Positions 1-64,000 of a DNA stretch of 64,000 bases are shown one piece after another. The first letter of the stretch is position 1. Each line of letters begins with the position of its first letter. The stretch is from Deltaproteobacteria bacterium (GTDB lineage Bacteria > Desulfobacterota > Desulfuromonadia > Desulfuromonadales > Geopsychrobacteraceae). Location: the NCBI GenBank assembly GCA_024279255.1, contig JAJRRT010000041.1, positions 1 through 64,000 on the forward strand, in the 5' to 3' direction. The notes under the pieces were generated by a model. That model saw nothing but the letters and a program-made list of their open reading frames with translations. It made no database searches and was not told the origin of the DNA. The position numbers and the translations under genes are program-made.

Positions 1-4
1 ACAT

Positions 5-46
5 GCCCGGACTGGCTAAAAGCTCGTCCGGGCTTTTTATTTTTTA
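5..46 (+). terminator. Rho-independent terminator of an upstream gene
   Basis: Perfect 8-bp inverted repeat GCCCGGAC / GTCCGGGC (5-12 and 26-33) followed by a T-rich run. It lies directly before yacG, so it most likely ends a plus-strand gene to the left of the window. Confidence 0.85.
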
Positions 47-61
47 GCTATTAGGACTATT

Positions 62-250
62 ATGGATACTGTCGATAGAATTATTCGTTGTCCAAGATGT
101 GGTCGACGATCCACCTGGCAGAATAACGAGCATCGCCCGTTCTGCTCTGAAAAGTGTCAACAGGTCGATCTCGGCCGTTGGGCTAGCGAGGATTACGCGA
201 TCGCTGGCAAGCCGGTACCACCTGCCGACGATGAACCGTCAGAGTTTTAA
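62..250 (+). CDS. yacG: DNA gyrase inhibitor YacG
   Basis: A 62-residue zinc-finger protein. Two Cys pairs (CPRCGR near residues 10-15 and CSEKC near 28-32) form the four-Cys zinc site of the family, followed by the conserved VDLGRWASEDYAIAG segment. Characterised YacG proteins bind GyrB and inhibit DNA gyrase. The acidic C-terminus (DDEPSEF) is also usual. It is the first gene of a tight plus-strand group with queD and queE and starts 16 bp after the terminator T-run. Assignment rests on motif and length, both typical. Confidence 0.9.
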   Translation: MDTVDRIIRCPRCGRRSTWQNNEHRPFCSEKCQQVDLGRWASEDYAIAGKPVPPADDEPSEF

Positions 251-267
251 ACCTGGAGAATTAAAGA

Positions 268-639
268 ATGTATCATTTGAAAATTATTAGTAACTTTGCC
301 GCAGCACACAACCTGCTGAATTATCAAGGGGACTGTGAGAATCTGCATGGTCACAACTGGAAGATTGAGGTCACAGTTGCAACTAGAGATCTCGATTCGG
401 CAGGCTTGGGGGTCGACTTTAAGATTCTTAAACGGCACACGAATGCGATACTTGATCGTTTAGACCATAAGTATTTGAATAAGCTGGACTTTTTCATCGA
501 GCTCAGCCCTTCTTCAGAGAATATCAGCCGCTATATTTTTGAGTCACTCGAAACCGAGCTCAAGGTTCCTGGAGTCGAAATAGAAGCTGTGACGGTTTGG
601 GAATCGGATAATGCCTGTGCGACCTATACCCGTGACTGA
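268..639 (+). CDS. queD: 6-carboxy-5,6,7,8-tetrahydropterin synthase QueD
   Basis: A 123-residue member of the 6-pyruvoyl-tetrahydropterin synthase family, converting dihydroneopterin triphosphate to carboxytetrahydropterin in queuosine/preQ0 biosynthesis. Zinc-binding histidines are visible in AAAHNL (near residue 14) and LHGHNW (near 28-31), and the late catalytic segment VTVWES is present. GGAG lies just upstream of the ATG. The 3' end overlaps queE, indicating translational coupling. Length and neighbours fit QueD rather than eukaryotic PTPS. Confidence 0.93.
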   Translation: MYHLKIISNFAAAHNLLNYQGDCENLHGHNWKIEVTVATRDLDSAGLGVDFKILKRHTNAILDRLDHKYLNKLDFFIELSPSSENISRYIFESLETELKVPGVEIEAVTVWESDNACATYTRD

Positions 640-1372
640 TGCCGACCTGATAGAGATATTCTCCTCGATCCAGGGGGAAGGTCCACTTATCGGCTACAGG
701 CAGCTGTTTATCCGTTTTGCACGATGCAATCTTTCCTGTCACTATTGCGATACCCCCTTTAAAGCTGTGCCACAGTGCCGGGTTGAGAACACACCCGGGA
801 GTGAAACCTTTACTGACTGGCAGAACCCTGTGACAAGACGACAGATTGAAGGTCTGGTCAAGGACTGGGTGACCAATCTGACTGGTCTCCATCATTCAAT
901 CAGTCTGACTGGTGGTGAACCTCTACTGCATCAGGCAGTCTTAACTGATTGGTTGCCGAGACTGCGTCAGTATCTGCCGATCTACCTTGAAACCAATGGG
1001 ACCCTGCCAGATCAACTCGAAGCCCTGTTGCCTTTCATCGATTATATCTCTATGGATATCAAGCTCCCTTCTATCTCTGGACAGGGTGCGCTTTGGGAGC
1101 AGCATCGAGACTTTTTGCAGATTGCAAAGAAGAAGAGAGTTTTTGTCAAGGTCGTAATCGACCCACAGACCTCAGTTGATGAACTCCTGCAGGCCACACA
1201 ACTGGTGGTTGCGACGGCCCCAGACATCGATTTAATCCTGCAGCCATATACCGGACCAGCAGGGATCGATATCTCCACTCAGGCTCTGCTTGAAATGCAG
1301 CAGGCTGTCGCTGCTCTTCACCCAAGAACCCGGGTTATTCCACAGACCCATAATTTTCTGGGAGTTTTATGA
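611..1372 (+). CDS. queE: 7-carboxy-7-deazaguanine synthase QueE (radical SAM)
   Basis: A 253-residue radical SAM enzyme that follows QueD and makes 7-carboxy-7-deazaguanine. The CxxxCxxC cluster motif is CNLSCHYC (near residues 39-46), preceded by the QueE-typical SSIQGEGPLIGYRQLFIRF and followed by the SAM-binding SLTGGEPLL. The ATG at 611 overlaps queD by 29 bp; an in-frame GTG at 632 is an alternative start giving a smaller overlap. The 3' end overlaps the next gene by 4 bp. Confidence 0.93.
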   Translation: MPVRPIPVTDADLIEIFSSIQGEGPLIGYRQLFIRFARCNLSCHYCDTPFKAVPQCRVENTPGSETFTDWQNPVTRRQIEGLVKDWVTNLTGLHHSISLTGGEPLLHQAVLTDWLPRLRQYLPIYLETNGTLPDQLEALLPFIDYISMDIKLPSISGQGALWEQHRDFLQIAKKKRVFVKVVIDPQTSVDELLQATQLVVATAPDIDLILQPYTGPAGIDISTQALLEMQQAVAALHPRTRVIPQTHNFLGVL

Positions 1373-2100
1373 TGCTCTACATGCCAGAGATAACTATGGA
1401 TGAGTTCAGCGCCGGCTTGCAAAAAACTCGTAGTGTCCTGATCCCCTTCGGTTCCACTGAAGAGCATGGCTCTCACCTTCCTCTCGATACCGATACTCTG
1501 CATGCGATTGAAGTCGGTAAAAAACTCAGCCAAAAGCGTGATATTTTTGTCGCAGCTCCCATCCATTACGGCGTCTGTCGTTCCAGTTCTGAGCATCCCG
1601 GCACGGTGTCGATTCGCACTGAAACTCTTAAAGCCTTGATCATAGACATTGTCACATCTCTCTATCAGAAGGGTTTGCGCAATTTTGTATTACTCAGCGG
1701 CCACGCGGGTGGCACCCATATGGCGACCCTGACCGATGCCGGTGAATTTCTGCTGAATCAGTTTGCTGATCTGCGGATTGCTGTATTGACCGAGTATATG
1801 CTGGCCGCCAGGGAAGGGCGTCACTTGATTGAAACCGAGAGGGATTCGCACGCCGGTGAGATTGAAACCTCACGGATTCTGCATTCCCATCCGCAGTTGG
1901 TCAAGGGGCGTGCACCACGAGAATTTCCAGATTTTCCGGTTGGGATTCTGGTTAGAAATAAACAGAAGTACTGGCCGGGGGGAGTCTGGGGTGACCCGGG
2001 AAAGGCCAGTTCAGAAAAAGGTGCTGCGTTGGAAGAGTTAGTGGTTAGTGCCCTTGATCGTCTGGTCAACCAACTAGAACAGTTCGAAGAGCGTGTCTGA
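1369..2100 (+). CDS. Creatininase-family amidohydrolase
   Basis: A 243-residue creatininase/FAPy-deformylase-type metal hydrolase. The hallmark GSTEEHGSHLPLDTD (near 28-42) supplies metal ligands, and the later SGHAGG and ERDSHAGEIETS segments (about 110 and 160) carry the remaining His, Asp and Glu positions. The start overlaps the queE stop as ATGA, so it is co-translated with the queuosine genes. Family members act on cyclic amides or formamides; the true substrate is unknown, and a role near deazaguanine or pterin metabolism is inferred only from position. Confidence 0.85.
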   Translation: MMLYMPEITMDEFSAGLQKTRSVLIPFGSTEEHGSHLPLDTDTLHAIEVGKKLSQKRDIFVAAPIHYGVCRSSSEHPGTVSIRTETLKALIIDIVTSLYQKGLRNFVLLSGHAGGTHMATLTDAGEFLLNQFADLRIAVLTEYMLAAREGRHLIETERDSHAGEIETSRILHSHPQLVKGRAPREFPDFPVGILVRNKQKYWPGGVWGDPGKASSEKGAALEELVVSALDRLVNQLEQFEERV

Positions 2101-2103
2101 GGG

Positions 2104-2586
2104 TCAGACGAACTTTTTACGTAGCTCCTCCGCAACCAGTGGTGGTACAAAATTATCGATATCACCACCATGCGAAGCGACTTCTTTTACGATTGAAGAA
2201 CTCAAATAGGCATTCTGAGTTGCAGTCATCATGAACAGGGTTTCGACCTGATGACTGATTGAGCGGTTCATTTGTGCCAGTTGAAACTCATACTCAAAGT
2301 CTGAAACAGCCCTTAACCCGCGTAATATGACACCGGCTTCGCGTGAAACAACATAATCAACCAGCAAACCATCAAATGTATCTACTTCAAGTTGTGAGTT
2401 GTCATCTATCAACTGATCGATCAGCGCGATCCGCTCCTGAACGCTGAAGAGGCTGTTCTTCTCAGAGTTCCGCGCAACGGCGATAATCACCTGGTCGAAT
2501 ATTTCGAGACCACGCTGGATAATATCCATGTGACCATTGGTGATCGGATCGAAGGACCCAGGGTAGATAGCGATACGATTTTTCAT
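2104..2586 (-). CDS. coaD: Phosphopantetheine adenylyltransferase
   Basis: A 160-residue CoaD, the penultimate enzyme of coenzyme A synthesis, joining ATP and 4'-phosphopantetheine. The N-terminal AIYPGSFDPITNGHMDII contains the nucleotidyltransferase (T/H)xGH motif, and the C-terminal YLSSSIVKEVASHGGDI is the conserved ISSTxVRE-type element. It overlaps rsmD by 4 bp, the usual rsmD-coaD pairing. It converges with the queuosine operon, leaving only 3 bp between stops. Confidence 0.95.
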   Translation of the reverse strand: MKNRIAIYPGSFDPITNGHMDIIQRGLEIFDQVIIAVARNSEKNSLFSVQERIALIDQLIDDNSQLEVDTFDGLLVDYVVSREAGVILRGLRAVSDFEYEFQLAQMNRSISHQVETLFMMTATQNAYLSSSIVKEVASHGGDIDNFVPPLVAEELRKKFV

Positions 2587-3170
2587 GCAGGCCTCACAGT
2601 TTCGTCATCATTGCTTGTCTGATTGCAGATAAGGTGAACCTTTGAGCTTCCGTAACTGCGTGTTTCGATCAATTCAAGTGAGATCGGTAGTTCGAATTCC
2701 TCATCGACTGCCGACTCGGCGAAGATTATTCCATTTTGTTGCAAGAGTTGCAAGGCTGTGATCTGTTTGAGGATTGGTGGGATATGCCCCAGATTGTAGG
2801 GCGGATCCATGAAAATCAGGTCGAAGGGTCCCTTGCTGGCTGCCAGAGGAAGAGCAGACAGAGCAGGCTGCCTTATCAGTTCGGCTCGAGATTCCATCTT
2901 GCAGCGGGCAATATTGTCGGACACAAGCTTGGCGGCCTGTGGTGATGAATCGACCAGCACGGCGTTTTTGGCACCACGACTCAATGCCTCAAGGCTCATG
3001 GCGCCGCTTCCGGCAAACAGCTCAAGGATCCGCATGTTCTGCAAGCTATTATAACGACTTATCAGGATACTGAAGATCGCCTCACGAGCCCGATCGGAAG
3101 TCGGCCTGATGCCGCTCCCTTTAAATTCTGCGAGTTTACGCCCGCGGGCACTGCCACTGATAATTCTCAT
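2583..3170 (-). CDS. rsmD: 16S rRNA (guanine966-N2)-methyltransferase RsmD
   Basis: A 195-residue RsmD-family methyltransferase. MRIISGSARGRKL at the N-terminus, the SAM-binding LELFAGSGAMSLEALSRGA (about 48-66) and the catalytic DPPY in FMDPPYNLG (about 120) are all present. It methylates G966 of 16S rRNA. It is the promoter-proximal partner of coaD, divergent from dgt across a roughly 110-bp gap. Confidence 0.94.
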   Translation of the reverse strand: MRIISGSARGRKLAEFKGSGIRPTSDRAREAIFSILISRYNSLQNMRILELFAGSGAMSLEALSRGAKNAVLVDSSPQAAKLVSDNIARCKMESRAELIRQPALSALPLAASKGPFDLIFMDPPYNLGHIPPILKQITALQLLQQNGIIFAESAVDEEFELPISLELIETRSYGSSKVHLICNQTSNDDETVRPA

Positions 3171-3284
3171 CGAACGTCCTAGGGTGTCTTATTTTGTCAC
3201 ATCCGCTATTTAACATAGAAGTATGCCGTTTGTTGCGGCAGACTAGAGCAGATTGCAGATTCTGTCAAAAAAATGGAGTTAAAT

Positions 3285-4418
3285 ATGCGTCAACCCGAAC
3301 TTGCCAGATACGCCGCCCGCAGTGAAGAGAGTCGTGGCCGAGTCTATGCCGAGCCCTACAAGGATAAGCGCCTGGCCTTTGAACGTGATCGTGACCGAAT
3401 TATCCATTGTGCTGCTTTTAGGCGGTTGGAATATAAAACCCAGGTTTTTGTTAACCATGAAGGGGATTACTACCGCACCCGCTTGACCCATTCTCTTGAA
3501 GTCGCTCAAATTGCTCGTGGCATCGCCCGCGCACTGCATCTGAATCAGGATCTTGTGGAAACTCTGGCTCTGGCTCACGACCTTGGGCATACCCCTTTTG
3601 GCCATACCGGGGAGCAGGTTTTGAATCGTATGATGCAAGACCACGGTGGTTTTGAGCACAACCTGCAGTCGTTGCGGATTGTTGACCTGCTTGAAGAACG
3701 CTATCCTGAGTTCGATGGTCTGAACCTCAGTTGGGAAGTAAGAGAAGGGATCATAAAGCACTCATCCGATTATGATCGGGTCGAATCTACAGCCATAACC
3801 GATTTTGAACCGGACAAACGCGCTACACTGGAAGCCCAGATTATCGATCTGGCTGATGAAATCGCTTACAATAACCACGATATCGATGATGGACTAAAGG
3901 CTGGTTATATCAGTCTGCAGGCATTATCACTGGTCGAACTCTGGCAGAAAACCTTTCGCAATATAAGTCAGAAATACCCGCTGATCGGTGAAAAGCGTCA
4001 GGTACTGCAAACTATAAGCTATCTGATTCGTGATCTCATCCAGGATCTGGTCGATACGACCAGTCACAACATTTTGGCAACAGGGATTGAGACGCTTGCT
4101 GATCTGCGCAGCCAACCTCAAAACCTGGCAGCTTTCAGCACGGAAATGCGACAGAAGAATATTGAACTAAAAAAATTCCTCTATAAGAACCTTTATCGTC
4201 ACCACAAGGTCGAGTTGATGAGGGTTAAGGCGGAGCGCTTTCTGACCCTGTTGTTTGAAAATTATACGAAGAATCCGACGTTATTACCCCAAGAACATCA
4301 AGCGCGATTTGACCAATATGGTACAGCATTGGTCATTTGTGACTATATCGCCAGTATGACCGATCGTTACGCCCAGGATGAATATAAACGCCTCTATGAG
4401 CCCTTTGAACGCGCCTGA
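3285..4418 (+). CDS. dgt: Deoxyguanosinetriphosphate triphosphohydrolase-like protein
   Basis: An HD-domain dNTP triphosphohydrolase of about 377 residues. The metal site is visible as RLTHSLEVAQIARG, then LAHDLGHTPFGHTGE, and later DLADEIAYNNHDIDDG. The family cleaves dGTP or other dNTPs to the nucleoside and triphosphate. The start at 3285 is chosen because GGAG (3275-3278) sits 6 bp upstream; an in-frame ATG at 3273 has no ribosome site. It is monocistronic here, converging on yhbY. Confidence 0.92.
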   Translation: MRQPELARYAARSEESRGRVYAEPYKDKRLAFERDRDRIIHCAAFRRLEYKTQVFVNHEGDYYRTRLTHSLEVAQIARGIARALHLNQDLVETLALAHDLGHTPFGHTGEQVLNRMMQDHGGFEHNLQSLRIVDLLEERYPEFDGLNLSWEVREGIIKHSSDYDRVESTAITDFEPDKRATLEAQIIDLADEIAYNNHDIDDGLKAGYISLQALSLVELWQKTFRNISQKYPLIGEKRQVLQTISYLIRDLIQDLVDTTSHNILATGIETLADLRSQPQNLAAFSTEMRQKNIELKKFLYKNLYRHHKVELMRVKAERFLTLLFENYTKNPTLLPQEHQARFDQYGTALVICDYIASMTDRYAQDEYKRLYEPFERA

Positions 4419-4432
4419 TTGTTTAGTTGAAC

Positions 4433-4738
4433 TCAGTCTGTCTGACTTTTCGGGAGTTTTATAGTAGGTTCTTTAGCAGGCCGATAAAGTAAAAAGGTGT
4501 GCCCCAGAATCTGTGCAACCGTTGAATCAGTCTGTTCCGAAAGTTCTGCTGCAACCGATTTGCGATCAGTCAGACAGCCCTCCTGTAGTTTGATCTTGAC
4601 CAGCTCATGCAGCTCCAGGGCCTCATCGGTGGCGTTGATCACTTTCTGCGTCACTTCATCTTTACCAACCATGACCACTGGCTTCAGATGGTGGCCCAAT
4701 CCGCGTAAAAATCTTTTCTGCTTGCCCGTAATTTCCAT
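4433..4738 (-). CDS. yhbY: YhbY-family CRM-domain RNA-binding protein
   Basis: A small CRM-domain protein of about 101 residues, associated with the 50S ribosome precursor in E. coli. MEITGKQKRFLRGLGHHL, then the conserved VMVGKDEVTQ (a GxxG-type RNA-contact loop) and ILGHTFLLYRP are typical. The start at 4738 follows AGGAG with good spacing; longer in-frame extensions up to 4846 have no ribosome site and are unlikely to be translated. Confidence 0.9.
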   Translation of the reverse strand: MEITGKQKRFLRGLGHHLKPVVMVGKDEVTQKVINATDEALELHELVKIKLQEGCLTDRKSVAAELSEQTDSTVAQILGHTFLLYRPAKEPTIKLPKSQTD

Positions 4739-4835
4739 TTTTATCTCCTGCATCCAGTTCTTCCCGATGCTTCTTGCTAATAAGTGATTCTCTCTGAATT
4801 TGCAGGCACAGTTAGTTCCTGATTCAGGGGAGTCT

Positions 4836-5159
4836 TTATAGAACATAACCGGCCACCCAGTAAAGGGCCATGCCGAGTAAAACTGTGCCTGCCAGACTTT
4901 TTGTCTTTAAGGCAAAAGCCAGAGTCGGGATAGCAACCAGAAATTCAGGTTTGCCCAAATGCAGACTTCGGCTGGCTCCATCACAGAAGAGGAGGGGAGC
5001 GAGCAGGGCACTGAGGATTGAAACCGGAATCAGACCCAGCCAGTCGACCAGTCCTTGCGGTAGTTTCTTGTGTGCCAGGTAAAGCAGCGGCAATGCTCGC
5101 GGCAGATAAGTTACTGCTCCCATCCCGCAGAAGAGTAAGAGGTAGTCGTTAACGTTCAA
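4836..5159 (-). CDS. azlD: AzlD-family branched-chain amino acid exporter subunit
   Basis: A 107-residue hydrophobic protein with about four membrane segments. It contains MGAVTYLPRALPLLYL and PVSILSALLAPLL, the family's conserved parts. AzlD is the small partner of AzlC in export of branched-chain amino acids or their analogues. It overlaps azlC by 4 bp, so translation is coupled. Substrate is assigned by family only. Confidence 0.88.
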   Translation of the reverse strand: MNVNDYLLLFCGMGAVTYLPRALPLLYLAHKKLPQGLVDWLGLIPVSILSALLAPLLFCDGASRSLHLGKPEFLVAIPTLAFALKTKSLAGTVLLGMALYWVAGYVL

Positions 5160-5851
5160 CTGACCCTCCCCCTGCGTTGCAGAAGAAACCCTACAGTTGC
5201 GGCACAGATCGAAGCCCCAACTATATAGGAATCACCGGGAATAGAAAGATACCAGCTCACTGATATCCCTGCAGCCAGAAGACCCGTAAGGATATAGATG
5301 CCTCCTTGTAGTTGCAAAACCAGCAGGCAGATAAACATCCCGGTCAACGCATAGTCAATACCGAAGGCTCCCTGTGGAACAAATTGACCCAGCAGCGCAC
5401 CAGTGACTGTTGCGAGGACCCAGGTCGCGTTGGCGAGCTGATTGGTCGCGAGTGCGCTGTAGTGATCCCATGAACCGGAACGAAAGCGGGTCATGTTGAT
5501 CGCAAAACTTTCGTCGGTGATGCCGTAGGAGAAGAGCGCGAGAAACTTACGACTGACTCCGGTCAGATAGACAGCCAGAGCAGAGCTCATTAAGGTATGG
5601 CGCAGGTTGACGACAAAAGTCGTAAAGATGATTGCCGGTATCGAGGCCCCTGCAGCGATCATCGCCACACAGATAAATTGGGCACTGCCAGCAAATACCA
5701 GCAGCGACATCATCGCAACTGCCCACCAGGGAATTCCAGCTTTTTGCGCCAGGACGCCTAGGGCCAGCCCGATTGGAACATAGCCGATACAGATTGGCCA
5801 GGCAGCAGTAGCGCCTTCACTCAGATTTTTTCTGGTCAGGAGATGAGGCAT
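5156..5851 (-). CDS. azlC: AzlC-family branched-chain amino acid exporter subunit
   Basis: A 231-residue inner-membrane protein with many hydrophobic helices and family motifs VFAGSAQFICVAM (about 52-64), NLRHTLMSSAL (about 82-92) and SYGITDESFAI (about 108-118). It pairs with AzlD. The start lies only 13 bp after the broken ssb gene, so the promoter region of azlC has probably been replaced by the rearrangement that truncated ssb. Confidence 0.9.
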   Translation of the reverse strand: MPHLLTRKNLSEGATAAWPICIGYVPIGLALGVLAQKAGIPWWAVAMMSLLVFAGSAQFICVAMIAAGASIPAIIFTTFVVNLRHTLMSSALAVYLTGVSRKFLALFSYGITDESFAINMTRFRSGSWDHYSALATNQLANATWVLATVTGALLGQFVPQGAFGIDYALTGMFICLLVLQLQGGIYILTGLLAAGISVSWYLSIPGDSYIVGASICAATVGFLLQRRGRVS

Positions 5852-5864
5852 TTCGTAATACTTC

Positions 5865-6101
5865 TTATTCTTGAATCCAAGTAAAACTGCTGTTGTTCAG
5901 AAGATAGTCGTGGCAATGTTCGGCAAGTAAGCGCCAGGTGACGATCTTATGCCATTCCGTTTTTTCGACAACTTCCCCGTCTTTGTTTTTGCGCTTCTCT
6001 GATGTTGCCAGTGGAAATGTTGCAACAGCAGTCCCGGAAGGGGTGTAGCGCAGTTCGGGGTCTTTGCCTAAATTGCCAATCAGTTGAACCTTGTTGTACA
6101 T
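5865..6101 (-). pseudogene. ssb: Truncated single-stranded DNA-binding protein
   Basis: The start (MYNKVQLIGNLGKDPELRYT, after AGGAG) is a canonical SSB OB-fold N-terminus and continues to WHKIVTWRLLAEHCHDYL near residue 68. The reading then ends in an unrelated stretch (NNSSFTWIQE) and stop, 78 codons in total. A full SSB has about 140-180 residues with an acidic tail ending near DDDIPF; both the second half of the fold and the tail are missing. A functional ssb should exist elsewhere in the genome. The break lies between azlC and the IS3 relic. Confidence 0.85.
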
Positions 6102-6221
6102 CGTGTTTCTCCTTTCTGTTGGGTTGCCCCAGCTCAAAAAGGAGACCATCCCACGACGGGAAGATAGATGTGGCTTTGGTTGTTTAAACAATCCCCACTG
6201 GTTCTATAGTGGATTCTACCC

Positions 6222-6808
6222 TCATTGTCTATGTATGTGGTAGCAAGTTAAGTAAACTTGACCCGGTGCCTGACCGTCAAGACTTGAATGTGGTCGGCGG
6301 CTATTGTGAAAGTTAAAATATCGATTCAAGCTCGTCCTGACAGATGAGACAGCATCATAAGCTCTGAGATGAATATCTTCGTACTTGACCGACCGCAGAG
6401 ACACTCGATACAAACATTGTCCCGTCAGGCACCTTTACCATTCATGGTGATCTTGATTTCATGGTCTTTCAAAAGACCAGTAAATGCCTGTGAGGTGAAC
6501 AGGCTGCCTTGGTCGGTGCTCATGATATCCGGGGCAACATAACGCATGATGCGTCAACGGCCTCCAGGCAAAAGTGAACATCCATCGTGGCCGAGACCTT
6601 TCACGACAATGTCCGACGTGTGTACCAATCTACAACAGCGGCCAGATAAACGAAGCCTTGGGCCATGGGGATATACGTAATGTCCTTTGCCCATACATGG
6701 TTGGGGTGAACATCAAATCTCTGGGATAACCTGTGAGTGTCTGTTTGCAGCCAGGGCCACTTTGGATTTGAATGCCGGTGAGCGGTTCCGTTTGGGTCGT
6801 CTGCTCAT
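6222..6808 (-). mobile_element. Decayed IS3-family insertion sequence
   Basis: Reading the minus strand from 6808, MSRRPKRNRSPAFKSKVALA is the OrfA start of an IS3-family element. It then jumps, through an internal deletion, into OrfB pieces: DVHPNHVWAKDITYIP, VAPDIMSTDQGSLFTSQAF, LLKDHEIKITMNGKGA and, in another frame, VKYEDIHLRAYD to NSRRPHSSLDGQAP. Stops and frameshifts separate the pieces, so no transposase is made. It marks the border between housekeeping and accessory DNA. Confidence 0.85.
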
Positions 6809-6970
6809 GATAAGTGTCTCTCTTTCGTGGCACTAATATACCTGAGTTGCGAAGGCTTATTCACTTATAGCGTTGTTCAAATTCCTAGAGCCAGCTTTAT
6901 TTGCTCTTTTTGTTCGTGTGAATTGTCAGTGGTAATTCAGGCACTCCCTCAAGTTGAGGAAGATGGCCAG

Positions 6971-7576
6971 CTATTGGTGTTCCAAAAGTAGGAGTTGACG
7001 GTAATCTTCTTCTGTGTCGATGTCAAAGTGGATGGCGGGATCGGAAATGGGCACCTTGAGAATGCGTTCGGCATACTCCCCGATGAGGGGGCGGGCGCCG
7101 CAGTCTTCCTTGAGGGTCGCGAGACGGGGGAAGGTCTCTCGGCTGAAAAGGGCAGGGTTCCCACGTTTTCCCCTGAAAACGGGCAGAACTACGGGGCTGG
7201 GGGATGCTTCGTAGCCAGCTAGAATCAGGTTGATAATCTCTGGGGTGACGAGTGGCTGGTCGCCGAGAAGGAAAAGGGCTGCGTCAATCTCCTCTGTTAG
7301 CGCTTGCAGACCTGACTTGAGTGAGGAACTTTGCCCTTTATCGTAGTGAGGGTTATGAATGATTGCGACATCCCTGCTTGCCAACAGCTGCTCAAGAACT
7401 TCTGCTCTGTGACCAAGGACGATGATGATCCGGTGCAGTGAGGAGGCCAAAGCGTTGTCGACCACGCATTCCAGGATGGTCTGCCCGCGGAAAGGGAGCA
7501 GCTGTTTGGTCCGGCCCATGCGTGAACTTGCACCTGCTGCCAGGATGATCCCGGCGACCTTGGGAGAGCGACTCAT
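6971..7576 (-). CDS. MocA-family molybdenum cofactor nucleotidyltransferase
   Basis: A 201-residue NTP-transferase with the MobA/MocA signature LAAGASSRMGRTKQLLPF at the N-terminus and the metal-binding LLGDQPLV near residue 97. MocA adds CMP to molybdopterin to give MCD, the cofactor form used by xanthine dehydrogenase-type enzymes. It is last in the minus-strand molybdenum block and overlaps yqeC by 4 bp. The operon points to maturation of the hydroxylase at 12.3-16.1 kb. Confidence 0.88.
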   Translation of the reverse strand: MSRSPKVAGIILAAGASSRMGRTKQLLPFRGQTILECVVDNALASSLHRIIIVLGHRAEVLEQLLASRDVAIIHNPHYDKGQSSSLKSGLQALTEEIDAALFLLGDQPLVTPEIINLILAGYEASPSPVVLPVFRGKRGNPALFSRETFPRLATLKEDCGARPLIGEYAERILKVPISDPAIHFDIDTEEDYRQLLLLEHQ

Positions 7577-8358
7577 GGCGTGGGCGTCAGAGGATATTCA
7601 GCGTGAACCTTGACTCCATTCAGCGCCTGTCCGACGAGCAGGGATTCGGCGACCGGCTGAGGATCCTGACGAAGAAGCGTAGCGATCCGAGACGCAGCCT
7701 CGCGCCGTTTCAAGTCGTCGGCTTTGTTGAGAAAAATGAAGCGGCGTGCCTGTTCTGGTGCTCCTTTGAACGCACCGAGAGGGTGGCAGAAGAGCTTGAC
7801 CAGGGCGGACTCGGTGATCGATTCATTCTCAGAAATCCCCATCAAGATTCCGGCAAGGCTGGAACGAAAAACGATTTCCTCGGACAGGTGGCGACCAAGC
7901 ACTTCTAGGCCTGCCACCGCGACCAGAACGGTGCTGTTGGCAGGAATGACCGGTTCGTGTTCCTCCGGTGCTTTGAGAGGGCGCCGCGCCGAGCCGTCGG
8001 CCTCTACCAGAATCCAGTCGAAAAGGCCCGATTTGTCAAAAATACTGATCGCCTCGGATGAGAACCCTTTGAGTTTGGAACCATTGGCCAAAGGTTCTGA
8101 GGCTGCAGTGATGTGACCGGTAAAACGACTGGACGAGATCTGGCGCAGAATCGATTCGGGGTCTGTGTTAATCAGAACCCTTTCACTCTGTTCGGCTGTC
8201 GGATAGAAGATTTTGGTCGTAGTGGTCGTCAGGACCTTTTTTCCGGCAGCAGCCAACTGCCGAGCCAGATGAAACATGATGCTGGTTTTTCCACCACCGC
8301 CAACAAGGCTCAAAATACCGGTTGGCTCGCGGCATAGAACTTTTTCAATTGGGTCCAC
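7573..8358 (-). CDS. yqeC: YqeC-family selenium-dependent hydroxylase accessory protein
   Basis: A 261-residue P-loop protein with LSLVGGGGKTSIMFHLARQL near residues 16-35, then VEADGSARRPLKAP at about 138-151, which is the diagnostic YqeC segment. YqeC occurs with YqeB and MocA-like proteins in genomes having labile-selenium molybdenum hydroxylases, and is thought to help cofactor selenation or insertion. It lies 9 bp downstream of yqeB. Confidence 0.88.
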   Translation of the reverse strand: MDPIEKVLCREPTGILSLVGGGGKTSIMFHLARQLAAAGKKVLTTTTTKIFYPTAEQSERVLINTDPESILRQISSSRFTGHITAASEPLANGSKLKGFSSEAISIFDKSGLFDWILVEADGSARRPLKAPEEHEPVIPANSTVLVAVAGLEVLGRHLSEEIVFRSSLAGILMGISENESITESALVKLFCHPLGAFKGAPEQARRFIFLNKADDLKRREAASRIATLLRQDPQPVAESLLVGQALNGVKVHAEYPLTPTP

Positions 8359-8367
8359 AATGGCGCC

Positions 8368-9189
8368 TCACTGGTTGTATTGGGACAAAACAGCTTCGAG
8401 GACTGCTCCGGAGATGGAGCGGGCCTTCTCGGAGATCGTATTGCAGTAGCGTTTGTTTCCCCTCGGGTCGATGTCGCCGATCTTTAAGCCTTGTGATACG
8501 TTGGAGTCGGGACGGATCAGGCCGCGGAGGATGCCGTCGATGGAGGCAAGCACTGGAGTGTCGCCAACCTGCCCAATGACATTTCCTTGTTGGACCTGGT
8601 CACCGATCTGTCGTTCAGTGACAAAGAGGCCTACATCTGGAGAGCGTAGAACCCGTTCTTTTGTGTAACCGCCGATATTCCCCGGAATACCTGTGTTGGC
8701 TTCGGCTTTCCCTGAACGGATGAGCCGGCCCAGATCGTGACCCCGATTGGTTTCGATCACAATGTGGCAATCTTTGCCTGCCTCGAATCCTGGACCGAGC
8801 CCAATGACCAGCGGGGCGTCGTTGATGCTGATGCCGAGGTTTCTCTTGGCCAGGGTCGCATCAATGATGATGTCGGGCTTTAGTTGCTTGATGCTCTCTG
8901 CCTGTGGATCGACACGGACTGCAATCTGCTGTTCTTGCCAGACCTGCCTGAGTTGATCTTCCTCGTTGATCAGGGTTGCTTCGATCCCCTCTACCGTCAC
9001 CATCCCTTCGTGAACAGCCTCACAAAAGGAGACTTGCCTGCGCACCGCCAGGGGGGAGACCGTCTCCAGCATGAGGATACGCCGCAGATTCGCGCCGAAC
9101 AGGCGGCAGGCTACGCCGGTCGCCATCTCTCCCGCCCCTTTGATCAGGATGACACGGCCCTTCAGCGCCCTTGCCGGCATCTCACTCAT
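8368..9189 (-). CDS. yqeB: YqeB-family selenium-dependent molybdenum hydroxylase maturation protein
   Basis: A protein of about 273 residues in the EF2563/YqeB family. An N-terminal Rossmann-like VILIKGAGEMATGVACRL is followed by IIDATLAKRN, the region VIGLGPGFEAGKDCHIVIE, and a C-terminal lipoyl-like fold around VIGQVGDTPVLASIDG. The start at 9189 (ATGAGTGAGATG) overlaps the xdhC stop by 8 bp and is preferred over an upstream ATG at 9258 that would overlap much more. The family is a marker for selenium-requiring molybdenum hydroxylases. Confidence 0.88.
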   Translation of the reverse strand: MSEMPARALKGRVILIKGAGEMATGVACRLFGANLRRILMLETVSPLAVRRQVSFCEAVHEGMVTVEGIEATLINEEDQLRQVWQEQQIAVRVDPQAESIKQLKPDIIIDATLAKRNLGISINDAPLVIGLGPGFEAGKDCHIVIETNRGHDLGRLIRSGKAEANTGIPGNIGGYTKERVLRSPDVGLFVTERQIGDQVQQGNVIGQVGDTPVLASIDGILRGLIRPDSNVSQGLKIGDIDPRGNKRYCNTISEKARSISGAVLEAVLSQYNQ

Positions 9190-9943
9190 GACCGTGGTAG
9201 ACTGAAAGAAGTTGGCTGGCGATGCTAATGGCGATCTCCCGTGGTGAATTGCCACCATTGTCGTGACCGACAGGGCAGCGCACGCCGGAGAGGTCGAAGC
9301 CCTTCTCGGTCAGATTCTTCTCCACCCGACCCCACTTGGTTTTACTGCCAATCATGCCGATGAAACGTGTCGGATGGGGGAGGACCTCCTCTAGAACCTG
9401 TTGATCTATCGTACCGTTATAAGTCAGGATAGTCACGAAGCTGCGCTTGTCACACCAGTTGGCGTTCTCGATAAAATCGGTCCAGCGGCAATGATGACGG
9501 ATGACACCATCTGGAATTCTGGAGTCGTTTATCCACTCTTCACGGTCATCGATCAAGTGAACAACAAAGGGGGTCCCTTCGAGGATTTGACACAGGTCCT
9601 GGCCAATATGCCCGGCCCCAAAAAGGTAGAGAGAGGGATTGCTGTTGACCACTTCCATATACATCTCCATTGTCCCGCCACAGGCCGGGAATTCGCCTTT
9701 TTGTTGTAGCGGGATTTCGGTAGATTTTGACTGAACTTGTTCAAGACACTCCCTGGCGTCCTCAAGGGCATGGTACTCTGGAACGCCCCCGCCGACTGTT
9801 CCATGGATAGAGCCGTCGGGGAGGACAATCATTTTAGCACCCTGTTTACGAGGTGTCGAACCGGTCGTTTTAGTCACCGTTACCAGAACGGCCAACTGAT
9901 TTTTTCGGCGCAACTCAGCAAGTTTTCCAATCCAGTCCCACAT
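9182..9943 (-). CDS. xdhC: XdhC-family molybdenum cofactor insertion/sulfuration chaperone
   Basis: A 253-residue XdhC/CoxI protein. The N-terminal domain has LVTVTKTTGSTPRKQGAKM and GTVGGGVPEYHAL, and the C-terminal Rossmann domain begins at LYLFGAGHIGQDLC (about residue 108) and includes FIGMIGSKTKW. XdhC binds the matured molybdenum cofactor and delivers it to xanthine dehydrogenase-type apoenzymes. Its place between transport and YqeB genes fits service to the hydroxylase upstream in the same block. Confidence 0.9.
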   Translation of the reverse strand: MWDWIGKLAELRRKNQLAVLVTVTKTTGSTPRKQGAKMIVLPDGSIHGTVGGGVPEYHALEDARECLEQVQSKSTEIPLQQKGEFPACGGTMEMYMEVVNSNPSLYLFGAGHIGQDLCQILEGTPFVVHLIDDREEWINDSRIPDGVIRHHCRWTDFIENANWCDKRSFVTILTYNGTIDQQVLEEVLPHPTRFIGMIGSKTKWGRVEKNLTEKGFDLSGVRCPVGHDNGGNSPREIAISIASQLLSVYHGHE

Positions 9944-10009
9944 GGTTCATATCGCCTTTCCTAGTGTCTTACAATGCTTGAGGGCTTATATCTGAATCAG
10001 TGATTCAGG

Positions 10010-10762
10010 TTATAACCATAGATATGAGCTCTCGGATATCTTCAACGGCCGAGGCCAGGTGATCTTTTCTGCTGTGGCAACATGTTGCCGTGGGGATGCG
10101 GGGTACGTTGCAGCCTCCAGCTTGCCGTCACGCATCCGGATGACTTCAGCTCCAAGCCGTTCAGGTTGGTCCAGATCATGGGTCGAGAAAATAATCGTCA
10201 TGCCCTGTTGCGGCAAGCTTGTCAGTAATGCCTCAACGATCTGAAGACTCGCTTCATCAATGTTAGCAGTCGGTTCATCCAGCAGCAATACCTTCGGCCT
10301 CAGCGCCAGAGCGCGGGCCAAGGCAACTCGCCGAACTTCACCCCCGGAGAGTTCTCGGGCCTTGCGTTTTTCAAATCCGCCCAGACCGACATCTTCCAAC
10401 GCCTGGCTGATACGATTGTTCCGCTCTTCCCCTTGAATGCCGCGAAGGCGCAAGCCGAAAGCAATGTTCCTGGCAACCGTGTCATCAAACAGGTAGGGCG
10501 CCTGCTCGACCAGGGTGATCTGTTGGCGAAGCTTTTTGAGCTCAGAGCGAGTCCCGTGCACAAGGGTGTCGCCAAAATAAATGGCTCCTGATTCTGGTCG
10601 CCTGAGCATCGCCAAGAGCCACAACAGGGTGCTTTTCCCCGCGCCGTTGGGGCCGGTCAGGCTGTACAGAACTCCGTCTCTTACCTCCAGACGTTCAATC
10701 CAGAGATTAAAGTTATTCCCACGACCGAGTTGAATATTTTGTAGAGAAAAGACAGGTTTCAT
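10010..10762 (-). CDS. tupC: Tungstate/molybdate ABC transporter ATPase
   Basis: A 250-residue ABC ATPase: Walker A GPNGAGKST (about 37-45), Q-loop LVEQAPYL, signature LSGGEVRR and Walker B VLLLDEPTANID. It overlaps no neighbour but lies 7 bp from the permease gene. The binding protein and permease are of the Tup type, so tungstate is the likely cargo; molybdate is also plausible given the molybdenum hydroxylase in the same block. Confidence 0.85.
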   Translation of the reverse strand: MKPVFSLQNIQLGRGNNFNLWIERLEVRDGVLYSLTGPNGAGKSTLLWLLAMLRRPESGAIYFGDTLVHGTRSELKKLRQQITLVEQAPYLFDDTVARNIAFGLRLRGIQGEERNNRISQALEDVGLGGFEKRKARELSGGEVRRVALARALALRPKVLLLDEPTANIDEASLQIVEALLTSLPQQGMTIIFSTHDLDQPERLGAEVIRMRDGKLEAATYPASPRQHVATAEKITWPRPLKISESSYLWL

Positions 10763-10769
10763 CGTCGAC

Positions 10770-11456
10770 TCACCTATGCTGCAATAGATTAAGAAACAGA
10801 TTTATCAGCAGAACAATGGTCATAAGTACGATGCCTAGGGCCAGGCCAAAAGCAAATTCACCCTTACTTGTTTCCAGGGCTATTGCTGTGGTCATGGTTC
10901 GGGTGAAACCGCGAATGTTGCCGCCAAGCATCATTGCGACCCCGACCTCGCCAATAACGCGGCCGAATCCGGCGATCACCGCTGCCATGATGCCGAAGCG
11001 GGTCTCCTTGAGCAGCTGCCAGCCAGACTGCAGAGATCCTGCTCCCAAGGTCATGGCGGTGGACATGATTCGGTTGTCCGCCCCGTTTATTACCGACAGG
11101 GTGTAGTTGGCGACGATTGGAGTGGCCAGAACAGTCTGACCAATAATCATCGCCAGCGGGGTATAGAGCAGTTCCCAGCCTCCCAGCGGTCCCTGACGGC
11201 TGAGCATGCCGAACAGCAGCAGGCCGATGACTACCGACGGCAGAGACATCAGAGTGTTGAGCAGGGTCAGAACCAGGCGTCGACCAGTGAACTGTTTCAG
11301 TCCGAGGGCGATCCCCGCAGGCACTCCCAGCACGCTCGCCAGTAGAATAGCTGTCAGGGATGTGTAGAGGGAAATACCGACCGTACTCAGAACCTCTTGG
11401 TTGAGCTGAGTGATCAGGCCAATCGCGGCACTCAGTGATGTTAGCAGGTAGTCCAA
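10770..11456 (-). CDS. tupB: Tungstate/molybdate ABC transporter permease
   Basis: A 228-residue inner-membrane permease with about five helices and the BPD-transport loop VIAGFGRVIGEVGVAMMLGG, close to the EAA motif. The N-terminal part (SLSAAIGLITQLNQEVLSTV) and overall length match TupB. It lies between the ATPase (7 bp) and the binding protein (10 bp) in one transcription unit. Confidence 0.87.
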   Translation of the reverse strand: MDYLLTSLSAAIGLITQLNQEVLSTVGISLYTSLTAILLASVLGVPAGIALGLKQFTGRRLVLTLLNTLMSLPSVVIGLLLFGMLSRQGPLGGWELLYTPLAMIIGQTVLATPIVANYTLSVINGADNRIMSTAMTLGAGSLQSGWQLLKETRFGIMAAVIAGFGRVIGEVGVAMMLGGNIRGFTRTMTTAIALETSKGEFAFGLALGIVLMTIVLLINLFLNLLQHR

Positions 11457-11466
11457 GGGATTCCCG

Positions 11467-12282
11467 CTATTCGTCTATGTAAAAGAGCTGTTGACCATTA
11501 ACCCGGAATCCGGTGGTCAGCTTACGAGCAGACGACGACACCAGATAGTCGAGAAATCGCTTCGCAAGTTCAACCTTGAGATGAGGATGCCGGTCTGGAT
11601 TGACCCGGATCGCCCCGTAAGAGTTGAATTGCCCTGGGATCTCCTCTACTACCACCACGAGATCGGTCTTGGCCTGGTAAGCGAGATAGGTGCCACGATC
11701 ACTCAGAGTGTAGCCGCCACGCTCGTTCGCCATAGTGATCACTTCGCCCATGCCGCGGCCAACTTCCAGATACCAGTCGCCAACCGGGATGACACCTATG
11801 TCCTGCCAGAGTTGCATCTCTCGAATATGGGTGCCGGAATTATCACCTCGGGAGATGAAGATCTCCTGTTTCTCGGCGATCCTGCTCAATGCTGCGGCGA
11901 TTTTTTTGCTACCAGCAATACCAGCCGGGTCGGCAATTGGGCCGAGTATGACAAAATCATTGTACATAATATTACGGCGGTCGACGCCGTAACCGTCGGC
12001 AACAAACTTCTCCTCTTTGCTGCGAGCGTGGACCAGCACCACGTCAACATCGCCGGACTCGCCAAGCTTGAGTGCCTTACCGGTGCCGACCGAGAGGACA
12101 TCGACCCGGCAGTTGTTCGCCTCCTCAAAAGGAGGCAACAACACGTCCAACAGACCAGAATTTTCGGTGGAGGTGGTGGTCGCCAGGCGAAGATGCTCGA
12201 TCGCCAAAGCCGGTACCGCAGCCAGCACCAACAAACAACAGCAGAGTGCCTGGATTGTTATGTTTTTCACCGAGATTGGCAT
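11467..12282 (-). CDS. tupA: Tungstate-binding periplasmic protein, TupA type
   Basis: A 271-residue binding protein with a signal peptide (hydrophobic stretch ending AVPALA near residue 27). Directly after it is LRLATTTSTENSGLLDVLLP, the TTTS oxyanion-binding motif of TupA. LSVGTGKALKLGESGDVDV and SRGDNSGTH are also family features. TupA binds tungstate with high selectivity in characterised cases. Its gene starts 42 bp after the hydroxylase large subunit, so uptake of the metal is coupled to enzyme synthesis. Confidence 0.88.
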   Translation of the reverse strand: MPISVKNITIQALCCCLLVLAAVPALAIEHLRLATTTSTENSGLLDVLLPPFEEANNCRVDVLSVGTGKALKLGESGDVDVVLVHARSKEEKFVADGYGVDRRNIMYNDFVILGPIADPAGIAGSKKIAAALSRIAEKQEIFISRGDNSGTHIREMQLWQDIGVIPVGDWYLEVGRGMGEVITMANERGGYTLSDRGTYLAYQAKTDLVVVVEEIPGQFNSYGAIRVNPDRHPHLKVELAKRFLDYLVSSSARKLTTGFRVNGQQLFYIDE

Positions 12283-12324
12283 CGCTCCATTACCTCTTTG
12301 TAAGAAAAACTGGAGATCTTAACT

Positions 12325-14694
12325 TCAGGCTCTCTTATCAGGGAACAGACCTTTTCCCTTGATCGCCTTCAATATCTTTTCCGGCGTAAAGGGCGCTTCG
12401 TTGAACTGGATACCGATAGCATCAAAGATGGCATTGCCAACTGCTGGTCCCGGTGCACAAAGACCAGCCTCGCCCACGCCCCTGGCACCGTAAGGACCGT
12501 ACTGCTCCTCAGTGGTCACCAGCTGAATATCACACTTGGGCATGTCCGTAGGGCCGAACATCTTGTAGTCTGTGAAGCTGTTGTTCAGGATCAACCCGTT
12601 CTCATCGTAATACATTTCCTCAGTCAGGGAGAAGCCGAGTCCTTGCTGGATGCCGCCTTCTAACTGCCCTTCCACGGCCGCTGGATTGATCGCCTGACCG
12701 ATATCGTTAACATAGGTGCATTCCAGTACCTTCAATTCACCGGTCTCCGTATCCACCTCTACTTCCACAAAACAGGCATACCAGCCCGGATTATTGGCAA
12801 AAGGCATGAAGGATGCTTTACCGATAATCTGACCACGATCAAACTTGAACTGAAAGTCTTCCGGGCTCATGAAGGCGTAGATTCCCTTCCAGAGCAGTTC
12901 CTTCAGATCGACAATCTGATCAGGGGCTTCTTTAGTGAAAATCTTCTTGTCTTCCATCACCAGCTCTGCGGGGTCGACCTTGAGGAATTTTGCCGCTTTT
13001 GCATAGACCTGCTTCATGGCGTCTTCACAGGCTTCCTTGACTGCGCGCCCGGCTGTCCAGATGGTACGACTGGCATGGGCGCCGATATCAAACGCATTTG
13101 CGTCCGAGTCTCCCCAATTCAGGAAAACATCATCCATGGAGAAGCCCAGCGCTTCTGCTGCAATCTGTGTAATCGCCGTATGATTTCCGCATCCAAGGTC
13201 GCTGATGGAACAATTTATTATCGCAGTGGCATCTTCGTTGAGGGTTACCGTTGCGACGGTATGCTCCAGCAGGACGGGGAAGCCGGCACTGCAGTGCACA
13301 CCGAGCATCATGCCGGTCCCGCGACGCTTTGGACCGCTCTGGTTGGCATTTATTTCTTTCTTTTCATGCCAGCCGAAGCTTTCGACCCCTCTATCAAGGA
13401 CTTCGTCGGCACCGCAGTTCATCGTGGGAACCCCGAAACCCCATGGATCCCCACCGGCCTCACGGTGCCATTTCTTGTGCCATTCGATGGTGTCAATCCC
13501 GGTGTCTGTACACATCCTTTGAATTAACTGTTCCATGCACAATGCTTGCTGCGGATTGCCGTAGCCGCGGAAAGCGCCGCAGGGGACCTTGTTGGTGAAG
13601 ATGGCATCACCGTCAAATCTGAAATTTTCGAATTTATAAGCTCCCCTAGCCAAAATTCCGGAAACCCATACCACCCCGCCATGGGTATAGTATCCACCCT
13701 TTTCGAACGACATGTAGCCGTCATAGACCACCGGGGTCCCGTCTTTTTTGAAACCCATTTTCAACTTGAAACGTCCGGAATGTCGGGTTTCCGATGCGAC
13801 CCAATCCTCTTCCCGGGTGTAATTGAGCTTGATCGCGCGACCAGGTACGGCCAAGGCCATGGCACAGACATAGGGTTCGCCGATCAAGCCGAGGCGGGTG
13901 CCGAATCCTCCACCGATGACAGTCTGGTTGACTTTAATCCTCGACATGGGCAGGCCGAAGAGCTTGTGAAGTTTCGTTTGCACCGGTTTGGGCATCTGGG
14001 ATGAGGTCCAGACATTCAGGCGATCCTGATCATCGAATTGGGCAATATAACTATGGGGCTCCATCTGGCAATGCTTCTGTTTGGGAACATAGTAGTCTTC
14101 TTCATAGATGAGGTCAGACTCCGCAAAGCCCTTATCGATATCGCCATAGCCGTAAAACCCTTCCGGGAAAAGTCCGCCGGGGACCCTGTAGGCTACGTTG
14201 CCCGGTTTTTCCGGGGTAAACTGCACGGCGTCAGGATGACTGGCCTCTTCAGTGGTGAGGTATACGGGCAGGGGTTCGTATTCCACATCGACCATCTCGG
14301 CAGCCGCTTCGGCTTCGGCTTCAGTCTTGGCTATGATTCCACACAGGGCATCACCCTGATGTTTTACATGTTTGGTGAAAATCGGTTCTTCGCCGATTTC
14401 TCCCCAGACTGCGTTGAGCTCATCCGGTGCAAACAGGTCCATGACGCCGGTGTTATAGGTATTGTATTTTTCAATATCCTCGGGCACCAGAATCTTGACC
14501 ACGCCCGGCATTTTTTGCGCCCTGGAGATGTCCAGTTTAATTACCCTGGCATGGGCATATTGCATACAGCGGACAATCTTGCCATGCAATGCGTTCGGCA
14601 TGTGAATATCGTCGGCATACATGGCCCGGCCTGTTACTTTTATTTTTGCATCAACTTTTGGTACGCTTTTCCCTACTATTTTAAGCTCACTCAT
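12325..14694 (-). CDS. Xanthine dehydrogenase-family molybdenum hydroxylase, large subunit
   Basis: A 789-residue molybdopterin-binding subunit. Visible family elements are the VTGRAMYADDI start of the small domain, VIGGGFGTRLG, CGAFRGYGNPQ (cofactor-binding loop) and the C-terminal GARGVGEAGLCAPG carrying the catalytic Glu. Such enzymes hydroxylate a C-H bond with water-derived oxygen. Linkage to YqeB, YqeC and a MocA-like protein suggests a labile selenium ligand on molybdenum. The substrate is not evident; N-heterocycles, purines and aromatic CoA thioesters are all precedents. Confidence 0.9.
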   Translation of the reverse strand: MSELKIVGKSVPKVDAKIKVTGRAMYADDIHMPNALHGKIVRCMQYAHARVIKLDISRAQKMPGVVKILVPEDIEKYNTYNTGVMDLFAPDELNAVWGEIGEEPIFTKHVKHQGDALCGIIAKTEAEAEAAAEMVDVEYEPLPVYLTTEEASHPDAVQFTPEKPGNVAYRVPGGLFPEGFYGYGDIDKGFAESDLIYEEDYYVPKQKHCQMEPHSYIAQFDDQDRLNVWTSSQMPKPVQTKLHKLFGLPMSRIKVNQTVIGGGFGTRLGLIGEPYVCAMALAVPGRAIKLNYTREEDWVASETRHSGRFKLKMGFKKDGTPVVYDGYMSFEKGGYYTHGGVVWVSGILARGAYKFENFRFDGDAIFTNKVPCGAFRGYGNPQQALCMEQLIQRMCTDTGIDTIEWHKKWHREAGGDPWGFGVPTMNCGADEVLDRGVESFGWHEKKEINANQSGPKRRGTGMMLGVHCSAGFPVLLEHTVATVTLNEDATAIINCSISDLGCGNHTAITQIAAEALGFSMDDVFLNWGDSDANAFDIGAHASRTIWTAGRAVKEACEDAMKQVYAKAAKFLKVDPAELVMEDKKIFTKEAPDQIVDLKELLWKGIYAFMSPEDFQFKFDRGQIIGKASFMPFANNPGWYACFVEVEVDTETGELKVLECTYVNDIGQAINPAAVEGQLEGGIQQGLGFSLTEEMYYDENGLILNNSFTDYKMFGPTDMPKCDIQLVTTEEQYGPYGARGVGEAGLCAPGPAVGNAIFDAIGIQFNEAPFTPEKILKAIKGKGLFPDKRA

Positions 14695-15173
14695 CGGGTT
14701 TCCCCTTTCATCATGTCACGGGCGTGCTGAACGGCATCAACAATTTTTTCATACCCCGTGCAGCGGCACATATTACCTTCCAGTTCGTGGCGGATCTGAT
14801 CTTCGGTAGGGTTTGGATTCTCTTCCAGAATGCTGATAGTTTTCATGACCATGCCCGGCGTGCAGAAGCCGCACTGAATGGCATGTCTATCAATAAACGC
14901 CTGTTGAACAGGATGTAGCTCGCCATCTTTTTCAAGGCCCATAATCGTGGTGATATGCATGCCGTCGGCAAGGGCGGCGAGAGTCAGACAGGCCAGGATG
15001 CTGGTTTTTCCATTCACCAGTACGGTACAGGCGCCGCACTCTCCGGTGCCGCAACCGTATTTGGTTCCGGTCGAACCGATACTCCTTAACACCTGCAGCA
15101 GGGTCTGGTTGGCATCAACCGTCAGGTTGTATTTCTCTTCGTTGATATGAAGAGTAATATCGCGCGTTTTCAT
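14691..15173 (-). CDS. Molybdenum hydroxylase [2Fe-2S] subunit
   Basis: A 160-residue small subunit carrying both expected clusters: plant-type CGTGECGAC near residue 41 and the helical-domain CGFCTPGM plus MCRCTGYEKI motifs further on. It transfers electrons from molybdenum to the FAD subunit. It overlaps the large-subunit start by 4 bp and lies 38 bp after the FAD gene. Confidence 0.94.
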   Translation of the reverse strand: MKTRDITLHINEEKYNLTVDANQTLLQVLRSIGSTGTKYGCGTGECGACTVLVNGKTSILACLTLAALADGMHITTIMGLEKDGELHPVQQAFIDRHAIQCGFCTPGMVMKTISILEENPNPTEDQIRHELEGNMCRCTGYEKIVDAVQHARDMMKGETR

Positions 15174-15211
15174 GTGTTATCTCCTTATATGGGCTAAATT
15201 TTTGTATGGAT

Positions 15212-16102
15212 TTATGACTTGCATACTTTCTGGATAATCCGTTTCACCATCACGCCAGCAACATCCCGCCGGTATTCAGCCGTTGAGCGGACATCATCGA
15301 TGGGAGTGACTTCCGAGGAGGCACTTTTGGCCACACTCTCAAGGATCTGGTCGGTGATTTCAACGCCTGCCAGAAGTTTTTCCGTCTCTTTGAGCCGGAC
15401 AATGGTCGGCGCAACCGAAGCCATGGCGATCCTGGCGCTCTTGCAGGTGGTGCCGGACATCTCAAGACGCACCGAAACGGTTATCTTGGAAAGGTCGTGT
15501 TCTACGCGGGTCATTTTATGATGAGCCGAAACCGTTCCATCGGATTTCGGGGGAAGCTTTAGCTCCACCGCGAGCTCATCGGTTTTTCGTGCAGTAAGCC
15601 GGTAGCCGAGATAGAAGTCATCAACATCAACTTCACGGCGTCCAGCTGTTCCTTCAAGCGTCAGTGTGCCGCCCCATGCCAGGATGGCGCACCCGCAATC
15701 AGCGCATGGAGAAGCATTGAGCAGGTTGCCTACCACGGTCCCCATGTTTCTGGTCTGCTTCGTTCCGCAAACCCCCACCGATTCCAGCAGACCGGGATAG
15801 TTCTCCTTGACCACCGGATGGGCTGCCACCTGCGACAGGGTCGCCATGGCGCCGATTCTCAAACCTTCAGTTTCGTCATACTCGACATAGTCCAGCCCGG
15901 GAACCTCAGCCAGACTCAGGAGATAGCCGAACGCATTCTCTCCTTTACAATTGCATTTGAGCTGACCTTTCATCTGCACCAGCAAGTCGGTGCCACCAGC
16001 CAGGATTGCGGCATCTCCTTGGTACTGGGAAAGTAGCTTCAAAGCTTCTTCCTTGCTTTGCGGAACCAGTATCTCAAAATCCGGTAAGACTCTTGTGCTC
16101 AT
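15212..16102 (-). CDS. Molybdenum hydroxylase FAD-binding subunit, cysteine-rich
   Basis: A 296-residue FAD subunit with AILAGGTDLLVQMKG (near 31-45) and RNMGTVVGNLLNASP, the two flavin-contact loops. Unusually, the loops carry extra cysteines: CNC near residue 49 and CADCGC after ASP near residue 132. Normal CoxM/XdhB proteins have no such cluster. 4-Hydroxybenzoyl-CoA reductase has an extra [4Fe-4S] here, but on a longer insertion that is absent in this protein. Whether these cysteines bind a cluster is open. Confidence 0.9.
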   Translation of the reverse strand: MSTRVLPDFEILVPQSKEEALKLLSQYQGDAAILAGGTDLLVQMKGQLKCNCKGENAFGYLLSLAEVPGLDYVEYDETEGLRIGAMATLSQVAAHPVVKENYPGLLESVGVCGTKQTRNMGTVVGNLLNASPCADCGCAILAWGGTLTLEGTAGRREVDVDDFYLGYRLTARKTDELAVELKLPPKSDGTVSAHHKMTRVEHDLSKITVSVRLEMSGTTCKSARIAMASVAPTIVRLKETEKLLAGVEITDQILESVAKSASSEVTPIDDVRSTAEYRRDVAGVMVKRIIQKVCKS

Positions 16103-16170
16103 GTGGTTTTCTCCTTATTCCCTATATTCTTAATTCTTTGATAAAAGTTACTTTTTCGCGTGGAAGCGTA

Positions 16171-16581
16171 TTAATCGAACGCTGCAGCGAGTTCACAGGT
16201 GTCATTGTGCTCACGGAGGTAGGTTAACCGACCCTCTTCACTGAATTGAGCAACCCAGACAAAGGGAATATTGTAGCTACGGCCTGTAGTTAGGCAGACA
16301 CTGTCAACTTCTTTGCCAACGACAATGACCGTGTTTGTGTCGGGTTCGGCGTAGAATTTATGGTACTCCAACGGTCCCATCTTGATTGCCATGCTCAGTT
16401 CAGTGAGGTAACGCACGAGCTCCTGAATCCCTTCGTATTTACCACCAAATGGGATGTGGTCAGGCACATAGTTCTCCCAGACAACTTGAGTATCAACCAG
16501 ATCCGCAAAGGCGAGAGCCGGGGTGGACAGAGCTGTGCCCATGAAGGTGGTAAAACATTCTACAAGCTGGTCTTTATTCAT
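16171..16581 (-). CDS. SnoaL-like (NTF2-fold) protein
   Basis: A 136-residue NTF2-fold protein (SnoaL/ketosteroid isomerase superfamily): FADLVDTQVVWENYVP, PFGGKYEGIQELVRYL and the late FSEEGRLTYLREHNDTCEL follow the usual helix-sheet pattern. It is the first gene after the sigma-54 promoter at 16689-16704 and leads the molybdenum block. It differs clearly from the two near-identical SnoaL-like proteins at 18585 and 29739. Function is unknown; the fold serves isomerases, hydratases and small-molecule binders. Confidence 0.8.
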   Translation of the reverse strand: MNKDQLVECFTTFMGTALSTPALAFADLVDTQVVWENYVPDHIPFGGKYEGIQELVRYLTELSMAIKMGPLEYHKFYAEPDTNTVIVVGKEVDSVCLTTGRSYNIPFVWVAQFSEEGRLTYLREHNDTCELAAAFD

Positions 16582-16688
16582 TGTTCTCTATCTCCAATGT
16601 AAAAAGTTATGGGGCAATTTTAGCTGACGATGTTTTAAGTGCGGTGCCAGAAAGAATGCGATACATAGGCAAATCTTACTCAAACAAG

Positions 16689-16704
16689 AGCAATGCCTGT
16701 GCCA
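16689..16704 (-). promoter_or_regulatory. Sigma-54 promoter of the molybdenum hydroxylase block
   Basis: TGGCACAGGCATTGCT on the minus strand, with the required GG-N10-GC spacing. It lies about 110 bp before the SnoaL-like gene and is the only strong promoter candidate for the 9.6-kb minus-strand run ending at 6971. The same 16 bases recur at 63870-63885. Confidence 0.88.
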
Positions 16705-16804
16705 TGCAATTGAACAACGGCTACTGTCTCCCTCAACTGCGCTATCTCACTAGACTTCTGATTGTTGACCCGCGCTTCCGAGGCAGGCAAAACTGCGTTT
16801 TACT

Positions 16805-16839
16805 TGTCTTGATATCGACTAAGCGTCTAAATATCGACG
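16805..16839 (-). promoter_or_regulatory. Activator-binding site, tandem dyads (site 1)
   Basis: On the minus strand, CGTCGATATTTAGACG (16839-16824) and AGTCGATATCAAGACA (16820-16805), starting 19 bp apart. The first dyad begins 135 bp before the first base of the sigma-54 promoter at 16704. Same layout as five other sites in the window. Confidence 0.85.
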
Positions 16840-17151
16840 GACGTGTCGTTGTCGTTTTAATTGTGGAAGGTGGGCTCGTAAAATGTCGAGAGTTCATAAA
16901 AGTTAGCTTTTCAGCGATGGGCGATATCCTTCCCCCTCCCCACCCAAAAAAAAGACACGAAAACGACCAATTAAAGGTCAAATACTAAAGCTGGGTTTAT
17001 ATAAACAGAGAAGGGGCTAATAAACTTTTGATTAGCTTTGGCAAAGAGGGGTGTGGAAGTGGGTCTTTTGCGACTCTTGAAGGTGCTTTCTTGCAGGGGG
17101 CCGGGAACGTTTTTTTTGGGGGGGCAGCAGGATCGCAGGCCGGACTGAATA
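16840..17151. other. Non-coding stretch with homopolymer tracts
   Basis: No convincing gene. It holds a C/A-rich tract (CCCCCTCCCC then eight A, about 16932-16952) and a T8-G7 tract near 17110. Nothing else was recognised. Confidence 0.6.
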
Positions 17152-17189
17152 GGCGGGAAGTTCGGCGTGGGGGCGCCGGACTTCCCGCC
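17152..17189 (-). terminator. Strong hairpin after the CMD-like gene
   Basis: A 16-bp stem (GGCGGGAAGTTCGGCG, 17152-17167, against CGCCGGACTTCCCGCC, 17174-17189) with one G-T pair and a 6-nt loop. It starts 19 bp after the stop of the minus-strand gene at 17208. There is no clear T-run, so it may be a terminator or an mRNA-stabilising 3' hairpin. Confidence 0.65.
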
Positions 17190-17207
17190 ACCTTAATGAA
17201 GGGATTT

Positions 17208-17516
17208 CTAGCTCATTTTCTTAAATGTAGTGAAGGCTTCCATGAAAGTTGGGAATCCGCAGGTGGGAATCAAAAGGAGAAGGGCATGCATGATTTCATC
17301 TTCCGGGACGTCGATTTCCTTTGCCTTGGCGAGATGTGTTTCTAGGGCCCGGTGGTGTCCAGACGCACCTGAAATCACCAATTTCAGCAACGACCTCATC
17401 TTCTCCGACAGTGGTCCTCCGTTCAGGTGTACTTCTCGCCCAAACTCCTCATACTTGGTATAGAGTTCTGGGAACTCATTTTTAAAAACCGTGAATGTCT
17501 CGTGAATGTCTTTCAT
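17208..17516 (-). CDS. Carboxymuconolactone decarboxylase (AhpD)-like protein
   Basis: A small all-helical protein of 102 residues in the CMD/AhpD-like superfamily: NGGPLSEKMRSLLKLVISGASGHHRALETHLAKA followed by DEIMHALLLL. The redox CxxC of AhpD-type members is absent; ASGHHRALETH occupies that site, as in CMD enzymes using histidine. The start at 17516 follows AGGGG; a longer in-frame start at 17576 is unlikely. The 3' half of its 5' region is duplicated at 28230-28400, where the gene is truncated. Function unknown. Confidence 0.72.
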   Translation of the reverse strand: MKDIHETFTVFKNEFPELYTKYEEFGREVHLNGGPLSEKMRSLLKLVISGASGHHRALETHLAKAKEIDVPEDEIMHALLLLIPTCGFPTFMEAFTTFKKMS

Positions 17517-17906
17517 TGCATATTCCCCTTTCTGTTGGTTGAAGTTCGGGAAAGGTCCTGCCGCAGGTGAGTGCAATGCGGGCTATCCTGAAGATGGTGA
17601 AGCCAAGTGTTGTGGCCTCCTGAGGTGATAGTAATTTGCTTTTGATGGGTTGTGTGGGTTGGCCGTGAATCGCCCCTTTCAGTAAGCACGCAGGCTTGAT
17701 TTGATCGTTTTTTACTTACTATACCATGTTCAGAATCATGTCAAAATCAATTACCGGCAAAGGTGTAGACGGTGTTTGGATCGCCCGTCGATTTTATCCC
17801 TGCAGTCACAAATCGGCCCATCAATATCCTGATCGTCGACCGGTTAAGGCCATTCAGGCGACCATGGAATTGCAATATTTCGTTACCTCTGACCCTTGTG
17901 ATGTGG

Positions 17907-17941
17907 CGTTGATATTTCGACGATTAGTCGAGATGTCGACG
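17907..17941 (+). promoter_or_regulatory. Activator-binding site, tandem dyads (site 2)
   Basis: CGTTGATATTTCGACG (17907-17922) and AGTCGAGATGTCGACG (17926-17941), starts 19 bp apart. The first dyad begins 134 bp before the sigma-54 promoter at 18041. Confidence 0.85.
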
Positions 17942-18040
17942 AGAAACAAACACTGTTCTTGTTCTTATTTCTGTTCCTGAAAATATAAAAACACTGTGTT
18001 TAGGATAGGTTGATGCACCGCAGGGATGTCGATGTGGCTA

Positions 18041-18056
18041 TGGCACATGCCTTGCT
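18041..18056 (+). promoter_or_regulatory. Sigma-54 promoter upstream of the decayed duplicate
   Basis: TGGCACATGCCTTGCT, GG-N10-GC. It precedes the nitrilase relic and the intact SnoaL-like gene at 18585, so it may still drive the latter. Confidence 0.85.
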
Positions 18057-18147
18057 AATTATACTTGGCAGTCCTTGGCTAGATAGCTGGTTTTGTAAAT
18101 AGAAGGAGAGAGCAAGCTGGGTTCAAAAATGTGGTGTGCAGGGAGGT

Positions 18148-18510
18148 ATGGTCAAGGTTGCTGCTGTTCAGTTCGAATCTAGGCTGGGTGGGGTTGGAGG
18201 GTGATTCCCGGTATGGCGACTCCTGAAAATCCACCTTGGGCTTTTATTGCCATGACCCAGGCGCACACCAATCGCGATTATATGCTCTGTGCAGACCGGG
18301 TCGGTACTGCGGCACCACTTTTGGCGGTACCAGTTGCGTACTTGACCTGCCTGGCATAGTCGCCGGTCCACTGGATGGCGAATCAGAAGGTGTTCTGATC
18401 AGCGATCTGGATATCGCTGGGGACGGGCCAGGATGCTCTCCGCGGTCAACCATCTGCATAACGATCGCAGGATCGATTTGCGCGACCAACTGTTGGGCTA
18501 TGGAAAATAG
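18148..18510 (+). pseudogene. Nitrilase-family relic with internal deletion
   Basis: The first 50 bases match the start of the intact gene at 28831 (MVKVAAVQFES). At about 18200 the sequence jumps to the part equivalent to 29350 (VIPGMATPENP), removing roughly 475 bp with the catalytic Lys and Cys regions. A further small deletion breaks the frame in the VGTERGTTFGG segment. The final codons and TAG at 18508 still align with the intact copy. Confidence 0.88.
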
Positions 18511-18584
18511 ATACAGATTGAAAATGTCAGACAATATTTTCAGCGCATACACGAAACATTACTAAATTGAAGAAGGGCGCCACT

Positions 18585-19058
18585 ATGGATATGCAGGAAC
18601 TTGCCAAAAAGATTCAAACCCTCGAAGACATCGAAGCGATCAAGCAACTCAAATATGAATATGCTCTCCGCTGTGACAGAGCCGTAAACGAAAAAGATCC
18701 CGAGCCGTTTTTCGAGGTATTCACTGAGGATGCCATCTGGGATCTCGGCGCTTTCGGCAGGTATGAAGGTAAAGCTGCGATCAGGACTATGGTTTTTGAG
18801 GAGCTGTCTAAACAGATTAAGTTTACCTATCATTTTTTCACCAACCCCCTGCTTGAAATCAATGGTGATAATGCGACCGGTAAGTGGTACCTGTGGGCTG
18901 TTTACACCATGGCTGACGGTCAGGACATGGTTCTTGTCGGCTATGAAGATGAAAAGTACCGAAAGGTCGATGGCAAGTGGTTGATCGACGAATGTGCGCT
19001 CGGAGCCGACTCTTTTGCTCCGTTGAAGGAAGGCTGGGGCGCTCAGCTTGAAGGTTAG
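18585..19058 (+). CDS. SnoaL-like (NTF2-fold) protein, copy A
   Basis: A 157-residue SnoaL-like protein. The N-terminal helix LAKKIQTLEDIEAIKQLKYE and FTEDAIWDLGAFGRYEGKAA are typical of the SnoaL_4 group. About nine in ten residues match the copy at 29739. It has stayed open although both flanking genes of the duplication decayed, which suggests selection or recent duplication. The start at 18585 follows GAAGAAGGG; a TTG at 18567 is in frame but less likely. Confidence 0.82.
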   Translation: MDMQELAKKIQTLEDIEAIKQLKYEYALRCDRAVNEKDPEPFFEVFTEDAIWDLGAFGRYEGKAAIRTMVFEELSKQIKFTYHFFTNPLLEINGDNATGKWYLWAVYTMADGQDMVLVGYEDEKYRKVDGKWLIDECALGADSFAPLKEGWGAQLEG

Positions 19059-19120
19059 AGGCGGCTCTGGGGTAACTTCCCGGTCAGGCGAAATTAAAAT
19101 CAAGATAAAGGACTGGTGTT

Positions 19121-19495
19121 ATGTGGCAGTCACCGCAGACAATTAGTTGAACTGAAAAAGTAATGTGACTGACTTCATTGACCGTGAGGCTGTTGTTTCG
19201 GTCCAATACCGCTCCGGTGACTGGGTTCATCAGAGTTGGCAGGAGTCGATGAATCCTCCGTCCGGGTGGCCTGCGGACTGGCGACAATCGGTGTGAAACT
19301 GGGCCAGAAGGTTGCCTTTTTGCTGACCAATAGTATCGAATGCTACAAAATCTACCTGGGCATTCATAGGCTTGGTGCGGTCTTTGTGCCGATCAACGTG
19401 CGGCTGGTTCCGCGCGAGGTGTCTTGCCTCATTGAAAGATCGGATGCCGGCTTTATTGTCTCCGGAGGTGAATTTCTTGGCCTGGTTGATGGACT
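19121..19495 (+). pseudogene. Acyl-CoA synthetase relic (5' quarter)
   Basis: Starts ATGTGGCAGTCACC, exactly as the intact gene at 30288, then has an indel and stop within the first 15 codons. The sequence encoding VACGLATIGVKLGQKVAFLL and LGAVFVPINVRLVPREV is still recognisable. Homology stops near 19495, leaving only the N-terminal part without the AMP-binding core. Confidence 0.88.
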
Positions 19496-19898
19496 CCTGA
19501 TCGTGTTAGTGGGTAGCTGTTTTTGATTGTTGTCCACACTATGAGTGGCCTGAGATAAATTCCGCATGGGATAAAGCCTTGCTCAGATAAATGTCCCTTT
19601 GTCGGTGACAATGAAAATTCCTCAGAATTAACCAGTCAGACAAGGCACTAGGTTCCATTGTTACTATTTGCTTTGTCTGGGCTCTCCTGCAAAGGTTGGA
19701 TCGTCGGATTTGATGGCGGTCGTCCCCCCCCTCATTAAACAACTCAGTTGTTTCTCCTGCCGAGTCTATTCCTGTAATAAAGACATTCTGACCGTCTCGC
19801 GGCAATTATTTTCCAGCGTCTATTTTATCCGACCCATAATGTCCGATCCCTTTTGTATCTTCTGAAGGGATGCCGTTTGTTTGGCCCCTGCAGCGATC

Positions 19899-19933
19899 CG
19901 TCGATATGCAGACGATCCGTCGATATGCAGACG
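19899..19933 (+). promoter_or_regulatory. Activator-binding site, tandem dyads (site 4)
   Basis: Two identical 16-mers CGTCGATATGCAGACG at 19899-19914 and 19918-19933, starts 19 bp apart, 134 bp before the sigma-54 promoter at 20033. This is the cleanest copy of the motif. Confidence 0.87.
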
Positions 19934-20032
19934 GCAGGGCTTATCCAGACCTACTTTTCAGGAAGGACGAATTTTCACAAACAACGTTCTGTATTGGATA
20001 CTTGCGGACTGTTTTAGCTCGTCATTGATTCT

Positions 20033-20048
20033 TGGCTTAGGCCGTGCA
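20033..20048 (+). promoter_or_regulatory. Sigma-54 promoter of transport cassette 1
   Basis: TGGCTTAGGCCGTGCA, GG-N10-GC; the -24 element deviates slightly (TGGCTT). It lies about 395 bp before the first start codon, giving a long leader. Confidence 0.8.
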
Positions 20049-20443
20049 GTTAGGACGCTAGCGAAGTATCAATATCCTCATAGTTAACCTGGAAATGCCT
20101 CTACGTGACGCATTGGATGGTTGGCTTTTGCTGTGTGCTGGTAACTTGATGTCTGTTTTTGAGAATGACAAACGGCGTTATGAATAATGAGTGGTCTTTA
20201 TGGAATTATTCTGTTGGATGTTAGGTCTTTGATTTTTTTGCGAATTGAATAAGGCCCCAAGCAAATCCGGGTTTATTTACTTTTATTAGCAGCTTAATAC
20301 GTTAGCGCTTGAGCACATTAAGGGTCAATTTCCCAATCGATGATATCTGATTTTCAGATACCTGGGTTGGGTTTTTACTAACTGCTTTGAAGTTATTTGA
20401 TGGCAGGCAATCTGTGAGTATTCACCTAGGACTGGAGGTTACG

Positions 20444-22147
20444 ATGGGTACAGTGAGTTACGGTAAATTTAAGGTGGGGGTTGTGGGGAGGCTGAGGGTT
20501 TGGTTTATTTCGGGAATTTTTCTACTGGTGGCTGTTTCTCCCGCTGCTGCGTTTCGATTTAGCTTACTTGATGACGAAGTTACGGGCAGCCTGGATACAA
20601 CTATGTCTTATGGTGTCGGGGTTCGCACAGGGAAGCCTGTCGATAAGACCGACTTAGACAATATCACAATGAGGGATTGGACCTTCGCTAAGGGCGATAT
20701 CTACACTAACAATTTCAAGGTGACTCCTGAGCTTAGATTAAAGTGGAAAAATTACGGTCTTTTTGCACGTGTTACCGGGTACTGGGATACAGTAATTGAT
20801 CGAGGGAGCAGCGGACGAGCAGATTATCCATTCGATCAAGGCGATGGTGACGGATGGGCCAATGCTGCAGAAGAAGAGATCGGCCTTGGCTATGATGTCA
20901 ATGATCTCTATCTCTATGGAAGTTATGATGTCGAAAATTTTCTTGGTCTCGGTTACGCTCCGGTTGATCTGCGTATCGGTAATCAGGTGTTTAACTGGGG
21001 GGAGGGTTCTTTCTATATAGATGGCATCAACAGTACCAATGCCCTCGATTTCAATAAGTTGTTCCTGCCTGGTTCGGAGATCAAGGATGCCACGATTGCC
21101 GTGCCCGCCGTGTTGGCTCAGGTGGGACTGTTTGATAGTCTCTCTGTGGATGCCTATTACCAGTTTGGTTGGTCGGAATCGAAACTCCCGCCGGTGGGAA
21201 CCTTCTTTGCCGATAGTTCGGATGTCTTCGGTCAGGGCGGTAGGCAGGTCATCGTTCACGATGGGTTTGGCGGTGCTTTGCCCGTAGTAAACCGACTTGG
21301 TGACAGGGATGCCAAGGATGACGGTCAGTGGGGGCTCGGTACGCGTTACAGTATCGGGGATTTTGAACTTGGCGCTTATTACCTGCGCACTCATTCTCAA
21401 TTGCCTCAGCTCCAGTATGTTGTCCCAGATGTTCTTGATCCTTTCCAGTACCTGGCAGAGAATGCCTTCCGTTTTATCTATCCAGAAGATGTTGACATGT
21501 ATGGGGCGAGTCTGACTACGAGTCTGTCAGGCTGGGCTTTTGCGGCAGAAGTGGCCTATCGGCCCAATGCTGTGATTATGACTATCAACCCCAATGTTTA
21601 TCTGGATACCCAGATTGGCAACCTCTTTGTTAATGGTCCTCAATCTTCTTTTGGAGCAGGTCGCCTCGGAACCGTCAACCCGGGGGATGTTATAGATGCT
21701 TATGAGCAGCGGGATGCCTGGCATGGTCAGGTGAATATGTTGAAAGAGCTCGGACCGAGTTTTGGATTTGACACAACCTGGCTGTTTTTAAGTGCTGCCG
21801 CTGACCACCTGCCGGGAAATCGTGAAGGTCTGGCTTCCAATGGGCCAGATGAGCAGTCACCAGATGCAGTGGCCTGGGGCTACAGCATTGATATTGACAG
21901 TACCTGGTACAACGTCCTTCCCTCACTGAGTATTACCCCAGGAATTTCCTGGATGCATGCTGTTAGTGGCTATTCTCATATCTATGGCAATTTCTGGGAA
22001 GGCCAAAAGTCGGTTCAGCTGCGGATCAACTCTGATTACGGAGACCGCTGGGCATTTAACCTGAACTATAATCGGGTTTTGAACGACGAAAAAGCGTATG
22101 CCGAGAATGGTACAAACGTTAACTTTTCCGCGAGTTACAAATTTTGA
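20444..22147 (+). CDS. DUF1302-family outer-membrane protein, cassette 1
   Basis: A protein of about 567 residues with a signal peptide (hydrophobic core ending AAAF near residue 37) and long alternating aromatic strands typical of an outer-membrane beta-barrel. It ends ...SASYKF with terminal Phe, the usual barrel-assembly signal. DUF1302 proteins occur with DUF1329, YCF48-like and MMPL proteins in steroid and other hydrophobic-compound clusters. The start at 20444 has GGAGG 6 bp upstream. The paralogue is at 42468. Likely a porin for the substrate; direction of transport is inferred. Confidence 0.85.
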   Translation: MGTVSYGKFKVGVVGRLRVWFISGIFLLVAVSPAAAFRFSLLDDEVTGSLDTTMSYGVGVRTGKPVDKTDLDNITMRDWTFAKGDIYTNNFKVTPELRLKWKNYGLFARVTGYWDTVIDRGSSGRADYPFDQGDGDGWANAAEEEIGLGYDVNDLYLYGSYDVENFLGLGYAPVDLRIGNQVFNWGEGSFYIDGINSTNALDFNKLFLPGSEIKDATIAVPAVLAQVGLFDSLSVDAYYQFGWSESKLPPVGTFFADSSDVFGQGGRQVIVHDGFGGALPVVNRLGDRDAKDDGQWGLGTRYSIGDFELGAYYLRTHSQLPQLQYVVPDVLDPFQYLAENAFRFIYPEDVDMYGASLTTSLSGWAFAAEVAYRPNAVIMTINPNVYLDTQIGNLFVNGPQSSFGAGRLGTVNPGDVIDAYEQRDAWHGQVNMLKELGPSFGFDTTWLFLSAAADHLPGNREGLASNGPDEQSPDAVAWGYSIDIDSTWYNVLPSLSITPGISWMHAVSGYSHIYGNFWEGQKSVQLRINSDYGDRWAFNLNYNRVLNDEKAYAENGTNVNFSASYKF

Positions 22148-22176
22148 TTACTAAAACAGGATTAAGGAGTTTCGAT

Positions 22177-23535
22177 ATGGTTAAGAACAGCGCATGGATC
22201 GCAACAGTTATTGTCTTGCTGTTATGTGCCAGCACTGCAGTTGCCAAGGTGGACAGCGAGCAGGCTGCAGAATTGAAAACCAGCCTGACCCCGTTCGGTT
22301 CTGAACGAGCGGGCAATGCCGATGGAACCATTCCGGAGTGGACCGGTGGCCTGACGCCAGACAAAGCGCCAGCCAGCTGGAAGGCGCCGAATGGGCACCG
22401 TCCGGATCCCTTTGCTGCTGACAAAGCTCTCTTCACCATCACTGCAAAGAATATGGCTGAGTATGCCGATAAATTGACCGAGGGACAGAACGCGCTACTC
22501 AAGGCCTATCCAGAGAGCTTCAAGTTGCCGATCTATCCCAGCCGCCGCAGTCATGCTCTGCCGCAATGGATCAATGAAAACACGTTCAAGAATGCCACAA
22601 CGGTTGAGCTGGTCGATGACGGCAATGGTATTTCAGATAATACCCAGGCTGGAACCCCATTTCCCCTTCCGCAGAACGGTCTGGAGGTAATATGGAACCA
22701 TCTTCTCCGTTTTCAGGGCATTTATTCAGTGGTCAACAATGCAAATAATGAAGTTCAGCCCAGTGGTAAATACAGCCTGAAGCATAGGGGCAGAACTGAC
22801 AATCTTTTTCACTTTTATAACAAAAATGGTGTGAATGGGAGACTGCGTAATTATGCCTGGACAGTTACCGGACCCGCCCGTTTTGCAGGGGATGGCATTT
22901 TGGCGATCGATTCGGTTAGTGCTGCCAAAACACCACGTAAGGCTTGGATCTACAGCGCGGCGGAAAGACGCGTGCGTCGCGCCCCGACCCTGAACTTCGA
23001 TTCACCTGATTATTCGACAACCACTTATGACGACTTCGAACTGTTCAACGGGTCTCCTGAACGTTATGACTGGAAGTTAGTCGCAAAAAAAGAAATGTAC
23101 ATCCCTTACAACAACTATCGAGTAGCACTGCCGGACCTGAGTTACGATGATATTCACATGCGCAACCATCCAAATCCGGAATACCTGCGCTATGAGCTGC
23201 ACCGGGTCTGGGTTGTGGAGGTGACCTTGAAGAAAGGTTCCCGTCATATTTATTCCAAACGGACCTTTTATGTTGACGAAGATAGCTGGAACATCGTCGC
23301 TAGCGATAAGTATGACGGTAATGGAAGTCTGTGGCGCACAAGTTTGTCGTATATAAAGAATTTCTATGATGTTCCCTTGACGAACTTCACTTTTTTTAAC
23401 CACTTTGATTTAAAAAACGGAGTGTATATGACCGCTGGTCTGACCAACGAAGAAAAAAATTCCTACGATTTCAGCCAGACACCACCTGCTGAATCCTATT
23501 TTACACCTCAGGCATTGCGTCGCCGTGGCCGCTAA
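22177..23535 (+). CDS. DUF1329-family (LolB-like) periplasmic protein, cassette 1
   Basis: A protein of about 452 residues with a signal peptide (ATVIVLLLCASTAVAK). Family segments are LTPFGSERAGNADGTIPEW near the N-terminus, RRVRRAPTLNFDSPDY in the middle, YELHRVWVVEVTLKKGSRH and a basic C-terminus FTPQALRRRGR. DUF1329 resembles lipoprotein-sorting LolB folds, suggesting binding of hydrophobic ligands in the periplasm. The start at 22177 follows AAGGAG; the upstream TTG at 22144 overlaps the barrel gene and is less likely. Confidence 0.85.
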   Translation: MVKNSAWIATVIVLLLCASTAVAKVDSEQAAELKTSLTPFGSERAGNADGTIPEWTGGLTPDKAPASWKAPNGHRPDPFAADKALFTITAKNMAEYADKLTEGQNALLKAYPESFKLPIYPSRRSHALPQWINENTFKNATTVELVDDGNGISDNTQAGTPFPLPQNGLEVIWNHLLRFQGIYSVVNNANNEVQPSGKYSLKHRGRTDNLFHFYNKNGVNGRLRNYAWTVTGPARFAGDGILAIDSVSAAKTPRKAWIYSAAERRVRRAPTLNFDSPDYSTTTYDDFELFNGSPERYDWKLVAKKEMYIPYNNYRVALPDLSYDDIHMRNHPNPEYLRYELHRVWVVEVTLKKGSRHIYSKRTFYVDEDSWNIVASDKYDGNGSLWRTSLSYIKNFYDVPLTNFTFFNHFDLKNGVYMTAGLTNEEKNSYDFSQTPPAESYFTPQALRRRGR

Positions 23536-23546
23536 AGGTAGGAGGC

Positions 23547-23574
23547 TCGCCGCCCGGAAGATTCTGGGCGGCGA
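23547..23574. terminator. Intercistronic hairpin after DUF1329 gene, cassette 1
   Basis: TCGCCGCCC (23547-23555) pairs with GGGCGGCGA (23566-23574). No T-run follows. A comparable hairpin occupies the same gap in cassette 2 (45646-45671), so it may set mRNA stability or partial termination between the genes. Confidence 0.65.
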
Positions 23575-23713
23575 ATCATTACAGTCTGAACAGAAATGTT
23601 TGCCAGGAAATGAGCCCTTATCTATGTGGTTGCGATGTCCCAAAAGATTGGTAGTGACATAAGCTGACTCTCTCAGAGGTTATTTTCCCGCTATTCAAAT
23701 AAGGAGAATGACT

Positions 23714-24103
23714 ATGAATGTTGAGCATCTACGTTGCACCTTTTCTGACGAAGAAAGTTGTCGGGTGGTTTTTGAATCTATTATCTGGCCTGACAGCCCT
23801 GTTTGTCCGTATTGCCAAAGTCAGTACGTTTGGTAGTTATAGAGCTCAAAGTGCGTGTTGGACTCCACGAATGTGGCGATTGTCACCGGCAGTTCACAGA
23901 AACACCGTCTAATCGTTTCTTGCCTTCCCTGAGAGAGCCAAGTTCGGTGTCTATCATCGGATTAGCAAACAACATCTGCCCCTTTATATGGCAGAAGCAG
24001 TGTTTTACTGGAACCAGAGAGCGCTGAAACGAAAACTATCCAGCGTGGAAAAAGAGGGCAAAAGCAGAACAGCGATGAAGCATTTGCCGATTCTGGACAA
24101 TTA
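23714..24103 (+). mobile_element. IS1595-family transposase relic
   Basis: The first codons read MNVEHLRCTFSDEESCRVVFESI followed by WPDSPVCPYCQS, the zinc-ribbon N-terminus of IS1595/ISXO2-type transposases. After stops and a large deletion comes VYHRISKQHLPLYMAEAVFYWNQRALKRK, the transposase C-terminus. It sits between the DUF1329 and YCF48 genes of cassette 1 and is absent from the same gap in cassette 2. Confidence 0.8.
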
Positions 24104-24238
24104 AAGGATTTTCTGAGGTTAGAGCCGTTTTGTTAGATGCGCCGCACGATAAACTCCGGCATCCGGATTATTCCGGGGCCATTACCTTTGTTTGGGTTAT
24201 GGGACCGTTTCTATAAGGCAAAGATGAAGGATTTAAGG

Positions 24239-25318
24239 ATGGTTAATTTCAAACTGATAAGAAAATATGCGCTATATCTTTGCAAAGGTTTTTCGCAGGG
24301 CGCGACCATTGCAAAACAGTATTCAATGCTTGGCCTCACGATGATGTTGTTGGCTGTGACCATTCTGCAGGCATCTTCTGCTGCTGCTTATACGGACCCC
24401 TTAGATACTCCAGCCGCGAAACAGGATTTAGCTGTATTTTCTCTACTGCTTGATGTCGCCAAGGCCGCGGAGCGTTTGGTCGTGGTCGGTGAGCGTGGTC
24501 ATATCCTCTATTCCGATGATCAGGGTCTGAACTGGCAGCAGGCTGAGGTGCCCGCTCTGGCCCACCTGAATGCGGTTTCTTTCCCGACTCCGAAGCTGGG
24601 ATGGGCGGTCGGCGACGATGCGGTTATCCTGCATACGGAAGATGGTGGAAGCAGCTGGGTGCGCCAATATGATGAGCGCGATTCGGATGAACCCGGCCCT
24701 CTGCTGGATGTGCTGTTTCTCAATGAGCGGGAAGGTCTGGCCATCGGCGTCTACGGGAAGCTCCTCCGCACCAGCGACGCCGGGAAGAGTTGGATCAACT
24801 GGCAAGAGCATCTCGATAACCTCGATGGTTGGCATCTGAACGCGATAACGGCTAGCGCCGATGGGACCTTATACATTGCTGGCGAGGCCGGTTTCGCCTA
24901 TCGCTCAATGGATGGCGGCAAGTCCTGGAAAACCCTGGATCTGCCCCATGAAGGCTCTTTTCTGGGCGTATTGGCGGGGACTGAACCCGGGCAGATTGTG
25001 GTCTTCGGCATCGGCGGCTACATCTTCACCAGTCGGGACTCTGGGGACAGCTGGTCGCAAGTGGCAGTTGCTACGCAGGCTGGACTGGCGGGCGGAACCC
25101 TGCTCAATGACGGATCCATTCTCATTGTCGGCAGTGACGGGGTTGTTTTGAAGGCCGACCCTCAGGCAAACAATTTTGTCCTGTATAGCCGCGAAGATCG
25201 TCTGCCGATGAGTTCGGTCGTCGCGCTCGGCATGGGTGATTATCTCATGGTCGGACTGGGGGGCGTGTATCGTCTGAGCCAGGACGTCATTGAGTCGCTA
25301 AACGAAGTGAAGGATTGA
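24239..25318 (+). CDS. YCF48-like beta-propeller protein, cassette 1
   Basis: About 359 residues with a hydrophobic export segment (MLGLTMMLLAVTILQASSAAAY) and repeated propeller units: GERGHILYSDDQGLNW, GDDAVILHTEDGGSSW, GVYGKLLRTSDAGKSW, GEAGFAYRSMDGGKSW, GIGGYIFTSRDSGDSW. YCF48 (HCF136-like) proteins act as assembly factors; here a periplasmic partner of the RND protein is likely. The start at 24239 is chosen because GAAGG lies 8 bp upstream; the reading upstream of it is IS debris. It ends 4 bp before the MMPL gene. Confidence 0.82.
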   Translation: MVNFKLIRKYALYLCKGFSQGATIAKQYSMLGLTMMLLAVTILQASSAAAYTDPLDTPAAKQDLAVFSLLLDVAKAAERLVVVGERGHILYSDDQGLNWQQAEVPALAHLNAVSFPTPKLGWAVGDDAVILHTEDGGSSWVRQYDERDSDEPGPLLDVLFLNEREGLAIGVYGKLLRTSDAGKSWINWQEHLDNLDGWHLNAITASADGTLYIAGEAGFAYRSMDGGKSWKTLDLPHEGSFLGVLAGTEPGQIVVFGIGGYIFTSRDSGDSWSQVAVATQAGLAGGTLLNDGSILIVGSDGVVLKADPQANNFVLYSREDRLPMSSVVALGMGDYLMVGLGGVYRLSQDVIESLNEVKD

Positions 25319-25322
25319 AACA

Positions 25323-27731
25323 ATGACGAATCGAGCGAGTTCGGGGTTAGAAAATCTGGTTGAACGGGCCATATTCAACCACAGGCTGATACTGGTGATG
25401 CTTTTTGTGCTGCTGACTATTTTTCTGGGATATCGGGCGTCCTTTGTCCGACCGGATACCAACCTGGAGAAGATGGTCCCACAAGAGCACTCCTTTATCC
25501 AGAATGCCCGGCAACTTCTGGCGCGGGCCGATTCGACCAACAGCAAAAAGGATGTCGATATCCGGATTGCCGTTGCCGTGGAAAAGGGCGATATCTTCTC
25601 TCCTGAGTATATGGAGACCCTCAAGGAGATCAGCGATGAGGTCTCTCTGCTGGCAGGAGTCGATACCGGCGCTCTGCTGTCCTTATGGACTCCGGCGTTG
25701 CGTTGGGATGCCGTTACCACCGAAGGGTTTGAAGGCGGGCCGATTATTGATTCGTCCAAATATGACGGTTCGACTGCGTCCCTCGAACAGATTCGCAACA
25801 ATATTCTCAAGTCGAGTTATGTCGGAAGCTATGTCGCCAATGATTTCATGGCGAGTCTGGTGACCCTGCCGGTTATAAAGGTCGATCCCAGGACCAAAGA
25901 GGCCCTCGATTTTCAGGATTTTTCCCATGCGCTGGAAGCGATTCGGGTAAAATACCAGTCTGAGAATCTGCGTATCCACATCATCGGAGACGTGAAGAAG
26001 TTTGCCGATCTGACGGATGGTTTTATGTCGGTCGGGATCTTTTTTGCCATCGCCTTTTTGATTACCGCAATCCTGCTTTACTATTATTCCCGTTGCTGGA
26101 AATCGACGGCGACGACACTTGCCTGTTCGGTGGTAGCCGTGGTCTGGCAATTGGGAATTCTGAATCTGCTCGGTTATGGAATCGGGGTTTTCTCCGTGTT
26201 GGTGCCATTTCTGGTCTTTGCCATCGGTATCAGCCATGGCGTGCAGATTATTAATGCGATTGCCCATGAATCGGCTAAAGGGGAGGGTCGTTTCGATTCT
26301 GCGCGCATCACTTTCCGGCATTTGGTCAAGCCGGGCCTGCTTGCCCTGCTCAGCGACGGGATCGGCTTTGCCACCCTGCTGATCATCAACATCGGGGTGA
26401 TTCAGGATCTGGCGATCGCGGCCAGTGTCGGGGTGGCAGTCATTATCCTCACCAACTTGGTACTTTTACCGGTCCTGATGTCCTATTTCGGGGTGACCAG
26501 GGCTTGTGTCGAACATGCTCAGTACAAAAAAGATGGTAAGTCATCTTTCTTTGAATGGGTCGCCAACTTTTCCGAGCTGAAATTTGCCCGTGTTTCGATC
26601 CTGATCGCTATAATTGCGGCCGGTACCGGACTCTATTACAGCCAAGGGCTCAAGATCGGTGATCTTGACCGCGGTGCTCCGGAACTGCGTCCCGATTCAC
26701 ATTATAATCTTGATAACGATTACATTACCGGGCACTTCTCCACCAGTACTGATCAGATGGTGGTCTTTGTCGCCACGGCGCCGGATCAGGCGTCCGCCTA
26801 TAAAACTGCCGATTTGTTGAATCGATTCGAATGGGTCTTGCAGAATACCCCCGGAGTTCAGTCGGTCAGTTCGGCTGCGAGTTGGGCCAAGTTCCTCCGA
26901 CTCGCCAACAATGAGGGTAACCTCAAGTTTCTCGCTCTGCCGCGGCGGGCTAGAACCCTGTCGGCCTACACCTACGGCACCGAACTTGATACCGCCAACA
27001 GCTTAACCGCCGTGAAACTAGAACTTGCCGACCATAAAGAGGAGACCCTGCAACAGGTCGTGGCTGTGGTGGAACAATTTGCGCTGACAAATAACGACCC
27101 AGATATCACCTTCAGTCTCGGTTATGGCAACGGCGCCTATGAAGCGGCAACCAATCAGGTCATTACCACGGCCCAGTACCTGATGATGCTTTGCGTCTAC
27201 GCTGTGGTCAGCCTGATGTGCCTGCTGACCTTCCGTTCCTGGCGCGCGGCGGTCTGCGTGATTCTGCCTTTGGTGCTGACTTCGGTATTGTGCCAGGCCC
27301 TGATGGCCCTGCTCGGGATCGGGGTCAAGGTCGGCACCTTGCCGGTCATCGCGTTGGGGGTTGGGATCGGCGTCGACTACGGTATCTATATCTTCAGTCG
27401 TCTCGAATCCTACCTGCGGTTGGGCCACTCCCTGCGCACCGCCTACCTGGAGACGCTCCTGACCACGGGCAAGGCCGTCTGTTTTACCGGGTTGACCCTG
27501 GCTATCGGCGTCGGAACCTGGATCTTTTCACCGATTAAGTTCCAGGCCGATATGGGCATTCTGCTGACCTTCATGTTCTTGTGGAATATGGTTGGTGCCC
27601 TGTTGCTGCTGCCGGCTCTGGCGCGCTTTCTAATCAAGCCGGACAAATTTTCCGAGCAGGTCTCAGACACTGATGCGGTTCCAGTGCAGGATCAAGGTCC
27701 GGTTCTGGAGTACGAACAGGCCATAGACTAA
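25323..27731 (+). CDS. MMPL/RND-family transporter, cassette 1
   Basis: An 802-residue inner-membrane RND protein of the MMPL/HpnN type, with two large periplasmic loops and two six-helix bundles. The GVGIGVDYGIYIFSRL segment (about 678-693) is the family's conserved helix-4-type signature, mirrored in the first half by FLVFAIGISHGVQIINAI. Such proteins move lipids, hopanoids or hydrophobic substrates. It is the last gene of cassette 1. The paralogue at 46817 has the same layout. Confidence 0.9.
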   Translation: MTNRASSGLENLVERAIFNHRLILVMLFVLLTIFLGYRASFVRPDTNLEKMVPQEHSFIQNARQLLARADSTNSKKDVDIRIAVAVEKGDIFSPEYMETLKEISDEVSLLAGVDTGALLSLWTPALRWDAVTTEGFEGGPIIDSSKYDGSTASLEQIRNNILKSSYVGSYVANDFMASLVTLPVIKVDPRTKEALDFQDFSHALEAIRVKYQSENLRIHIIGDVKKFADLTDGFMSVGIFFAIAFLITAILLYYYSRCWKSTATTLACSVVAVVWQLGILNLLGYGIGVFSVLVPFLVFAIGISHGVQIINAIAHESAKGEGRFDSARITFRHLVKPGLLALLSDGIGFATLLIINIGVIQDLAIAASVGVAVIILTNLVLLPVLMSYFGVTRACVEHAQYKKDGKSSFFEWVANFSELKFARVSILIAIIAAGTGLYYSQGLKIGDLDRGAPELRPDSHYNLDNDYITGHFSTSTDQMVVFVATAPDQASAYKTADLLNRFEWVLQNTPGVQSVSSAASWAKFLRLANNEGNLKFLALPRRARTLSAYTYGTELDTANSLTAVKLELADHKEETLQQVVAVVEQFALTNNDPDITFSLGYGNGAYEAATNQVITTAQYLMMLCVYAVVSLMCLLTFRSWRAAVCVILPLVLTSVLCQALMALLGIGVKVGTLPVIALGVGIGVDYGIYIFSRLESYLRLGHSLRTAYLETLLTTGKAVCFTGLTLAIGVGTWIFSPIKFQADMGILLTFMFLWNMVGALLLLPALARFLIKPDKFSEQVSDTDAVPVQDQGPVLEYEQAID

Positions 27732-27842
27732 AACAATTGCGGGCAGATCCTTTGATTCGCGTCCGCTAACAGTCTGTCGGACTTTTTGTCCGTAAAATGA
27801 AAAATTGCCGAGCATTGAAAATCCCTGCGAAGGTGAAAATCC

Positions 27843-28229
27843 ATGAGTGACACGTTTGCCAAGTCGATCGGGACCCTGTTTCTTCTGCCGCCCTCGATGG
27901 ATGACTAGTTGCCCGAAGGGCATCGGGCTCGCTTCATTGTTGAGATTGTGGAGCAGCTTGACCTCACCACCATCAAGTCGGCTTATACCGGACGTGGTTC
28001 CAAGACACTCCATCCCGAGATGCTTCTGGCCCTGCTATTCTACAGCTACGTCACCGGGATTTTCTCCAGTCGCAAGTTGGAACAGGTGATCTATGATTCC
28101 GCGACCTTTCGTAAGCACTTTCTTCCTCAGTTAACCTCGTTTTTCGTCCAGATTCTGCTCATTGACCAGCTAGGTGGGATGCCTGAGCCTGGGCTAATGG
28201 CACCAAGGTCGAGCCAATGCGTTCAAGTA
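27843..28229 (+). mobile_element. IS1182-family transposase relic
   Basis: Translation gives MSDTFAKSIGTLFLLPPSMDD, stop, then LPEGHRARFIVEIVEQLDL, GRGSKTLHPEMLLALLFYSY, TGIFSSRKLEQVIYDS: the N-terminal half of an IS1182 transposase. After a deletion, GTKVE and NAFKY near 28195-28228 match the SLDGTK..ANASK region. The relic ends exactly where duplication copy B begins, so it probably truncated the CMD-like gene there. Confidence 0.85.
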
Positions 28230-28383
28230 CCTGAAATTACCAATTTCAGCAACGACCTCATCTTCTCCGACAGTGGTCCTCCGCTCAGGTGTACTTCTCG
28301 CCGAAACTCCTCATGCTTGGTATAGAGTTCTGAGAACTCATTTTTAAAAACCGTGAAGGTCTCGTGGGTGTCTTTCAGTGCAT
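28230..28383 (-). pseudogene. CMD-like gene fragment
   Basis: Equivalent to 17368-17521 and reads on the minus strand (TFTVFKNEFSELYTK, then NGGPLSEKMRSLLKLVI). The ATG is changed (GCACTG at the start site) and the C-terminal half has been lost to the IS1182 relic. Confidence 0.82.
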
Positions 28384-28590
28384 ATTTCCCTTTCTGTTGG
28401 TTAATGTTCGGGAAAGGTCCTGCCGCAGGTTAGTGCAAAACGGCCTATCCCGAAGATGGTGAAGCTCGATTTTGCGGATTCCTAAAGTGATAGTAATTTG
28501 CCCACCAATGTCCTAACCGCCGACCGGTTGAGGCCCTTCCCGCGACCCTGGACCTATAGTATTTCGTTATCTCTGACCCCTGTAATGAGG

Positions 28591-28625
28591 CGTCGACATA
28601 TCGACGTTTAGTCGAGATGTCGACG
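28591..28625 (+). promoter_or_regulatory. Activator-binding site, tandem dyads (site 3)
   Basis: CGTCGACATATCGACG (28591-28606, a perfect palindrome) and AGTCGAGATGTCGACG (28610-28625), starts 19 bp apart, 134 bp before the sigma-54 promoter at 28725. Confidence 0.87.
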
Positions 28626-28724
28626 AGAAACAAACACTGTTTTGCCCCTAGTTCAGTCTTTGGAAGAAAGAAAAAACCTGTGTTTAAGGTGGGTTGGCGC
28701 GCAACATGGATGCCTCTGAGGCTT

Positions 28725-28740
28725 TGGCATATGCCTTGCT
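28725..28740 (+). promoter_or_regulatory. Sigma-54 promoter of the CoA-pathway operon
   Basis: TGGCATATGCCTTGCT, GG-N10-GC. It is 58 bp before the nitrilase start, so the leader is short. It probably drives at least the genes to 39264. Confidence 0.87.
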
Positions 28741-28797
28741 CATTACACCTGACAATCATTGGCTAGATCGTTGGTTCTGAATTAAGGAGGATGCTAG

Positions 28798-29664
28798 ATG
28801 GTTTCCGGGAAAGTAGAAGAGCGGGGGGACATGGTCAGGGTTGCTGCTGTTCAGTTTGAGCCGAAGCTGGGCGAGATTGAGCGCAACACGCAAAAAATGA
28901 TCGAACTGATCAATCAGGCCTTTGACCAGCAGGCGAAACTGGTTGTTACGCCAGAGATGGCCAATTGCGGCTACGTCTTCGAGAACAAAGAAGAAGCGGT
29001 CCAATGCGCCGAAGCTGTTCCTGGTGGACCAACGGTAATGGCATTGGAAGCCGTTGCGGCCAAGCGTGATGGCTACATAGTCAGCGGACTGATGGAGAAG
29101 GATGGCGACAAACTTTACAATGTCGCGGTTCTGGTCGGTCCAAAAGGTTATATCGGCAAATATCGCAAGACCCATTTGTGGGATATCGATAAATCTCTTT
29201 ATGAGCCTGGCGACTTGGGTTTTCCGGTCTTCGATCTGCCTTTCGGCCGGATCGGCATGAGCATCTGCTACGACCAGTGGTTTCCGGAAGTCAGCCGAAT
29301 CTATGCGATGCAGGGGGTGGATATCATCTGCAATCCGACTAACTGGGTGGTGATTCCCGGCATGGCGACTCCTGAAAATCCGTCTTGGGCTTTTATTGCC
29401 ATGACCCAGGCGCATACCAATGGCGTTTATATGCTCTGTGCAGACCGGGTCGGTACTGAGCGCGGGACCACTTTTGGCGGTACCAGTTGCGTACTTGGCT
29501 TGCCTGGCTTTGTTGCCGGTCCACTGGATGGCGAATCGGAAGGCGTTTTGATCAGCGATCTGGATATCGCTGCGGGACGGGTCAGGATGCTCTCTGCGGT
29601 CAACCATCTGCATAGCGATCGCAGGATCGATTTGTACGACCAACAGCTGGGCTATGGAAAATAG
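28798..29664 (+). CDS. Carbon-nitrogen hydrolase (nitrilase superfamily)
   Basis: A 288-residue nitrilase-superfamily enzyme with the full catalytic triad context: Glu in VTPEMANCGY, Lys in KYRKTHLWD and Cys in SICYDQWFPE. Members cleave amides, carbamoyl groups or nitriles. Strong AAGGAGG lies 8 bp before the ATG. As first gene of a CoA-linked catabolic operon it may free an acid from an amide for the ligase two genes down. Substrate unknown. A decayed second copy is at 18148. Confidence 0.87.
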   Translation: MVSGKVEERGDMVRVAAVQFEPKLGEIERNTQKMIELINQAFDQQAKLVVTPEMANCGYVFENKEEAVQCAEAVPGGPTVMALEAVAAKRDGYIVSGLMEKDGDKLYNVAVLVGPKGYIGKYRKTHLWDIDKSLYEPGDLGFPVFDLPFGRIGMSICYDQWFPEVSRIYAMQGVDIICNPTNWVVIPGMATPENPSWAFIAMTQAHTNGVYMLCADRVGTERGTTFGGTSCVLGLPGFVAGPLDGESEGVLISDLDIAAGRVRMLSAVNHLHSDRRIDLYDQQLGYGK

Positions 29665-29738
29665 ATACAGACTGTAAATGTCGGACAACATTTTCAACGT
29701 ATACATGAAGCATTGCTAAATTGAAGAAGGGCGCCACT

Positions 29739-30212
29739 ATGGATATGCAGGGACTTGCCAAAAAGATTCAAACCCTCGAAGACATCGAAGCGATCAAGCA
29801 ACTCAAATATGAATATGCTCTCCGCTGTGACAGAGCCATAAACGAAAAAGATCCCGAACCGTTTTTCGAGGTATTCACCGAGGATGCCATCTGGGATGTC
29901 GGCGCTTTCGGCAGGTATGAAGGTAAGACTGCGATCAGGGCCGTAGCTTTCGAAGTACTGTCTAAGCAGATTAAGTTTACCTATCATTTTTTCACCAACC
30001 CCCTGCTTGAAGTCAATGGTGATGAGGCGACCGGTAAGTGGTATCTGTGGGCTGTTTACACCATGGCTGACGGTCAGGACATGGTTCTTGTCGGCTATGA
30101 AGATGAAAAGTACCGAAAGGTCGATGGCAAGTGGTTGATCGCCGAATGTGCGCTCGGAGCCGACTCCTTTGCTCCGCTGAAAGAAGGTTGGAACGGCCCG
30201 ATCGAGGGTTAA
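29739..30212 (+). CDS. SnoaL-like (NTF2-fold) protein, copy B
   Basis: A 157-residue SnoaL_4-type protein nearly identical to the one at 18585; differences are scattered (for example WDVGAFG against WDLGAFG) with a changed last segment NGPIEG against GAQLEG. The fold has a conical ligand pocket. The position between a hydrolase and an acyl-CoA synthetase suggests an isomerase, hydratase or binding role on the pathway substrate, but no catalytic residues can be assigned with confidence. Confidence 0.84.
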   Translation: MDMQGLAKKIQTLEDIEAIKQLKYEYALRCDRAINEKDPEPFFEVFTEDAIWDVGAFGRYEGKTAIRAVAFEVLSKQIKFTYHFFTNPLLEVNGDEATGKWYLWAVYTMADGQDMVLVGYEDEKYRKVDGKWLIAECALGADSFAPLKEGWNGPIEG

Positions 30213-30287
30213 TCGCAGTCTTCAGGCATTGCGGATGGAAGACCCGAGTGGGTGGACTTGTACGGAATTCAATAAAGGATGAAAGCT

Positions 30288-31862
30288 ATGTGGCAATCAC
30301 CACAGACGATTATTGAACTGTTAAAGAGGAATGTAACTGACTTCACTGACCGTGAGGCTGTTGTTTCGGTCCAGTACCGCACCAGTGACTGGGTTCGTCA
30401 GAGTTGGCAGGAAGTCGATGAATCCTCCGACCGGGTGGCTTGCGGACTGGCGGCTATCGGCGTGAGGCCGGGCCAGAAAGTTGCTTTCCTACTGACCAAC
30501 AGCATCGAATGTTATCAAATCTACTTGGGCATTCATAAGCTTGGCGCGGTCTTTGTGCCGATCAACGTGCGTCTGGTGCCGCGCGAGGTGTCTTACATCA
30601 TTGAAAACTCGGATGCCGACTTCATTGTCTCCGGCGCAGAATTTCTTGGTCAGGTTGATGAAATACGCGAGCAACTCCAGGTTAAAAAGATCGTTGGCTT
30701 GGAAAAAGCGGGGATCGAACTGCCGGAGTGGGCACTTTCCTTCGCTGAGCTGATAAACAACGACGGCAAGGTTCCGTCGGTGACGATCAACCATGATGAT
30801 GTCGCCGATATCCTCTATACCAGCGGCACCACCGGTCTACCCAAGGGGGTGGTTTTGACCGAGGGGAACAAGGTTGCCTGCGGCAAGTTGATGGGGGCAT
30901 CCTTCGATTTTTCCCGGCTTCACTATGGAGCACCAACCGTGCAGAACGTTTTCCCCTTCTTTACCTCCAGCGGCTGCAGTTCGGTGGTAATGATGTGGCT
31001 GTATTATGGTTTTCGCGTGGTCCTTGAAGCTGAGTTTGACGTGACCAGCACCCTGGAAACCATGGCCCGGGAGAAGTCGACCGGTTATGGCGGTGCTCCG
31101 GCGATGTTCATCTTTTTGCTGAGCCATCCGAAGTTCAAGGAGTTTGATACCTCTGGCCTCAATATGCTGATCTCCGGTGCGGCTGCAATGCCCGGAGAAG
31201 TCATTCGCAAGCTGGATGCTGCCTGGCCTGGGATCAATATTTTCAATCTCTATGCTCTCACCGAAGCAGGGACCGGCGGGACAACCCTAAGTGCCGCCGA
31301 CGCGCAACGCAAAATCGGTTCGGTCGGTCATCCGTTGACGCCCGATCAGGAACTGCGGATCGTCAATAACGATGGCAAGGATATGCCGGTCGGTGAAATC
31401 GGACAGATTGTCCTGCGTGGCCCGAATATTATGAAGGAATACTACAAAAACCCGCAAGCAACTGCCGAGACCTTGCGTGACGGATGGCTTTACACCGGCG
31501 ACATGGGGTATTGCGATTCAGAAGGCTACCTTTTTTACACTGACCGTTCCAAGGACATGATCGTCCGTGGCGGCAACAATGTTTACTCGGTTGAGGTGGA
31601 GAGCGTTGTTTACGAGCATCCGGCGGTCAAACAGTGCGCGGTTATTGCCAAACCACATCCGCAATTGGGTGAGGATATCCTGGCTTTTGTTGTCTTGAAG
31701 GATGGCGAAACCTTGACCGCCGAAGAGCTATACAACTTTACCATTGACAAGCTGGCCGATTATAAGCGTCCCAGGGACATCCGTTTCGTCGATGCCCTGC
31801 CGCTTAACCCGACCGGCAAGATGGACAAAAAACGTATTCGGGCAGAGCTGTTGGATGCATAG
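30288..31862 (+). CDS. Acyl-CoA synthetase (AMP-forming)
   Basis: A 524-residue ANL-superfamily ligase. Phosphate loop DILYTSGTTGLPKGVVLT (near 165-182), NLYALTEAG (A5), GWLYTGDMGY (A7) and the C-terminal Lys in NPTGKMDKKRIR are all present, so it should adenylate a carboxylic acid and form its CoA thioester. The start MWQSPQ at 30288 is used because it is conserved in the decayed copy at 19121. It provides the CoA substrate for the dehydratase-family enzyme that follows. Confidence 0.9.
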   Translation: MWQSPQTIIELLKRNVTDFTDREAVVSVQYRTSDWVRQSWQEVDESSDRVACGLAAIGVRPGQKVAFLLTNSIECYQIYLGIHKLGAVFVPINVRLVPREVSYIIENSDADFIVSGAEFLGQVDEIREQLQVKKIVGLEKAGIELPEWALSFAELINNDGKVPSVTINHDDVADILYTSGTTGLPKGVVLTEGNKVACGKLMGASFDFSRLHYGAPTVQNVFPFFTSSGCSSVVMMWLYYGFRVVLEAEFDVTSTLETMAREKSTGYGGAPAMFIFLLSHPKFKEFDTSGLNMLISGAAAMPGEVIRKLDAAWPGINIFNLYALTEAGTGGTTLSAADAQRKIGSVGHPLTPDQELRIVNNDGKDMPVGEIGQIVLRGPNIMKEYYKNPQATAETLRDGWLYTGDMGYCDSEGYLFYTDRSKDMIVRGGNNVYSVEVESVVYEHPAVKQCAVIAKPHPQLGEDILAFVVLKDGETLTAEELYNFTIDKLADYKRPRDIRFVDALPLNPTGKMDKKRIRAELLDA

Positions 31863-31952
31863 CTGCTGTAGATGGCGGATTTAAGACCGCAGTTGCGGAA
31901 CAGCTTTCGGTGCACGGATGCTGAAGGCTTAATTTATAAGGAGAACTAAATA

Positions 31953-33449
31953 ATGAGAACCAAAGAGCAGTATATTGAGCGTCTCAAGGGTATGAAGCAC
32001 AACCTTTATTTCAATGGCGAGAAAATCGGCCGCGACCATGAGGTCATTGCGCCGTCCCTGAACGTCATGGGGAGGACCTTCGAGGCTGCTCAAGATCCTG
32101 AAATGGAAGATCTGTGTACTGCGGAGTCGCACCTGACCGGCGAAAAAATCAACCGTTTCTGCCATGTGCATCAGAGTGTTGATGATCTGCACAAGAAGCA
32201 GGACATGACCCGCAAACTGTGCCGCGGGGTTGGCTACTGTATTCAGCGTTGTATGGGGGTTGATGCCCTGAACGCCGTTAATGCGGTCTCTTTCGAGGCA
32301 GACAAGGTAAACAAGGGCGAGACTAACTATCACCAGAATTTTCTGAAATGGCTGGAGCGTTTTCAGAAGGAAGACCTGGTGGCTACCTGCGCCCAGACCG
32401 ACGTCAAGGGCGAGCGGATGAAGCGTCCGATCGAACAGTCCGATCCGGATGCCTATGTACATGTGGTCGAGCGGCGCGAAGACGGTATCGTGGTGCGTGG
32501 TTGCAAGGTACATATCACCCAGGCGGCCACTGCCGACGAAATTATCGTTGTTCCGACCAGAGCCCTTGGCCCGGACGAAGGCGATTATGCCGTTGCTTTT
32601 GCCGTGCCTGGCGACCATGAGGGAGTCAAGCAGGTCATCCACGTCCATAACCCGCGCGAGCGTAAGGAAATCAAGCGCGGTTTTGAGCCCGGCTATATCG
32701 ATTCCTACGTCATCTTCGACGATGTCTTCGTCCCTTGGGAGCGGGTCTTCCTCTGTGGCGAAACTCAGCATGGCGGCATTTGTGCCCTGTTGTTCGCCCT
32801 CTTCCACCGACATAGCTACTCCGGTTGCAAGCCGGCCGTCGGCGACATCATTATGGGAATGGCCGCTCTGGCCGCCGAGATTAATGGTATTGAAAAGGCT
32901 CCTCACGTTCGTGAAAAGCTGGCGGAGTTGATCACGATTGCCGAACTCGGCTACGCCGCCGGCTTCACTGCTTCGGCCAAAGCGAAGCCGGAGGTTTACA
33001 TGCCTGGTTACGGTAGTGTGCCCTACGGTGCCGGCGGCTACATCCCCGACTCCATCTATGCCAATGTCGGCCGCTGCCTCAGCGGCGAGGCGGTTTTTCA
33101 CGAGCAGGAGATTCTTTGCGATCTCGCTGGCGGAATGCCGGCGACCTTCCCCTATGAAGCGGATCTGCTCAACGAAGAGATCAGGCCCTTTATGGAGAAA
33201 TACCTGAAACGCAATCCCGATATGGACGTGGAGGATCAGATCAAGTTCTGGATGTATATGAGCGAACTGACCTGTTCCTCTTATGGCAGTTCCGCAACCA
33301 TGGGCGGGTTCCATGGTGGTGGTTCGCCGATCATGGAGCAGATTGCGATTACCACGCAGTACGATGTTAACGCCAGGAAGGATATCGTCAGAAATCTTGC
33401 AGGGATGGCACCAGGCAAGAAGTCGAAGAGGAAATCTGGCAAGAAGTAA
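31953..33449 (+). CDS. 4-hydroxybutyryl-CoA dehydratase family protein
   Basis: A 498-residue member of the AbfD/HpaB flavoprotein family. The four [4Fe-4S] ligands of AbfD are matched: C96 and C100 (YCIQRC), H285 and C292 (HRHSYSGC), with the same 3- and 6-residue gaps as Cys99/Cys103/His292/Cys299 of the clostridial enzyme. AbfD removes water from 4-hydroxybutyryl-CoA through a ketyl radical. Because the next genes are not those of a 4-aminobutyrate pathway, the substrate may be a longer or cyclic 4-hydroxyacyl-CoA (inference). The basic tail GKKSKRKSGKK is unusual. Confidence 0.88.
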   Translation: MRTKEQYIERLKGMKHNLYFNGEKIGRDHEVIAPSLNVMGRTFEAAQDPEMEDLCTAESHLTGEKINRFCHVHQSVDDLHKKQDMTRKLCRGVGYCIQRCMGVDALNAVNAVSFEADKVNKGETNYHQNFLKWLERFQKEDLVATCAQTDVKGERMKRPIEQSDPDAYVHVVERREDGIVVRGCKVHITQAATADEIIVVPTRALGPDEGDYAVAFAVPGDHEGVKQVIHVHNPRERKEIKRGFEPGYIDSYVIFDDVFVPWERVFLCGETQHGGICALLFALFHRHSYSGCKPAVGDIIMGMAALAAEINGIEKAPHVREKLAELITIAELGYAAGFTASAKAKPEVYMPGYGSVPYGAGGYIPDSIYANVGRCLSGEAVFHEQEILCDLAGGMPATFPYEADLLNEEIRPFMEKYLKRNPDMDVEDQIKFWMYMSELTCSSYGSSATMGGFHGGGSPIMEQIAITTQYDVNARKDIVRNLAGMAPGKKSKRKSGKK

Positions 33450-33582
33450 ACGGTTTTTCGAAGGAAAATCTGCATAAGATGCCGTAAACCTGGATCAATC
33501 GGCGTCTGCCCCGGCCATTCTGCTCGTGGCAGACGCCCTCATTTTTCGGGTCGTTTGCAGACACATAAATAAGGATTTGAAA

Positions 33583-34350
33583 ATGGGAAAGAATCTGTTT
33601 TCGCTTGAAGGAAAAGTGGCAATTGTGACCGGAGCCAGCAGGGGGCTCGGCAAGGCCATCGCATTGGGATATGGCGAGGCCGGTGCCAATGTGGTTGTTG
33701 CGGCAAGAAATGCGGAGGCCCTGGAGCAGGTTGTTGCCGATCTTGAGCAGAGCGCTGGTGGCGGCTTTGCCGTCCAGTGCGACGTCAGTCAGGAACAAGA
33801 CCTGCTGAATCTCGTTGCCAGGACGATGGAGCGTTACGGACGGATAGACATCCTGGTCAACAATGCGGGGATCAGCCCCTGGGTGACCTGGTCACACGAA
33901 GTAACCAGCGACATGTGGTCCAAGATGCTGCAAATCAATCTGGTTGCGCCGTTTCTGCTCGCTCGGGAGGTTGGCAAGGTCATGATGCAGCAGAAGTCGG
34001 GCCGGATCATCAACATGGCATCGCTCGGTGGGTTGCTCGGAATGCCGGGACAGGTGACCTATGCTGCGACCAAAGGGGGACTGCTGCAGGTCACCAAAAC
34101 TCTGGCGGTCGAATGGGCCAAATACAACATCACTGTGAACGCCCTGGCACCCTCGATCCTGGAAACGGACCTGACCGAGGGGGTTATTCAGTCGGATAAG
34201 CATTCGAAACCCTTGCTACAACGGATCCCAAAAGGCACTTTCGGCAAGTCCGATGATGTCGTCGGGGCGGCCGTTTACCTCGCGTCCGATTCATCTTCTT
34301 ATGTGACGGGTACCGTATTGCCGATCGATGGTGGCACGCTGGCCTGCTGA
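33583..34350 (+). CDS. Short-chain dehydrogenase/reductase (SDR)
   Basis: A 255-residue classical SDR: TGASRGLG cofactor motif near residue 17, NNAG, the catalytic Ser in NMASLGG, YAATK as YxxxK, and GTVLPIDGG at the end. It interconverts an alcohol and a ketone, likely a hydroxyacyl-CoA step here. The start at 33583 has AAGGA upstream; an ATG at 33526 is possible but lies in a non-conserved extension. Confidence 0.9.
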   Translation: MGKNLFSLEGKVAIVTGASRGLGKAIALGYGEAGANVVVAARNAEALEQVVADLEQSAGGGFAVQCDVSQEQDLLNLVARTMERYGRIDILVNNAGISPWVTWSHEVTSDMWSKMLQINLVAPFLLAREVGKVMMQQKSGRIINMASLGGLLGMPGQVTYAATKGGLLQVTKTLAVEWAKYNITVNALAPSILETDLTEGVIQSDKHSKPLLQRIPKGTFGKSDDVVGAAVYLASDSSSYVTGTVLPIDGGTLAC

Positions 34351-34443
34351 TACGAGGTTTGCCGAACCCTGACAGACAGACCCGGTTCGGGAAGATCCTT
34401 AGGAGCAGGAAATTCAAGTACGCAATGGTGTAAAGGGAAAATC

Positions 34444-35418
34444 ATGAAAGCTATCGTTTGTAATGACTTCGGTCCCATTGATGAGATCGACTACACAGAG
34501 GTTCCCGATCCGCAAGCCGGACCCGGCCAGGTTGTTCTGACAACCAAGGCAATCGGGGTCAACTTTCCTGATGGCCTGTTGGTTCAGGGTCTCTATCAGC
34601 ATAAACCGGAATTGCCTTTTATCCCCGGGATAGAGGTCGCCGGCGTAGTCGAGGCCATCGGAGACGGCGTGAGCAAGCTGAAACTGGGCGATCGGGTTCT
34701 TGCCAGCACAATGACCGGTGGCTATGCGGAAAAACTCTGCATGGATGCAGCGACAGCGATTACGATTCCAGATGTGATGAGCGATGCGCATGCAGCCGTG
34801 CTCCCTTGTGCCTACGGTACCGCCCACCATGCTCTGAAACAGCGGGGCAATCTGCAACCCGGCGAAACGTTGGTTGTCTTGGGAGCTGCCGGAGGAACCG
34901 GCCTTGCTGCAGTGCAGATCGGTAAGGCGATGGGCGCACGCGTGATCGCCGTCTGTTCCGATGAGGAAAAGCTCGCTCTGGCTGCGGACTCTGGAGCCGA
35001 TGAACTGATAAATTACCGTAAGGTAGATCTACGCAAATCACTCCAGTCGATGACCAACAGGCGGGGGGTGGATGTGGTTTTCGATCCGGTCGGCGGCGAG
35101 GCTTTTAACCAGTGTGCGCGGGCCATGGCCTGGAATGGACGGTTGCTGGTTATCGGTTTCGCCTCAGGCGATATCCCGCAGTTCCCAGTCAACCTGTCCC
35201 TCGTCAAGGGCTACAGCGTGGTCGGTGTTTTCTGGGGTTCATTCACCCGTTATCAGCCCGCGGACTACGCGGACAACATGGTGGAATTGTTTCGTTGGTA
35301 CGAGCAGGGGAAGGTGAAACCGCTTATCGATAAAACCTTACCATTAAGTTCGGCAGCAGAGGCACTGCACCGGGTCGCACAGAGGAAAGTCAAAGGTAAA
35401 TTGGTTCTGGTTCCTTAG
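34444..35418 (+). CDS. NADPH:quinone reductase-like MDR family protein
   Basis: A 324-residue zinc-free medium-chain reductase. VLGAAGGTGLAAVQIGKAMGARVIAV is the Rossmann motif with the QOR-type AAGGxG loop. No structural-zinc cysteine cluster is seen. Relatives reduce quinones or enoyl thioesters; in a CoA pathway, an enoyl-CoA reductase role similar to acryloyl-CoA reductase is plausible but unproved. Confidence 0.87.
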   Translation: MKAIVCNDFGPIDEIDYTEVPDPQAGPGQVVLTTKAIGVNFPDGLLVQGLYQHKPELPFIPGIEVAGVVEAIGDGVSKLKLGDRVLASTMTGGYAEKLCMDAATAITIPDVMSDAHAAVLPCAYGTAHHALKQRGNLQPGETLVVLGAAGGTGLAAVQIGKAMGARVIAVCSDEEKLALAADSGADELINYRKVDLRKSLQSMTNRRGVDVVFDPVGGEAFNQCARAMAWNGRLLVIGFASGDIPQFPVNLSLVKGYSVVGVFWGSFTRYQPADYADNMVELFRWYEQGKVKPLIDKTLPLSSAAEALHRVAQRKVKGKLVLVP

Positions 35419-35465
35419 GGGGGATGATTTGTCCATCAAGATCAGGAGGTAGTTTCGACGCTTAG

Positions 35466-35696
35466 ATGGGGAAGACGGAGATTATGAATTCGGCAGAGAG
35501 AAAAGATCGGGAAATTAACGACGAGACTCCCACGAAAAATTGTCCTTGGTGTGGGGAGATACCCAATATCACCGAGCTCGGTTGGGGAGGAATGTCGATA
35601 AGGTGCAATAACAGAGCTTGTCGGATGCGTCCGGAGACCACTTGGTGTGACAGTGTTGAAGAAGCGTTAACCATGTGGAATGCAAGACATATCTGA
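35466..35696 (+). CDS. Small Lar-like zinc-ribbon protein
   Basis: A 76-residue (or 70 from the ATG at 35484) zinc-ribbon protein with CPWCGE near residue 24 and CNNRAC near 47, then the WNAR ending typical of the restriction-alleviation Lar family (CPFCG...C..C...A...WN.R). AGGAGG lies upstream at 35444-35449, rather far from the first ATG. It is an odd guest inside a catabolic operon; it may be phage-derived or a real small regulator. Confidence 0.6.
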   Translation: MGKTEIMNSAERKDREINDETPTKNCPWCGEIPNITELGWGGMSIRCNNRACRMRPETTWCDSVEEALTMWNARHI

Positions 35697-35871
35697 GAGC
35701 ACTCTTTGCGGGCCCCTTCGTGAGAGTACTCTGCCACGTTTCACGTATGAAGCTGCAGCGAAGTTCAAAACCTGGATTTAAAATGTTGTGTAAGATTGGT
35801 AATCTGCAGAATTTTCGTTTCCCTTGTATTGATATTAAGTGGCTGTACCGGTTGTCAGAAACAACACCAGG

Positions 35872-35887
35872 CGGCGACAACTGTCGC
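35872..35887. other. Perfect 16-bp palindrome before the FadB-like gene
   Basis: GGCGACAACTGTCGCC lies 21 bp before the start codon at 35909. It could be an operator or a small hairpin near the ribosome site. The rest of the 212-bp gap (35697-35908) shows no gene or sigma-54 promoter. Confidence 0.45.
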
Positions 35888-35908
35888 CTTATAGAAACGG
35901 AGTAAGAA

Positions 35909-38059
35909 ATGATATTTCAAGGCAATGCGCTTTCGATTCGAGAGCTTGAAGGTGGGATCGCCGAGCTGATCTTCGATCTTGAAGGTGAGTTCGTCAATAA
36001 GTTTGACATCCTGACAGTTGAAGAGTTGGGACGTGCCATTGATGCATTGGAACAGAGTGAAGGTATCAAAGGGTTGATTGTTACCAGTGCTAAAAGTGTG
36101 TTTATCGTCGGTGCTGATATCAGTGAGTTCGGTCCACTGTTTGGCAAGGGGAGTGATGCCATCAAGGCACACATCGGCGGCAATAATCAGAATTTCGCCC
36201 GTCTGGAATCCCTCCCTTTCCCGACGGTTGTCATCATAGACGGTTTTGCTCTGGGCGGGGGTTTCGAATTCTGCTTGAGCTGCGACTACCGCGTTATCAG
36301 CCCCCGCGGCAAGGTCGGCTTGCCTGAAACCAAACTGGGCCTGATCCCTGGTTGGGGCGGGACGGTTCGTTTGCCGCGGTTGATCGGTGTTGACCTGGCT
36401 GCAGAATGGATCGCCACCGGCAAAGAGCAGAGCCCACAGACAGCGCTTCGGGTTGGTGCTGTAGATGCAGTTGTCGAACCTGAGAAACTGCGTGATGCTG
36501 CTCTTACGACACTCCAGCAAGCGATTACCGGAAAACTTGATTATCAACAGCGCCGGACGGTGAAGAACTCTCCCTTGCCGATGAACCCCAATGAGGCCGG
36601 GATGGTCTTCGAGACCACCAGGGCGGGCATCGCGGCTCAAGTTGGACGTAATTTTCCGGCCCCGCTGGCAGCTCTTGATTCAATGCAGCAAGGAGCCGAT
36701 AAGGGGCGTGACGAGGCGGTTGCTATCGAGACCGAGCAATTTGCCAAAGTCTGCATGACCGAGGCCGCTGCCTCAATGATCGGCCTGTTCATAAGCGATC
36801 AGTTGATTGCCAAGAAAGCCAAGGTCTGTAGTAAGCAGGCGTCCAAGTCGGTGGAAAAGGCCGCTGTACTGGGAGCTGGTATCATGGGTGGTGGAATCGC
36901 GTATCAATCCTCTATTAAGGGCGTCCCGATTGTGATGAAGGACATCATGCAGGAGGGGATCGATCTGGGGCTCTCCGAAGCGAACAAACTGCTTGCCAAG
37001 CGGGTTGAAAAAGGGCGCATGGCGCCACGCAAGATGGGTGATGTGCTCAACCGCATCGAGCCGACCCTGAGCTATGATGGTTTTGACAAGGTCGATATCG
37101 TCGTTGAGGCGGTGGTTGAAAATCCCAAGGTCAAGCATGCCGTGCTCACCGAAGTCGAAAAACATGTGGCAGAAGATACCGTTATCACTTCGAATACTTC
37201 GACCATCTCCATCGATTCTCTTGCCGAGGCTCTGCAGCGGCCAGAAAACTTCTGCGGCATGCATTTTTTCAACCCGGTACACATGATGCCGTTGGTTGAG
37301 GTTATTCGCGGCGAAAAGAGTTCTGATGAAGCCGTTGCGCGTACCGTTGCGTATGCCACCGCTATCGGCAAAAAAGCGATCGTGGTCAAAGATTGCCCCG
37401 GTTTCCTGGTTAATCGTGTGCTCTTTCCCTACTTTTTCGGCTTTGAAGCGCTGCTGCGCGACGGGGCCGATTACCTGCAGGTCGACAAGGTGATGTCGAA
37501 GTGGGGCTGGCCGATGGGGCCGGCCTATCTGCTTGACGTGGTCGGCATCGATACCGCCGCTCACTGTGAAACGGTCATGGCGGCAGGTTTCCCGGAGCGG
37601 ATGGGCAAGACTTTCAAGAGTGCCATCGACGTCATGGCTGAGAACAAGCGCTTTGGCCAGAAAAACGCTAAGGGCTTCTACGATTATGCGCCTGACAAGC
37701 GGGGCAGAATCAAGAAGGTCCCCTCGGAAGATGCCTATCAGTTACTCGCTCCCCATGTTGCCGATCGCCGCGATTTCGACGTCGAGGAGATTATTGCTCG
37801 CACTATGATCCCGATGGCGACCGAGATGGCGCGCTGCCTCGAAGAGGGGATTGTCGGTTCCGCAGCCGAAGCCGATATGGCCTTGATCTACGGTCTTGGT
37901 TTTCCGGTTTTCCGCGGCGGTGTGTTCCGCTGGGTTGACAGTGTCGGCATCAAGGAAGTCTGTGTTCTGGCGGATAAGTATGCCGATCTGGGCCCCTTGT
38001 ATGTTCCGACACCAGGGATGCGGGAAATGGCTGCTGCAGGCAAAAATTACTACGCGTAA
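35909..38059 (+). CDS. FadB-like enoyl-CoA hydratase/3-hydroxyacyl-CoA dehydrogenase
   Basis: A 716-residue bifunctional protein. The N-terminal crotonase domain has an oxyanion loop IVGADISEF and both catalytic Glu contexts (ALGGGFEFCLSCDYR and GLPETKLGLIPGWGG). The dehydrogenase domain starts near residue 315 with VLGAGIMGGGIAYQSS and contains HFFNPVHMMPLVEVI. Length and order match E. coli FadB. With the thiolase 29 bp downstream it forms the last beta-oxidation steps of the pathway. Confidence 0.93.
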   Translation: MIFQGNALSIRELEGGIAELIFDLEGEFVNKFDILTVEELGRAIDALEQSEGIKGLIVTSAKSVFIVGADISEFGPLFGKGSDAIKAHIGGNNQNFARLESLPFPTVVIIDGFALGGGFEFCLSCDYRVISPRGKVGLPETKLGLIPGWGGTVRLPRLIGVDLAAEWIATGKEQSPQTALRVGAVDAVVEPEKLRDAALTTLQQAITGKLDYQQRRTVKNSPLPMNPNEAGMVFETTRAGIAAQVGRNFPAPLAALDSMQQGADKGRDEAVAIETEQFAKVCMTEAAASMIGLFISDQLIAKKAKVCSKQASKSVEKAAVLGAGIMGGGIAYQSSIKGVPIVMKDIMQEGIDLGLSEANKLLAKRVEKGRMAPRKMGDVLNRIEPTLSYDGFDKVDIVVEAVVENPKVKHAVLTEVEKHVAEDTVITSNTSTISIDSLAEALQRPENFCGMHFFNPVHMMPLVEVIRGEKSSDEAVARTVAYATAIGKKAIVVKDCPGFLVNRVLFPYFFGFEALLRDGADYLQVDKVMSKWGWPMGPAYLLDVVGIDTAAHCETVMAAGFPERMGKTFKSAIDVMAENKRFGQKNAKGFYDYAPDKRGRIKKVPSEDAYQLLAPHVADRRDFDVEEIIARTMIPMATEMARCLEEGIVGSAAEADMALIYGLGFPVFRGGVFRWVDSVGIKEVCVLADKYADLGPLYVPTPGMREMAAAGKNYYA

Positions 38060-38085
38060 TGGACTGAATCTGAAAGAGGAGTTGA

Positions 38086-39264
<1,179 letters not shown>

Positions 39265-39346
39265 GCCGTCTCGAAGCTGTCCGTCCTGTTGAGTTCGTTT
39301 CGAAGTTCGGTACATGACTGCTCCTGAAGCCTTATCATGTGCCTAC

Positions 39347-39374
39347 TGAGAAACTTTTCGGTTTCTCATTTTTT
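39347..39374 (+). terminator. Rho-independent terminator after the thiolase gene
   Basis: TGAGAAAC / GTTTCTCA with a 6-nt loop, followed by a run of T. It ends the CoA-pathway operon. Confidence 0.85.
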
Positions 39375-39377
39375 ACT

Positions 39378-39413
39378 GGACTTTGCCCTCAAGTTTCTTT
39401 GAGGGCAAAGTCC
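39378..39413. terminator. Second perfect hairpin
   Basis: A perfect 15-bp stem, GGACTTTGCCCTCAA (39378-39392) and TTGAGGGCAAAGTCC (39399-39413), 6-nt loop, only 3 bp after the first terminator. Possibly a backup terminator. The remaining 400 bp to the regulator gene show no gene. Confidence 0.7.
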
Positions 39414-39810
39414 AATCTTTAGTAGATATTATGTCGTTTTCTGCCTCCAACAGGTACTCTGTTCGACAGCCTTCTGGACAAAATAAAACATGGGTTGTAA
39501 TCTTGTATTCTAATAATATTGTTTAGGTTGTCCACTTAACCCCGGTTGAGATAAAAACCGGTACGGGATCGCCCTGATCTGGTGCATAACAAGTGACACT
39601 CAGTTCACTGAGGCCGGCATCAACTTTACTGTCGACAGCGATCTGTTTAACTCTAACTTGAGAAAAAGGGATTACTGATTATTATAAAGCGGTATTTGTA
39701 AAGAGACGTTTTAAATTAAATATTTCGGGTTTTGGGGGTGGGGATCTCGTTTTTTGTCCAGTAGGTAATTTGAAAAAACCATTGAGCCGAAAAAGGCCAG
39801 AGGTGTAAGA

Positions 39811-41373
39811 GTGGATGAAACACAACAATATGACTATGGTGGATCTCTGAGGTTTGAAAAGCTTCTTGCCGAAGTGTCAGCGACCTTTGTCAATATGCCT
39901 GCCAGCGAAGTTGACGCAAACATAGAGGAGGTGCTCGGGCAGTTCGGTAGTTTTTTGAGGGTTGATCGTATTGATCTCGTCGGCTTCAGCCAGGAATTAA
40001 AAAAGGCACATATTACGCATTCATGGGCTGCTGAAGGACTTGAACGCCACCCGCATACCCTTATACGAGAGAACTATCCCTGGTTGACGGGGAAGGCAGC
40101 TAGGATGAAAACTGTCCAATGGGATGATTCTGCTGAGTTACCATCGGCCGAAGACAGGAAAAGCCTTAAGGTGTTAGGAATTCAGGCTGGTCTCGTCATC
40201 CCTTTCGGGATTGAAGGCAAATTTGCTTATGGGTTGGCATTCGGGCACCACTCCACGCGTTCTTGGCCGGAAGGACTTGCTCAACGATTCAGGCTGCTTG
40301 GTGAGGTTATCCTCAATGCACTCCTTCGAAAGCAGGCCGACCTTGATATCCGTAAGGCCTTTGACGAGATCAAGGACCTGAAAGAGCGAGTTGAGAGTGA
40401 AAATGTTCTCCTCCGCGAAGAGATAGGGGCTCTACAGGGGCATCCGGAGATTTTAGGAAATAGCGACCAGATCAAAGAGGTCCTTCGTAAAGTTGATCAA
40501 GTGGCCAAGACGGCTACCGCGGTTCTTATTCTAGGGGAAACAGGAACCGGTAAGGAGCTGATCGCGCGGGCTATACATAATCAAAGTTCTAGAAAAAACA
40601 GGCCTATGGTTACGGTAAACTGCGGCGCTCTTCCTGCTAATCTGATTGAAAGTGAGCTCTTTGGTCACGAAAAAGGAGCTTTTACCGGTGCAACAACAAG
40701 GCGCGCAGGACGTTTTCAGGTCGCAGATGGATCAACCATTTTTCTGGATGAAATCGGCGATATGCCCATTGAACTCCAGGTCAAATTGCTTCGCGTCCTG
40801 CAGGAGGGCCAGTTTGAGCCGTTAGGGAGTTCGAAGACCGTAAAAGTTGACGTCCGGGTGGTCGCTGCTACGAATATCGACATGTTGAAGGCGGTTCAGG
40901 AAGGGACTGTCAGACAGGACCTTTACTACCGTTTGAATGTCTTTCCCATAAGGACTCCTCCATTAAGAGAACGTATTGAAGACATTCATTTATTGACATT
41001 GACTTTCGTACCGGAGTTTGGGGAGGCGATCGGAAAACGTATTGACAAAATTTCGAAAAGCAGCATAGAGGCCTTGAAACGTTATTCCTGGCCTGGAAAT
41101 ATCCGGGAACTCAGAAATGTGATTGAGCACGCTGTTATTGTGAACAATGGCGGCCCCCTTATGGTGGATATCCCGGAACTTGTTTGTTCTGATGAGGGTG
41201 GGGCTCAGACGCTGGAGGAACATGAGCGCAGGTATATCATGAGTATTTTGAAGCAGGTCGGTGGTCGAATTCGTGGTAAGGGTGGGGCTGCCGAAATCCT
41301 GGATCTCAAGCCGACCACCCTTTATTCAAAAATGAAGAAACTGGAAATCGAATACGGAAAGGGCCGCTCGTAG
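39811..41373 (+). CDS. Sigma-54-dependent transcriptional activator (GAF, AAA+, Fis)
   Basis: A 520-residue activator. Residues about 20-175 form a GAF-like sensor domain, followed by a coiled-coil linker (IRKAFDEIKDLKERVESENV). The AAA+ domain has Walker A GETGTGKEL (about 244), the sigma-54-contacting GAFTGA (about 289), Walker B IFLDEIGDMP, and ends with a Fis-type helix-turn-helix (GGAAEILDLKPTTLYSKMKKL). The start is GTG. It is the only such activator in the window and lies among operons carrying sigma-54 promoters and shared dyads, so it is the likely regulator. The ligand is unknown. Confidence 0.93.
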   Translation: MDETQQYDYGGSLRFEKLLAEVSATFVNMPASEVDANIEEVLGQFGSFLRVDRIDLVGFSQELKKAHITHSWAAEGLERHPHTLIRENYPWLTGKAARMKTVQWDDSAELPSAEDRKSLKVLGIQAGLVIPFGIEGKFAYGLAFGHHSTRSWPEGLAQRFRLLGEVILNALLRKQADLDIRKAFDEIKDLKERVESENVLLREEIGALQGHPEILGNSDQIKEVLRKVDQVAKTATAVLILGETGTGKELIARAIHNQSSRKNRPMVTVNCGALPANLIESELFGHEKGAFTGATTRRAGRFQVADGSTIFLDEIGDMPIELQVKLLRVLQEGQFEPLGSSKTVKVDVRVVAATNIDMLKAVQEGTVRQDLYYRLNVFPIRTPPLRERIEDIHLLTLTFVPEFGEAIGKRIDKISKSSIEALKRYSWPGNIRELRNVIEHAVIVNNGGPLMVDIPELVCSDEGGAQTLEEHERRYIMSILKQVGGRIRGKGGAAEILDLKPTTLYSKMKKLEIEYGKGRS

Positions 41374-41829
41374 CCTGAGGATAAGTTTCGCCTTTACAAC
41401 TGATCTCGTCTGTCGATTTTTAGAAAATGTTTATCCGGTCACGTCTGAACTTCCACTGATTATTCTTTCCGCCTGGTTTACGTCTGTAAACTGATGCCCT
41501 TTGTTCACAGCGACTTCAATTGTACCCTGCAAGTTCTTTTTTTCGAAGCCAACCGTTTAAAATACCCTTTTTCTCTCCTTGGAATCATGTGCCAATACAG
41601 CCATGTCAGGCAAGTTGTCGGGATATTAGACGCCTCCCGACAGCACATAGCAAATCGAGTGTTTACTGAAATTCGATAATGCTCGACAGCCACCTGTTTC
41701 ATTGAAGCATTGCTATATTGTGCCGTCGCTGATCGTCCCAGTTCACCAGGGTTATTCTTTAATTCGCGCGACCATTCGCTTCTTGACCCATGGCCGCGAG
41801 AAAGCCGTTCTGTGCAGACTTGCTGCCAT
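41374..41829. other. Gene-free stretch after the activator
   Basis: No gene, RNA or promoter was recognised. An 11-C tract lies at its right border (about 41834-41844). Confidence 0.55.
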
Positions 41830-42061
41830 TCCGCCCCCCCCCCCTCAAATGCTGGATCGTCGGATTTGGCTCCAGTCGCCCCTCCCGCATTATATTCATC
41901 CCAGTTGTTTCCTCTGCCGAGTCTATACCTGCAAGAAAAGCCTTCTCTGTCCCGTCTCGTTGCCATTGTTTCTGAGCGCCTGCTTTTTCCCTGGAGACCC
42001 ACAATGCGCGATCTCTTTTGCACCTCTGAAGAGATGTTGTTTGTCTGGTCCTGCAATGAGC

Positions 42062-42096
42062 CGTCGATATGTAGACGCTCCGTCGAGGATTCGACG
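42062..42096 (+). promoter_or_regulatory. Activator-binding site, tandem dyads (site 5)
   Basis: CGTCGATATGTAGACG (42062-42077) and CGTCGAGGATTCGACG (42081-42096), starts 19 bp apart, 135 bp before the sigma-54 promoter at 42197. Confidence 0.87.
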
Positions 42097-42196
42097 GTAG
42101 GCTTCGGCCAGGTCTTCTCTTTTGGGGAAACGAATTCTCCGCAAACAACGTTCTATGTCGGGTACTTGAGGACTGTTTTGGGCCGTTATTAATTCT

Positions 42197-42212
42197 TGGC
42201 TCAGGCCGTGCA
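42197..42212 (+). promoter_or_regulatory. Sigma-54 promoter of transport cassette 2 and the rdh block
   Basis: TGGCTCAGGCCGTGCA, GG-N10-GC. All genes from 42468 to 59319 are on the same strand with no other clear promoter, so this could drive a 17-kb unit. The leader to the first gene is about 255 nt. Confidence 0.82.
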
Positions 42213-42467
42213 ATTAGGATGGCTAGCGAAGATCAATATCATCATGATTTAGTCTGAGTATGCCTCTGCGTGGCGCTATGGAGGGTCGTATTTGTAGTGT
42301 ACTGGTAACTCGACGGCTATTTTTGAGGGTGACAAACGGCGGTATGAATAGGAGTGGCCTGCCTAAGTAATTAGATGATTCAGATGTCTAGATAAATTTG
42401 GCGGGCAAAGGGAGAAAGTGGGGTTTTGCCCAGTATGTTGGTTATATTTGTTGACGGAGGAAGCAGT

Positions 42468-44252
42468 ATGAGATGGAGAAGGAAGTTGAGTTGTCAATGT
42501 TTGGCTCTGTGTCTGGTCACAGTCGTGACAACAGCGGGTTTGTTTGCCCCAGTGTCGGTAAATGCTTTCCGTTTTGATTATGGAGATGTAACCGGTAGTG
42601 TGGATACCACCATTTCCTATGGTGCGACCTGGCGAGTCAATGACCGCGACAAGGGTTTATATCGTGGGCTCTATTTCGATAGTAGCGGCGCTCCTGTCGA
42701 CAAGGGCGGTAACATGGCATCGGTTAACCACGACAATGGTAACCTCAATTACGACAAGGGTTTGATCAGCAGTGTCGCCAAGGTCACCAGTGAGATGGAT
42801 GTCGCATATCGGGATCAATTCGGGTTTTTCGTTCGCGGGACTGGCTTCTATGATTGGGAGAACGAAGAGGGTACGCGCGCGAAAGAGCCGCTCAGTTCCG
42901 AAGCTCTCGAATTGGTCGGTAGCGATATCAAGCTGCTGGATGCTTTTGTCTGGGGGGAGGGCGATGTCGGCGATACAACAGTCCAGGTCCGGCTCGGTGA
43001 GCAGGTTATCAGTTGGGGCGAAAGCACTTTCCTGTTGGGTGGTATCAATGCGACCAATCCGATCAATATTGCGGCGATCCGTATACCCGGTGCGGAGCTG
43101 AAAGAAGCTTTGCTCCCCGAAGGGTTGTTGTGGGGTTCGGTCGGTGCGACCGAGAACCTGACCTTCGAGGGTTACTACCAATATGATTGGGACAGCTACA
43201 TTCTCGATCCTGCCGGTTCCTATTTTAGTGTCAGCGACTTTGTCGGCGACGGTGGTAATAGTCTGACCATCGGCAATGGCAATTTGCCTGAGAACTATCC
43301 ATCTCCTCCGGCACCTGCGGTCGGTTTCCCGATGCCCTACACCGTAAGCCGTGCTGCTGACAAAAATGCCAAGGACACCGGGCAGTTCGGTCTTGCCATG
43401 CGTCTCTTTGCTCCCGAACTGAATGATACCGAGTTCGGTTTGTACTACGTCAAGTACCACAGTCGTCTACCGACGATTAATGCTTATAAAGGAGCTGGCC
43501 CTTCGTTACCGCTTCTGGGACCTGGTATGCCGAGTATCAAGATTCCGGCAACAGCGCAGTATGCTATCGAATATCCGGAAGATATTCAGTTGATCGGTGT
43601 CAGTTTCGCAACCCAGTTGCCGGATTCCGGCGTCGCACTGCAGGGGGAGATTTCCCACAAGTTCGATACCCCGGTTCAGGTTGATGATGTAGAGATCCTT
43701 TCGGCTGCTCTTGGTTTGCCGTCTCAGTTGGGTCTGCCCGCTGATTTTGCTGACGGTGAGTATATTCAGGGTTATGTCGAACTTGACGTCACTCAAGCTC
43801 AGTTGACCGTGACCCAACTTTTCCCGCAGGTGCTCGGTGCCAATCTGGCCGTGGTGTTAGGCGAAGTCGGTGTTACCTATGTCCATGACATGCCGAGCCA
43901 GGATGAGTTGCGTCTCAAGGTTTTCGCAGAGCCGACCTTGACCGATGTCTCCAAGCCTTTTGTCGATGATGTTTCCTGGGGGTACCGGTTGCGGGCCATT
44001 CTCAATTATGAAGATGTATTCGGGCTGTTCAAGGTGTCGCCTCGTATCGCTTGGTCGCACGATGTTTCGGGCAATGCGCCGAATCCCGGCGGTAACTTCA
44101 TTGAGAAACGCAAAGCGTACACCGTCGGTGTCAATACTGCGTATCAGAGTTGGAATGTTGATCTCTCTTATACCGATTTCTTCGGTGCCGACCATTACAA
44201 CAACATTAACGACCGTGACCTCGTCTCGGCCGTTATCAAATATTCGTTCTAG
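42468..44252 (+). CDS. DUF1302-family outer-membrane protein, cassette 2
   Basis: About 594 residues with a signal peptide (LALCLVTVVTTAGLFAPVSVNA) and a barrel-type sequence ending VIKYSF. The mature start AFRFDYGDVTGSVDTTISYG closely parallels the cassette 1 protein (FRFSLLDDEVTGSLDTTMSYG). The start at 42468 has GGAGG 7 bp upstream. Likely the outer-membrane channel for the compound handled by the operon. Confidence 0.85.
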   Translation: MRWRRKLSCQCLALCLVTVVTTAGLFAPVSVNAFRFDYGDVTGSVDTTISYGATWRVNDRDKGLYRGLYFDSSGAPVDKGGNMASVNHDNGNLNYDKGLISSVAKVTSEMDVAYRDQFGFFVRGTGFYDWENEEGTRAKEPLSSEALELVGSDIKLLDAFVWGEGDVGDTTVQVRLGEQVISWGESTFLLGGINATNPINIAAIRIPGAELKEALLPEGLLWGSVGATENLTFEGYYQYDWDSYILDPAGSYFSVSDFVGDGGNSLTIGNGNLPENYPSPPAPAVGFPMPYTVSRAADKNAKDTGQFGLAMRLFAPELNDTEFGLYYVKYHSRLPTINAYKGAGPSLPLLGPGMPSIKIPATAQYAIEYPEDIQLIGVSFATQLPDSGVALQGEISHKFDTPVQVDDVEILSAALGLPSQLGLPADFADGEYIQGYVELDVTQAQLTVTQLFPQVLGANLAVVLGEVGVTYVHDMPSQDELRLKVFAEPTLTDVSKPFVDDVSWGYRLRAILNYEDVFGLFKVSPRIAWSHDVSGNAPNPGGNFIEKRKAYTVGVNTAYQSWNVDLSYTDFFGADHYNNINDRDLVSAVIKYSF

Positions 44253-44269
44253 AAAAGGAGAACAGGAAT

Positions 44270-45628
44270 ATGCGTCATAAATTACTTAAAGTTGTCTGTC
44301 TCTGCTTGCTGCTGTCAGGCATCGCTGTCAATGGTTGGGCACAGGCGACGGCTGAAGATGTGGCCAGACTGGGTAAGGATCTTACCCCTCTCGGAGCCGA
44401 GAAAACCGGCAATGCTGACGGCACCATTCCTGCGTGGGAAGGCGGAATCATCGCACCTCCGGCAGGTTACAATGTCGGTGACCGTCATTTGGACCCGTTT
44501 GATGCCGACAAGCTGACGGCTACGATCAACGCGGCCAATATGGAGCAGTATGCGGACAAGTTGACTGAAGGTAACAAGGCTATGCTGAAAGCCTATCCCT
44601 CCTTCAAAATGAATATCTATCCGACCCGGCGTAGTGCCGCGGCACCGCAGCGTATTTATGATGCAACAAAGAGAATCGCTGCCGAGGCCAAGGTGGTTGA
44701 CGGCGGGCAGGGGATCGAGAATTACGGCGAAGGGATTCCGTTTCCGCTTCCGAAGCAAGGGGTCGAAGTCGTTTGGAATCATCTCTCTCGCTGGCGCGGC
44801 AACAGCGTGATCAGAACCTTTATCGACGCGCCCATAACCCGTTCCGGCGATTATCAGCCGATTGTGATGCGTGAAGAGGTGGATTTTCTCTATAGCCATC
44901 CCGGGGCGAATGACGCGAATAACAGCCATCTCTGGAGCTTCAAACAGTCGGTTCTGTCTCCGGCCCGGATTGCCGGTATCGTTGTGCTTGCCAAGGAACC
45001 TCTGAATACGGTCAAGGAAAAGCGTAGTGCCTGGTCTTACAACCCAGGTCAGCGACGCGTTCGTCGTGCACCGAATCTGGCGTTCGATATGCCGCGAACC
45101 GGTTCCGATGGTTTATCAAGCAACGACCAGACCGATATGTTTAGCGGCAGCACAGAGCAGTACGATTGGAAACTGATCGGCAAAAAGGAACTTTACGTTC
45201 CGTATAATTCCTACAAGTTGCACAGCGGCTCGCTCAAATACAAGGATATCCTGACTCCGCTGCATATGAACCCGGATTATCTGCGTTACGAGCTGCATCG
45301 GGTGTGGGTTGTCGAAGCGACTCTGAAAGAGGGTATTCGCAATATTTACAAGCGGCGTACTTTGTATGTGGATGAGGATACTTGGCAGATTGTTGCGATC
45401 GATTCCTACGATGCCCGCGATCAGCTTTGGCGGTTTTCCGAGTCTCACAATATCAACTACTACGAGGTTCCTACTTTCATGCCAACGGCAGAGGTGCATT
45501 ATGACCTGCAGTCGGGGCGCTATATTGCTTCTTACCTGAGCAACGAATCTGTGCCGTTCAAGTACAATATAGACTTCAAGAAAAAGAATTTCACGCCGAG
45601 TGCGCTTCGACGTAGCGGACGGCGTTGA
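44270..45628 (+). CDS. DUF1329-family (LolB-like) periplasmic protein, cassette 2
   Basis: A 452-residue exported protein with signal peptide LLSGIAVNGWAQA. It shares LTPLGAEKTGNADGTIPAWEGG, QRRVRRAPNLAFD, YELHRVWVVEATLKEGIRN and the terminal FTPSALRRSGRR with the cassette 1 protein. AAGGAG precedes the ATG. Probable periplasmic carrier of a hydrophobic ligand. Confidence 0.86.
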   Translation: MRHKLLKVVCLCLLLSGIAVNGWAQATAEDVARLGKDLTPLGAEKTGNADGTIPAWEGGIIAPPAGYNVGDRHLDPFDADKLTATINAANMEQYADKLTEGNKAMLKAYPSFKMNIYPTRRSAAAPQRIYDATKRIAAEAKVVDGGQGIENYGEGIPFPLPKQGVEVVWNHLSRWRGNSVIRTFIDAPITRSGDYQPIVMREEVDFLYSHPGANDANNSHLWSFKQSVLSPARIAGIVVLAKEPLNTVKEKRSAWSYNPGQRRVRRAPNLAFDMPRTGSDGLSSNDQTDMFSGSTEQYDWKLIGKKELYVPYNSYKLHSGSLKYKDILTPLHMNPDYLRYELHRVWVVEATLKEGIRNIYKRRTLYVDEDTWQIVAIDSYDARDQLWRFSESHNINYYEVPTFMPTAEVHYDLQSGRYIASYLSNESVPFKYNIDFKKKNFTPSALRRSGRR

Positions 45629-45645
45629 TTTATCGTTTCATCTCG

Positions 45646-45671
45646 CCGGCCGGGCATTGTTGCCCGGCCGG
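45646..45671. terminator. Intercistronic hairpin after DUF1329 gene, cassette 2
   Basis: CCGGCCGGGCA (45646-45656) pairs perfectly with TGCCCGGCCGG (45661-45671); 4-nt loop; no T-run. It occupies the same gap as the hairpin at 23547 although the sequences differ. Confidence 0.7.
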
Positions 45672-45700
45672 TCAGTTATAAGTTTATCTCAGGAGTATCT

Positions 45701-46786
45701 ATGTTTCTCCCCCACAACACACAAACGGTTGTAACGAATTCAAGACGTTCTTGGATGGTTGCACTCGCAGCAATCTTGCTGTTGATAGGTTTTTCTATCG
45801 ATTCCATGGCAGCGCAAAAATCCTCAATTATCGCGCCGCTAGCCCAAAAGTCTCTATTGCTGGATGTCGCTTCTGCATCAGGTTTGCTCACCGCAGTCGG
45901 CGAAAGGGGGCACGTCCTGCTCTCCAATGATGATGGCAAAAACTGGGAACAGATCAAAGTTCCGACACGTACAATGTTGACAGGTGTTTATTTTCACGAC
46001 GGGAAACTGGGTTGGGCCGTTGGACATGAAGAGATTATCTTGCGAACAGACGATGCTGGACAGAATTGGCAGATGGTTAACAGCTATTCTGACGATCAAG
46101 ATTCCCCTTTGTTCGATATCTGGTTCAAGGATGCAAAGACCGGTTTTGCCGTCGGTGCATACGGTCGTTTCCTGGTTACCGAAGATGGTGGGCTCACTTG
46201 GACCAGCCGACTGTTCGAACCGATTGAAATTGTGTCAAACAATGACTCGGAAAACCACGACGAATCTGTCGATGATGAATATGAAGAAGATGAATATAAT
46301 GAAGATTACGGTACAGATGTTCATCTGAATCGATTGTCAAGATCTAAGAACGGCAAACTATATCTGGCCGCCGAGGCTGGAAGCCTGTTTCGTTCCGTTG
46401 ATGATGGCCGGAACTGGCTTTCCTTGAAGACACCTTATCGGGGCTCGTTTTATGGCACCTTGCCCCTGACTGACGATACCTTGCTGATTTTCGGCCTGCG
46501 CGGCCACATGTTTCGTTCAGAGGATGCCGGCAAAAGTTGGCAGGAAATTGAAACTGGGGGGCAGGCTACGCTGACCAGCGGGTGTCGCTTGAGCAACGGG
46601 GCCGTGGTTGTCGCAGGCCTTGGTGGAGCCGTGCTGGTTAGCACAGATAACGGCAAATCGTTTATGCGCAAAAATATCATTGGAAGACAGAGTGTCACTG
46701 CAATAGTTGAAAATACTGACAAGTCGTTGCTGATGACCGGGACTTTCGGCGTGAAGAAGGTCACATTGACTGAACTTGGCCTTTAG
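45701..46786 (+). CDS. YCF48-like beta-propeller protein, cassette 2
   Basis: A 361-residue exported propeller with repeats GERGHVLLSNDDGKNW, GHEEIILRTDDAGQNW, GAYGRFLVTEDGGLTW, AEAGSLFRSVDDGRNW and GLRGHMFRSEDAGKSW. Between the third and fourth it has a strongly acidic insertion of about 25 residues (ENHDESVDDEYEEDEYNED) missing from the cassette 1 paralogue. Likely a periplasmic partner of the RND protein. Confidence 0.85.
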   Translation: MFLPHNTQTVVTNSRRSWMVALAAILLLIGFSIDSMAAQKSSIIAPLAQKSLLLDVASASGLLTAVGERGHVLLSNDDGKNWEQIKVPTRTMLTGVYFHDGKLGWAVGHEEIILRTDDAGQNWQMVNSYSDDQDSPLFDIWFKDAKTGFAVGAYGRFLVTEDGGLTWTSRLFEPIEIVSNNDSENHDESVDDEYEEDEYNEDYGTDVHLNRLSRSKNGKLYLAAEAGSLFRSVDDGRNWLSLKTPYRGSFYGTLPLTDDTLLIFGLRGHMFRSEDAGKSWQEIETGGQATLTSGCRLSNGAVVVAGLGGAVLVSTDNGKSFMRKNIIGRQSVTAIVENTDKSLLMTGTFGVKKVTLTELGL

Positions 46787-46816
46787 GTCCGGATTCATCG
46801 TGAAGGATAACTTGAA

Positions 46817-49198
46817 ATGAATAAAATAATTACCCTGCTGGAAAATGCGATATTCGGGCACCGCCGCCTAGTTATCGGAATTTTCGTTGCCCTTGCAATA
46901 TTTATGGGCTATTCGGCAACGAATCTTCAGATAGATGCCGGTTTCGAAAAACTGCTGCCCCTTGAACACGAATATATGAAAACCTTTGTCAAGCATGGCA
47001 AAGAATTTGGCGGTGCTAATCGTGTTTTGATCGCTCTCAAGGCGAAAGAGGGCGATATCTATACTAAGGAGTTTTTCGAAACGCTTGGACAGGCGACAGA
47101 TGAAGTTTTTTTCATCCCGGGAGTCGATCGCAGTAAGGTTACCTCGCTTTTCACGCCCAATGTTCGTTTCACCGAAGTTACCGAAGATGGTTTTGCTGGC
47201 GGCAAGGTTATTCCAGCAGATTTCCAACCAACTGCCGAGGGGCTTGCAATCGTCCGTAAGAACGTTCTGAAATCGAATGTGATCGGTCGGTTGGTCGCTA
47301 ATGATTTTTCGGCCGCTATCATCAGTGCCGAGTTGATGGAGATTAACCCGGATACTGGCGAGCGCCTGAATTATCTCGAAGTCGCAAAGCGCCTTGAAGA
47401 GGTCCGGAGCAAGTTCGCAAATGAACATGTGGATGTTCATATTATCGGTTTCGCCAAGTTTATCGGCGATATGACCGATGGTGCCAAGCGTGTCATGATG
47501 TTTTTCGCCATCGCGTTTTGTATCTCGGCATTCCTGGTGCGTTGGTATACCCAATCGACCAGAAGCACAATCATCCTTCTGGTCTGTTCGGTCATGGCGG
47601 TGATTCTGCAGTTGGGTCTCTTGCCTCTGCTTGGCTACGGGATAGATCCGATGTCGATTCTGGTCCCATTTCTGGTCTTTGCCATAGCAATCAGTCATGG
47701 GGTGCAGATGGTCGGTACGATCCGCTCTGAAGTTTTTCTGGGATCGGACAACGTAACCGCCGCACGCAGAAGTTTCCGGCGTTTGCTGATTCCGGGCGGT
47801 ATTGCTCTTGCCAGCGACACCATCGGTTTTATTACCATTCTGTTGATCAAAATTCAGATTATCCAGGAGATGGCAATTACTGCCAGCCTTGGTGTGGCGA
47901 TGATTATTTTCGCCAATCTGATCCTGCTCCCGGTGCTGCTCTCTTATCTCAAATGCAGCGATTCATATAAAGAGAAGACCCGGCTTCGTGCCGCGCGGAT
48001 GAAGAAAGTATGGGACCGGGTAGGGCGGGTTGCCGAGCCCAAACCGGCGCTGGTTATTCTGTTGATTTCTGTGGTTCTGTTGTCCTTTGCCGCCTGGAAG
48101 GGCGCCGATATCAAGATCGGTGATTTGGAACGCGGGGTTCCAGAATTGCGGGCTGATTCCCGTTACAACGTTGATGGCAGGGTCATCTCCGATCATTTTT
48201 CGATCGGTGTCGATGTCATCTCTATCATCGCTGAAACCACCCCGGATGCGTGCATTGATTACAACATCATGAGCGAAATCGACGATTTCGCTTGGAGTAT
48301 GACCAATGTTCCGGGAGTTCAGTCGGTGACAAACCTGTCTGGCGCCGCCAAGGTTGTCAACTCTGGATGGAATGAGGGTAGCCTCAGTTGGCGAATGCTT
48401 CCTCGGAATCAGATCTCGCTGGTTCAGGCAACGCGTTTAATCCCCTCCAGCAGTGGTTTGCTAAATAAGGATTGCAGTGTCATGCCGCTGCTGGTCTTTA
48501 CCGAGGACCATAAATCCGAAACGATTACCGGTATCGTCTCTGCAGTTAAAAAATACCGTTTGGACAACCCGTCAGAGCTCGTCAAGTTCCAGCTGGCAAC
48601 CGGTAATGTCGGTGTCATGGCGGCTACCAACGAAGAGGTTGATGCGGCTCAATTCCCGATTCTTATCTATGTTTTTGCCGCAATCATCATTCTTTGTTAC
48701 ATGAGCTTCCGCTCAGTTAGAGGGGTGTTGTGTATTGTTATTCCGCTCGGCATGGTTTCCATATTCGGCTACGCCCTGATGACAATGAACAATATCGGTC
48801 TCAAGGTTTCCACTCTCCCGGTTGTTGCTCTCGGTGTTGGTGTCGGTGTTGATTATGGTATCTATATCTTCAGTCGTTTCAAGACCTTCATGGATGAAGG
48901 GCACGATCTGCAACAGGCCTATCATCTTACGCTGGAGACCACCGGAAATGCAGTTGTCTTTACCGGAGTCACCTTGGCGATCGGTGTTGCCACCTGGATA
49001 TTCTCGCCATTGCAGTTTCAGGCCGACATGGGGATTCTGCTGACCTTCATGTTCCTGGTGAATATGCTCGGAGCCATTCTGGTTCTGCCAGCGCTGGCGT
49101 GTTGGATGATGAGGGATAAACATAAATCATTAGAAACGGAGCCTGAGCTGTCCTCGATGGATGCTCCGATATTTTCAGAGAAAAAGGAGGTTTTATGA
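46817..49198 (+). CDS. MMPL/RND-family transporter, cassette 2
   Basis: A 793-residue RND protein with two halves. Conserved segments FLVFAIAISHGVQMVGTI and GVGVGVDYGIYIFSRFK match the cassette 1 paralogue, as does the C-terminal FSPLQFQADMGILLTFMF. It overlaps the sulfatase start by 4 bp, tying transport to desulfation. Confidence 0.9.
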   Translation: MNKIITLLENAIFGHRRLVIGIFVALAIFMGYSATNLQIDAGFEKLLPLEHEYMKTFVKHGKEFGGANRVLIALKAKEGDIYTKEFFETLGQATDEVFFIPGVDRSKVTSLFTPNVRFTEVTEDGFAGGKVIPADFQPTAEGLAIVRKNVLKSNVIGRLVANDFSAAIISAELMEINPDTGERLNYLEVAKRLEEVRSKFANEHVDVHIIGFAKFIGDMTDGAKRVMMFFAIAFCISAFLVRWYTQSTRSTIILLVCSVMAVILQLGLLPLLGYGIDPMSILVPFLVFAIAISHGVQMVGTIRSEVFLGSDNVTAARRSFRRLLIPGGIALASDTIGFITILLIKIQIIQEMAITASLGVAMIIFANLILLPVLLSYLKCSDSYKEKTRLRAARMKKVWDRVGRVAEPKPALVILLISVVLLSFAAWKGADIKIGDLERGVPELRADSRYNVDGRVISDHFSIGVDVISIIAETTPDACIDYNIMSEIDDFAWSMTNVPGVQSVTNLSGAAKVVNSGWNEGSLSWRMLPRNQISLVQATRLIPSSSGLLNKDCSVMPLLVFTEDHKSETITGIVSAVKKYRLDNPSELVKFQLATGNVGVMAATNEEVDAAQFPILIYVFAAIIILCYMSFRSVRGVLCIVIPLGMVSIFGYALMTMNNIGLKVSTLPVVALGVGVGVDYGIYIFSRFKTFMDEGHDLQQAYHLTLETTGNAVVFTGVTLAIGVATWIFSPLQFQADMGILLTFMFLVNMLGAILVLPALACWMMRDKHKSLETEPELSSMDAPIFSEKKEVL

Positions 49199-50859
49199 AA
49201 AAGAGTCGGTTCCTGCTTGTGGAAAAAACTCTTCTCCGGCTGCTTTCGGCGTTTATTGCAACGCTGTTGGTTGTCGGTGGGTCCTTCGCCGCCGACAAGC
49301 CGTCGGGTGATATCGTTTATGAAACAGAATATGTTCAACTTTGGAGCCAGCATGGTGACAAGTGGAGCAAGGAAGATAAAGATCTGGATGCGACCCTGGC
49401 CGCCATGGAACAGAAATTTGGCAAGAAGCCGAACATCATCCATGTGATGTGGGATGACAACAGCGTCGGTGAAGTCGGTGTGCCGCTGCTGAACAAGGTT
49501 CTCGGCTTCGATACGCCACGCTTTAACAAAATGGCTGAAGAAGGGATCAGCTTCTCCCGCATGTACACCGAACCATCCTGTACTCCGACCCGGGCCGCGG
49601 CTCTGACCGGGCGGCTCTCGTCACGCACCGGGATGTTCAAGGTCGGATTCCCGGTCGATGGTGCCGGGCTGAATGCCGATGAGGTTACCATTGCCGAAGT
49701 CCTTTCTGCGGCAGGCTACAAAACCGCCTTTTTCGGCAAGGCTCATCAGGGAGACATTGAACAGAGCTACATGCAAAATCAGGGTTTCGATGTCGCCAAT
49801 TTTTCCATGTACAACCAGTTTCCATGGATTACCTGGCAGGCTCAAGCGGGTGTCGCCAATGTCATTCAGGGACTCTTCCCTTTTCAGTGGGATAAAGAAT
49901 ACGCCATTGATCAGAACTTTCGCCCACTCGGGTACATAAATCAGCTGGAAGCAAAAAAGGGTGAGAAGGCCAAGGTCTTTTCCGGCAGCGGTATTCGTGA
50001 TTACAAGAAGCTTATTAAGCTCAATCAGATGCAGGTGATCAACTACATCAAGCAGAATGCTGCCGGGGACAAACCGTTCTACATGGCGTACTGGCCGCAT
50101 GTCTACGATCCCTTCCGTAAACCTGGTACGTTTACCACCAGCGCCAGCACTTGGTATGCAGAGAGTGTTGTCGAACTCGACCGCGACATGGGGCAGATTC
50201 TCGACACCCTCAAGGAATCTGGTATTGCCGAAAATACTTTGGTTGTCGCTATGGCAGATAATGGCCCGTTCCATGAATTGCATCCGATCGGCCCGCACGA
50301 GTTGCTCCTGCGCGGTGGCAAAGGGGATTACCTGGAAGGTGGCGTGCGGGTTCCGGCGTTTGCCTGGTGGCCCGGGGTGATTGAGGCTGGTCAGGTTTCC
50401 GGTGACATGGTCACCGTTTACGACCTGTTCACCACCTTTGCCCGGCTTGGTGGCGCAATGGATCAAATTCCCACTGACCGGGTTATCGACGGTGTCGATC
50501 AGACGTCTCTGTTGCTCAATGGCAACGGTCATTCTCGTCGTGATTATGTGCATATCTACCAGGGAGACAGGCTCTCCGCTACAGTTAAGCAGCAGTTCAA
50601 ACGGGTCTGGGTTGATGAACGTCCAGGCATCGTCAGTAACGAAGCTTTTACCGATATATATAAAGACCCACGGGAAGAGCATCATAAAATGCCACCGTTT
50701 CTCTGGGCCTGGGCTCCTTTTGACCGAATGAAGGTGCGTCATGAACGCTTGATTGAAAAGTATCCAAACCGACCTGTGACCTACGGAAAACCATATGAAG
50801 GGATTGAGAACCTTCCTCCGGCAGCACAGGCCCTTGCTGATCGGGTTCCGGTTCGTTAA
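49195..50859 (+). CDS. Exported Cys-type sulfatase (arylsulfatase family)
   Basis: A 554-residue type I sulfatase with a signal peptide (LLSAFIATLLVVGGSFAAD). The formylglycine motif is CTPTR with C129, in SCTPTRAAALTGRLSSRTG. Metal-ligand segments VMWDDNS near the N-terminus and VVAMADNGP near residue 345 are present. It should cleave sulfate esters in the periplasm after Cys oxidation by a maturase (none in the window). Overlap with the RND gene suggests the imported compound arrives sulfated. Confidence 0.88.
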   Translation: MKKSRFLLVEKTLLRLLSAFIATLLVVGGSFAADKPSGDIVYETEYVQLWSQHGDKWSKEDKDLDATLAAMEQKFGKKPNIIHVMWDDNSVGEVGVPLLNKVLGFDTPRFNKMAEEGISFSRMYTEPSCTPTRAAALTGRLSSRTGMFKVGFPVDGAGLNADEVTIAEVLSAAGYKTAFFGKAHQGDIEQSYMQNQGFDVANFSMYNQFPWITWQAQAGVANVIQGLFPFQWDKEYAIDQNFRPLGYINQLEAKKGEKAKVFSGSGIRDYKKLIKLNQMQVINYIKQNAAGDKPFYMAYWPHVYDPFRKPGTFTTSASTWYAESVVELDRDMGQILDTLKESGIAENTLVVAMADNGPFHELHPIGPHELLLRGGKGDYLEGGVRVPAFAWWPGVIEAGQVSGDMVTVYDLFTTFARLGGAMDQIPTDRVIDGVDQTSLLLNGNGHSRRDYVHIYQGDRLSATVKQQFKRVWVDERPGIVSNEAFTDIYKDPREEHHKMPPFLWAWAPFDRMKVRHERLIEKYPNRPVTYGKPYEGIENLPPAAQALADRVPVR

Positions 50860-50924
50860 ATGATTGTTGAAAGGAGTGATTGTCTTTCATCGTGCTTAAA
50901 CAAAACTCACATTATGGTCTCGCA

Positions 50925-50961
50925 GCCTGCTCTCCGCTGCGTTACAGAGCGGAGGGCAGGC
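50925..50961. terminator. Hairpin between sulfatase and FAD oxidoreductase genes
   Basis: GCCTGCTCTCCGCT (50925-50938) pairs with AGCGGAGGGCAGGC (50948-50961) with one mismatch. No T-run, so partial termination or mRNA processing is possible. No sigma-54 promoter was found in the 217-bp gap. Confidence 0.6.
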
Positions 50962-51076
50962 AACATCAGTAACAACGTTGAGCCATAGAAAGACATTGGT
51001 TTGTACGGAAGATATCGGTGTCGCTCTGATATTTCTAAACAGGCTGCTTTGGGTATTTGTTAATGGAGATATTTAG

Positions 51077-52366
51077 ATGAAAACAGGAAAAAAGCCCCGC
51101 ATTTGTATTGTCGGCGCGGGCGCGTCAGGAATTGTTGCAGGAGATACCCTGCGCAAGCTCGGTTATGAAAATGTAACAATTCTTGAAAAAAATCCCGAGC
51201 GTGTCGGTGGTCACTGTTATGCCGTTACTGACGAAGGTTTTTCGATGGATCTGGGGGCGGTCACGGTCTTTCCACACTACCCACTGATAAATCAATACAT
51301 AAAAGAAACCGGCTGTCACCTGAAGGAGACTACGCCGCTATACTTCAAAAATATGGATGGCAGCACCCGACCGTTCAGAACGCCGCCAGAACCTTTGTCT
51401 TTTCTTGCTCAAAAACGGGAAGATCTGCGGCTCGGCTACCAGCTGTTTTTCAAATATCGTCAAGCGCTTTCCGTGCCACTGGGGAAAGTCAAACCATCGA
51501 TTATGCAGGACCTGTCGATTCCGGTTGCCGAGTGGATGGAACAGTCGGGGCTGAAATGTTACCACGGCGGAGATTTCCCGCTGATGCGTTCTTTCGGCTT
51601 TGGTTTCGAATGTCAGAATGTCCCGGCCATTTATTCTTTCCAGATCATGATGCTGATGGCACATGGTGGCAATCTGTTGACCCTGCTTGATCGCTCCAGG
51701 TTTTCTTTGGAACGGGTTGAAGAGGGCTACGGAGAGCTTTTCCGTCGCATTGCCAAGCCCTTGAATGTTGAGCTGGGCGTACAGATCGAAAGCGTGAAGC
51801 GCGACGGCGAAACCGTTGTTGTTAAATCGAACCAAGGCGAGCAGGAGTTCGACTATCTCATCTTGGCATGCGATCTGAAAGATTCCCTCGAATTTCTTGA
51901 TGTGACTCAAGATGAGCAAGAACTCTTCGCCGGGGTTTCTCATATTCCGGTCTGGCAGGCCCGTTTTCGGGTATCGGGGATTGATAAAAGCCTGATTGTG
52001 GAAAATCGCCAAAATTTTGAGAAGCTGGGTTACGGCATGGCATTTTTAAAATTCGATCCTGATCATGACTGGATCTACTATTTCGGTTACACCAGCGACG
52101 AGGTCGATGAGCAGGATCTTGTCAGGGAGATGAAGGCCGATATTGTTGAATTTGGTGGTGAGGTGCAAAGCGAGCCGGTGATGCAATGGTGGCCGAGATA
52201 TTACCCACATTACAACAGCCAGCAGGTCAAGGCCGGTTACCACGCCCGTCTGGAGGATTTGCAGGGACAAAGGAACACTTTCCTGACCGGTGCCGCTCTT
52301 GCGAACAACGGTGTTGAGTGGGTTGCTGTCCACGCCAAAAAACTGGTTGAACAGCATTTTGCCTAA
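51077..52366 (+). CDS. FAD-dependent oxidoreductase (amine oxidase/desaturase-like)
   Basis: A 429-residue flavoprotein with dinucleotide-binding IVGAGASGIVAGDTLRKLGY at the N-terminus, then ILEKNPERVGGHCYAV, the GG(H/R) doublet motif, and FLTGAALANNGVEW near the end. It is in the NAD(P)-binding amine-oxidase/protoporphyrinogen-oxidase-like group. With the next gene it forms a flavoprotein pair before the rdh genes. Reaction unknown; saturation, desaturation or isomerisation of a ring or polyene is usual for the fold. Confidence 0.83.
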   Translation: MKTGKKPRICIVGAGASGIVAGDTLRKLGYENVTILEKNPERVGGHCYAVTDEGFSMDLGAVTVFPHYPLINQYIKETGCHLKETTPLYFKNMDGSTRPFRTPPEPLSFLAQKREDLRLGYQLFFKYRQALSVPLGKVKPSIMQDLSIPVAEWMEQSGLKCYHGGDFPLMRSFGFGFECQNVPAIYSFQIMMLMAHGGNLLTLLDRSRFSLERVEEGYGELFRRIAKPLNVELGVQIESVKRDGETVVVKSNQGEQEFDYLILACDLKDSLEFLDVTQDEQELFAGVSHIPVWQARFRVSGIDKSLIVENRQNFEKLGYGMAFLKFDPDHDWIYYFGYTSDEVDEQDLVREMKADIVEFGGEVQSEPVMQWWPRYYPHYNSQQVKAGYHARLEDLQGQRNTFLTGAALANNGVEWVAVHAKKLVEQHFA

Positions 52367-52397
52367 TCGACGTAAACAGAGAAAACTGGAGAAATAG

Positions 52398-53921
52398 ATG
52401 GAAAAGTATGATGCCATAGTCATTGGTGCCGGTAACGGCGGTTTGGCAGGAGCTCTGACTTTTGCTAAGGCAGGCAAGAAGGTTCTGCTGCTGGAACGAC
52501 ACAATATCCCCGGCGGTTGTGCGACCAGTTTTGTCCGTGGACGTTTCGAGTTTGAAGTTTCCTTGCACCAACTGTGCAGTCTCGGCAGCGAAGAGCAGCC
52601 CGATGTCCTCAGACAGATGTTTGGTCAATTAGGCATTTTGGATAAATTGGAACTGGTCAAGCAGGAAGAGACTTATCGGATTTCCATTCCGGGAGAACTT
52701 GATGTCGTGCTTGAGCCGGGCAAGGAGGCGATTGTCGGCAAGCTTCAGGAACTCTACCCCGAGGAAGCGGATGGGATTCAGGGGTTTTTCGATCTGCTTT
52801 TTGACTTCGGCGATCAGATCCGTGAAAACATGCAGACCCTGGGACAGGGGCTGCATCCTGAGAAGCATCCTGCCATATTTAAGTACGCATTCAAAACTCT
52901 AGCCGAGGTAATGGACGAATTTCTCACTGGTGTAGCGCTTAAGACGGTCGTTTCGACTTACTGGATGTACTTTGCCCTTCCGCCCGCCCGGATGCCGTTT
53001 ATGGTCGGCGGTCTTGCTATGTATGAGTTTATGCGCGGCAACAACTACCACCTGAAAGGCGGTTCGCAATCTCTTTCCAATGCGATAGTTTCCGAATTCC
53101 TCGCCTGTGGCGGAGAGATTCGGTTCAATGCGGAAGTTGAAAAAATTCTGATCGCTAACAACCTTGTTCATGGTGTGGTAACCGCAGACGGCACCCGCTA
53201 CGTGACTAATTTTGTCCTCTCCAATGCCAGCATGATCGCAACCTATGTCGATCTGATGGATGAGAAGGATGTCCCTCCGGAGATTTTCAAAGAACTCAAA
53301 ATTTCCAAAGCGGGTGCTTCGATTTTCTCGACCTACATCGGCTTGAACTGTACCTATGAAGAAGCCGGAATCGAACATGCCACCAACTTTATGCAGGCCC
53401 ACCACGATTCCGATGCGCTGGAAGCGCTGTTCGATACCTTCGACGCACCTGAGGCTGCACTGCTGTCCTGTTACAATGTCGATGATCCCGACTTTTCCCC
53501 CGAAGGCACCTGTGCCATTTCATTGGCAACCTATCAGAACAGTGAACATTGGAACGCGCTACCGCCACATCAGTACCAGCAGGCCAAGTTCGATTACGCC
53601 GATAAACTGATCGAATTTGTCAGCCGGGAATTCCCGAAATTACGCGATCATATCGAAGAAATTGAAATTTCCAGCCCCTTAACCCACCTGCGCTATCTCG
53701 GTCACGAGCGGGGCAGTGTCTATGGTTTCGAGTGTTACGCAAAGGACTTCCTGTTTAATTCGTTCCGTATGCAGTCACCGGTGAACGGACTCTTCTTTGC
53801 CGGAGCCTGGACCTCAACCGGTGGTTTCTTTCCAACACTGATGATGGGTACAGTCACAGCACAGATGATGATGCAGGCCATGCAGGTCATGGCTGAGCAA
53901 GAGAATGAGGTAACAGTATGA
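52398..53921 (+). CDS. Phytoene desaturase/retinol saturase-like FAD oxidoreductase
   Basis: A 507-residue CrtI-like protein: VIGAGNGGLAGALTFAKAGK, LLERHNIPGGCATSF at the start, and GLFFAGAWTSTGGFFP with the C-terminal flavin motif. Relatives desaturate carotenoids or saturate retinol C=C bonds. A carotenoid role is unlikely because no crt genes are nearby. The last 4 bp overlap the following reductase, suggesting that the two proteins work as an electron-transfer pair. Confidence 0.85.
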   Translation: MEKYDAIVIGAGNGGLAGALTFAKAGKKVLLLERHNIPGGCATSFVRGRFEFEVSLHQLCSLGSEEQPDVLRQMFGQLGILDKLELVKQEETYRISIPGELDVVLEPGKEAIVGKLQELYPEEADGIQGFFDLLFDFGDQIRENMQTLGQGLHPEKHPAIFKYAFKTLAEVMDEFLTGVALKTVVSTYWMYFALPPARMPFMVGGLAMYEFMRGNNYHLKGGSQSLSNAIVSEFLACGGEIRFNAEVEKILIANNLVHGVVTADGTRYVTNFVLSNASMIATYVDLMDEKDVPPEIFKELKISKAGASIFSTYIGLNCTYEEAGIEHATNFMQAHHDSDALEALFDTFDAPEAALLSCYNVDDPDFSPEGTCAISLATYQNSEHWNALPPHQYQQAKFDYADKLIEFVSREFPKLRDHIEEIEISSPLTHLRYLGHERGSVYGFECYAKDFLFNSFRMQSPVNGLFFAGAWTSTGGFFPTLMMGTVTAQMMMQAMQVMAEQENEVTV

Positions 53922-55075
53922 GTGAACTATTACAGCACTTTGAAGGAGCTGGCCCAGTCTTGCAACAAGCCGAAGTCTTACGCGAATTCGGACGTGACCA
54001 TCGACTCGACCGTGGGGCCGTGCGCAAAACCATCGATAAGCTCCACCCACATCGAATCCACTATGTTGTGACAGAGATTATTGAGGTGACGACAACGACC
54101 AAAACTTTTCGGTTGGCATCCACGGATGCTTACCTGCCGCCTTTCATGGCCGGTCAGTACATCAATGTCTTTGTCGAGATCGAAGGGATAAGAACCAGCA
54201 GGCCTTACAGCCTTTCCTCGTCACCGCATCAGACCGCTTACTACGAGATTACAGTCCGACGGAACCCGGACGGTTTTGTCTCTGATTACATGCTGGATAG
54301 GGTCAAGGTTGGGGATCGACTGGAAAGCACCTCGCCGAGCGGCACCTTTTACTACAATCCGCTTATTCACGGCTCCGATCTGGTTTTTATTGCCGGCGGC
54401 TGCGGTATTACACCTTTTTTGAGCATGGTCCTCGACGTTGTGGAAAAAGGTGATGACAGCAAAACCATCAACCTGATCTACGGCTGCGCCGACCCTGAGG
54501 ATGTGGCCTTCCGGGCCGAGTTTGACCGGATTCAGGCGCTTCACCCGAACTTTCAGTGGCATCTGGTCGTATCGGAACCACCGACCGGTTATCAGGGCTA
54601 CACCGGATTTATTACCACTGATATTTTAAAAGCCGTGCTGGGTGATGATCTGTCCCACAAGAAGTTTTTCTTGTGTGGGCCGGAAGTCATGTACGCCTTT
54701 TGTAAACGAGAATTGCAGAAGGCTGGCGCTGAGCCTGGTGACATTCGCTCGGAAGTTCAAAGTTCCCCTGCCCAACCGACCGATCAGCCAGGTTGGCCGG
54801 AAGATGTGACGACTGACACGAGTTTTCAGGTGACGGTCGGTGATCAAAGTTTTCAGGCAAAGGCAACCGAGTCACTGATGGATTCTCTTGAGCGCAACGG
54901 GCTGGTTCTTCCCGCCCAATGCCGCTCCGGTGAGTGCAGCTTGTGTCGAACGCGGCTTCTGGTAGGTAAAGTTTACCAGTCTCCCTCCGTGAAATTAAGA
55001 AAGTCAGACATAGCGTATGGTTATATTCATCCCTGTGCCGCCTACCCGATTGATGATATCGAAATATCAATTTGA
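53918..55075 (+). CDS. Flavin/2Fe-2S reductase (phenol hydroxylase/CDO reductase type)
   Basis: A 385-residue modular reductase. After a short unique N-terminus it has the FAD motif RPYSLSS (about 89-95), the NAD-binding GGCGITPFLSM (about 162-172), CGPEVMY, and a C-terminal plant-type ferredoxin with CRSGECSLC plus the distant Cys in HPCAAYP. Such proteins pass NAD(P)H electrons one at a time to an oxidoreductase or membrane partner. Here the receivers may be the adjoining flavoproteins or RdhC/RdhA. Confidence 0.88.
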   Translation: MSELLQHFEGAGPVLQQAEVLREFGRDHRLDRGAVRKTIDKLHPHRIHYVVTEIIEVTTTTKTFRLASTDAYLPPFMAGQYINVFVEIEGIRTSRPYSLSSSPHQTAYYEITVRRNPDGFVSDYMLDRVKVGDRLESTSPSGTFYYNPLIHGSDLVFIAGGCGITPFLSMVLDVVEKGDDSKTINLIYGCADPEDVAFRAEFDRIQALHPNFQWHLVVSEPPTGYQGYTGFITTDILKAVLGDDLSHKKFFLCGPEVMYAFCKRELQKAGAEPGDIRSEVQSSPAQPTDQPGWPEDVTTDTSFQVTVGDQSFQAKATESLMDSLERNGLVLPAQCRSGECSLCRTRLLVGKVYQSPSVKLRKSDIAYGYIHPCAAYPIDDIEISI

Positions 55076-55134
55076 GATGATTGATGTTGCGAGTTTCTGC
55101 TTGCCGATATTTGTATAGTCGTTAACGGAACAAC

Positions 55135-56307
55135 ATGCGTTCACAAAAAAAAATAGAGCGAATTATCGGTGTTCTGGCATTTATGACGATTGTCGCTGCC
55201 TGGATAATTGGATCATCCAATAGTCATTTTGACCTTGAGTCTGTCCTTTCACGGGTCATGCCTCAAGCCGAACGGTTCGAAAAGCTTGATAGCCGTACCT
55301 ATGCTGTTTACCTGAGTAAGTCTCCTGATGCCCTGATCGGTTACGTGACGACTGGAGAAGCCAACGGATTCTCCGGCCCACTGAAGGTTGCGGTGGCTGT
55401 GGATCTTCAGGGCAAGATGCTTGCCTTGGATGTTGTCGATCATCGTGAAACTCCGGCGTGGTTCGAAAGAGTGAAGGCAAGTAGCTTCCTTGACAGCATG
55501 ATGGGGAAGAGTTACGCCGATCCTTTTCAAATAAATGAAGATATTGATGGGGTGACCGGGGCGACCTTCACCACCCGCGCCATTGCCGAATCGGTTCTTC
55601 AGGGCAGTAGGCGGATTGCAGCTGACCAACTTGGTTTCGAGACGCCGCCTATAACTGCTTCTGAAATAAACTTCGGTTTTCGTGAGAGCATCCTGATCCT
55701 GCTGTTTGTTCTTGTGTTTGTTGCCCACCGGCGTGGTTTTCGGTACACCCGGCAGCTTCGTCGGCTAAGTCTGACAGTGGGACTTGTCACCCTGGGATTT
55801 CTCTATAACAGCCCGCTTTCACTGGCATATATCAATAAGTTTCTACTTGGCTTCTGGCCGGAGTGGCAGACTCACCTCTACTGGTATCTGTTGATTGTCG
55901 GCATTCTGTGGGTCTTTATCGTCAGTAACAGGAATGCCTACTGTCATTGGTTTTGTCCCTTCGGTACTGTCCAGGAGTGCATCGGTGCGGTTGGTGGGAA
56001 GAAAATCATATCTGCGCGCCGATATCGTCGTCCACTTCAATGGCTGACACGTACTATTGTTTGGGGGGCTATTGTCCTTGCACTGCTGTTCAGAAGCCCT
56101 GGATTGACCAGCTACGAAGTGTTCGACAGCATGTTTACCGGCAAAGGCTCCAGTCTGCAGTTCATCCTTCTGGGAATTGTGTTGCTGTCTGCTCTGGTTC
56201 TCAGGATGCCCTGGTGTACCTACTTCTGTCCGATTACGCCGTTGATGGACTACCTTCGCATGGTTCGAAGCTGGGCCATGGAAATTTGGGAAACGAAACA
56301 GTCATGA
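55135..56307 (+). CDS. rdhC: RdhC-type FMN-binding polyferredoxin membrane protein
   Basis: A 390-residue membrane protein of the NosR/RdhC/PceC type. An N-terminal helix is followed by a periplasmic FMN-binding domain with the covalent-flavin motif DGVTGATFTT (about 138-147). Then come several helices and two CxxxCP motifs, CHWFCPFG and CTYFCPIT. PceC-like proteins are thought to carry electrons from quinol to the reductive dehalogenase. It overlaps the next small gene as ATGA. Confidence 0.88.
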   Translation: MRSQKKIERIIGVLAFMTIVAAWIIGSSNSHFDLESVLSRVMPQAERFEKLDSRTYAVYLSKSPDALIGYVTTGEANGFSGPLKVAVAVDLQGKMLALDVVDHRETPAWFERVKASSFLDSMMGKSYADPFQINEDIDGVTGATFTTRAIAESVLQGSRRIAADQLGFETPPITASEINFGFRESILILLFVLVFVAHRRGFRYTRQLRRLSLTVGLVTLGFLYNSPLSLAYINKFLLGFWPEWQTHLYWYLLIVGILWVFIVSNRNAYCHWFCPFGTVQECIGAVGGKKIISARRYRRPLQWLTRTIVWGAIVLALLFRSPGLTSYEVFDSMFTGKGSSLQFILLGIVLLSALVLRMPWCTYFCPITPLMDYLRMVRSWAMEIWETKQS

Positions 56308-56417
56308 ACAAAAGTGAAATCGGCATTCTGATATTCGCTTTGATCTGTCAGTTGTTGATCCTGACGGAGATTATGGCAAATGTTGCGACTGAGCTTCAAC
56401 GGCTCTGGTGGGGCTAA
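56304..56417 (+). CDS. 37-residue single-helix membrane protein
   Basis: Starts at the ATGA overlap with rdhC and encodes MNKSEIGILIFALICQLL followed by a charged and aromatic end (ELQRLWWG). One transmembrane helix of about 20 residues is evident. No homologue is recognised. Its overlap with rdhC and place before rdhA suggest a small subunit of the membrane complex. Confidence 0.65.
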   Translation: MNKSEIGILIFALICQLLILTEIMANVATELQRLWWG

Positions 56418-56516
56418 GAAGCTGATAACTGACCTGCATAACGTAATCTCCTTGTAGCCCGGTTTCGCTCTGCCGCGAAGATATCTTCTTGGAACGATCA
56501 AACTGAGGAACTTAAT

Positions 56517-57905
56517 ATGAAAAATAAAGATAATACGAATGATAAAAAAAATGTCGGAGGGGTTGACCGGCGTGATTTTCTGAAACTGTCTTCACTCACC
56601 GGGGCCTCCGCTCTTCTTGCCGGCGCCGGCGTTCTTGCCGCTCCAGGAGTGGCGAAAGCAGATGTCGGCGGAGTGAGTAAAAAAACCTTCTCCCTGTTTC
56701 GCAAGGAACACGCATCTATCGACGACGTTCATGAGATTGCCGCGGACTATAAGCGGATGGATCAGAAGAATACGATCTTTAGTCGGGGAGTCTGGAGCCC
56801 GCCGATCGGTGAGCCGGAAGGGTTGCTCAAAAGTTTTCACGCTAAATGGCTGGGATTGGTTCCAAACCCGATGGATGGTGAGCCCGGATTTTCCCCGGAA
56901 GCTCATGCATTGATGGTTGCTTCCTGGGCCAGCGAGTCGACCGGTGCGCCGCTGAGCGGCGGCGGGGTGAGAAACCGGGGGCCGTTCAATAACTGGGAGC
57001 TTCATGCCAACCCGACTGCTCCTGAGCGCCATGAATTCACGAGCAAGTCTGAAGCAGCACAGATTGTCAAGCGGGCCTCCCGGTTCTTGGGCGCCGATCT
57101 GGTTGGGATCGCTCCCTTTGATGAGCGTTGGGTCTATGAAAAATGGTTCGATTTTAAGGATGTTATTGAAGGTAAGGCCAAAGAACCTCTCCATGAGGAT
57201 GCGATTTTCCCCTTCAAGCCCAAGTCGGTGATCTCTTTGGCTTTTGAAATGGATTACGATGCGACAATGACGCCCGGCTATGTGATGGACGCCGCCGCCG
57301 GGCGCGAATATTCGCATATGGCGGAAGCAGGTCATAAAATCGCCACCTTCCTTAATCATCTCGGTTACCGGGCGATTCCCTGCGGCAACGATACTGCGCT
57401 GAGTATTCCGATTGCCATTCAGGCGGGATTGGGTGAACTGAGCCGTATGGGGACACTTATCTCGGAGAAGTACGGTTCCCGGGTCCGCCTCGCTAAAATT
57501 TATACCGATCTGGAGATGGATTTTGACAAGCCGATCACGTTCGGCGTGTGGCAATTCTGTAAAAAATGCAAGAAATGCGCAGATGCCTGTCCCGGCCAGG
57601 CGATCAGCCTTGATGATGAACCGAGTATGGAGCCTAAGACTGGTTCTATCTCAAGTCATCCCGGAGTTCGTAAGTGGTATCACCACAACGAGAAGTGCTT
57701 CGGTGTATGGGAGAAAAACGGCGCGACCTGCGGTGTTTGCCTGGCGGTCTGTCCTTATAACAAATTGGACACCTGGGTTCATGCTGTGGCCAAACTTGCC
57801 GTCGGGGTACCGGTGGGTCGGGATTTCGCTCGGCAGATGGATGATGCTTTTGGTTATGGCGAAATAAAACCGCAAAACGTTGAAGATTTCTGGGCAAAAG
57901 AATAA
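56517..57905 (+). CDS. rdhA: Respiratory reductive dehalogenase catalytic subunit
   Basis: A 462-residue RdhA. A twin-arginine signal (DRRDFLKLSS, residues 17-26, then a hydrophobic core) sends it to the periplasm. Near residue 348 is the first cluster motif CKKCKKCADACPG, and near 390-412 the second, CFGVWEKNGATCGVCLAVCPYNK in family spacing, giving two [4Fe-4S] clusters beside a corrinoid. The RdhA/QueG fold is shared with epoxyqueuosine reductase, but the Tat signal, RdhC and RdhB neighbours identify the respiratory type. The substrate halide cannot be deduced. Confidence 0.9.
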   Translation: MKNKDNTNDKKNVGGVDRRDFLKLSSLTGASALLAGAGVLAAPGVAKADVGGVSKKTFSLFRKEHASIDDVHEIAADYKRMDQKNTIFSRGVWSPPIGEPEGLLKSFHAKWLGLVPNPMDGEPGFSPEAHALMVASWASESTGAPLSGGGVRNRGPFNNWELHANPTAPERHEFTSKSEAAQIVKRASRFLGADLVGIAPFDERWVYEKWFDFKDVIEGKAKEPLHEDAIFPFKPKSVISLAFEMDYDATMTPGYVMDAAAGREYSHMAEAGHKIATFLNHLGYRAIPCGNDTALSIPIAIQAGLGELSRMGTLISEKYGSRVRLAKIYTDLEMDFDKPITFGVWQFCKKCKKCADACPGQAISLDDEPSMEPKTGSISSHPGVRKWYHHNEKCFGVWEKNGATCGVCLAVCPYNKLDTWVHAVAKLAVGVPVGRDFARQMDDAFGYGEIKPQNVEDFWAKE

Positions 57906-57915
57906 GGAGCGGTTT

Positions 57916-59319
57916 ATGAATGTCATGAGTATTTTTTTCTATATTCTGTTGGGCGGGCTGATGGCCCTGGCGGTCTTTTTTGCCTATAATTTTCACCGTA
58001 GAACCCTTTTGGATAAGCAATCCTGGGCCTATGCTGTTACCGCCATTCTGTTGGTAGCGTTCGGTCTGGCCTGGGCGTATTCAAGCATGTTGGAGGGGGA
58101 ACCGCGAGCGGCCGTCATGGGTGTTCTGATGTTCAGCGGCACGGGGGTGTTCTCAGGTTTCCTGAGTTGGTGGCGGACACATCCGTCGGTAACGAATAAT
58201 GAACAGCGGAGTGAACTGTCGCCCAGCAATCGGGCGACAGTGACACCTAGCAAGATTGCGGCCATTGTCTTGTTGGTTTTGTTTGTTTTGAGCCTGCCGG
58301 TCTCTCTGTTTGTGAAGAATATGGGGGATACCCTGTTCTCTTCAGAAAAAATAGGAGAACTGATCGTTGACAACGTCATTTCAAATATAGCAATACCGAA
58401 ATCGATCAAGAAGGCACTGGTGGCTCAGGTTAGACATGGTGCTGAGGGTTTCACGCTGGAACAGCGACTACTGCTCAGTATGACAGGGAGCGTGGATGAG
58501 CGCGAATGGATTGCACTTCTTGACCTGGTCATGCCGGAAAAGGAGCGTGTCTCCCTGACACAGCAGGCTACAGGTGCTGTCTTTACTTGGCTGGACAGTG
58601 AACAGACCTATCCGGAACTCGTGATCCCGACGGGTGAATATGCTGCCGCATTTGAATCTCATGCAGAAGAAGTTATCCCCTGGATTTATGATTCAATGCT
58701 TTTCCCGGGTTGTTCTGCAGAGCAGGAGGCACGCTACGCGCGTGGGGACTTTGGCGATGACCTGAAGGTTTTGATTGGCTGCCGACCTGCTGCTGAATCG
58801 CGCGCGCAGTTGATCCCGCGTGCGGCAGAGCTTCTCAGAAAAGAGCTCCAGGTACAGGAGATTCCCCAAACCGTAAGTTTGTCCGAAGAATTGAGCCAGG
58901 CGCAACTGGCTCCGGAAAAGATGCGTCTGCAGAAGAAAAAAATCAATACACTGCGTACGATCACTTTTAATATCTGGTTATTACCGCTCCTGTTGTTGGC
59001 TGGTGCACTAGCTTGTGTGGTGCGCTCCAGAAATGACTTGGCTGCCTGGCTGAAATGGCCTTTGTTGTCAGCAGGTCTGTTCGGTGTGCTGCTGGTGAAA
59101 ACTCTCCTGTCACCAACAGGGTTTATGGCGCAAGCTTTGGGTGCTCCTCCTGCAGACATGCCGGCTGCTGCATTCGCCATAATTAAAAAGTTTCTGATGG
59201 CTCTGTTTCTCCAGGTGGGGGAAGCGTTGTTTACGCAAATGTCGGTAGTTATGGCGGTGGGTGCTGTGTTGCTGTTTTTGTCCTTGGCTGGCAAGAGGCG
59301 TTGGAAGGAAAACATCTGA
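57916..59319 (+). CDS. rdhB: RdhB-like anchor fused to a large extra membrane domain
   Basis: A 467-residue protein. The first 88 residues match RdhB/PceB anchors: three helices with LAWAYSSMLEGEPRAAVMG (51-69) as the conserved loop. Typical RdhB ends at 70-105 residues. Here another helix (about 115-135), a roughly 230-residue periplasmic-type region and two or three C-terminal helices follow. The start at 57916 follows GGAG, 10 bp after rdhA. No domain is recognised in the extension, so the function beyond anchoring RdhA is unknown. Confidence 0.8.
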   Translation: MNVMSIFFYILLGGLMALAVFFAYNFHRRTLLDKQSWAYAVTAILLVAFGLAWAYSSMLEGEPRAAVMGVLMFSGTGVFSGFLSWWRTHPSVTNNEQRSELSPSNRATVTPSKIAAIVLLVLFVLSLPVSLFVKNMGDTLFSSEKIGELIVDNVISNIAIPKSIKKALVAQVRHGAEGFTLEQRLLLSMTGSVDEREWIALLDLVMPEKERVSLTQQATGAVFTWLDSEQTYPELVIPTGEYAAAFESHAEEVIPWIYDSMLFPGCSAEQEARYARGDFGDDLKVLIGCRPAAESRAQLIPRAAELLRKELQVQEIPQTVSLSEELSQAQLAPEKMRLQKKKINTLRTITFNIWLLPLLLLAGALACVVRSRNDLAAWLKWPLLSAGLFGVLLVKTLLSPTGFMAQALGAPPADMPAAAFAIIKKFLMALFLQVGEALFTQMSVVMAVGAVLLFLSLAGKRRWKENI

Positions 59320-59369
59320 CGATCTTTGTTGCTAATCTAAGTCCTGGCGGAGTACTGAACAACACTGGT

Positions 59370-59430
59370 GACAGTCGGTGCCTGGAAATTTCAGGCAAAG
59401 GCAACCGTTGAGATGATCTTGAATCTGACT
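59370..59430 (+). repeat. Scar copied from the flavin/2Fe-2S reductase gene
   Basis: GAC-GTCGGTG (59370-59380) and a 19-base block at 59389-59407 match 54832-54842 and 54851-54869 in the reductase gene, at the same spacing. It is too short and decayed to code and may be what remains of a second copy. Confidence 0.55.
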
Positions 59431-59517
59431 ATCTGAACTAAACTACCCAGCACCAAGCTACGGGAATTGACCTTTTTCTGAATCAACTGTTGTGACATTC
59501 ATCTGGAGGTGTTGAAC

Positions 59518-59934
59518 ATGAAGGATCCTGAAATTATAATTCTTATTATAGATGATGAGGAATCGATCAGGGAAAGCATGAAAGATTATCTCGAAGACAT
59601 GGGGTGTAAAGTCATGACCTCAAGCGAACCGACTTTATGCTCGGTCTACAACCATGAAAATTGCACAGCAAATACCCGTTGCTGTGATGTACTTCTTACT
59701 GACCAGAATATGCCCAGGATGTCAGGATTGGAGTTTATCAGGATGCAGTCCGAACGAGGATGCAAACTCCCCCCTAAATATAAAATGATTATGACAGGTG
59801 TCATAACAAATGACGTTCGTTTGCAGGCTGAGGCCTTGGGCTGTCAAATTATTCAAAAACCGTTTTCACTCCAAAGTGTCGAGCCCCTTGTTTTAACGGC
59901 CAAAGCAGCCAAGGAAGCAGACGAGTTGCCCTGA
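59518..59934 (+). CDS. Stand-alone response-regulator receiver protein
   Basis: A receiver domain of about 138 residues: acidic pocket IIDDEESIRESM, phosphoacceptor Asp in VLLTDQNMPRMSG, Thr in IMTGV and Lys in IIQKPFS. There is no output domain. The loop before the Asp strand is Cys-rich (CSVYNHENCTANTRCCD), which is unusual and may sense redox or bind metal. The start at 59518 is 8 bp after GGAGG. No histidine kinase is nearby. Confidence 0.85.
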   Translation: MKDPEIIILIIDDEESIRESMKDYLEDMGCKVMTSSEPTLCSVYNHENCTANTRCCDVLLTDQNMPRMSGLEFIRMQSERGCKLPPKYKMIMTGVITNDVRLQAEALGCQIIQKPFSLQSVEPLVLTAKAAKEADELP

Positions 59935-60378
59935 TGACAAAACGTCTCATAAATCGCCATTCAGGCTCCATGAGCAGGGGACGTTTAGATGGTTTTCTGC
60001 GTTAGGGATGACCAGGATCTGGTTTGTGGCAAAGAACTGTCGAAAAAAATATGGAATTTGAACCTAGATGTCTGAAACGAAAGTACGTACACAAGTTGTC
60101 GAAAAAGGGTCCCGCCCTCCCTGCCTTAAGTCCGGGCAGCGTTGTCGCGAGTGTTTGGGCTGGCGCAAGATGTTTCACGCCGCCCGCACTAATCACAATT
60201 GGCGTGAGTACCCGTTTCGCTGTTCGGTAACCAGCTTGACGTTGAAACTAGGAAGCAAAAACTAAAGCCCCTGCATCCGAATCATTGACCAGCAGCCAGC
60301 TCATGGCAAGTTCGACGGGGTGCCAGATAAACCCCAATGGGGGCACGTGATTGTATTTTCCTAGAAAGAGCCAAAACA
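59935..60378. other. Gap with no recognised gene
   Basis: A 65-codon open stretch at 60068-60265 (with CLKSGQRCRECLGWRK) has no recognisable relative and no ribosome site. A short inverted repeat (GTGCC near 60319, GGGGCAC near 60341) lies before the next gene. No sigma-54 promoter or dyads were found. Confidence 0.5.
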
Positions 60379-61488
60379 ATGGGACATATTGTTAATGCCA
60401 AGGAAGAGATTTACCACGCTTTAGCTGATCGGCTCTGCAAAAGCCCGGAAGGTGCGCCGATCAATGAAACCTTGTTGGCAATTTTACAGCGCCTCTATTC
60501 TGAAAGTGAAGCTATCGTTGGCAGCAAATTTCCACTGGTACCTTTGCCGCTTAAGAAAATTGCAGCCAGCACCGGTATGGGAGAGGCAGAGCTTGTCGTT
60601 GTTCTGAACGATATGTCTGACAAGGGGTTGGTTATGGATCTTCCCCGCAACGATTCCACTTATTATATGTTGGCACCAGTGGTGGTCGGTTTCTTTGAGT
60701 ACACCTTCATGCGCACCGGAAATCAGGTCGAAATGAAAGAGCTGGCCGAACTGTTTGACCGTTATTTCAAAAGTGACGGTGTCATGCAGGAAATCGGTGG
60801 TTTTGATACAAAAATAATGCGCACGCTGGTTTATGAAAATGTCATTCCGTTCGCCGTGGAGACAGAGGTCGTCGACTATGAGCGAGCCTCGGAAATAATT
60901 CGGCAATCCAGAGGTGGAGCAATTACCATGTGTGCCTGCCGACACGAAGCGGAACATCTCGGCAAGGCCTGTGATGCGCCGGTGGATGTCTGTACCTCGC
61001 TGGGGGCAGCGGCTGAATGGATCATACGCAAAGGGTTGGGAAAGCCGGCCTCTGTTGACGATTTGTTGCGGGTGCTCGACCAAACTCAGGAGCTTGGATT
61101 GGTTCATCTCTGCGACAATGTCCTGAACCGGCCAGCTTACATCTGCCATTGCTGTGGCTGTTGCTGTAAAATGCTCAATACAATCAACGAACAGAATATT
61201 TTCGCCGCCAGTCCCAGCAACTTTATTCCTGCCGTTATTCCGCAAAATTGCATCCATTGCGGTGTCTGCGCCAACAAGTGCCCCATTGATGCCATAGTTA
61301 TGTCCGCTGCGGATGACGGCGGTGACATCCCTCGTCTGATTAATGGTCGTTGCCTCGGCTGCGGAGTCTGCTCCAGTGCCTGTCCCGCCGAGGCATTGCC
61401 TATGTCCCGACGGCAGGATTTGCATGTACCGCCAGCGGATATGAAAGAAAAAATGCAACGCATGATGATTGAAAAGGGGCGTGGGTAG
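60379..61488 (+). CDS. Multi-cluster iron-sulfur protein with winged-helix-like N-terminus
   Basis: About 369 residues. The C-terminus has two ferredoxin motifs, CIHCGVCANKCP and CLGCGVCSSACP. Before them is a dense group CHCCGCCC, and mid-protein CACRHEAEHLGKACDAPVDVC adds more Cys. The N-terminal part (LPLKKIAASTGMGEAELVVVLNDMSDKGLV) resembles a winged-helix segment. Similar uncharacterised 4Fe-4S proteins occur in anaerobes beside reductases. It could be an electron carrier or a cluster-containing regulator. The start at 60379 is used as MGHIVNAKEE; the upstream extension is not conserved-looking. Confidence 0.78.
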   Translation: MGHIVNAKEEIYHALADRLCKSPEGAPINETLLAILQRLYSESEAIVGSKFPLVPLPLKKIAASTGMGEAELVVVLNDMSDKGLVMDLPRNDSTYYMLAPVVVGFFEYTFMRTGNQVEMKELAELFDRYFKSDGVMQEIGGFDTKIMRTLVYENVIPFAVETEVVDYERASEIIRQSRGGAITMCACRHEAEHLGKACDAPVDVCTSLGAAAEWIIRKGLGKPASVDDLLRVLDQTQELGLVHLCDNVLNRPAYICHCCGCCCKMLNTINEQNIFAASPSNFIPAVIPQNCIHCGVCANKCPIDAIVMSAADDGGDIPRLINGRCLGCGVCSSACPAEALPMSRRQDLHVPPADMKEKMQRMMIEKGRG

Positions 61489-61528
61489 CAAGAATCCAGG
61501 GAGATAATACAGGTTTTAATTTCATATC

Positions 61529-61580
61529 GCTTAAGGAGACACTTTAGGTTGTGTGTCTCTTTAAGCTTGATTGTTTTTGC
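61529..61580 (+). terminator. Terminator after the iron-sulfur protein gene
   Basis: GCTTAAGGAGACAC (61529-61542) pairs with GTGTCTCTTTAAGC (61553-61566) with one G-T pair, then TTGATTGTTTTT. It may act in both directions, also ending the minus-strand fabH relic. Confidence 0.8.
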
Positions 61581-61725
61581 CCTGCTAAATAAAACTCTCC
61601 CGGTTAAGTCCTTACTGCTTTTCTGGCAGCAATAATATCCTGCACCAGTTGTAAACCGGTTTTATCGCAAGGAGGCAGAGCAACATCACTTGTCCCGAGC
61701 GGTTTGGTCCGACTTTCCCAGCGAA

Positions 61726-62370
61726 TCAGGTGGTGAGTCCACCCCCGAAGGCTGGCATGATCAGGTTCGCTTCAGGCTCAACCTCTCCTTCTTCGAGCGC
61801 TTCAACCAAGGCCTTCGGCGCGGTAGCCGACGACATGTTGCCGTAGCGCTGAATATTGAAACCTTCTCTTTGCTGGCCCTCATCCGCTTGGACAGAGTGT
61901 CAATGATTCTCAGGTTTGCTTGATGTGGGACGACCAGGTCAATCTCCTCTTTGGCCATCCCCTCATTTTTTAGCCCATTGTCACAGGCTCTACTCATACC
62001 AACGATAGCGCTTTAAAAATTTCCTGACCATCGAAAGTCCATTTGGTCTCACCGAAGCTCAAGCCTTGGTTGGCATATTTGGTTCCCCATCCGGTTGCGT
62101 CGGGGATGTCGCGGTTTTTACCGAAGCAACCGAGAGATTCGGCCACGACACCTGATTTTTCGTCACTCCCTTCAAGAAAAAAAGCGGCAGCACCATCGCC
62201 GAACAGGATCGCAACGTCACGATCTGACCAGCCCATCATTATTGATCCAACCTCTGCCCGCTGATTAATGCATCTCTAACGGAACCGGTTCGGATCATGA
62301 TAGTCGCCACGCTCTAGGCGTACATACCGCTGGTACATGCGGCATTGTCGGCGTTTAGAAGTTCTTTCCC
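61726..62370 (-). pseudogene. FabH-like 3-oxoacyl-ACP synthase relic
   Basis: The minus strand reads NAACTSGMYA (active-site Cys region), stop, SVATIMIRTGS, then WSDRDVAILFGDGAAAFFLEG, IDLVVPHQANLRIIDTLSKR and, one frame over, QRYGNMSSATAPKALVEALEEG, ending ...FGGGLTT-stop at 61726. These are the second two-thirds of a FabH-type synthase, with frameshifts and no N-terminus. It stops abruptly 9 bp from the end of the Old Yellow Enzyme gene. Confidence 0.85.
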
Positions 62371-62378
62371 TTGTCAGG

Positions 62379-63479
62379 TCAAGGAATGACGCAGCGAAAT
62401 TCTCCCTTCATTGCTGCTTTGAAGCAGCCGTTGCAGGAGGTGCAGGTCGACTTTTCAACGGCATCGCTCTGGAGTTTATTCGGCAGGTCAGGTTCGCGGA
62501 TTAACGGTCGACTAAGGGAGATGTAATCGGTTTGACCGGTCTTTAGCAATCCGGACATCACGTGCAGACTGCGGATACCGCCGACAGCGATAATCGGGCA
62601 GTCAACTTGCTGACGGATGGTGCGCGAAAGGATCACGTTGTAGGCCATCTCATCCCCCGATTCATGCGCCATGCGGACCGGGTTCATGTCGCCGGATATG
62701 GGGGTTCCGCCGCTGACCTCAATGGCGGCAATTCCGGCTGTGTCGAGCAGTTTTGCGACCTTGGTTGCGTCTTCAAGGGTTAACCCGTCAGCAAGATTGT
62801 CACAGCCGTTCAATTTAACCAGAAGTGGATAGCCCTTGCCGACGGCATTTTGCACTGCTTCCACAACCTCCAGCAGAAAACGGCTGCGATTTTTGATATC
62901 TCCACCATATTGATCCTGCCTCCTGTTGGTATGAGGTGAGAGAAATTGGCTGAGCAAATATCCATGGGCAGCATGTAGCTGTACCGCATCGCAACCGGAC
63001 TGTTTAGCGCGCTGTGCGGCGGCGGCGAAAGCGGCAACGGTTCGCTTAATATCTTCCAGGGTCATTTCTCGTGGCAGTTCCGGAAACAGTTTCGTCTCGA
63101 CCGCCGAGGGCGCCAGAGGTTGACCGCCGCAGAGCTTGCTGCTGGCTTGTCCGCCACCATGGACTAACTGTAGGCAGAGCTTGCCGTTTGCTTGATGTAC
63201 TGCTTCGGCAAGTTGTCCCACTCCCTTGTTCTGCCTGTCATGAAACAGTCCCATGCTGCCGGGAATCGTACTCCCGTCTTCAAGCACGTTGGTGAAGCTA
63301 CTGATCAACAGTCCGCAGCCACCTTCCGCCAATTCCCGATAAAGGTCGACCAGTCGCTGAGTTACACAGCCCCGTTTGTCAGCTAGTCCCTCCCAGGTTG
63401 CAGAACGGAAAATCCGATTGCGCAACGTCAGACCTCGTAATTCAGTTGCGGTAAATAGATCGGTTTCTGGAGAAGTCAT
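62379..63479 (-). CDS. Old Yellow Enzyme-type NADH:flavin oxidoreductase
   Basis: A 366-residue single-domain OYE. FMN and active-site segments LRNRIFRSATWEG, QLHAAHGYLLSQFLSPHTNRR and the C-terminal barrel end IAVGGIRS are clear. After the barrel is a Cys cluster CTSCNGC and a last Cys in EFRC, similar to the iron-sulfur ligands of dienoyl-CoA reductase, although the second flavin and NAD domains are absent. It would reduce an activated C=C bond. It is preceded by its own sigma-54 promoter at 63589. Confidence 0.88.
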   Translation of the reverse strand: MTSPETDLFTATELRGLTLRNRIFRSATWEGLADKRGCVTQRLVDLYRELAEGGCGLLISSFTNVLEDGSTIPGSMGLFHDRQNKGVGQLAEAVHQANGKLCLQLVHGGGQASSKLCGGQPLAPSAVETKLFPELPREMTLEDIKRTVAAFAAAAQRAKQSGCDAVQLHAAHGYLLSQFLSPHTNRRQDQYGGDIKNRSRFLLEVVEAVQNAVGKGYPLLVKLNGCDNLADGLTLEDATKVAKLLDTAGIAAIEVSGGTPISGDMNPVRMAHESGDEMAYNVILSRTIRQQVDCPIIAVGGIRSLHVMSGLLKTGQTDYISLSRPLIREPDLPNKLQSDAVEKSTCTSCNGCFKAAMKGEFRCVIP

Positions 63480-63588
63480 TTATATATCCCTTAAGTGTGT
63501 AATGTGGTCACTGGTGAGCAGCGTGCTTTCATCATATCCGACATTTGTCACCGTTTGCCGGTAATCCAATATGGAGATCATGATATTC

Positions 63589-63604
63589 AGCAATGCTTGT
63601 GCCA
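63589..63604 (-). promoter_or_regulatory. Sigma-54 promoter of the Old Yellow Enzyme gene
   Basis: On the minus strand TGGCACAAGCATTGCT, GG-N10-GC, about 110 bp before the start codon. The nearest dyads (63738-63772) lie on the far side and are shared with the divergent promoter at 63870. Confidence 0.86.
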
Positions 63605-63737
63605 GCAGCCAGACAAAGCAAATTCGCTGATGGAAGATCGGACAAATTTCAAGCTGAGCTGATCCAGATTGGGCAATAAGGAGGAGCCTTCCTTACCGCG
63701 AACTCGATCTTTATGGAAAGTGAAACGGTCAGTCATC

Positions 63738-63772
63738 CGTCGATATTCAGACGTTCAGTCGATATCAAGACA
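63738..63772. promoter_or_regulatory. Activator-binding site, tandem dyads (site 6), divergent
   Basis: CGTCGATATTCAGACG (63738-63753) and AGTCGATATCAAGACA (63757-63772), starts 19 bp apart. The first dyad begins 132 bp before the plus promoter at 63870. Nearly identical to site 1, including the following ACAAGT. Confidence 0.87.
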
Positions 63773-63869
63773 AGTGTAACGCAGTTATGTTTGTGCTTAG
63801 TTTAATTGATTATCAGGTAAAGGCTGTGAAATGGCTATCCGACAGCAGGGGGACGGGTTTTTAATTGCT

Positions 63870-63885
63870 TGGCACAGGCATTGCT
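63870..63885 (+). promoter_or_regulatory. Sigma-54 promoter of a gene beyond the right edge
   Basis: TGGCACAGGCATTGCT, identical to the promoter at 16689-16704. No start codon with a ribosome site follows before 64000, so the target gene lies outside the window. Confidence 0.88.
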
Positions 63886-64000
63886 CTTAACGGCTGTGTT
63901 CCCATATGTCAAGGCTGTGGTTCGTACCGCTGGAACGACGTTTTGAATGGTTGCAATCGGTATTTTCCCAAGTTTTGAAATCCGATGAAAATGAAGTGTA

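Follow-up and report, generated by a model that had tools for sequence, protein, structure and literature searches.

In one contig of a deltaproteobacterium of the Geopsychrobacteraceae, genes for a reductive dehalogenase (RDase) stand in line behind genes for an exported sulfatase and for proteins handling hydrophobic compounds, which raises the question of whether both sets serve one substrate and, if so, which. For most marine reductive dehalogenases, to our knowledge, no natural substrate has been established, and our literature searches (rdh with steroid, RND or Desulfobacterota; sulfatase with rdhA) returned no paper that we recognised as dealing with such an operon. The reading that we consider most likely is an organohalide respiration that is linked to menaquinol and uses a sulfated, halogenated lipid.

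Organization of the gene run

Profile matches across the window (the whole 64,000-nucleotide stretch of DNA analysed here) place a single run on the + strand, from 42426 to 59316, in the order DUF1302–DUF1329–YCF48–MMPL–sulfatase followed by FAD1–FAD2–FeSred–RdhC–RdhA–RdhB, and thus recover the genes, strand and positions of the same-strand run claimed in a preliminary description of this DNA. From DUF1302 to RdhA the intergenic distances are, in order, 17, 72, 30, -4, 217, 31, -4, 59 and 209 nt, while rdhA and rdhB are spaced by 10 nt, given an rdhB start at the ATG at 57916. The single operon could split into two or three at its widest gaps, 50859-51077 (217 nt, sulfatase/FAD1) and 56307-56517 (209 nt, rdhC/rdhA). 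Folding of a 96-nt stretch of the first gap yielded a 14-bp hairpin on the + strand (50925..50961; -41.3 kcal/mol for the whole 96 nt, z -6.3, without a U-tract), and this strong hairpin together with the 217-nt gap could mean two separate transcripts; a comparable hairpin, however, lies inside the cassette (45643..45671, + strand; z -5.7, without a U-tract), so that the one in the gap is no proof of termination. A consensus scan for promoters and terminators stayed near chance (23 promoter-like sites versus a mean of 17.2, and 29 terminator-like sites versus 21.2). The cassette is preceded, at a distance of 1,052 nt, by the gene for a possible regulator, a sigma-54-dependent activator (39811..41373, + strand; Pfam Sigma54_activat, 247 bits), and no -24/-12 sigma-54 site (at least 8 of 11 matches, both strands) was found near the operon. 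The rdhC/rdhA gap also contains a candidate 37-aa one-helix ORF (56304..56417, + strand), for which a comparison with 79 rdhA loci at E 1e-5 gave no relative.

The upstream cassette and sulfatase

The first four genes, all on the + strand, encode a DUF1302 outer-membrane protein (42426..44252; PF06980, 547.5 bits), a DUF1329 periplasmic LolA-like protein (44270..45628; PF07044, 489 bits), a YCF48/BNR-repeat protein (45701..46786; PF14870, 72.5 bits) and an HAE3-like MMPL/RND transporter (46817..49198; PF03176, 111.6 bits; TIGR00921, 160.4 bits, under its cut-off of 351.9). They are followed on the same strand by an exported sulfatase of the Cys type (49195..50859; PF00884, 132.1 bits; best PDB match arylsulfatase 7aj0, 209.7 bits) with the signature CTPTRAAALTGR, whose CTPTR fits the type I (formylglycine) pattern C-x-P-x-R. 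The profile scores thus bear out both the exported sulfatase and the hydrophobic-compound cassette that had been proposed. No anaerobic sulfatase maturase (anSME) scored over cut-off in the organism's own genome (91% complete); an 82.5-bit radical-SAM match was rejected as a maturase, as it sits between the genes for the alpha and gamma subunits of a quinohemoprotein amine dehydrogenase.

The cassette is common in the host's family, and copies of MMPL 63-67% identical to this one occur in 20 of 59 related genomes; of the 8 other genomes of the genus, however, 7 lack the gene at a threshold of E 1e-30. Its nearest studied counterpart is AmeABCD of Castellaniella defragrans, in which DUF1302, DUF1329, COG4447 and RND proteins likewise occur together; according to the excerpt of that report used here (PMC6394551), Ame is part of the metabolism of monoterpenes and AmeD an efflux transporter, whereas the partners in the present locus are a sulfatase, a PAI-like protein and rdh genes. 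By this analogy, the uptake role given to the cassette in the preliminary description is weakened: a cassette for a hydrophobic compound stands, but not the direction of transport.

Flavoproteins and neighbouring fatty-acid oxidation genes

FAD1 (51077..52366, + strand) is a flavoprotein like polyunsaturated fatty-acid isomerase (PAI), matching the PDB 2b9w group with 116 bits over residues 3-428 (runner-up, 34.5 bits). With PAI (2BAB, so named in PMC6162330) the similarity is thus full-length and distant, and FAD1 resembles most a fatty-acid double-bond isomerase, isomerase activity being a prediction from sequence. FAD2 (52398..53921, + strand) is CrtI/carotenoid-isomerase-like (TIGR02730, 161.3 bits, under the cut-off of 586.9; PDB 4dgk, 74.3 bits). 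Its relatives in 59 related genomes are distant (best, 28% identity over residues 2-492), which puts the FAD part of the run beyond a check by comparison; tblastn of FAD2 against plasmids likewise gave distant matches alone (24-34% identity, 5 records). FeSred (53918..55075, + strand; FAD_binding_6, NAD_binding_1 and Fer2) is an NAD(P)H-type FAD/2Fe-2S reductase resembling dioxygenase reductases. We rejected it as a direct cytoplasmic electron donor to RdhA, of the sort seen in fused catabolic enzymes, because the Tat signal on RdhA leads one to expect the two proteins on opposite sides of the membrane.

Nearby lie genes for fatty-acid oxidation, namely FadB (over its equivalog cut-off), a thiolase and a CoA ligase, with acyl-CoA dehydrogenases and an ETF subunit just outside the window. 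The PAI-like FAD1 and these adjoining genes make a lipid a better fit than the bromophenol or terpenoid esters suggested in the preliminary description, of whose substrate class the attributes sulfated, halogenated and hydrophobic are retained.

The reductive dehalogenase and its partners

RdhC (55135..56307, + strand) is a membrane protein with FMN_bind and Fer4_5 domains, a TGAT motif and two CxxxCP motifs. RdhA (56517..57905, + strand) is a Tat-exported RDase of the corrinoid/2x4Fe-4S type that scores 241.8 bits with TIGR02486, against a curated cut-off of 160.35, as well as 291.8 bits with PceA (8q4h) and 168 bits with 4uqu. Its Tat signal RRDFLK fits RRxFxK (TIGR01409, 19.3 versus a cut-off of 16.7), its 4Fe-4S motifs are CKKCKKCADACP (CxxCxxCxxxCP) and CGVCLAVCP (CxxCxxxCP), and the catalytic pair Y265 and R324 aligns with Y337 and R396 of DhPceA, the numbering being matched by count. 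A gene for CobS was found in the same genome, and a scan of viral contigs with the RdhA alignment yielded no relative. RdhA outscores QueG-like proteins by a wide margin and, in the tree, falls among RDases, grouping with sequences from Bacteroidota and one from a Desulfobacteraceae genome. Judged from its sequence, RdhA is very probably a real respiratory RDase.

The system most like it is PceA2B2, the menaquinol:organohalide oxidoreductase of Desulfitobacterium (PDB 8q4h; excerpt of PMC10624902), with which it shares (i) the RdhA sequence and catalytic Tyr/Arg and (ii) a three-helix RdhB fold with an EXE motif. Of the nine residues named for the menaquinone pocket of DhPceA, with numbers again matched by count, six are retained (K489, H495, A498, A511, D515 and Y520), while P stands in place of S486, Y in place of W487 and K in place of R499. 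The present system differs from PceA2B2 in that here RdhB is joined to a 360-aa RdhX, the gene order is rdhC-rdhA-rdhB and not pceABCT, and lipid and sulfatase genes lie upstream.

With its start at the ATG at 57916, RdhB is 467 aa long and consists of an 88-residue PceB fold and a membrane domain of ~360 aa, RdhX. The RdhB domain (57916..58179, + strand; residues 1-88, with an EGE motif) superimposes on chain C of 8q4h with Z 13.2 and an rmsd of 2.1 over 88 residues (phmmer E 0.0041). The RdhB named earlier is therefore upheld as a domain but is no ordinary protein of ~90 aa, its fusion to RdhX having been missed. RdhX (58237..59316, + strand; alignments A4/A5; AF2 pLDDT 85.6, pTM 0.74) is laid out as one helix, ~210 helical residues and then C-terminal membrane helices. 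Pfam and NCBIfam searches with 15 RdhX members gave weak, scattered matches (best E 0.013 and 0.074), and Foldseek at E 0.001 gave none, whether queried with the complete RdhB-RdhX model or with the RdhX part by itself. A resemblance to the lipoprotein transacylase Lit (7b0p; Z 11.0, rmsd 3.9, 190 aligned) is within noise for helical bundles, where chance reaches ~13-14, and is not claimed; a profile match to a cytochrome bd subunit (E 0.0078, 54 hydrophobic residues) was taken as chance. In hybrid RdhB-RdhA proteins (excerpt of PMC6797604), too, an RdhB-like helix set lies within a larger protein, but there the helices are fused to an RdhA lacking a Tat signal, whereas here RdhA is separate and Tat-bearing and RdhB has another fusion partner.

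The RdhAs from clusters with a fused RdhB form one clade (10 rows, 8 clusters; UFBoot 100, SH-aLRT 99; 100% of 200 bootstrap trees); from the second RdhA tree, 10 of the 98 rows were excluded for their long branches, among them the RdhAs of genome G351 itself. Each of the six RdhX copies newly found with an RdhX profile has an rdhA no more than 60 nt away; three of the six are in genomes (G655 and G656) that had been picked for having another rdhA locus; the search of the phylum scored at most five candidates per genome, making its counts lower bounds. Taken together, RdhX is a family, fused to RdhB or stand-alone, of Desulfobacterota and Bacteroidota, and it lies beside rdhA in every copy seen here. 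We regard it as a probable functional partner of the RDase.

Recurrence of the linkage and alternative explanations

Cassette, FAD genes and reductase were found in none of 79 rdhA loci, of which 36 have at least 9 kb on both sides and 43 do not (44 have at least 5 kb on both sides; L164 and L057 are one record, as are L167 and L042, and each pair was counted once). Of the four loci nearest in RdhA, two have a short upstream flank (2.9 kb in L042) or hardly any (L044). Adjacency of cassette and rdh does recur in two other genomes of the phylum, one of which also has RdhX. In the unrelated genome G351, the locus G351:C93 holds the cassette, RdhX, RdhAs and a homologue of the Fer4 protein encoded here at 60337..61488 (+ strand), and G351:C96 holds a sulfatase, rdhA and DUF1329 inside 8.3 kb. 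With a 15-kb limit and a merging of rdhA matches into loci that were both of our choosing, DUF1329 is in excess near rdhA at P = 0.018 when the present locus is included, at 0.084 when it is omitted and at 0.42 when G351 is left out as well. G351 has 59 first-look DUF1329 candidates (30 were scored and all 30 matched, a lower bound), so that some neighbours of rdhA are expected there by chance. The linkage of cassette and rdh is accordingly not general, and the excess is weak once the present locus is removed. One further genome of the set, G261, is presumably Trichlorobacter lovleyi. Genes for rdhA and for sulfatases also occur together in a group of uncultured Desulfatiglans relatives with genomes from marine sediment; the excerpt of PMC6129605 used here reports, unlike the present case, no locus shared by the two and no rdhB.

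These data bear on a serious competitor, which we consider somewhat doubtful: an rdh module (FAD1-FAD2-FeSred-rdhCAB, or just rdhCAB) may have arrived by horizontal transfer and come to lie beside an older lipid cassette and sulfatase, RdhA respiring a bromophenol or some other ordinary organohalide of marine origin and the upstream genes serving something else. It would account for the grouping of RdhA with Bacteroidota and one Desulfobacteraceae, for its rarity in the class (over cut-off in at least 5 of 277 genomes, a lower bound, with at most seven candidates per genome scored in this rdhA search and five in another), for the absence of every upstream gene from L043 and L045, the nearest pair of RdhA loci whose flanks reach 9-10 kb, and for the two wide gaps with the strong hairpin in the first. 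Against it speak the single strand, the even GC3 (0.51-0.59 across all genes of the run) and the renewed meeting of cassette, RdhX and rdh genes in G351. It is also at odds with a decayed 2Fe-2S ferredoxin domain after rdhB (59366..59431, + strand; repeat D4), in which 59367-59407 shares 80% identity with 54829-54869 of FeSred, the reading frame being compared by eye; this remnant of the FeSred type seemingly indicates a shared local history of rdh and FeSred.

We find it improbable that the substrate of the FAD/FeSred genes and the sulfatase is a sulfated lipid or terpenoid without halogen, with rdh occasionally detoxifying or respiring a halogenated analogue. The cassette does head ordinary fatty-acid oxidation runs (CoA ligase–FadB-like–thiolase) in 3 of 7 other loci, six from relatives and one from the same genome, an observation that counts for our preferred reading as well, and this genome has four DUF1329 genes, each with different cassette partners; the meeting of an RdhX-type rdh with such a cassette in two genomes would, however, go unexplained. 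It is very improbable that RdhA does not dehalogenate and is instead some other corrinoid protein or one of the QueG kind, since the slight signal for it (53.8 bits with the QueG family TIGR00276, against a cut-off of 200, and no match to the Pfam Dehalogenase profile PF13486 at E 0.001) is outweighed by the TIGR02486 score, the catalytic residues, the Tat signal, the RdhB and RdhC partners and a position in the tree among RDases, and not with the non-dehalogenating proteins whose company the preliminary description had named as fatal to its proposal.

Proposed pathway and significance

The reading that we prefer, tentatively and just short of calling it probable, is a menaquinol:organohalide oxidoreductase module inside a lipid-catabolism region, one lipid being both electron acceptor and carbon source. 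That the rdh genes and the cassette act on one substrate is close to an even call, and that this shared substrate is a halogenated lipid is rather unlikely. In such a pathway, menaquinol would be oxidised at the RdhA/RdhB interface and its electrons passed through two clusters to the corrinoid, with RdhX anchoring RdhA (or two RdhAs, as in some clusters) or handing over a membrane-dissolved substrate. Less surely, the DUF1302/DUF1329/YCF48/MMPL cassette might act on the hydrophobic compound within the cell envelope, the exported sulfatase might cut off a sulfate ester, and the periplasmic RdhA might remove the halogen, turning vicinal dihalides into an alkene; dihaloelimination is a known reaction of RDases. 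In the cytoplasm, PAI-like FAD1, CrtI-like FAD2 and the reductase may then shift or reduce a double bond, after which the chain may be finished by the CoA ligase, FadB, thiolase and acyl-CoA dehydrogenases encoded nearby.

One conceivable substrate is a chlorosulfolipid, a class of polychlorinated sulfates with a fatty chain that is known from mussels of the Adriatic and from Californian coastal water, and this could then be the first locus for the anaerobic use of chlorosulfolipids, combining sulfatase, dechlorination by RdhA-RdhB-RdhX, flavoproteins and beta-oxidation; we hold this to be a long shot. RdhA-RdhB-RdhX would here strip vicinal or geminal chlorines with menaquinol from a membrane-dissolved chain, with RdhX as the subunit offering lipid substrates to the dehalogenase. 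The new double bonds would be moved or reduced by the two flavoproteins, PAI-like and CrtI-like, and beta-oxidation would take the remainder. If this were true, one molecule would be both respired and eaten.

Overall, a locus in which an RDase is tied to lipid transport, an exported sulfatase and a protein resembling fatty-acid isomerases points to a testable class of substrate. RdhX, for its part, is perhaps a missing subunit of one branch of the respiratory dehalogenases, and it is usable as a marker for finding more of them.

Gene run and surroundings

The contig, of which the window is the initial 64 kb, is 183,710 bases long and belongs to a 3.53-Mb draft genome (91% complete). As the preliminary description had it, eleven genes lie in one run on the + strand (42426-59316), in the order DUF1302, DUF1329, YCF48, MMPL (the cassette), sulfatase, a 217-nt gap, two flavoproteins (FAD1 and FAD2), an FAD/NAD/2Fe-2S reductase, RdhC (an FMN_bind and Fer4_5 protein), a 209-nt gap, RdhA and RdhB. 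GC at third positions is uniform over the gene set (0.51-0.59), and a single transcript of the whole run is possible. Two very stable intergenic hairpins devoid of U-tracts occur within it, one of 14 bp at 50925-50961 (z -6.3; gap 50859-51077) and a similar one at 45643-45671 (z -5.7; gap 45629-45700, inside the cassette); both may serve in transcript processing or stability, or as a different type of terminator. An ORF of 37 aa with one predicted membrane helix is located between rdhC and rdhA (56304-56417).

Downstream of rdhB, a decayed remnant of a 2Fe-2S ferredoxin domain (59366-59431) was found, in which nucleotides 59367-59407 repeat 54829-54869 of the reductase gene (80% identity over 41 nt), a sign of shared local history between the reductase and the rdh genes. 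The Fer4 protein encoded at 60337-61488, which scores weakly against an HTH model (24.2 bits; cut-off 27), has a homologue in an rdh cluster of genome G351 (L150 12716-14206) and a weak match near rdhA in locus L055, and could be a redox protein or regulator linked to rdh. A second DUF1302-DUF1329-YCF48-MMPL cassette (20387-27731) is followed, up to 39264, by nitrilase-family, CoA ligase, HpaB-type, SDR, ADH, FadB and thiolase genes, and past the window end lie genes for two acyl-CoA dehydrogenases, a metallo-beta-lactamase-fold protein, a CCG-domain iron-sulfur membrane protein and an ETF subunit. Given these FadB, thiolase, CoA ligase and acyl-CoA dehydrogenase neighbours, the surroundings of the rdh genes are rich in genes for fatty-acid oxidation.

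RdhA as a reductive dehalogenase

Judged by its sequence, RdhA is a genuine reductive dehalogenase, which bears out its initial annotation. It scores 241.8 bits against TIGR02486 (cut-off 160.35), carries the Tat motif RRDFLK and both 4Fe-4S motifs, and aligns Y265 and R324 with the catalytic Y337 and R396 of Desulfitobacterium PceA (DhPceA; residue numbers matched by count). The Pfam search of RdhA left PF13486 (Dehalogenase) short of E 0.001. Among solved structures, its closest relatives are two tetrachloroethene dehalogenases, 8q4h (291.8 bits) and 4uqu (168 bits). Six of the nine named residues of the DhPceA menaquinone pocket are kept (K489, H495, A498, A511, D515 and Y520; the RdhA counterparts include K416, H422, D442 and Y447), while S486, W487 and R499 are replaced by P, Y and K, respectively (roles of the catalytic and pocket residues as described in passages of PMC10624902). 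The genome yielded one match to RdhA in a protein search and three to TIGR02486, one of them above the cut-off, and encodes the corrinoid assembly enzyme CobS. RdhAs above the cut-off were found in at least 5 of the 277 class genomes, the own genome among them, and in at least 46 of the 395 sampled phylum genomes.

An RdhB-RdhX fusion next to RdhA

The strongest new fact is that RdhB is fused to a further domain, RdhX, and that the RdhX copies seen lie near rdhA genes. The ORF 3' of RdhA encodes 467 aa from the ATG at 57916, and its AlphaFold2 model has a mean pLDDT of 83.6. Residues 1-88, which include the EGE motif, superpose on the PceB chain 8q4h_C (Z 13.2, rmsd 2.1 over 88 residues) and, on this model, are RdhB; the earlier assignment of the ORF to RdhB thus stands for this segment and not for the fused remainder. 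The remaining ~360 residues (RdhX) comprise one helix, about 210 helical residues and C-terminal membrane helices. RdhX of the window has no matching family in Pfam or NCBIfam, 15 aligned members gave weak, scattered matches against both, and Foldseek returned nothing at E 0.001 with either the whole model or RdhX alone. The best structural alignment, to the Lit (lipoprotein transacylase) fold (Z 11.0, rmsd 3.9, 190 aligned), lies within helical-bundle noise.

An RdhA-alignment scan of contigs from 84,980 species provided 74 loci which, with five from whole genomes, made up the 79 rdhA loci examined. The fused RdhB-RdhX adjoins rdhA in all four loci with the nearest RdhAs (L042-L045; 52-57% identity); in the Flavobacteriaceae loci L051, L054 and L057, RdhX is a separate protein of ~358 aa in the order rdhA1-rdhX-rdhA2-rdhB-rdhC. 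A profile search detected RdhX in all five genomes previously known as carriers, in at least two of the 395 phylum genomes (G351 and the own genome), and in 3 of 198 genomes in the set around the L051 genome, itself included. Of the six new copies, G351 and G656 contributed two apiece and G655 and G661 a single one. None is more than 60 nt away from an rdhA, and the first in G351 additionally sits 12 nt after a weakly RdhA-like gene (34 bits). The two G351 proteins stand alone (L150 9395-10549 and 14234-15403); both carry a CxxCH c-type haem motif that is absent from the other aligned copies, and may therefore act as electron carriers in that lineage.

Phylogenetic analysis of 88 RdhAs placed the ten that come from fused-form clusters in a single clade (ultrafast bootstrap 100, SH-aLRT 99, 100% of 200 bootstrap trees), and the same ten rows grouped in a quicker 98-row tree (SH-aLRT 99). 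The named members of this clade are Bacteroidota and one Desulfobacteraceae MAG, which points to horizontal transfer. In another genome (L015 2558-3714, G071), an RdhB-like N-terminus, recognised by eye, is fused to an RdhC-like protein after a separate rdhB.

Association of the cassette with rdh genes

The proposed co-occurrence of rdhA with the cassette fared unevenly. None of the 79 rdhA loci, 36 of which were flanked by 9 kb or more on each side, contained DUF1302, DUF1329, YCF48, MMPL, FAD1, FAD2 or the reductase, and a sulfatase was near rdhA in two (L112 and L115). Among 52 sampled phylum genomes with an RdhA match at E 1e-30, of which 13 had DUF1329, the matches scored placed DUF1329 within 15 kb of rdhA at four loci (own, contigs C93 and C96 of G351, and C372 of G570) against 1.13 expected (P = 0.018). 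The value became P = 0.084 without the own locus and P = 0.42 without G351 as well, so that statistics alone do not carry the claim.

More telling is the gene content of G351 contig C93: DUF1302 (56.8 bits), DUF1329 (119.4 bits), a phosphotriesterase-family gene, YCF48 and MMPL (84.1 bits) are followed on the same strand by RdhA-like, RdhX, RdhA, RdhB-like ORF, Fer4, RdhX, RdhA and RdhB-like ORF. The two RdhB-like ORFs are small and were recognised by eye, and the Fer4 gene is related to that of the window (122 bits). Contig C96 has a sulfatase (190.5 bits), RdhA and DUF1329 (483.7 bits) inside 8.3 kb, not all on the same strand; on G570 C372, the cassette comes after two shorter RdhAs, with TRAP-type and other genes between (by eye). 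G351, which belongs to the same phylum and measures 8.9 Mb, carries four or more RdhA genes and at least 30 DUF1329 genes (59 first-look candidates; all 30 scored matched).

Outside the own genome, MMPL had matches at E 1e-30 in 1 of 8 genomes from the genus, 16 of 28 others from the family and 6 of 23 others from the order; 20 of the 59 related genomes encode a copy with 63-67% identity. Seven further cassette loci were read (six from relatives, plus own contig C107): an acyl-CoA ligase adjoins the cassette in four, followed in three of these by FadB-like and thiolase genes, and the sulfatase, FAD and rdh genes had no match in any of the seven. The own genome has four DUF1329 genes, each in a cassette with different partners; the fourth, on contig C18 (L188 2706-12699), precedes genes for the alpha and gamma subunits of a quinohemoprotein amine dehydrogenase, with a radical-SAM gene between them. 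The changing partners argue for a general hydrophobe module paired with different pathways. AmeABCD of Castellaniella defragrans consists of the same gene types; in passages on that organism, AmeB contributes to growth with monoterpenes and AmeD is designated an efflux transporter, so that the cassette beside the rdh genes may serve either uptake or efflux.

Accessory enzymes and candidate substrate

FAD1 resembles, along its whole length, the PDB group 2b9w-2bac (116 bits; runner-up 34.5), the P. acnes polyunsaturated fatty-acid isomerase (PAI), so named for 2BAB in a passage of PMC6162330 and described, in part of PMC2885616, as an FAD enzyme with six crystal structures. FAD2, which scores far under the equivalog cut-offs, is CrtI/carotenoid-isomerase-like; the top match among 59 related genomes is 28% identical. 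The reductase is similar to dioxygenase reductases. The sulfatase carries the signature CTPTR and is nearest, among PDB entries, to arylsulfatase 7aj0; no anaerobic sulfatase maturase scored above its cut-off in the own genome (91% complete).

By analogy with the PceA2B2 structure, menaquinol would be oxidised at RdhA/RdhB and two clusters would pass electrons to the corrinoid. The neighbourhood suggests that sulfate removal, dehalogenation and a double-bond shift might act on one lipid, followed by beta-oxidation. Where a reductive dehalogenase acts on vicinal dihalides, an alkene results, and such an alkene could then go to the PAI-like isomerase or the CrtI-like flavoprotein. Chlorosulfolipids are fatty chains that bear a sulfate ester and numerous chlorines. 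Those with up to 11 chlorines are reported from the Eastern Pacific in a passage of PMC13413282. We regard a chlorosulfolipid as a candidate substrate and not as a finding; no pathway joining these lipids to a dehalogenase was found in the literature passages retrieved, in which a review mentions both, apart. The preliminary reading of one operon for uptake of a sulfated halogenated natural product survives in part, sharpened to lipids and no longer extending to natural products in general. Overall, the locus is a real, unusual reductive dehalogenase locus.
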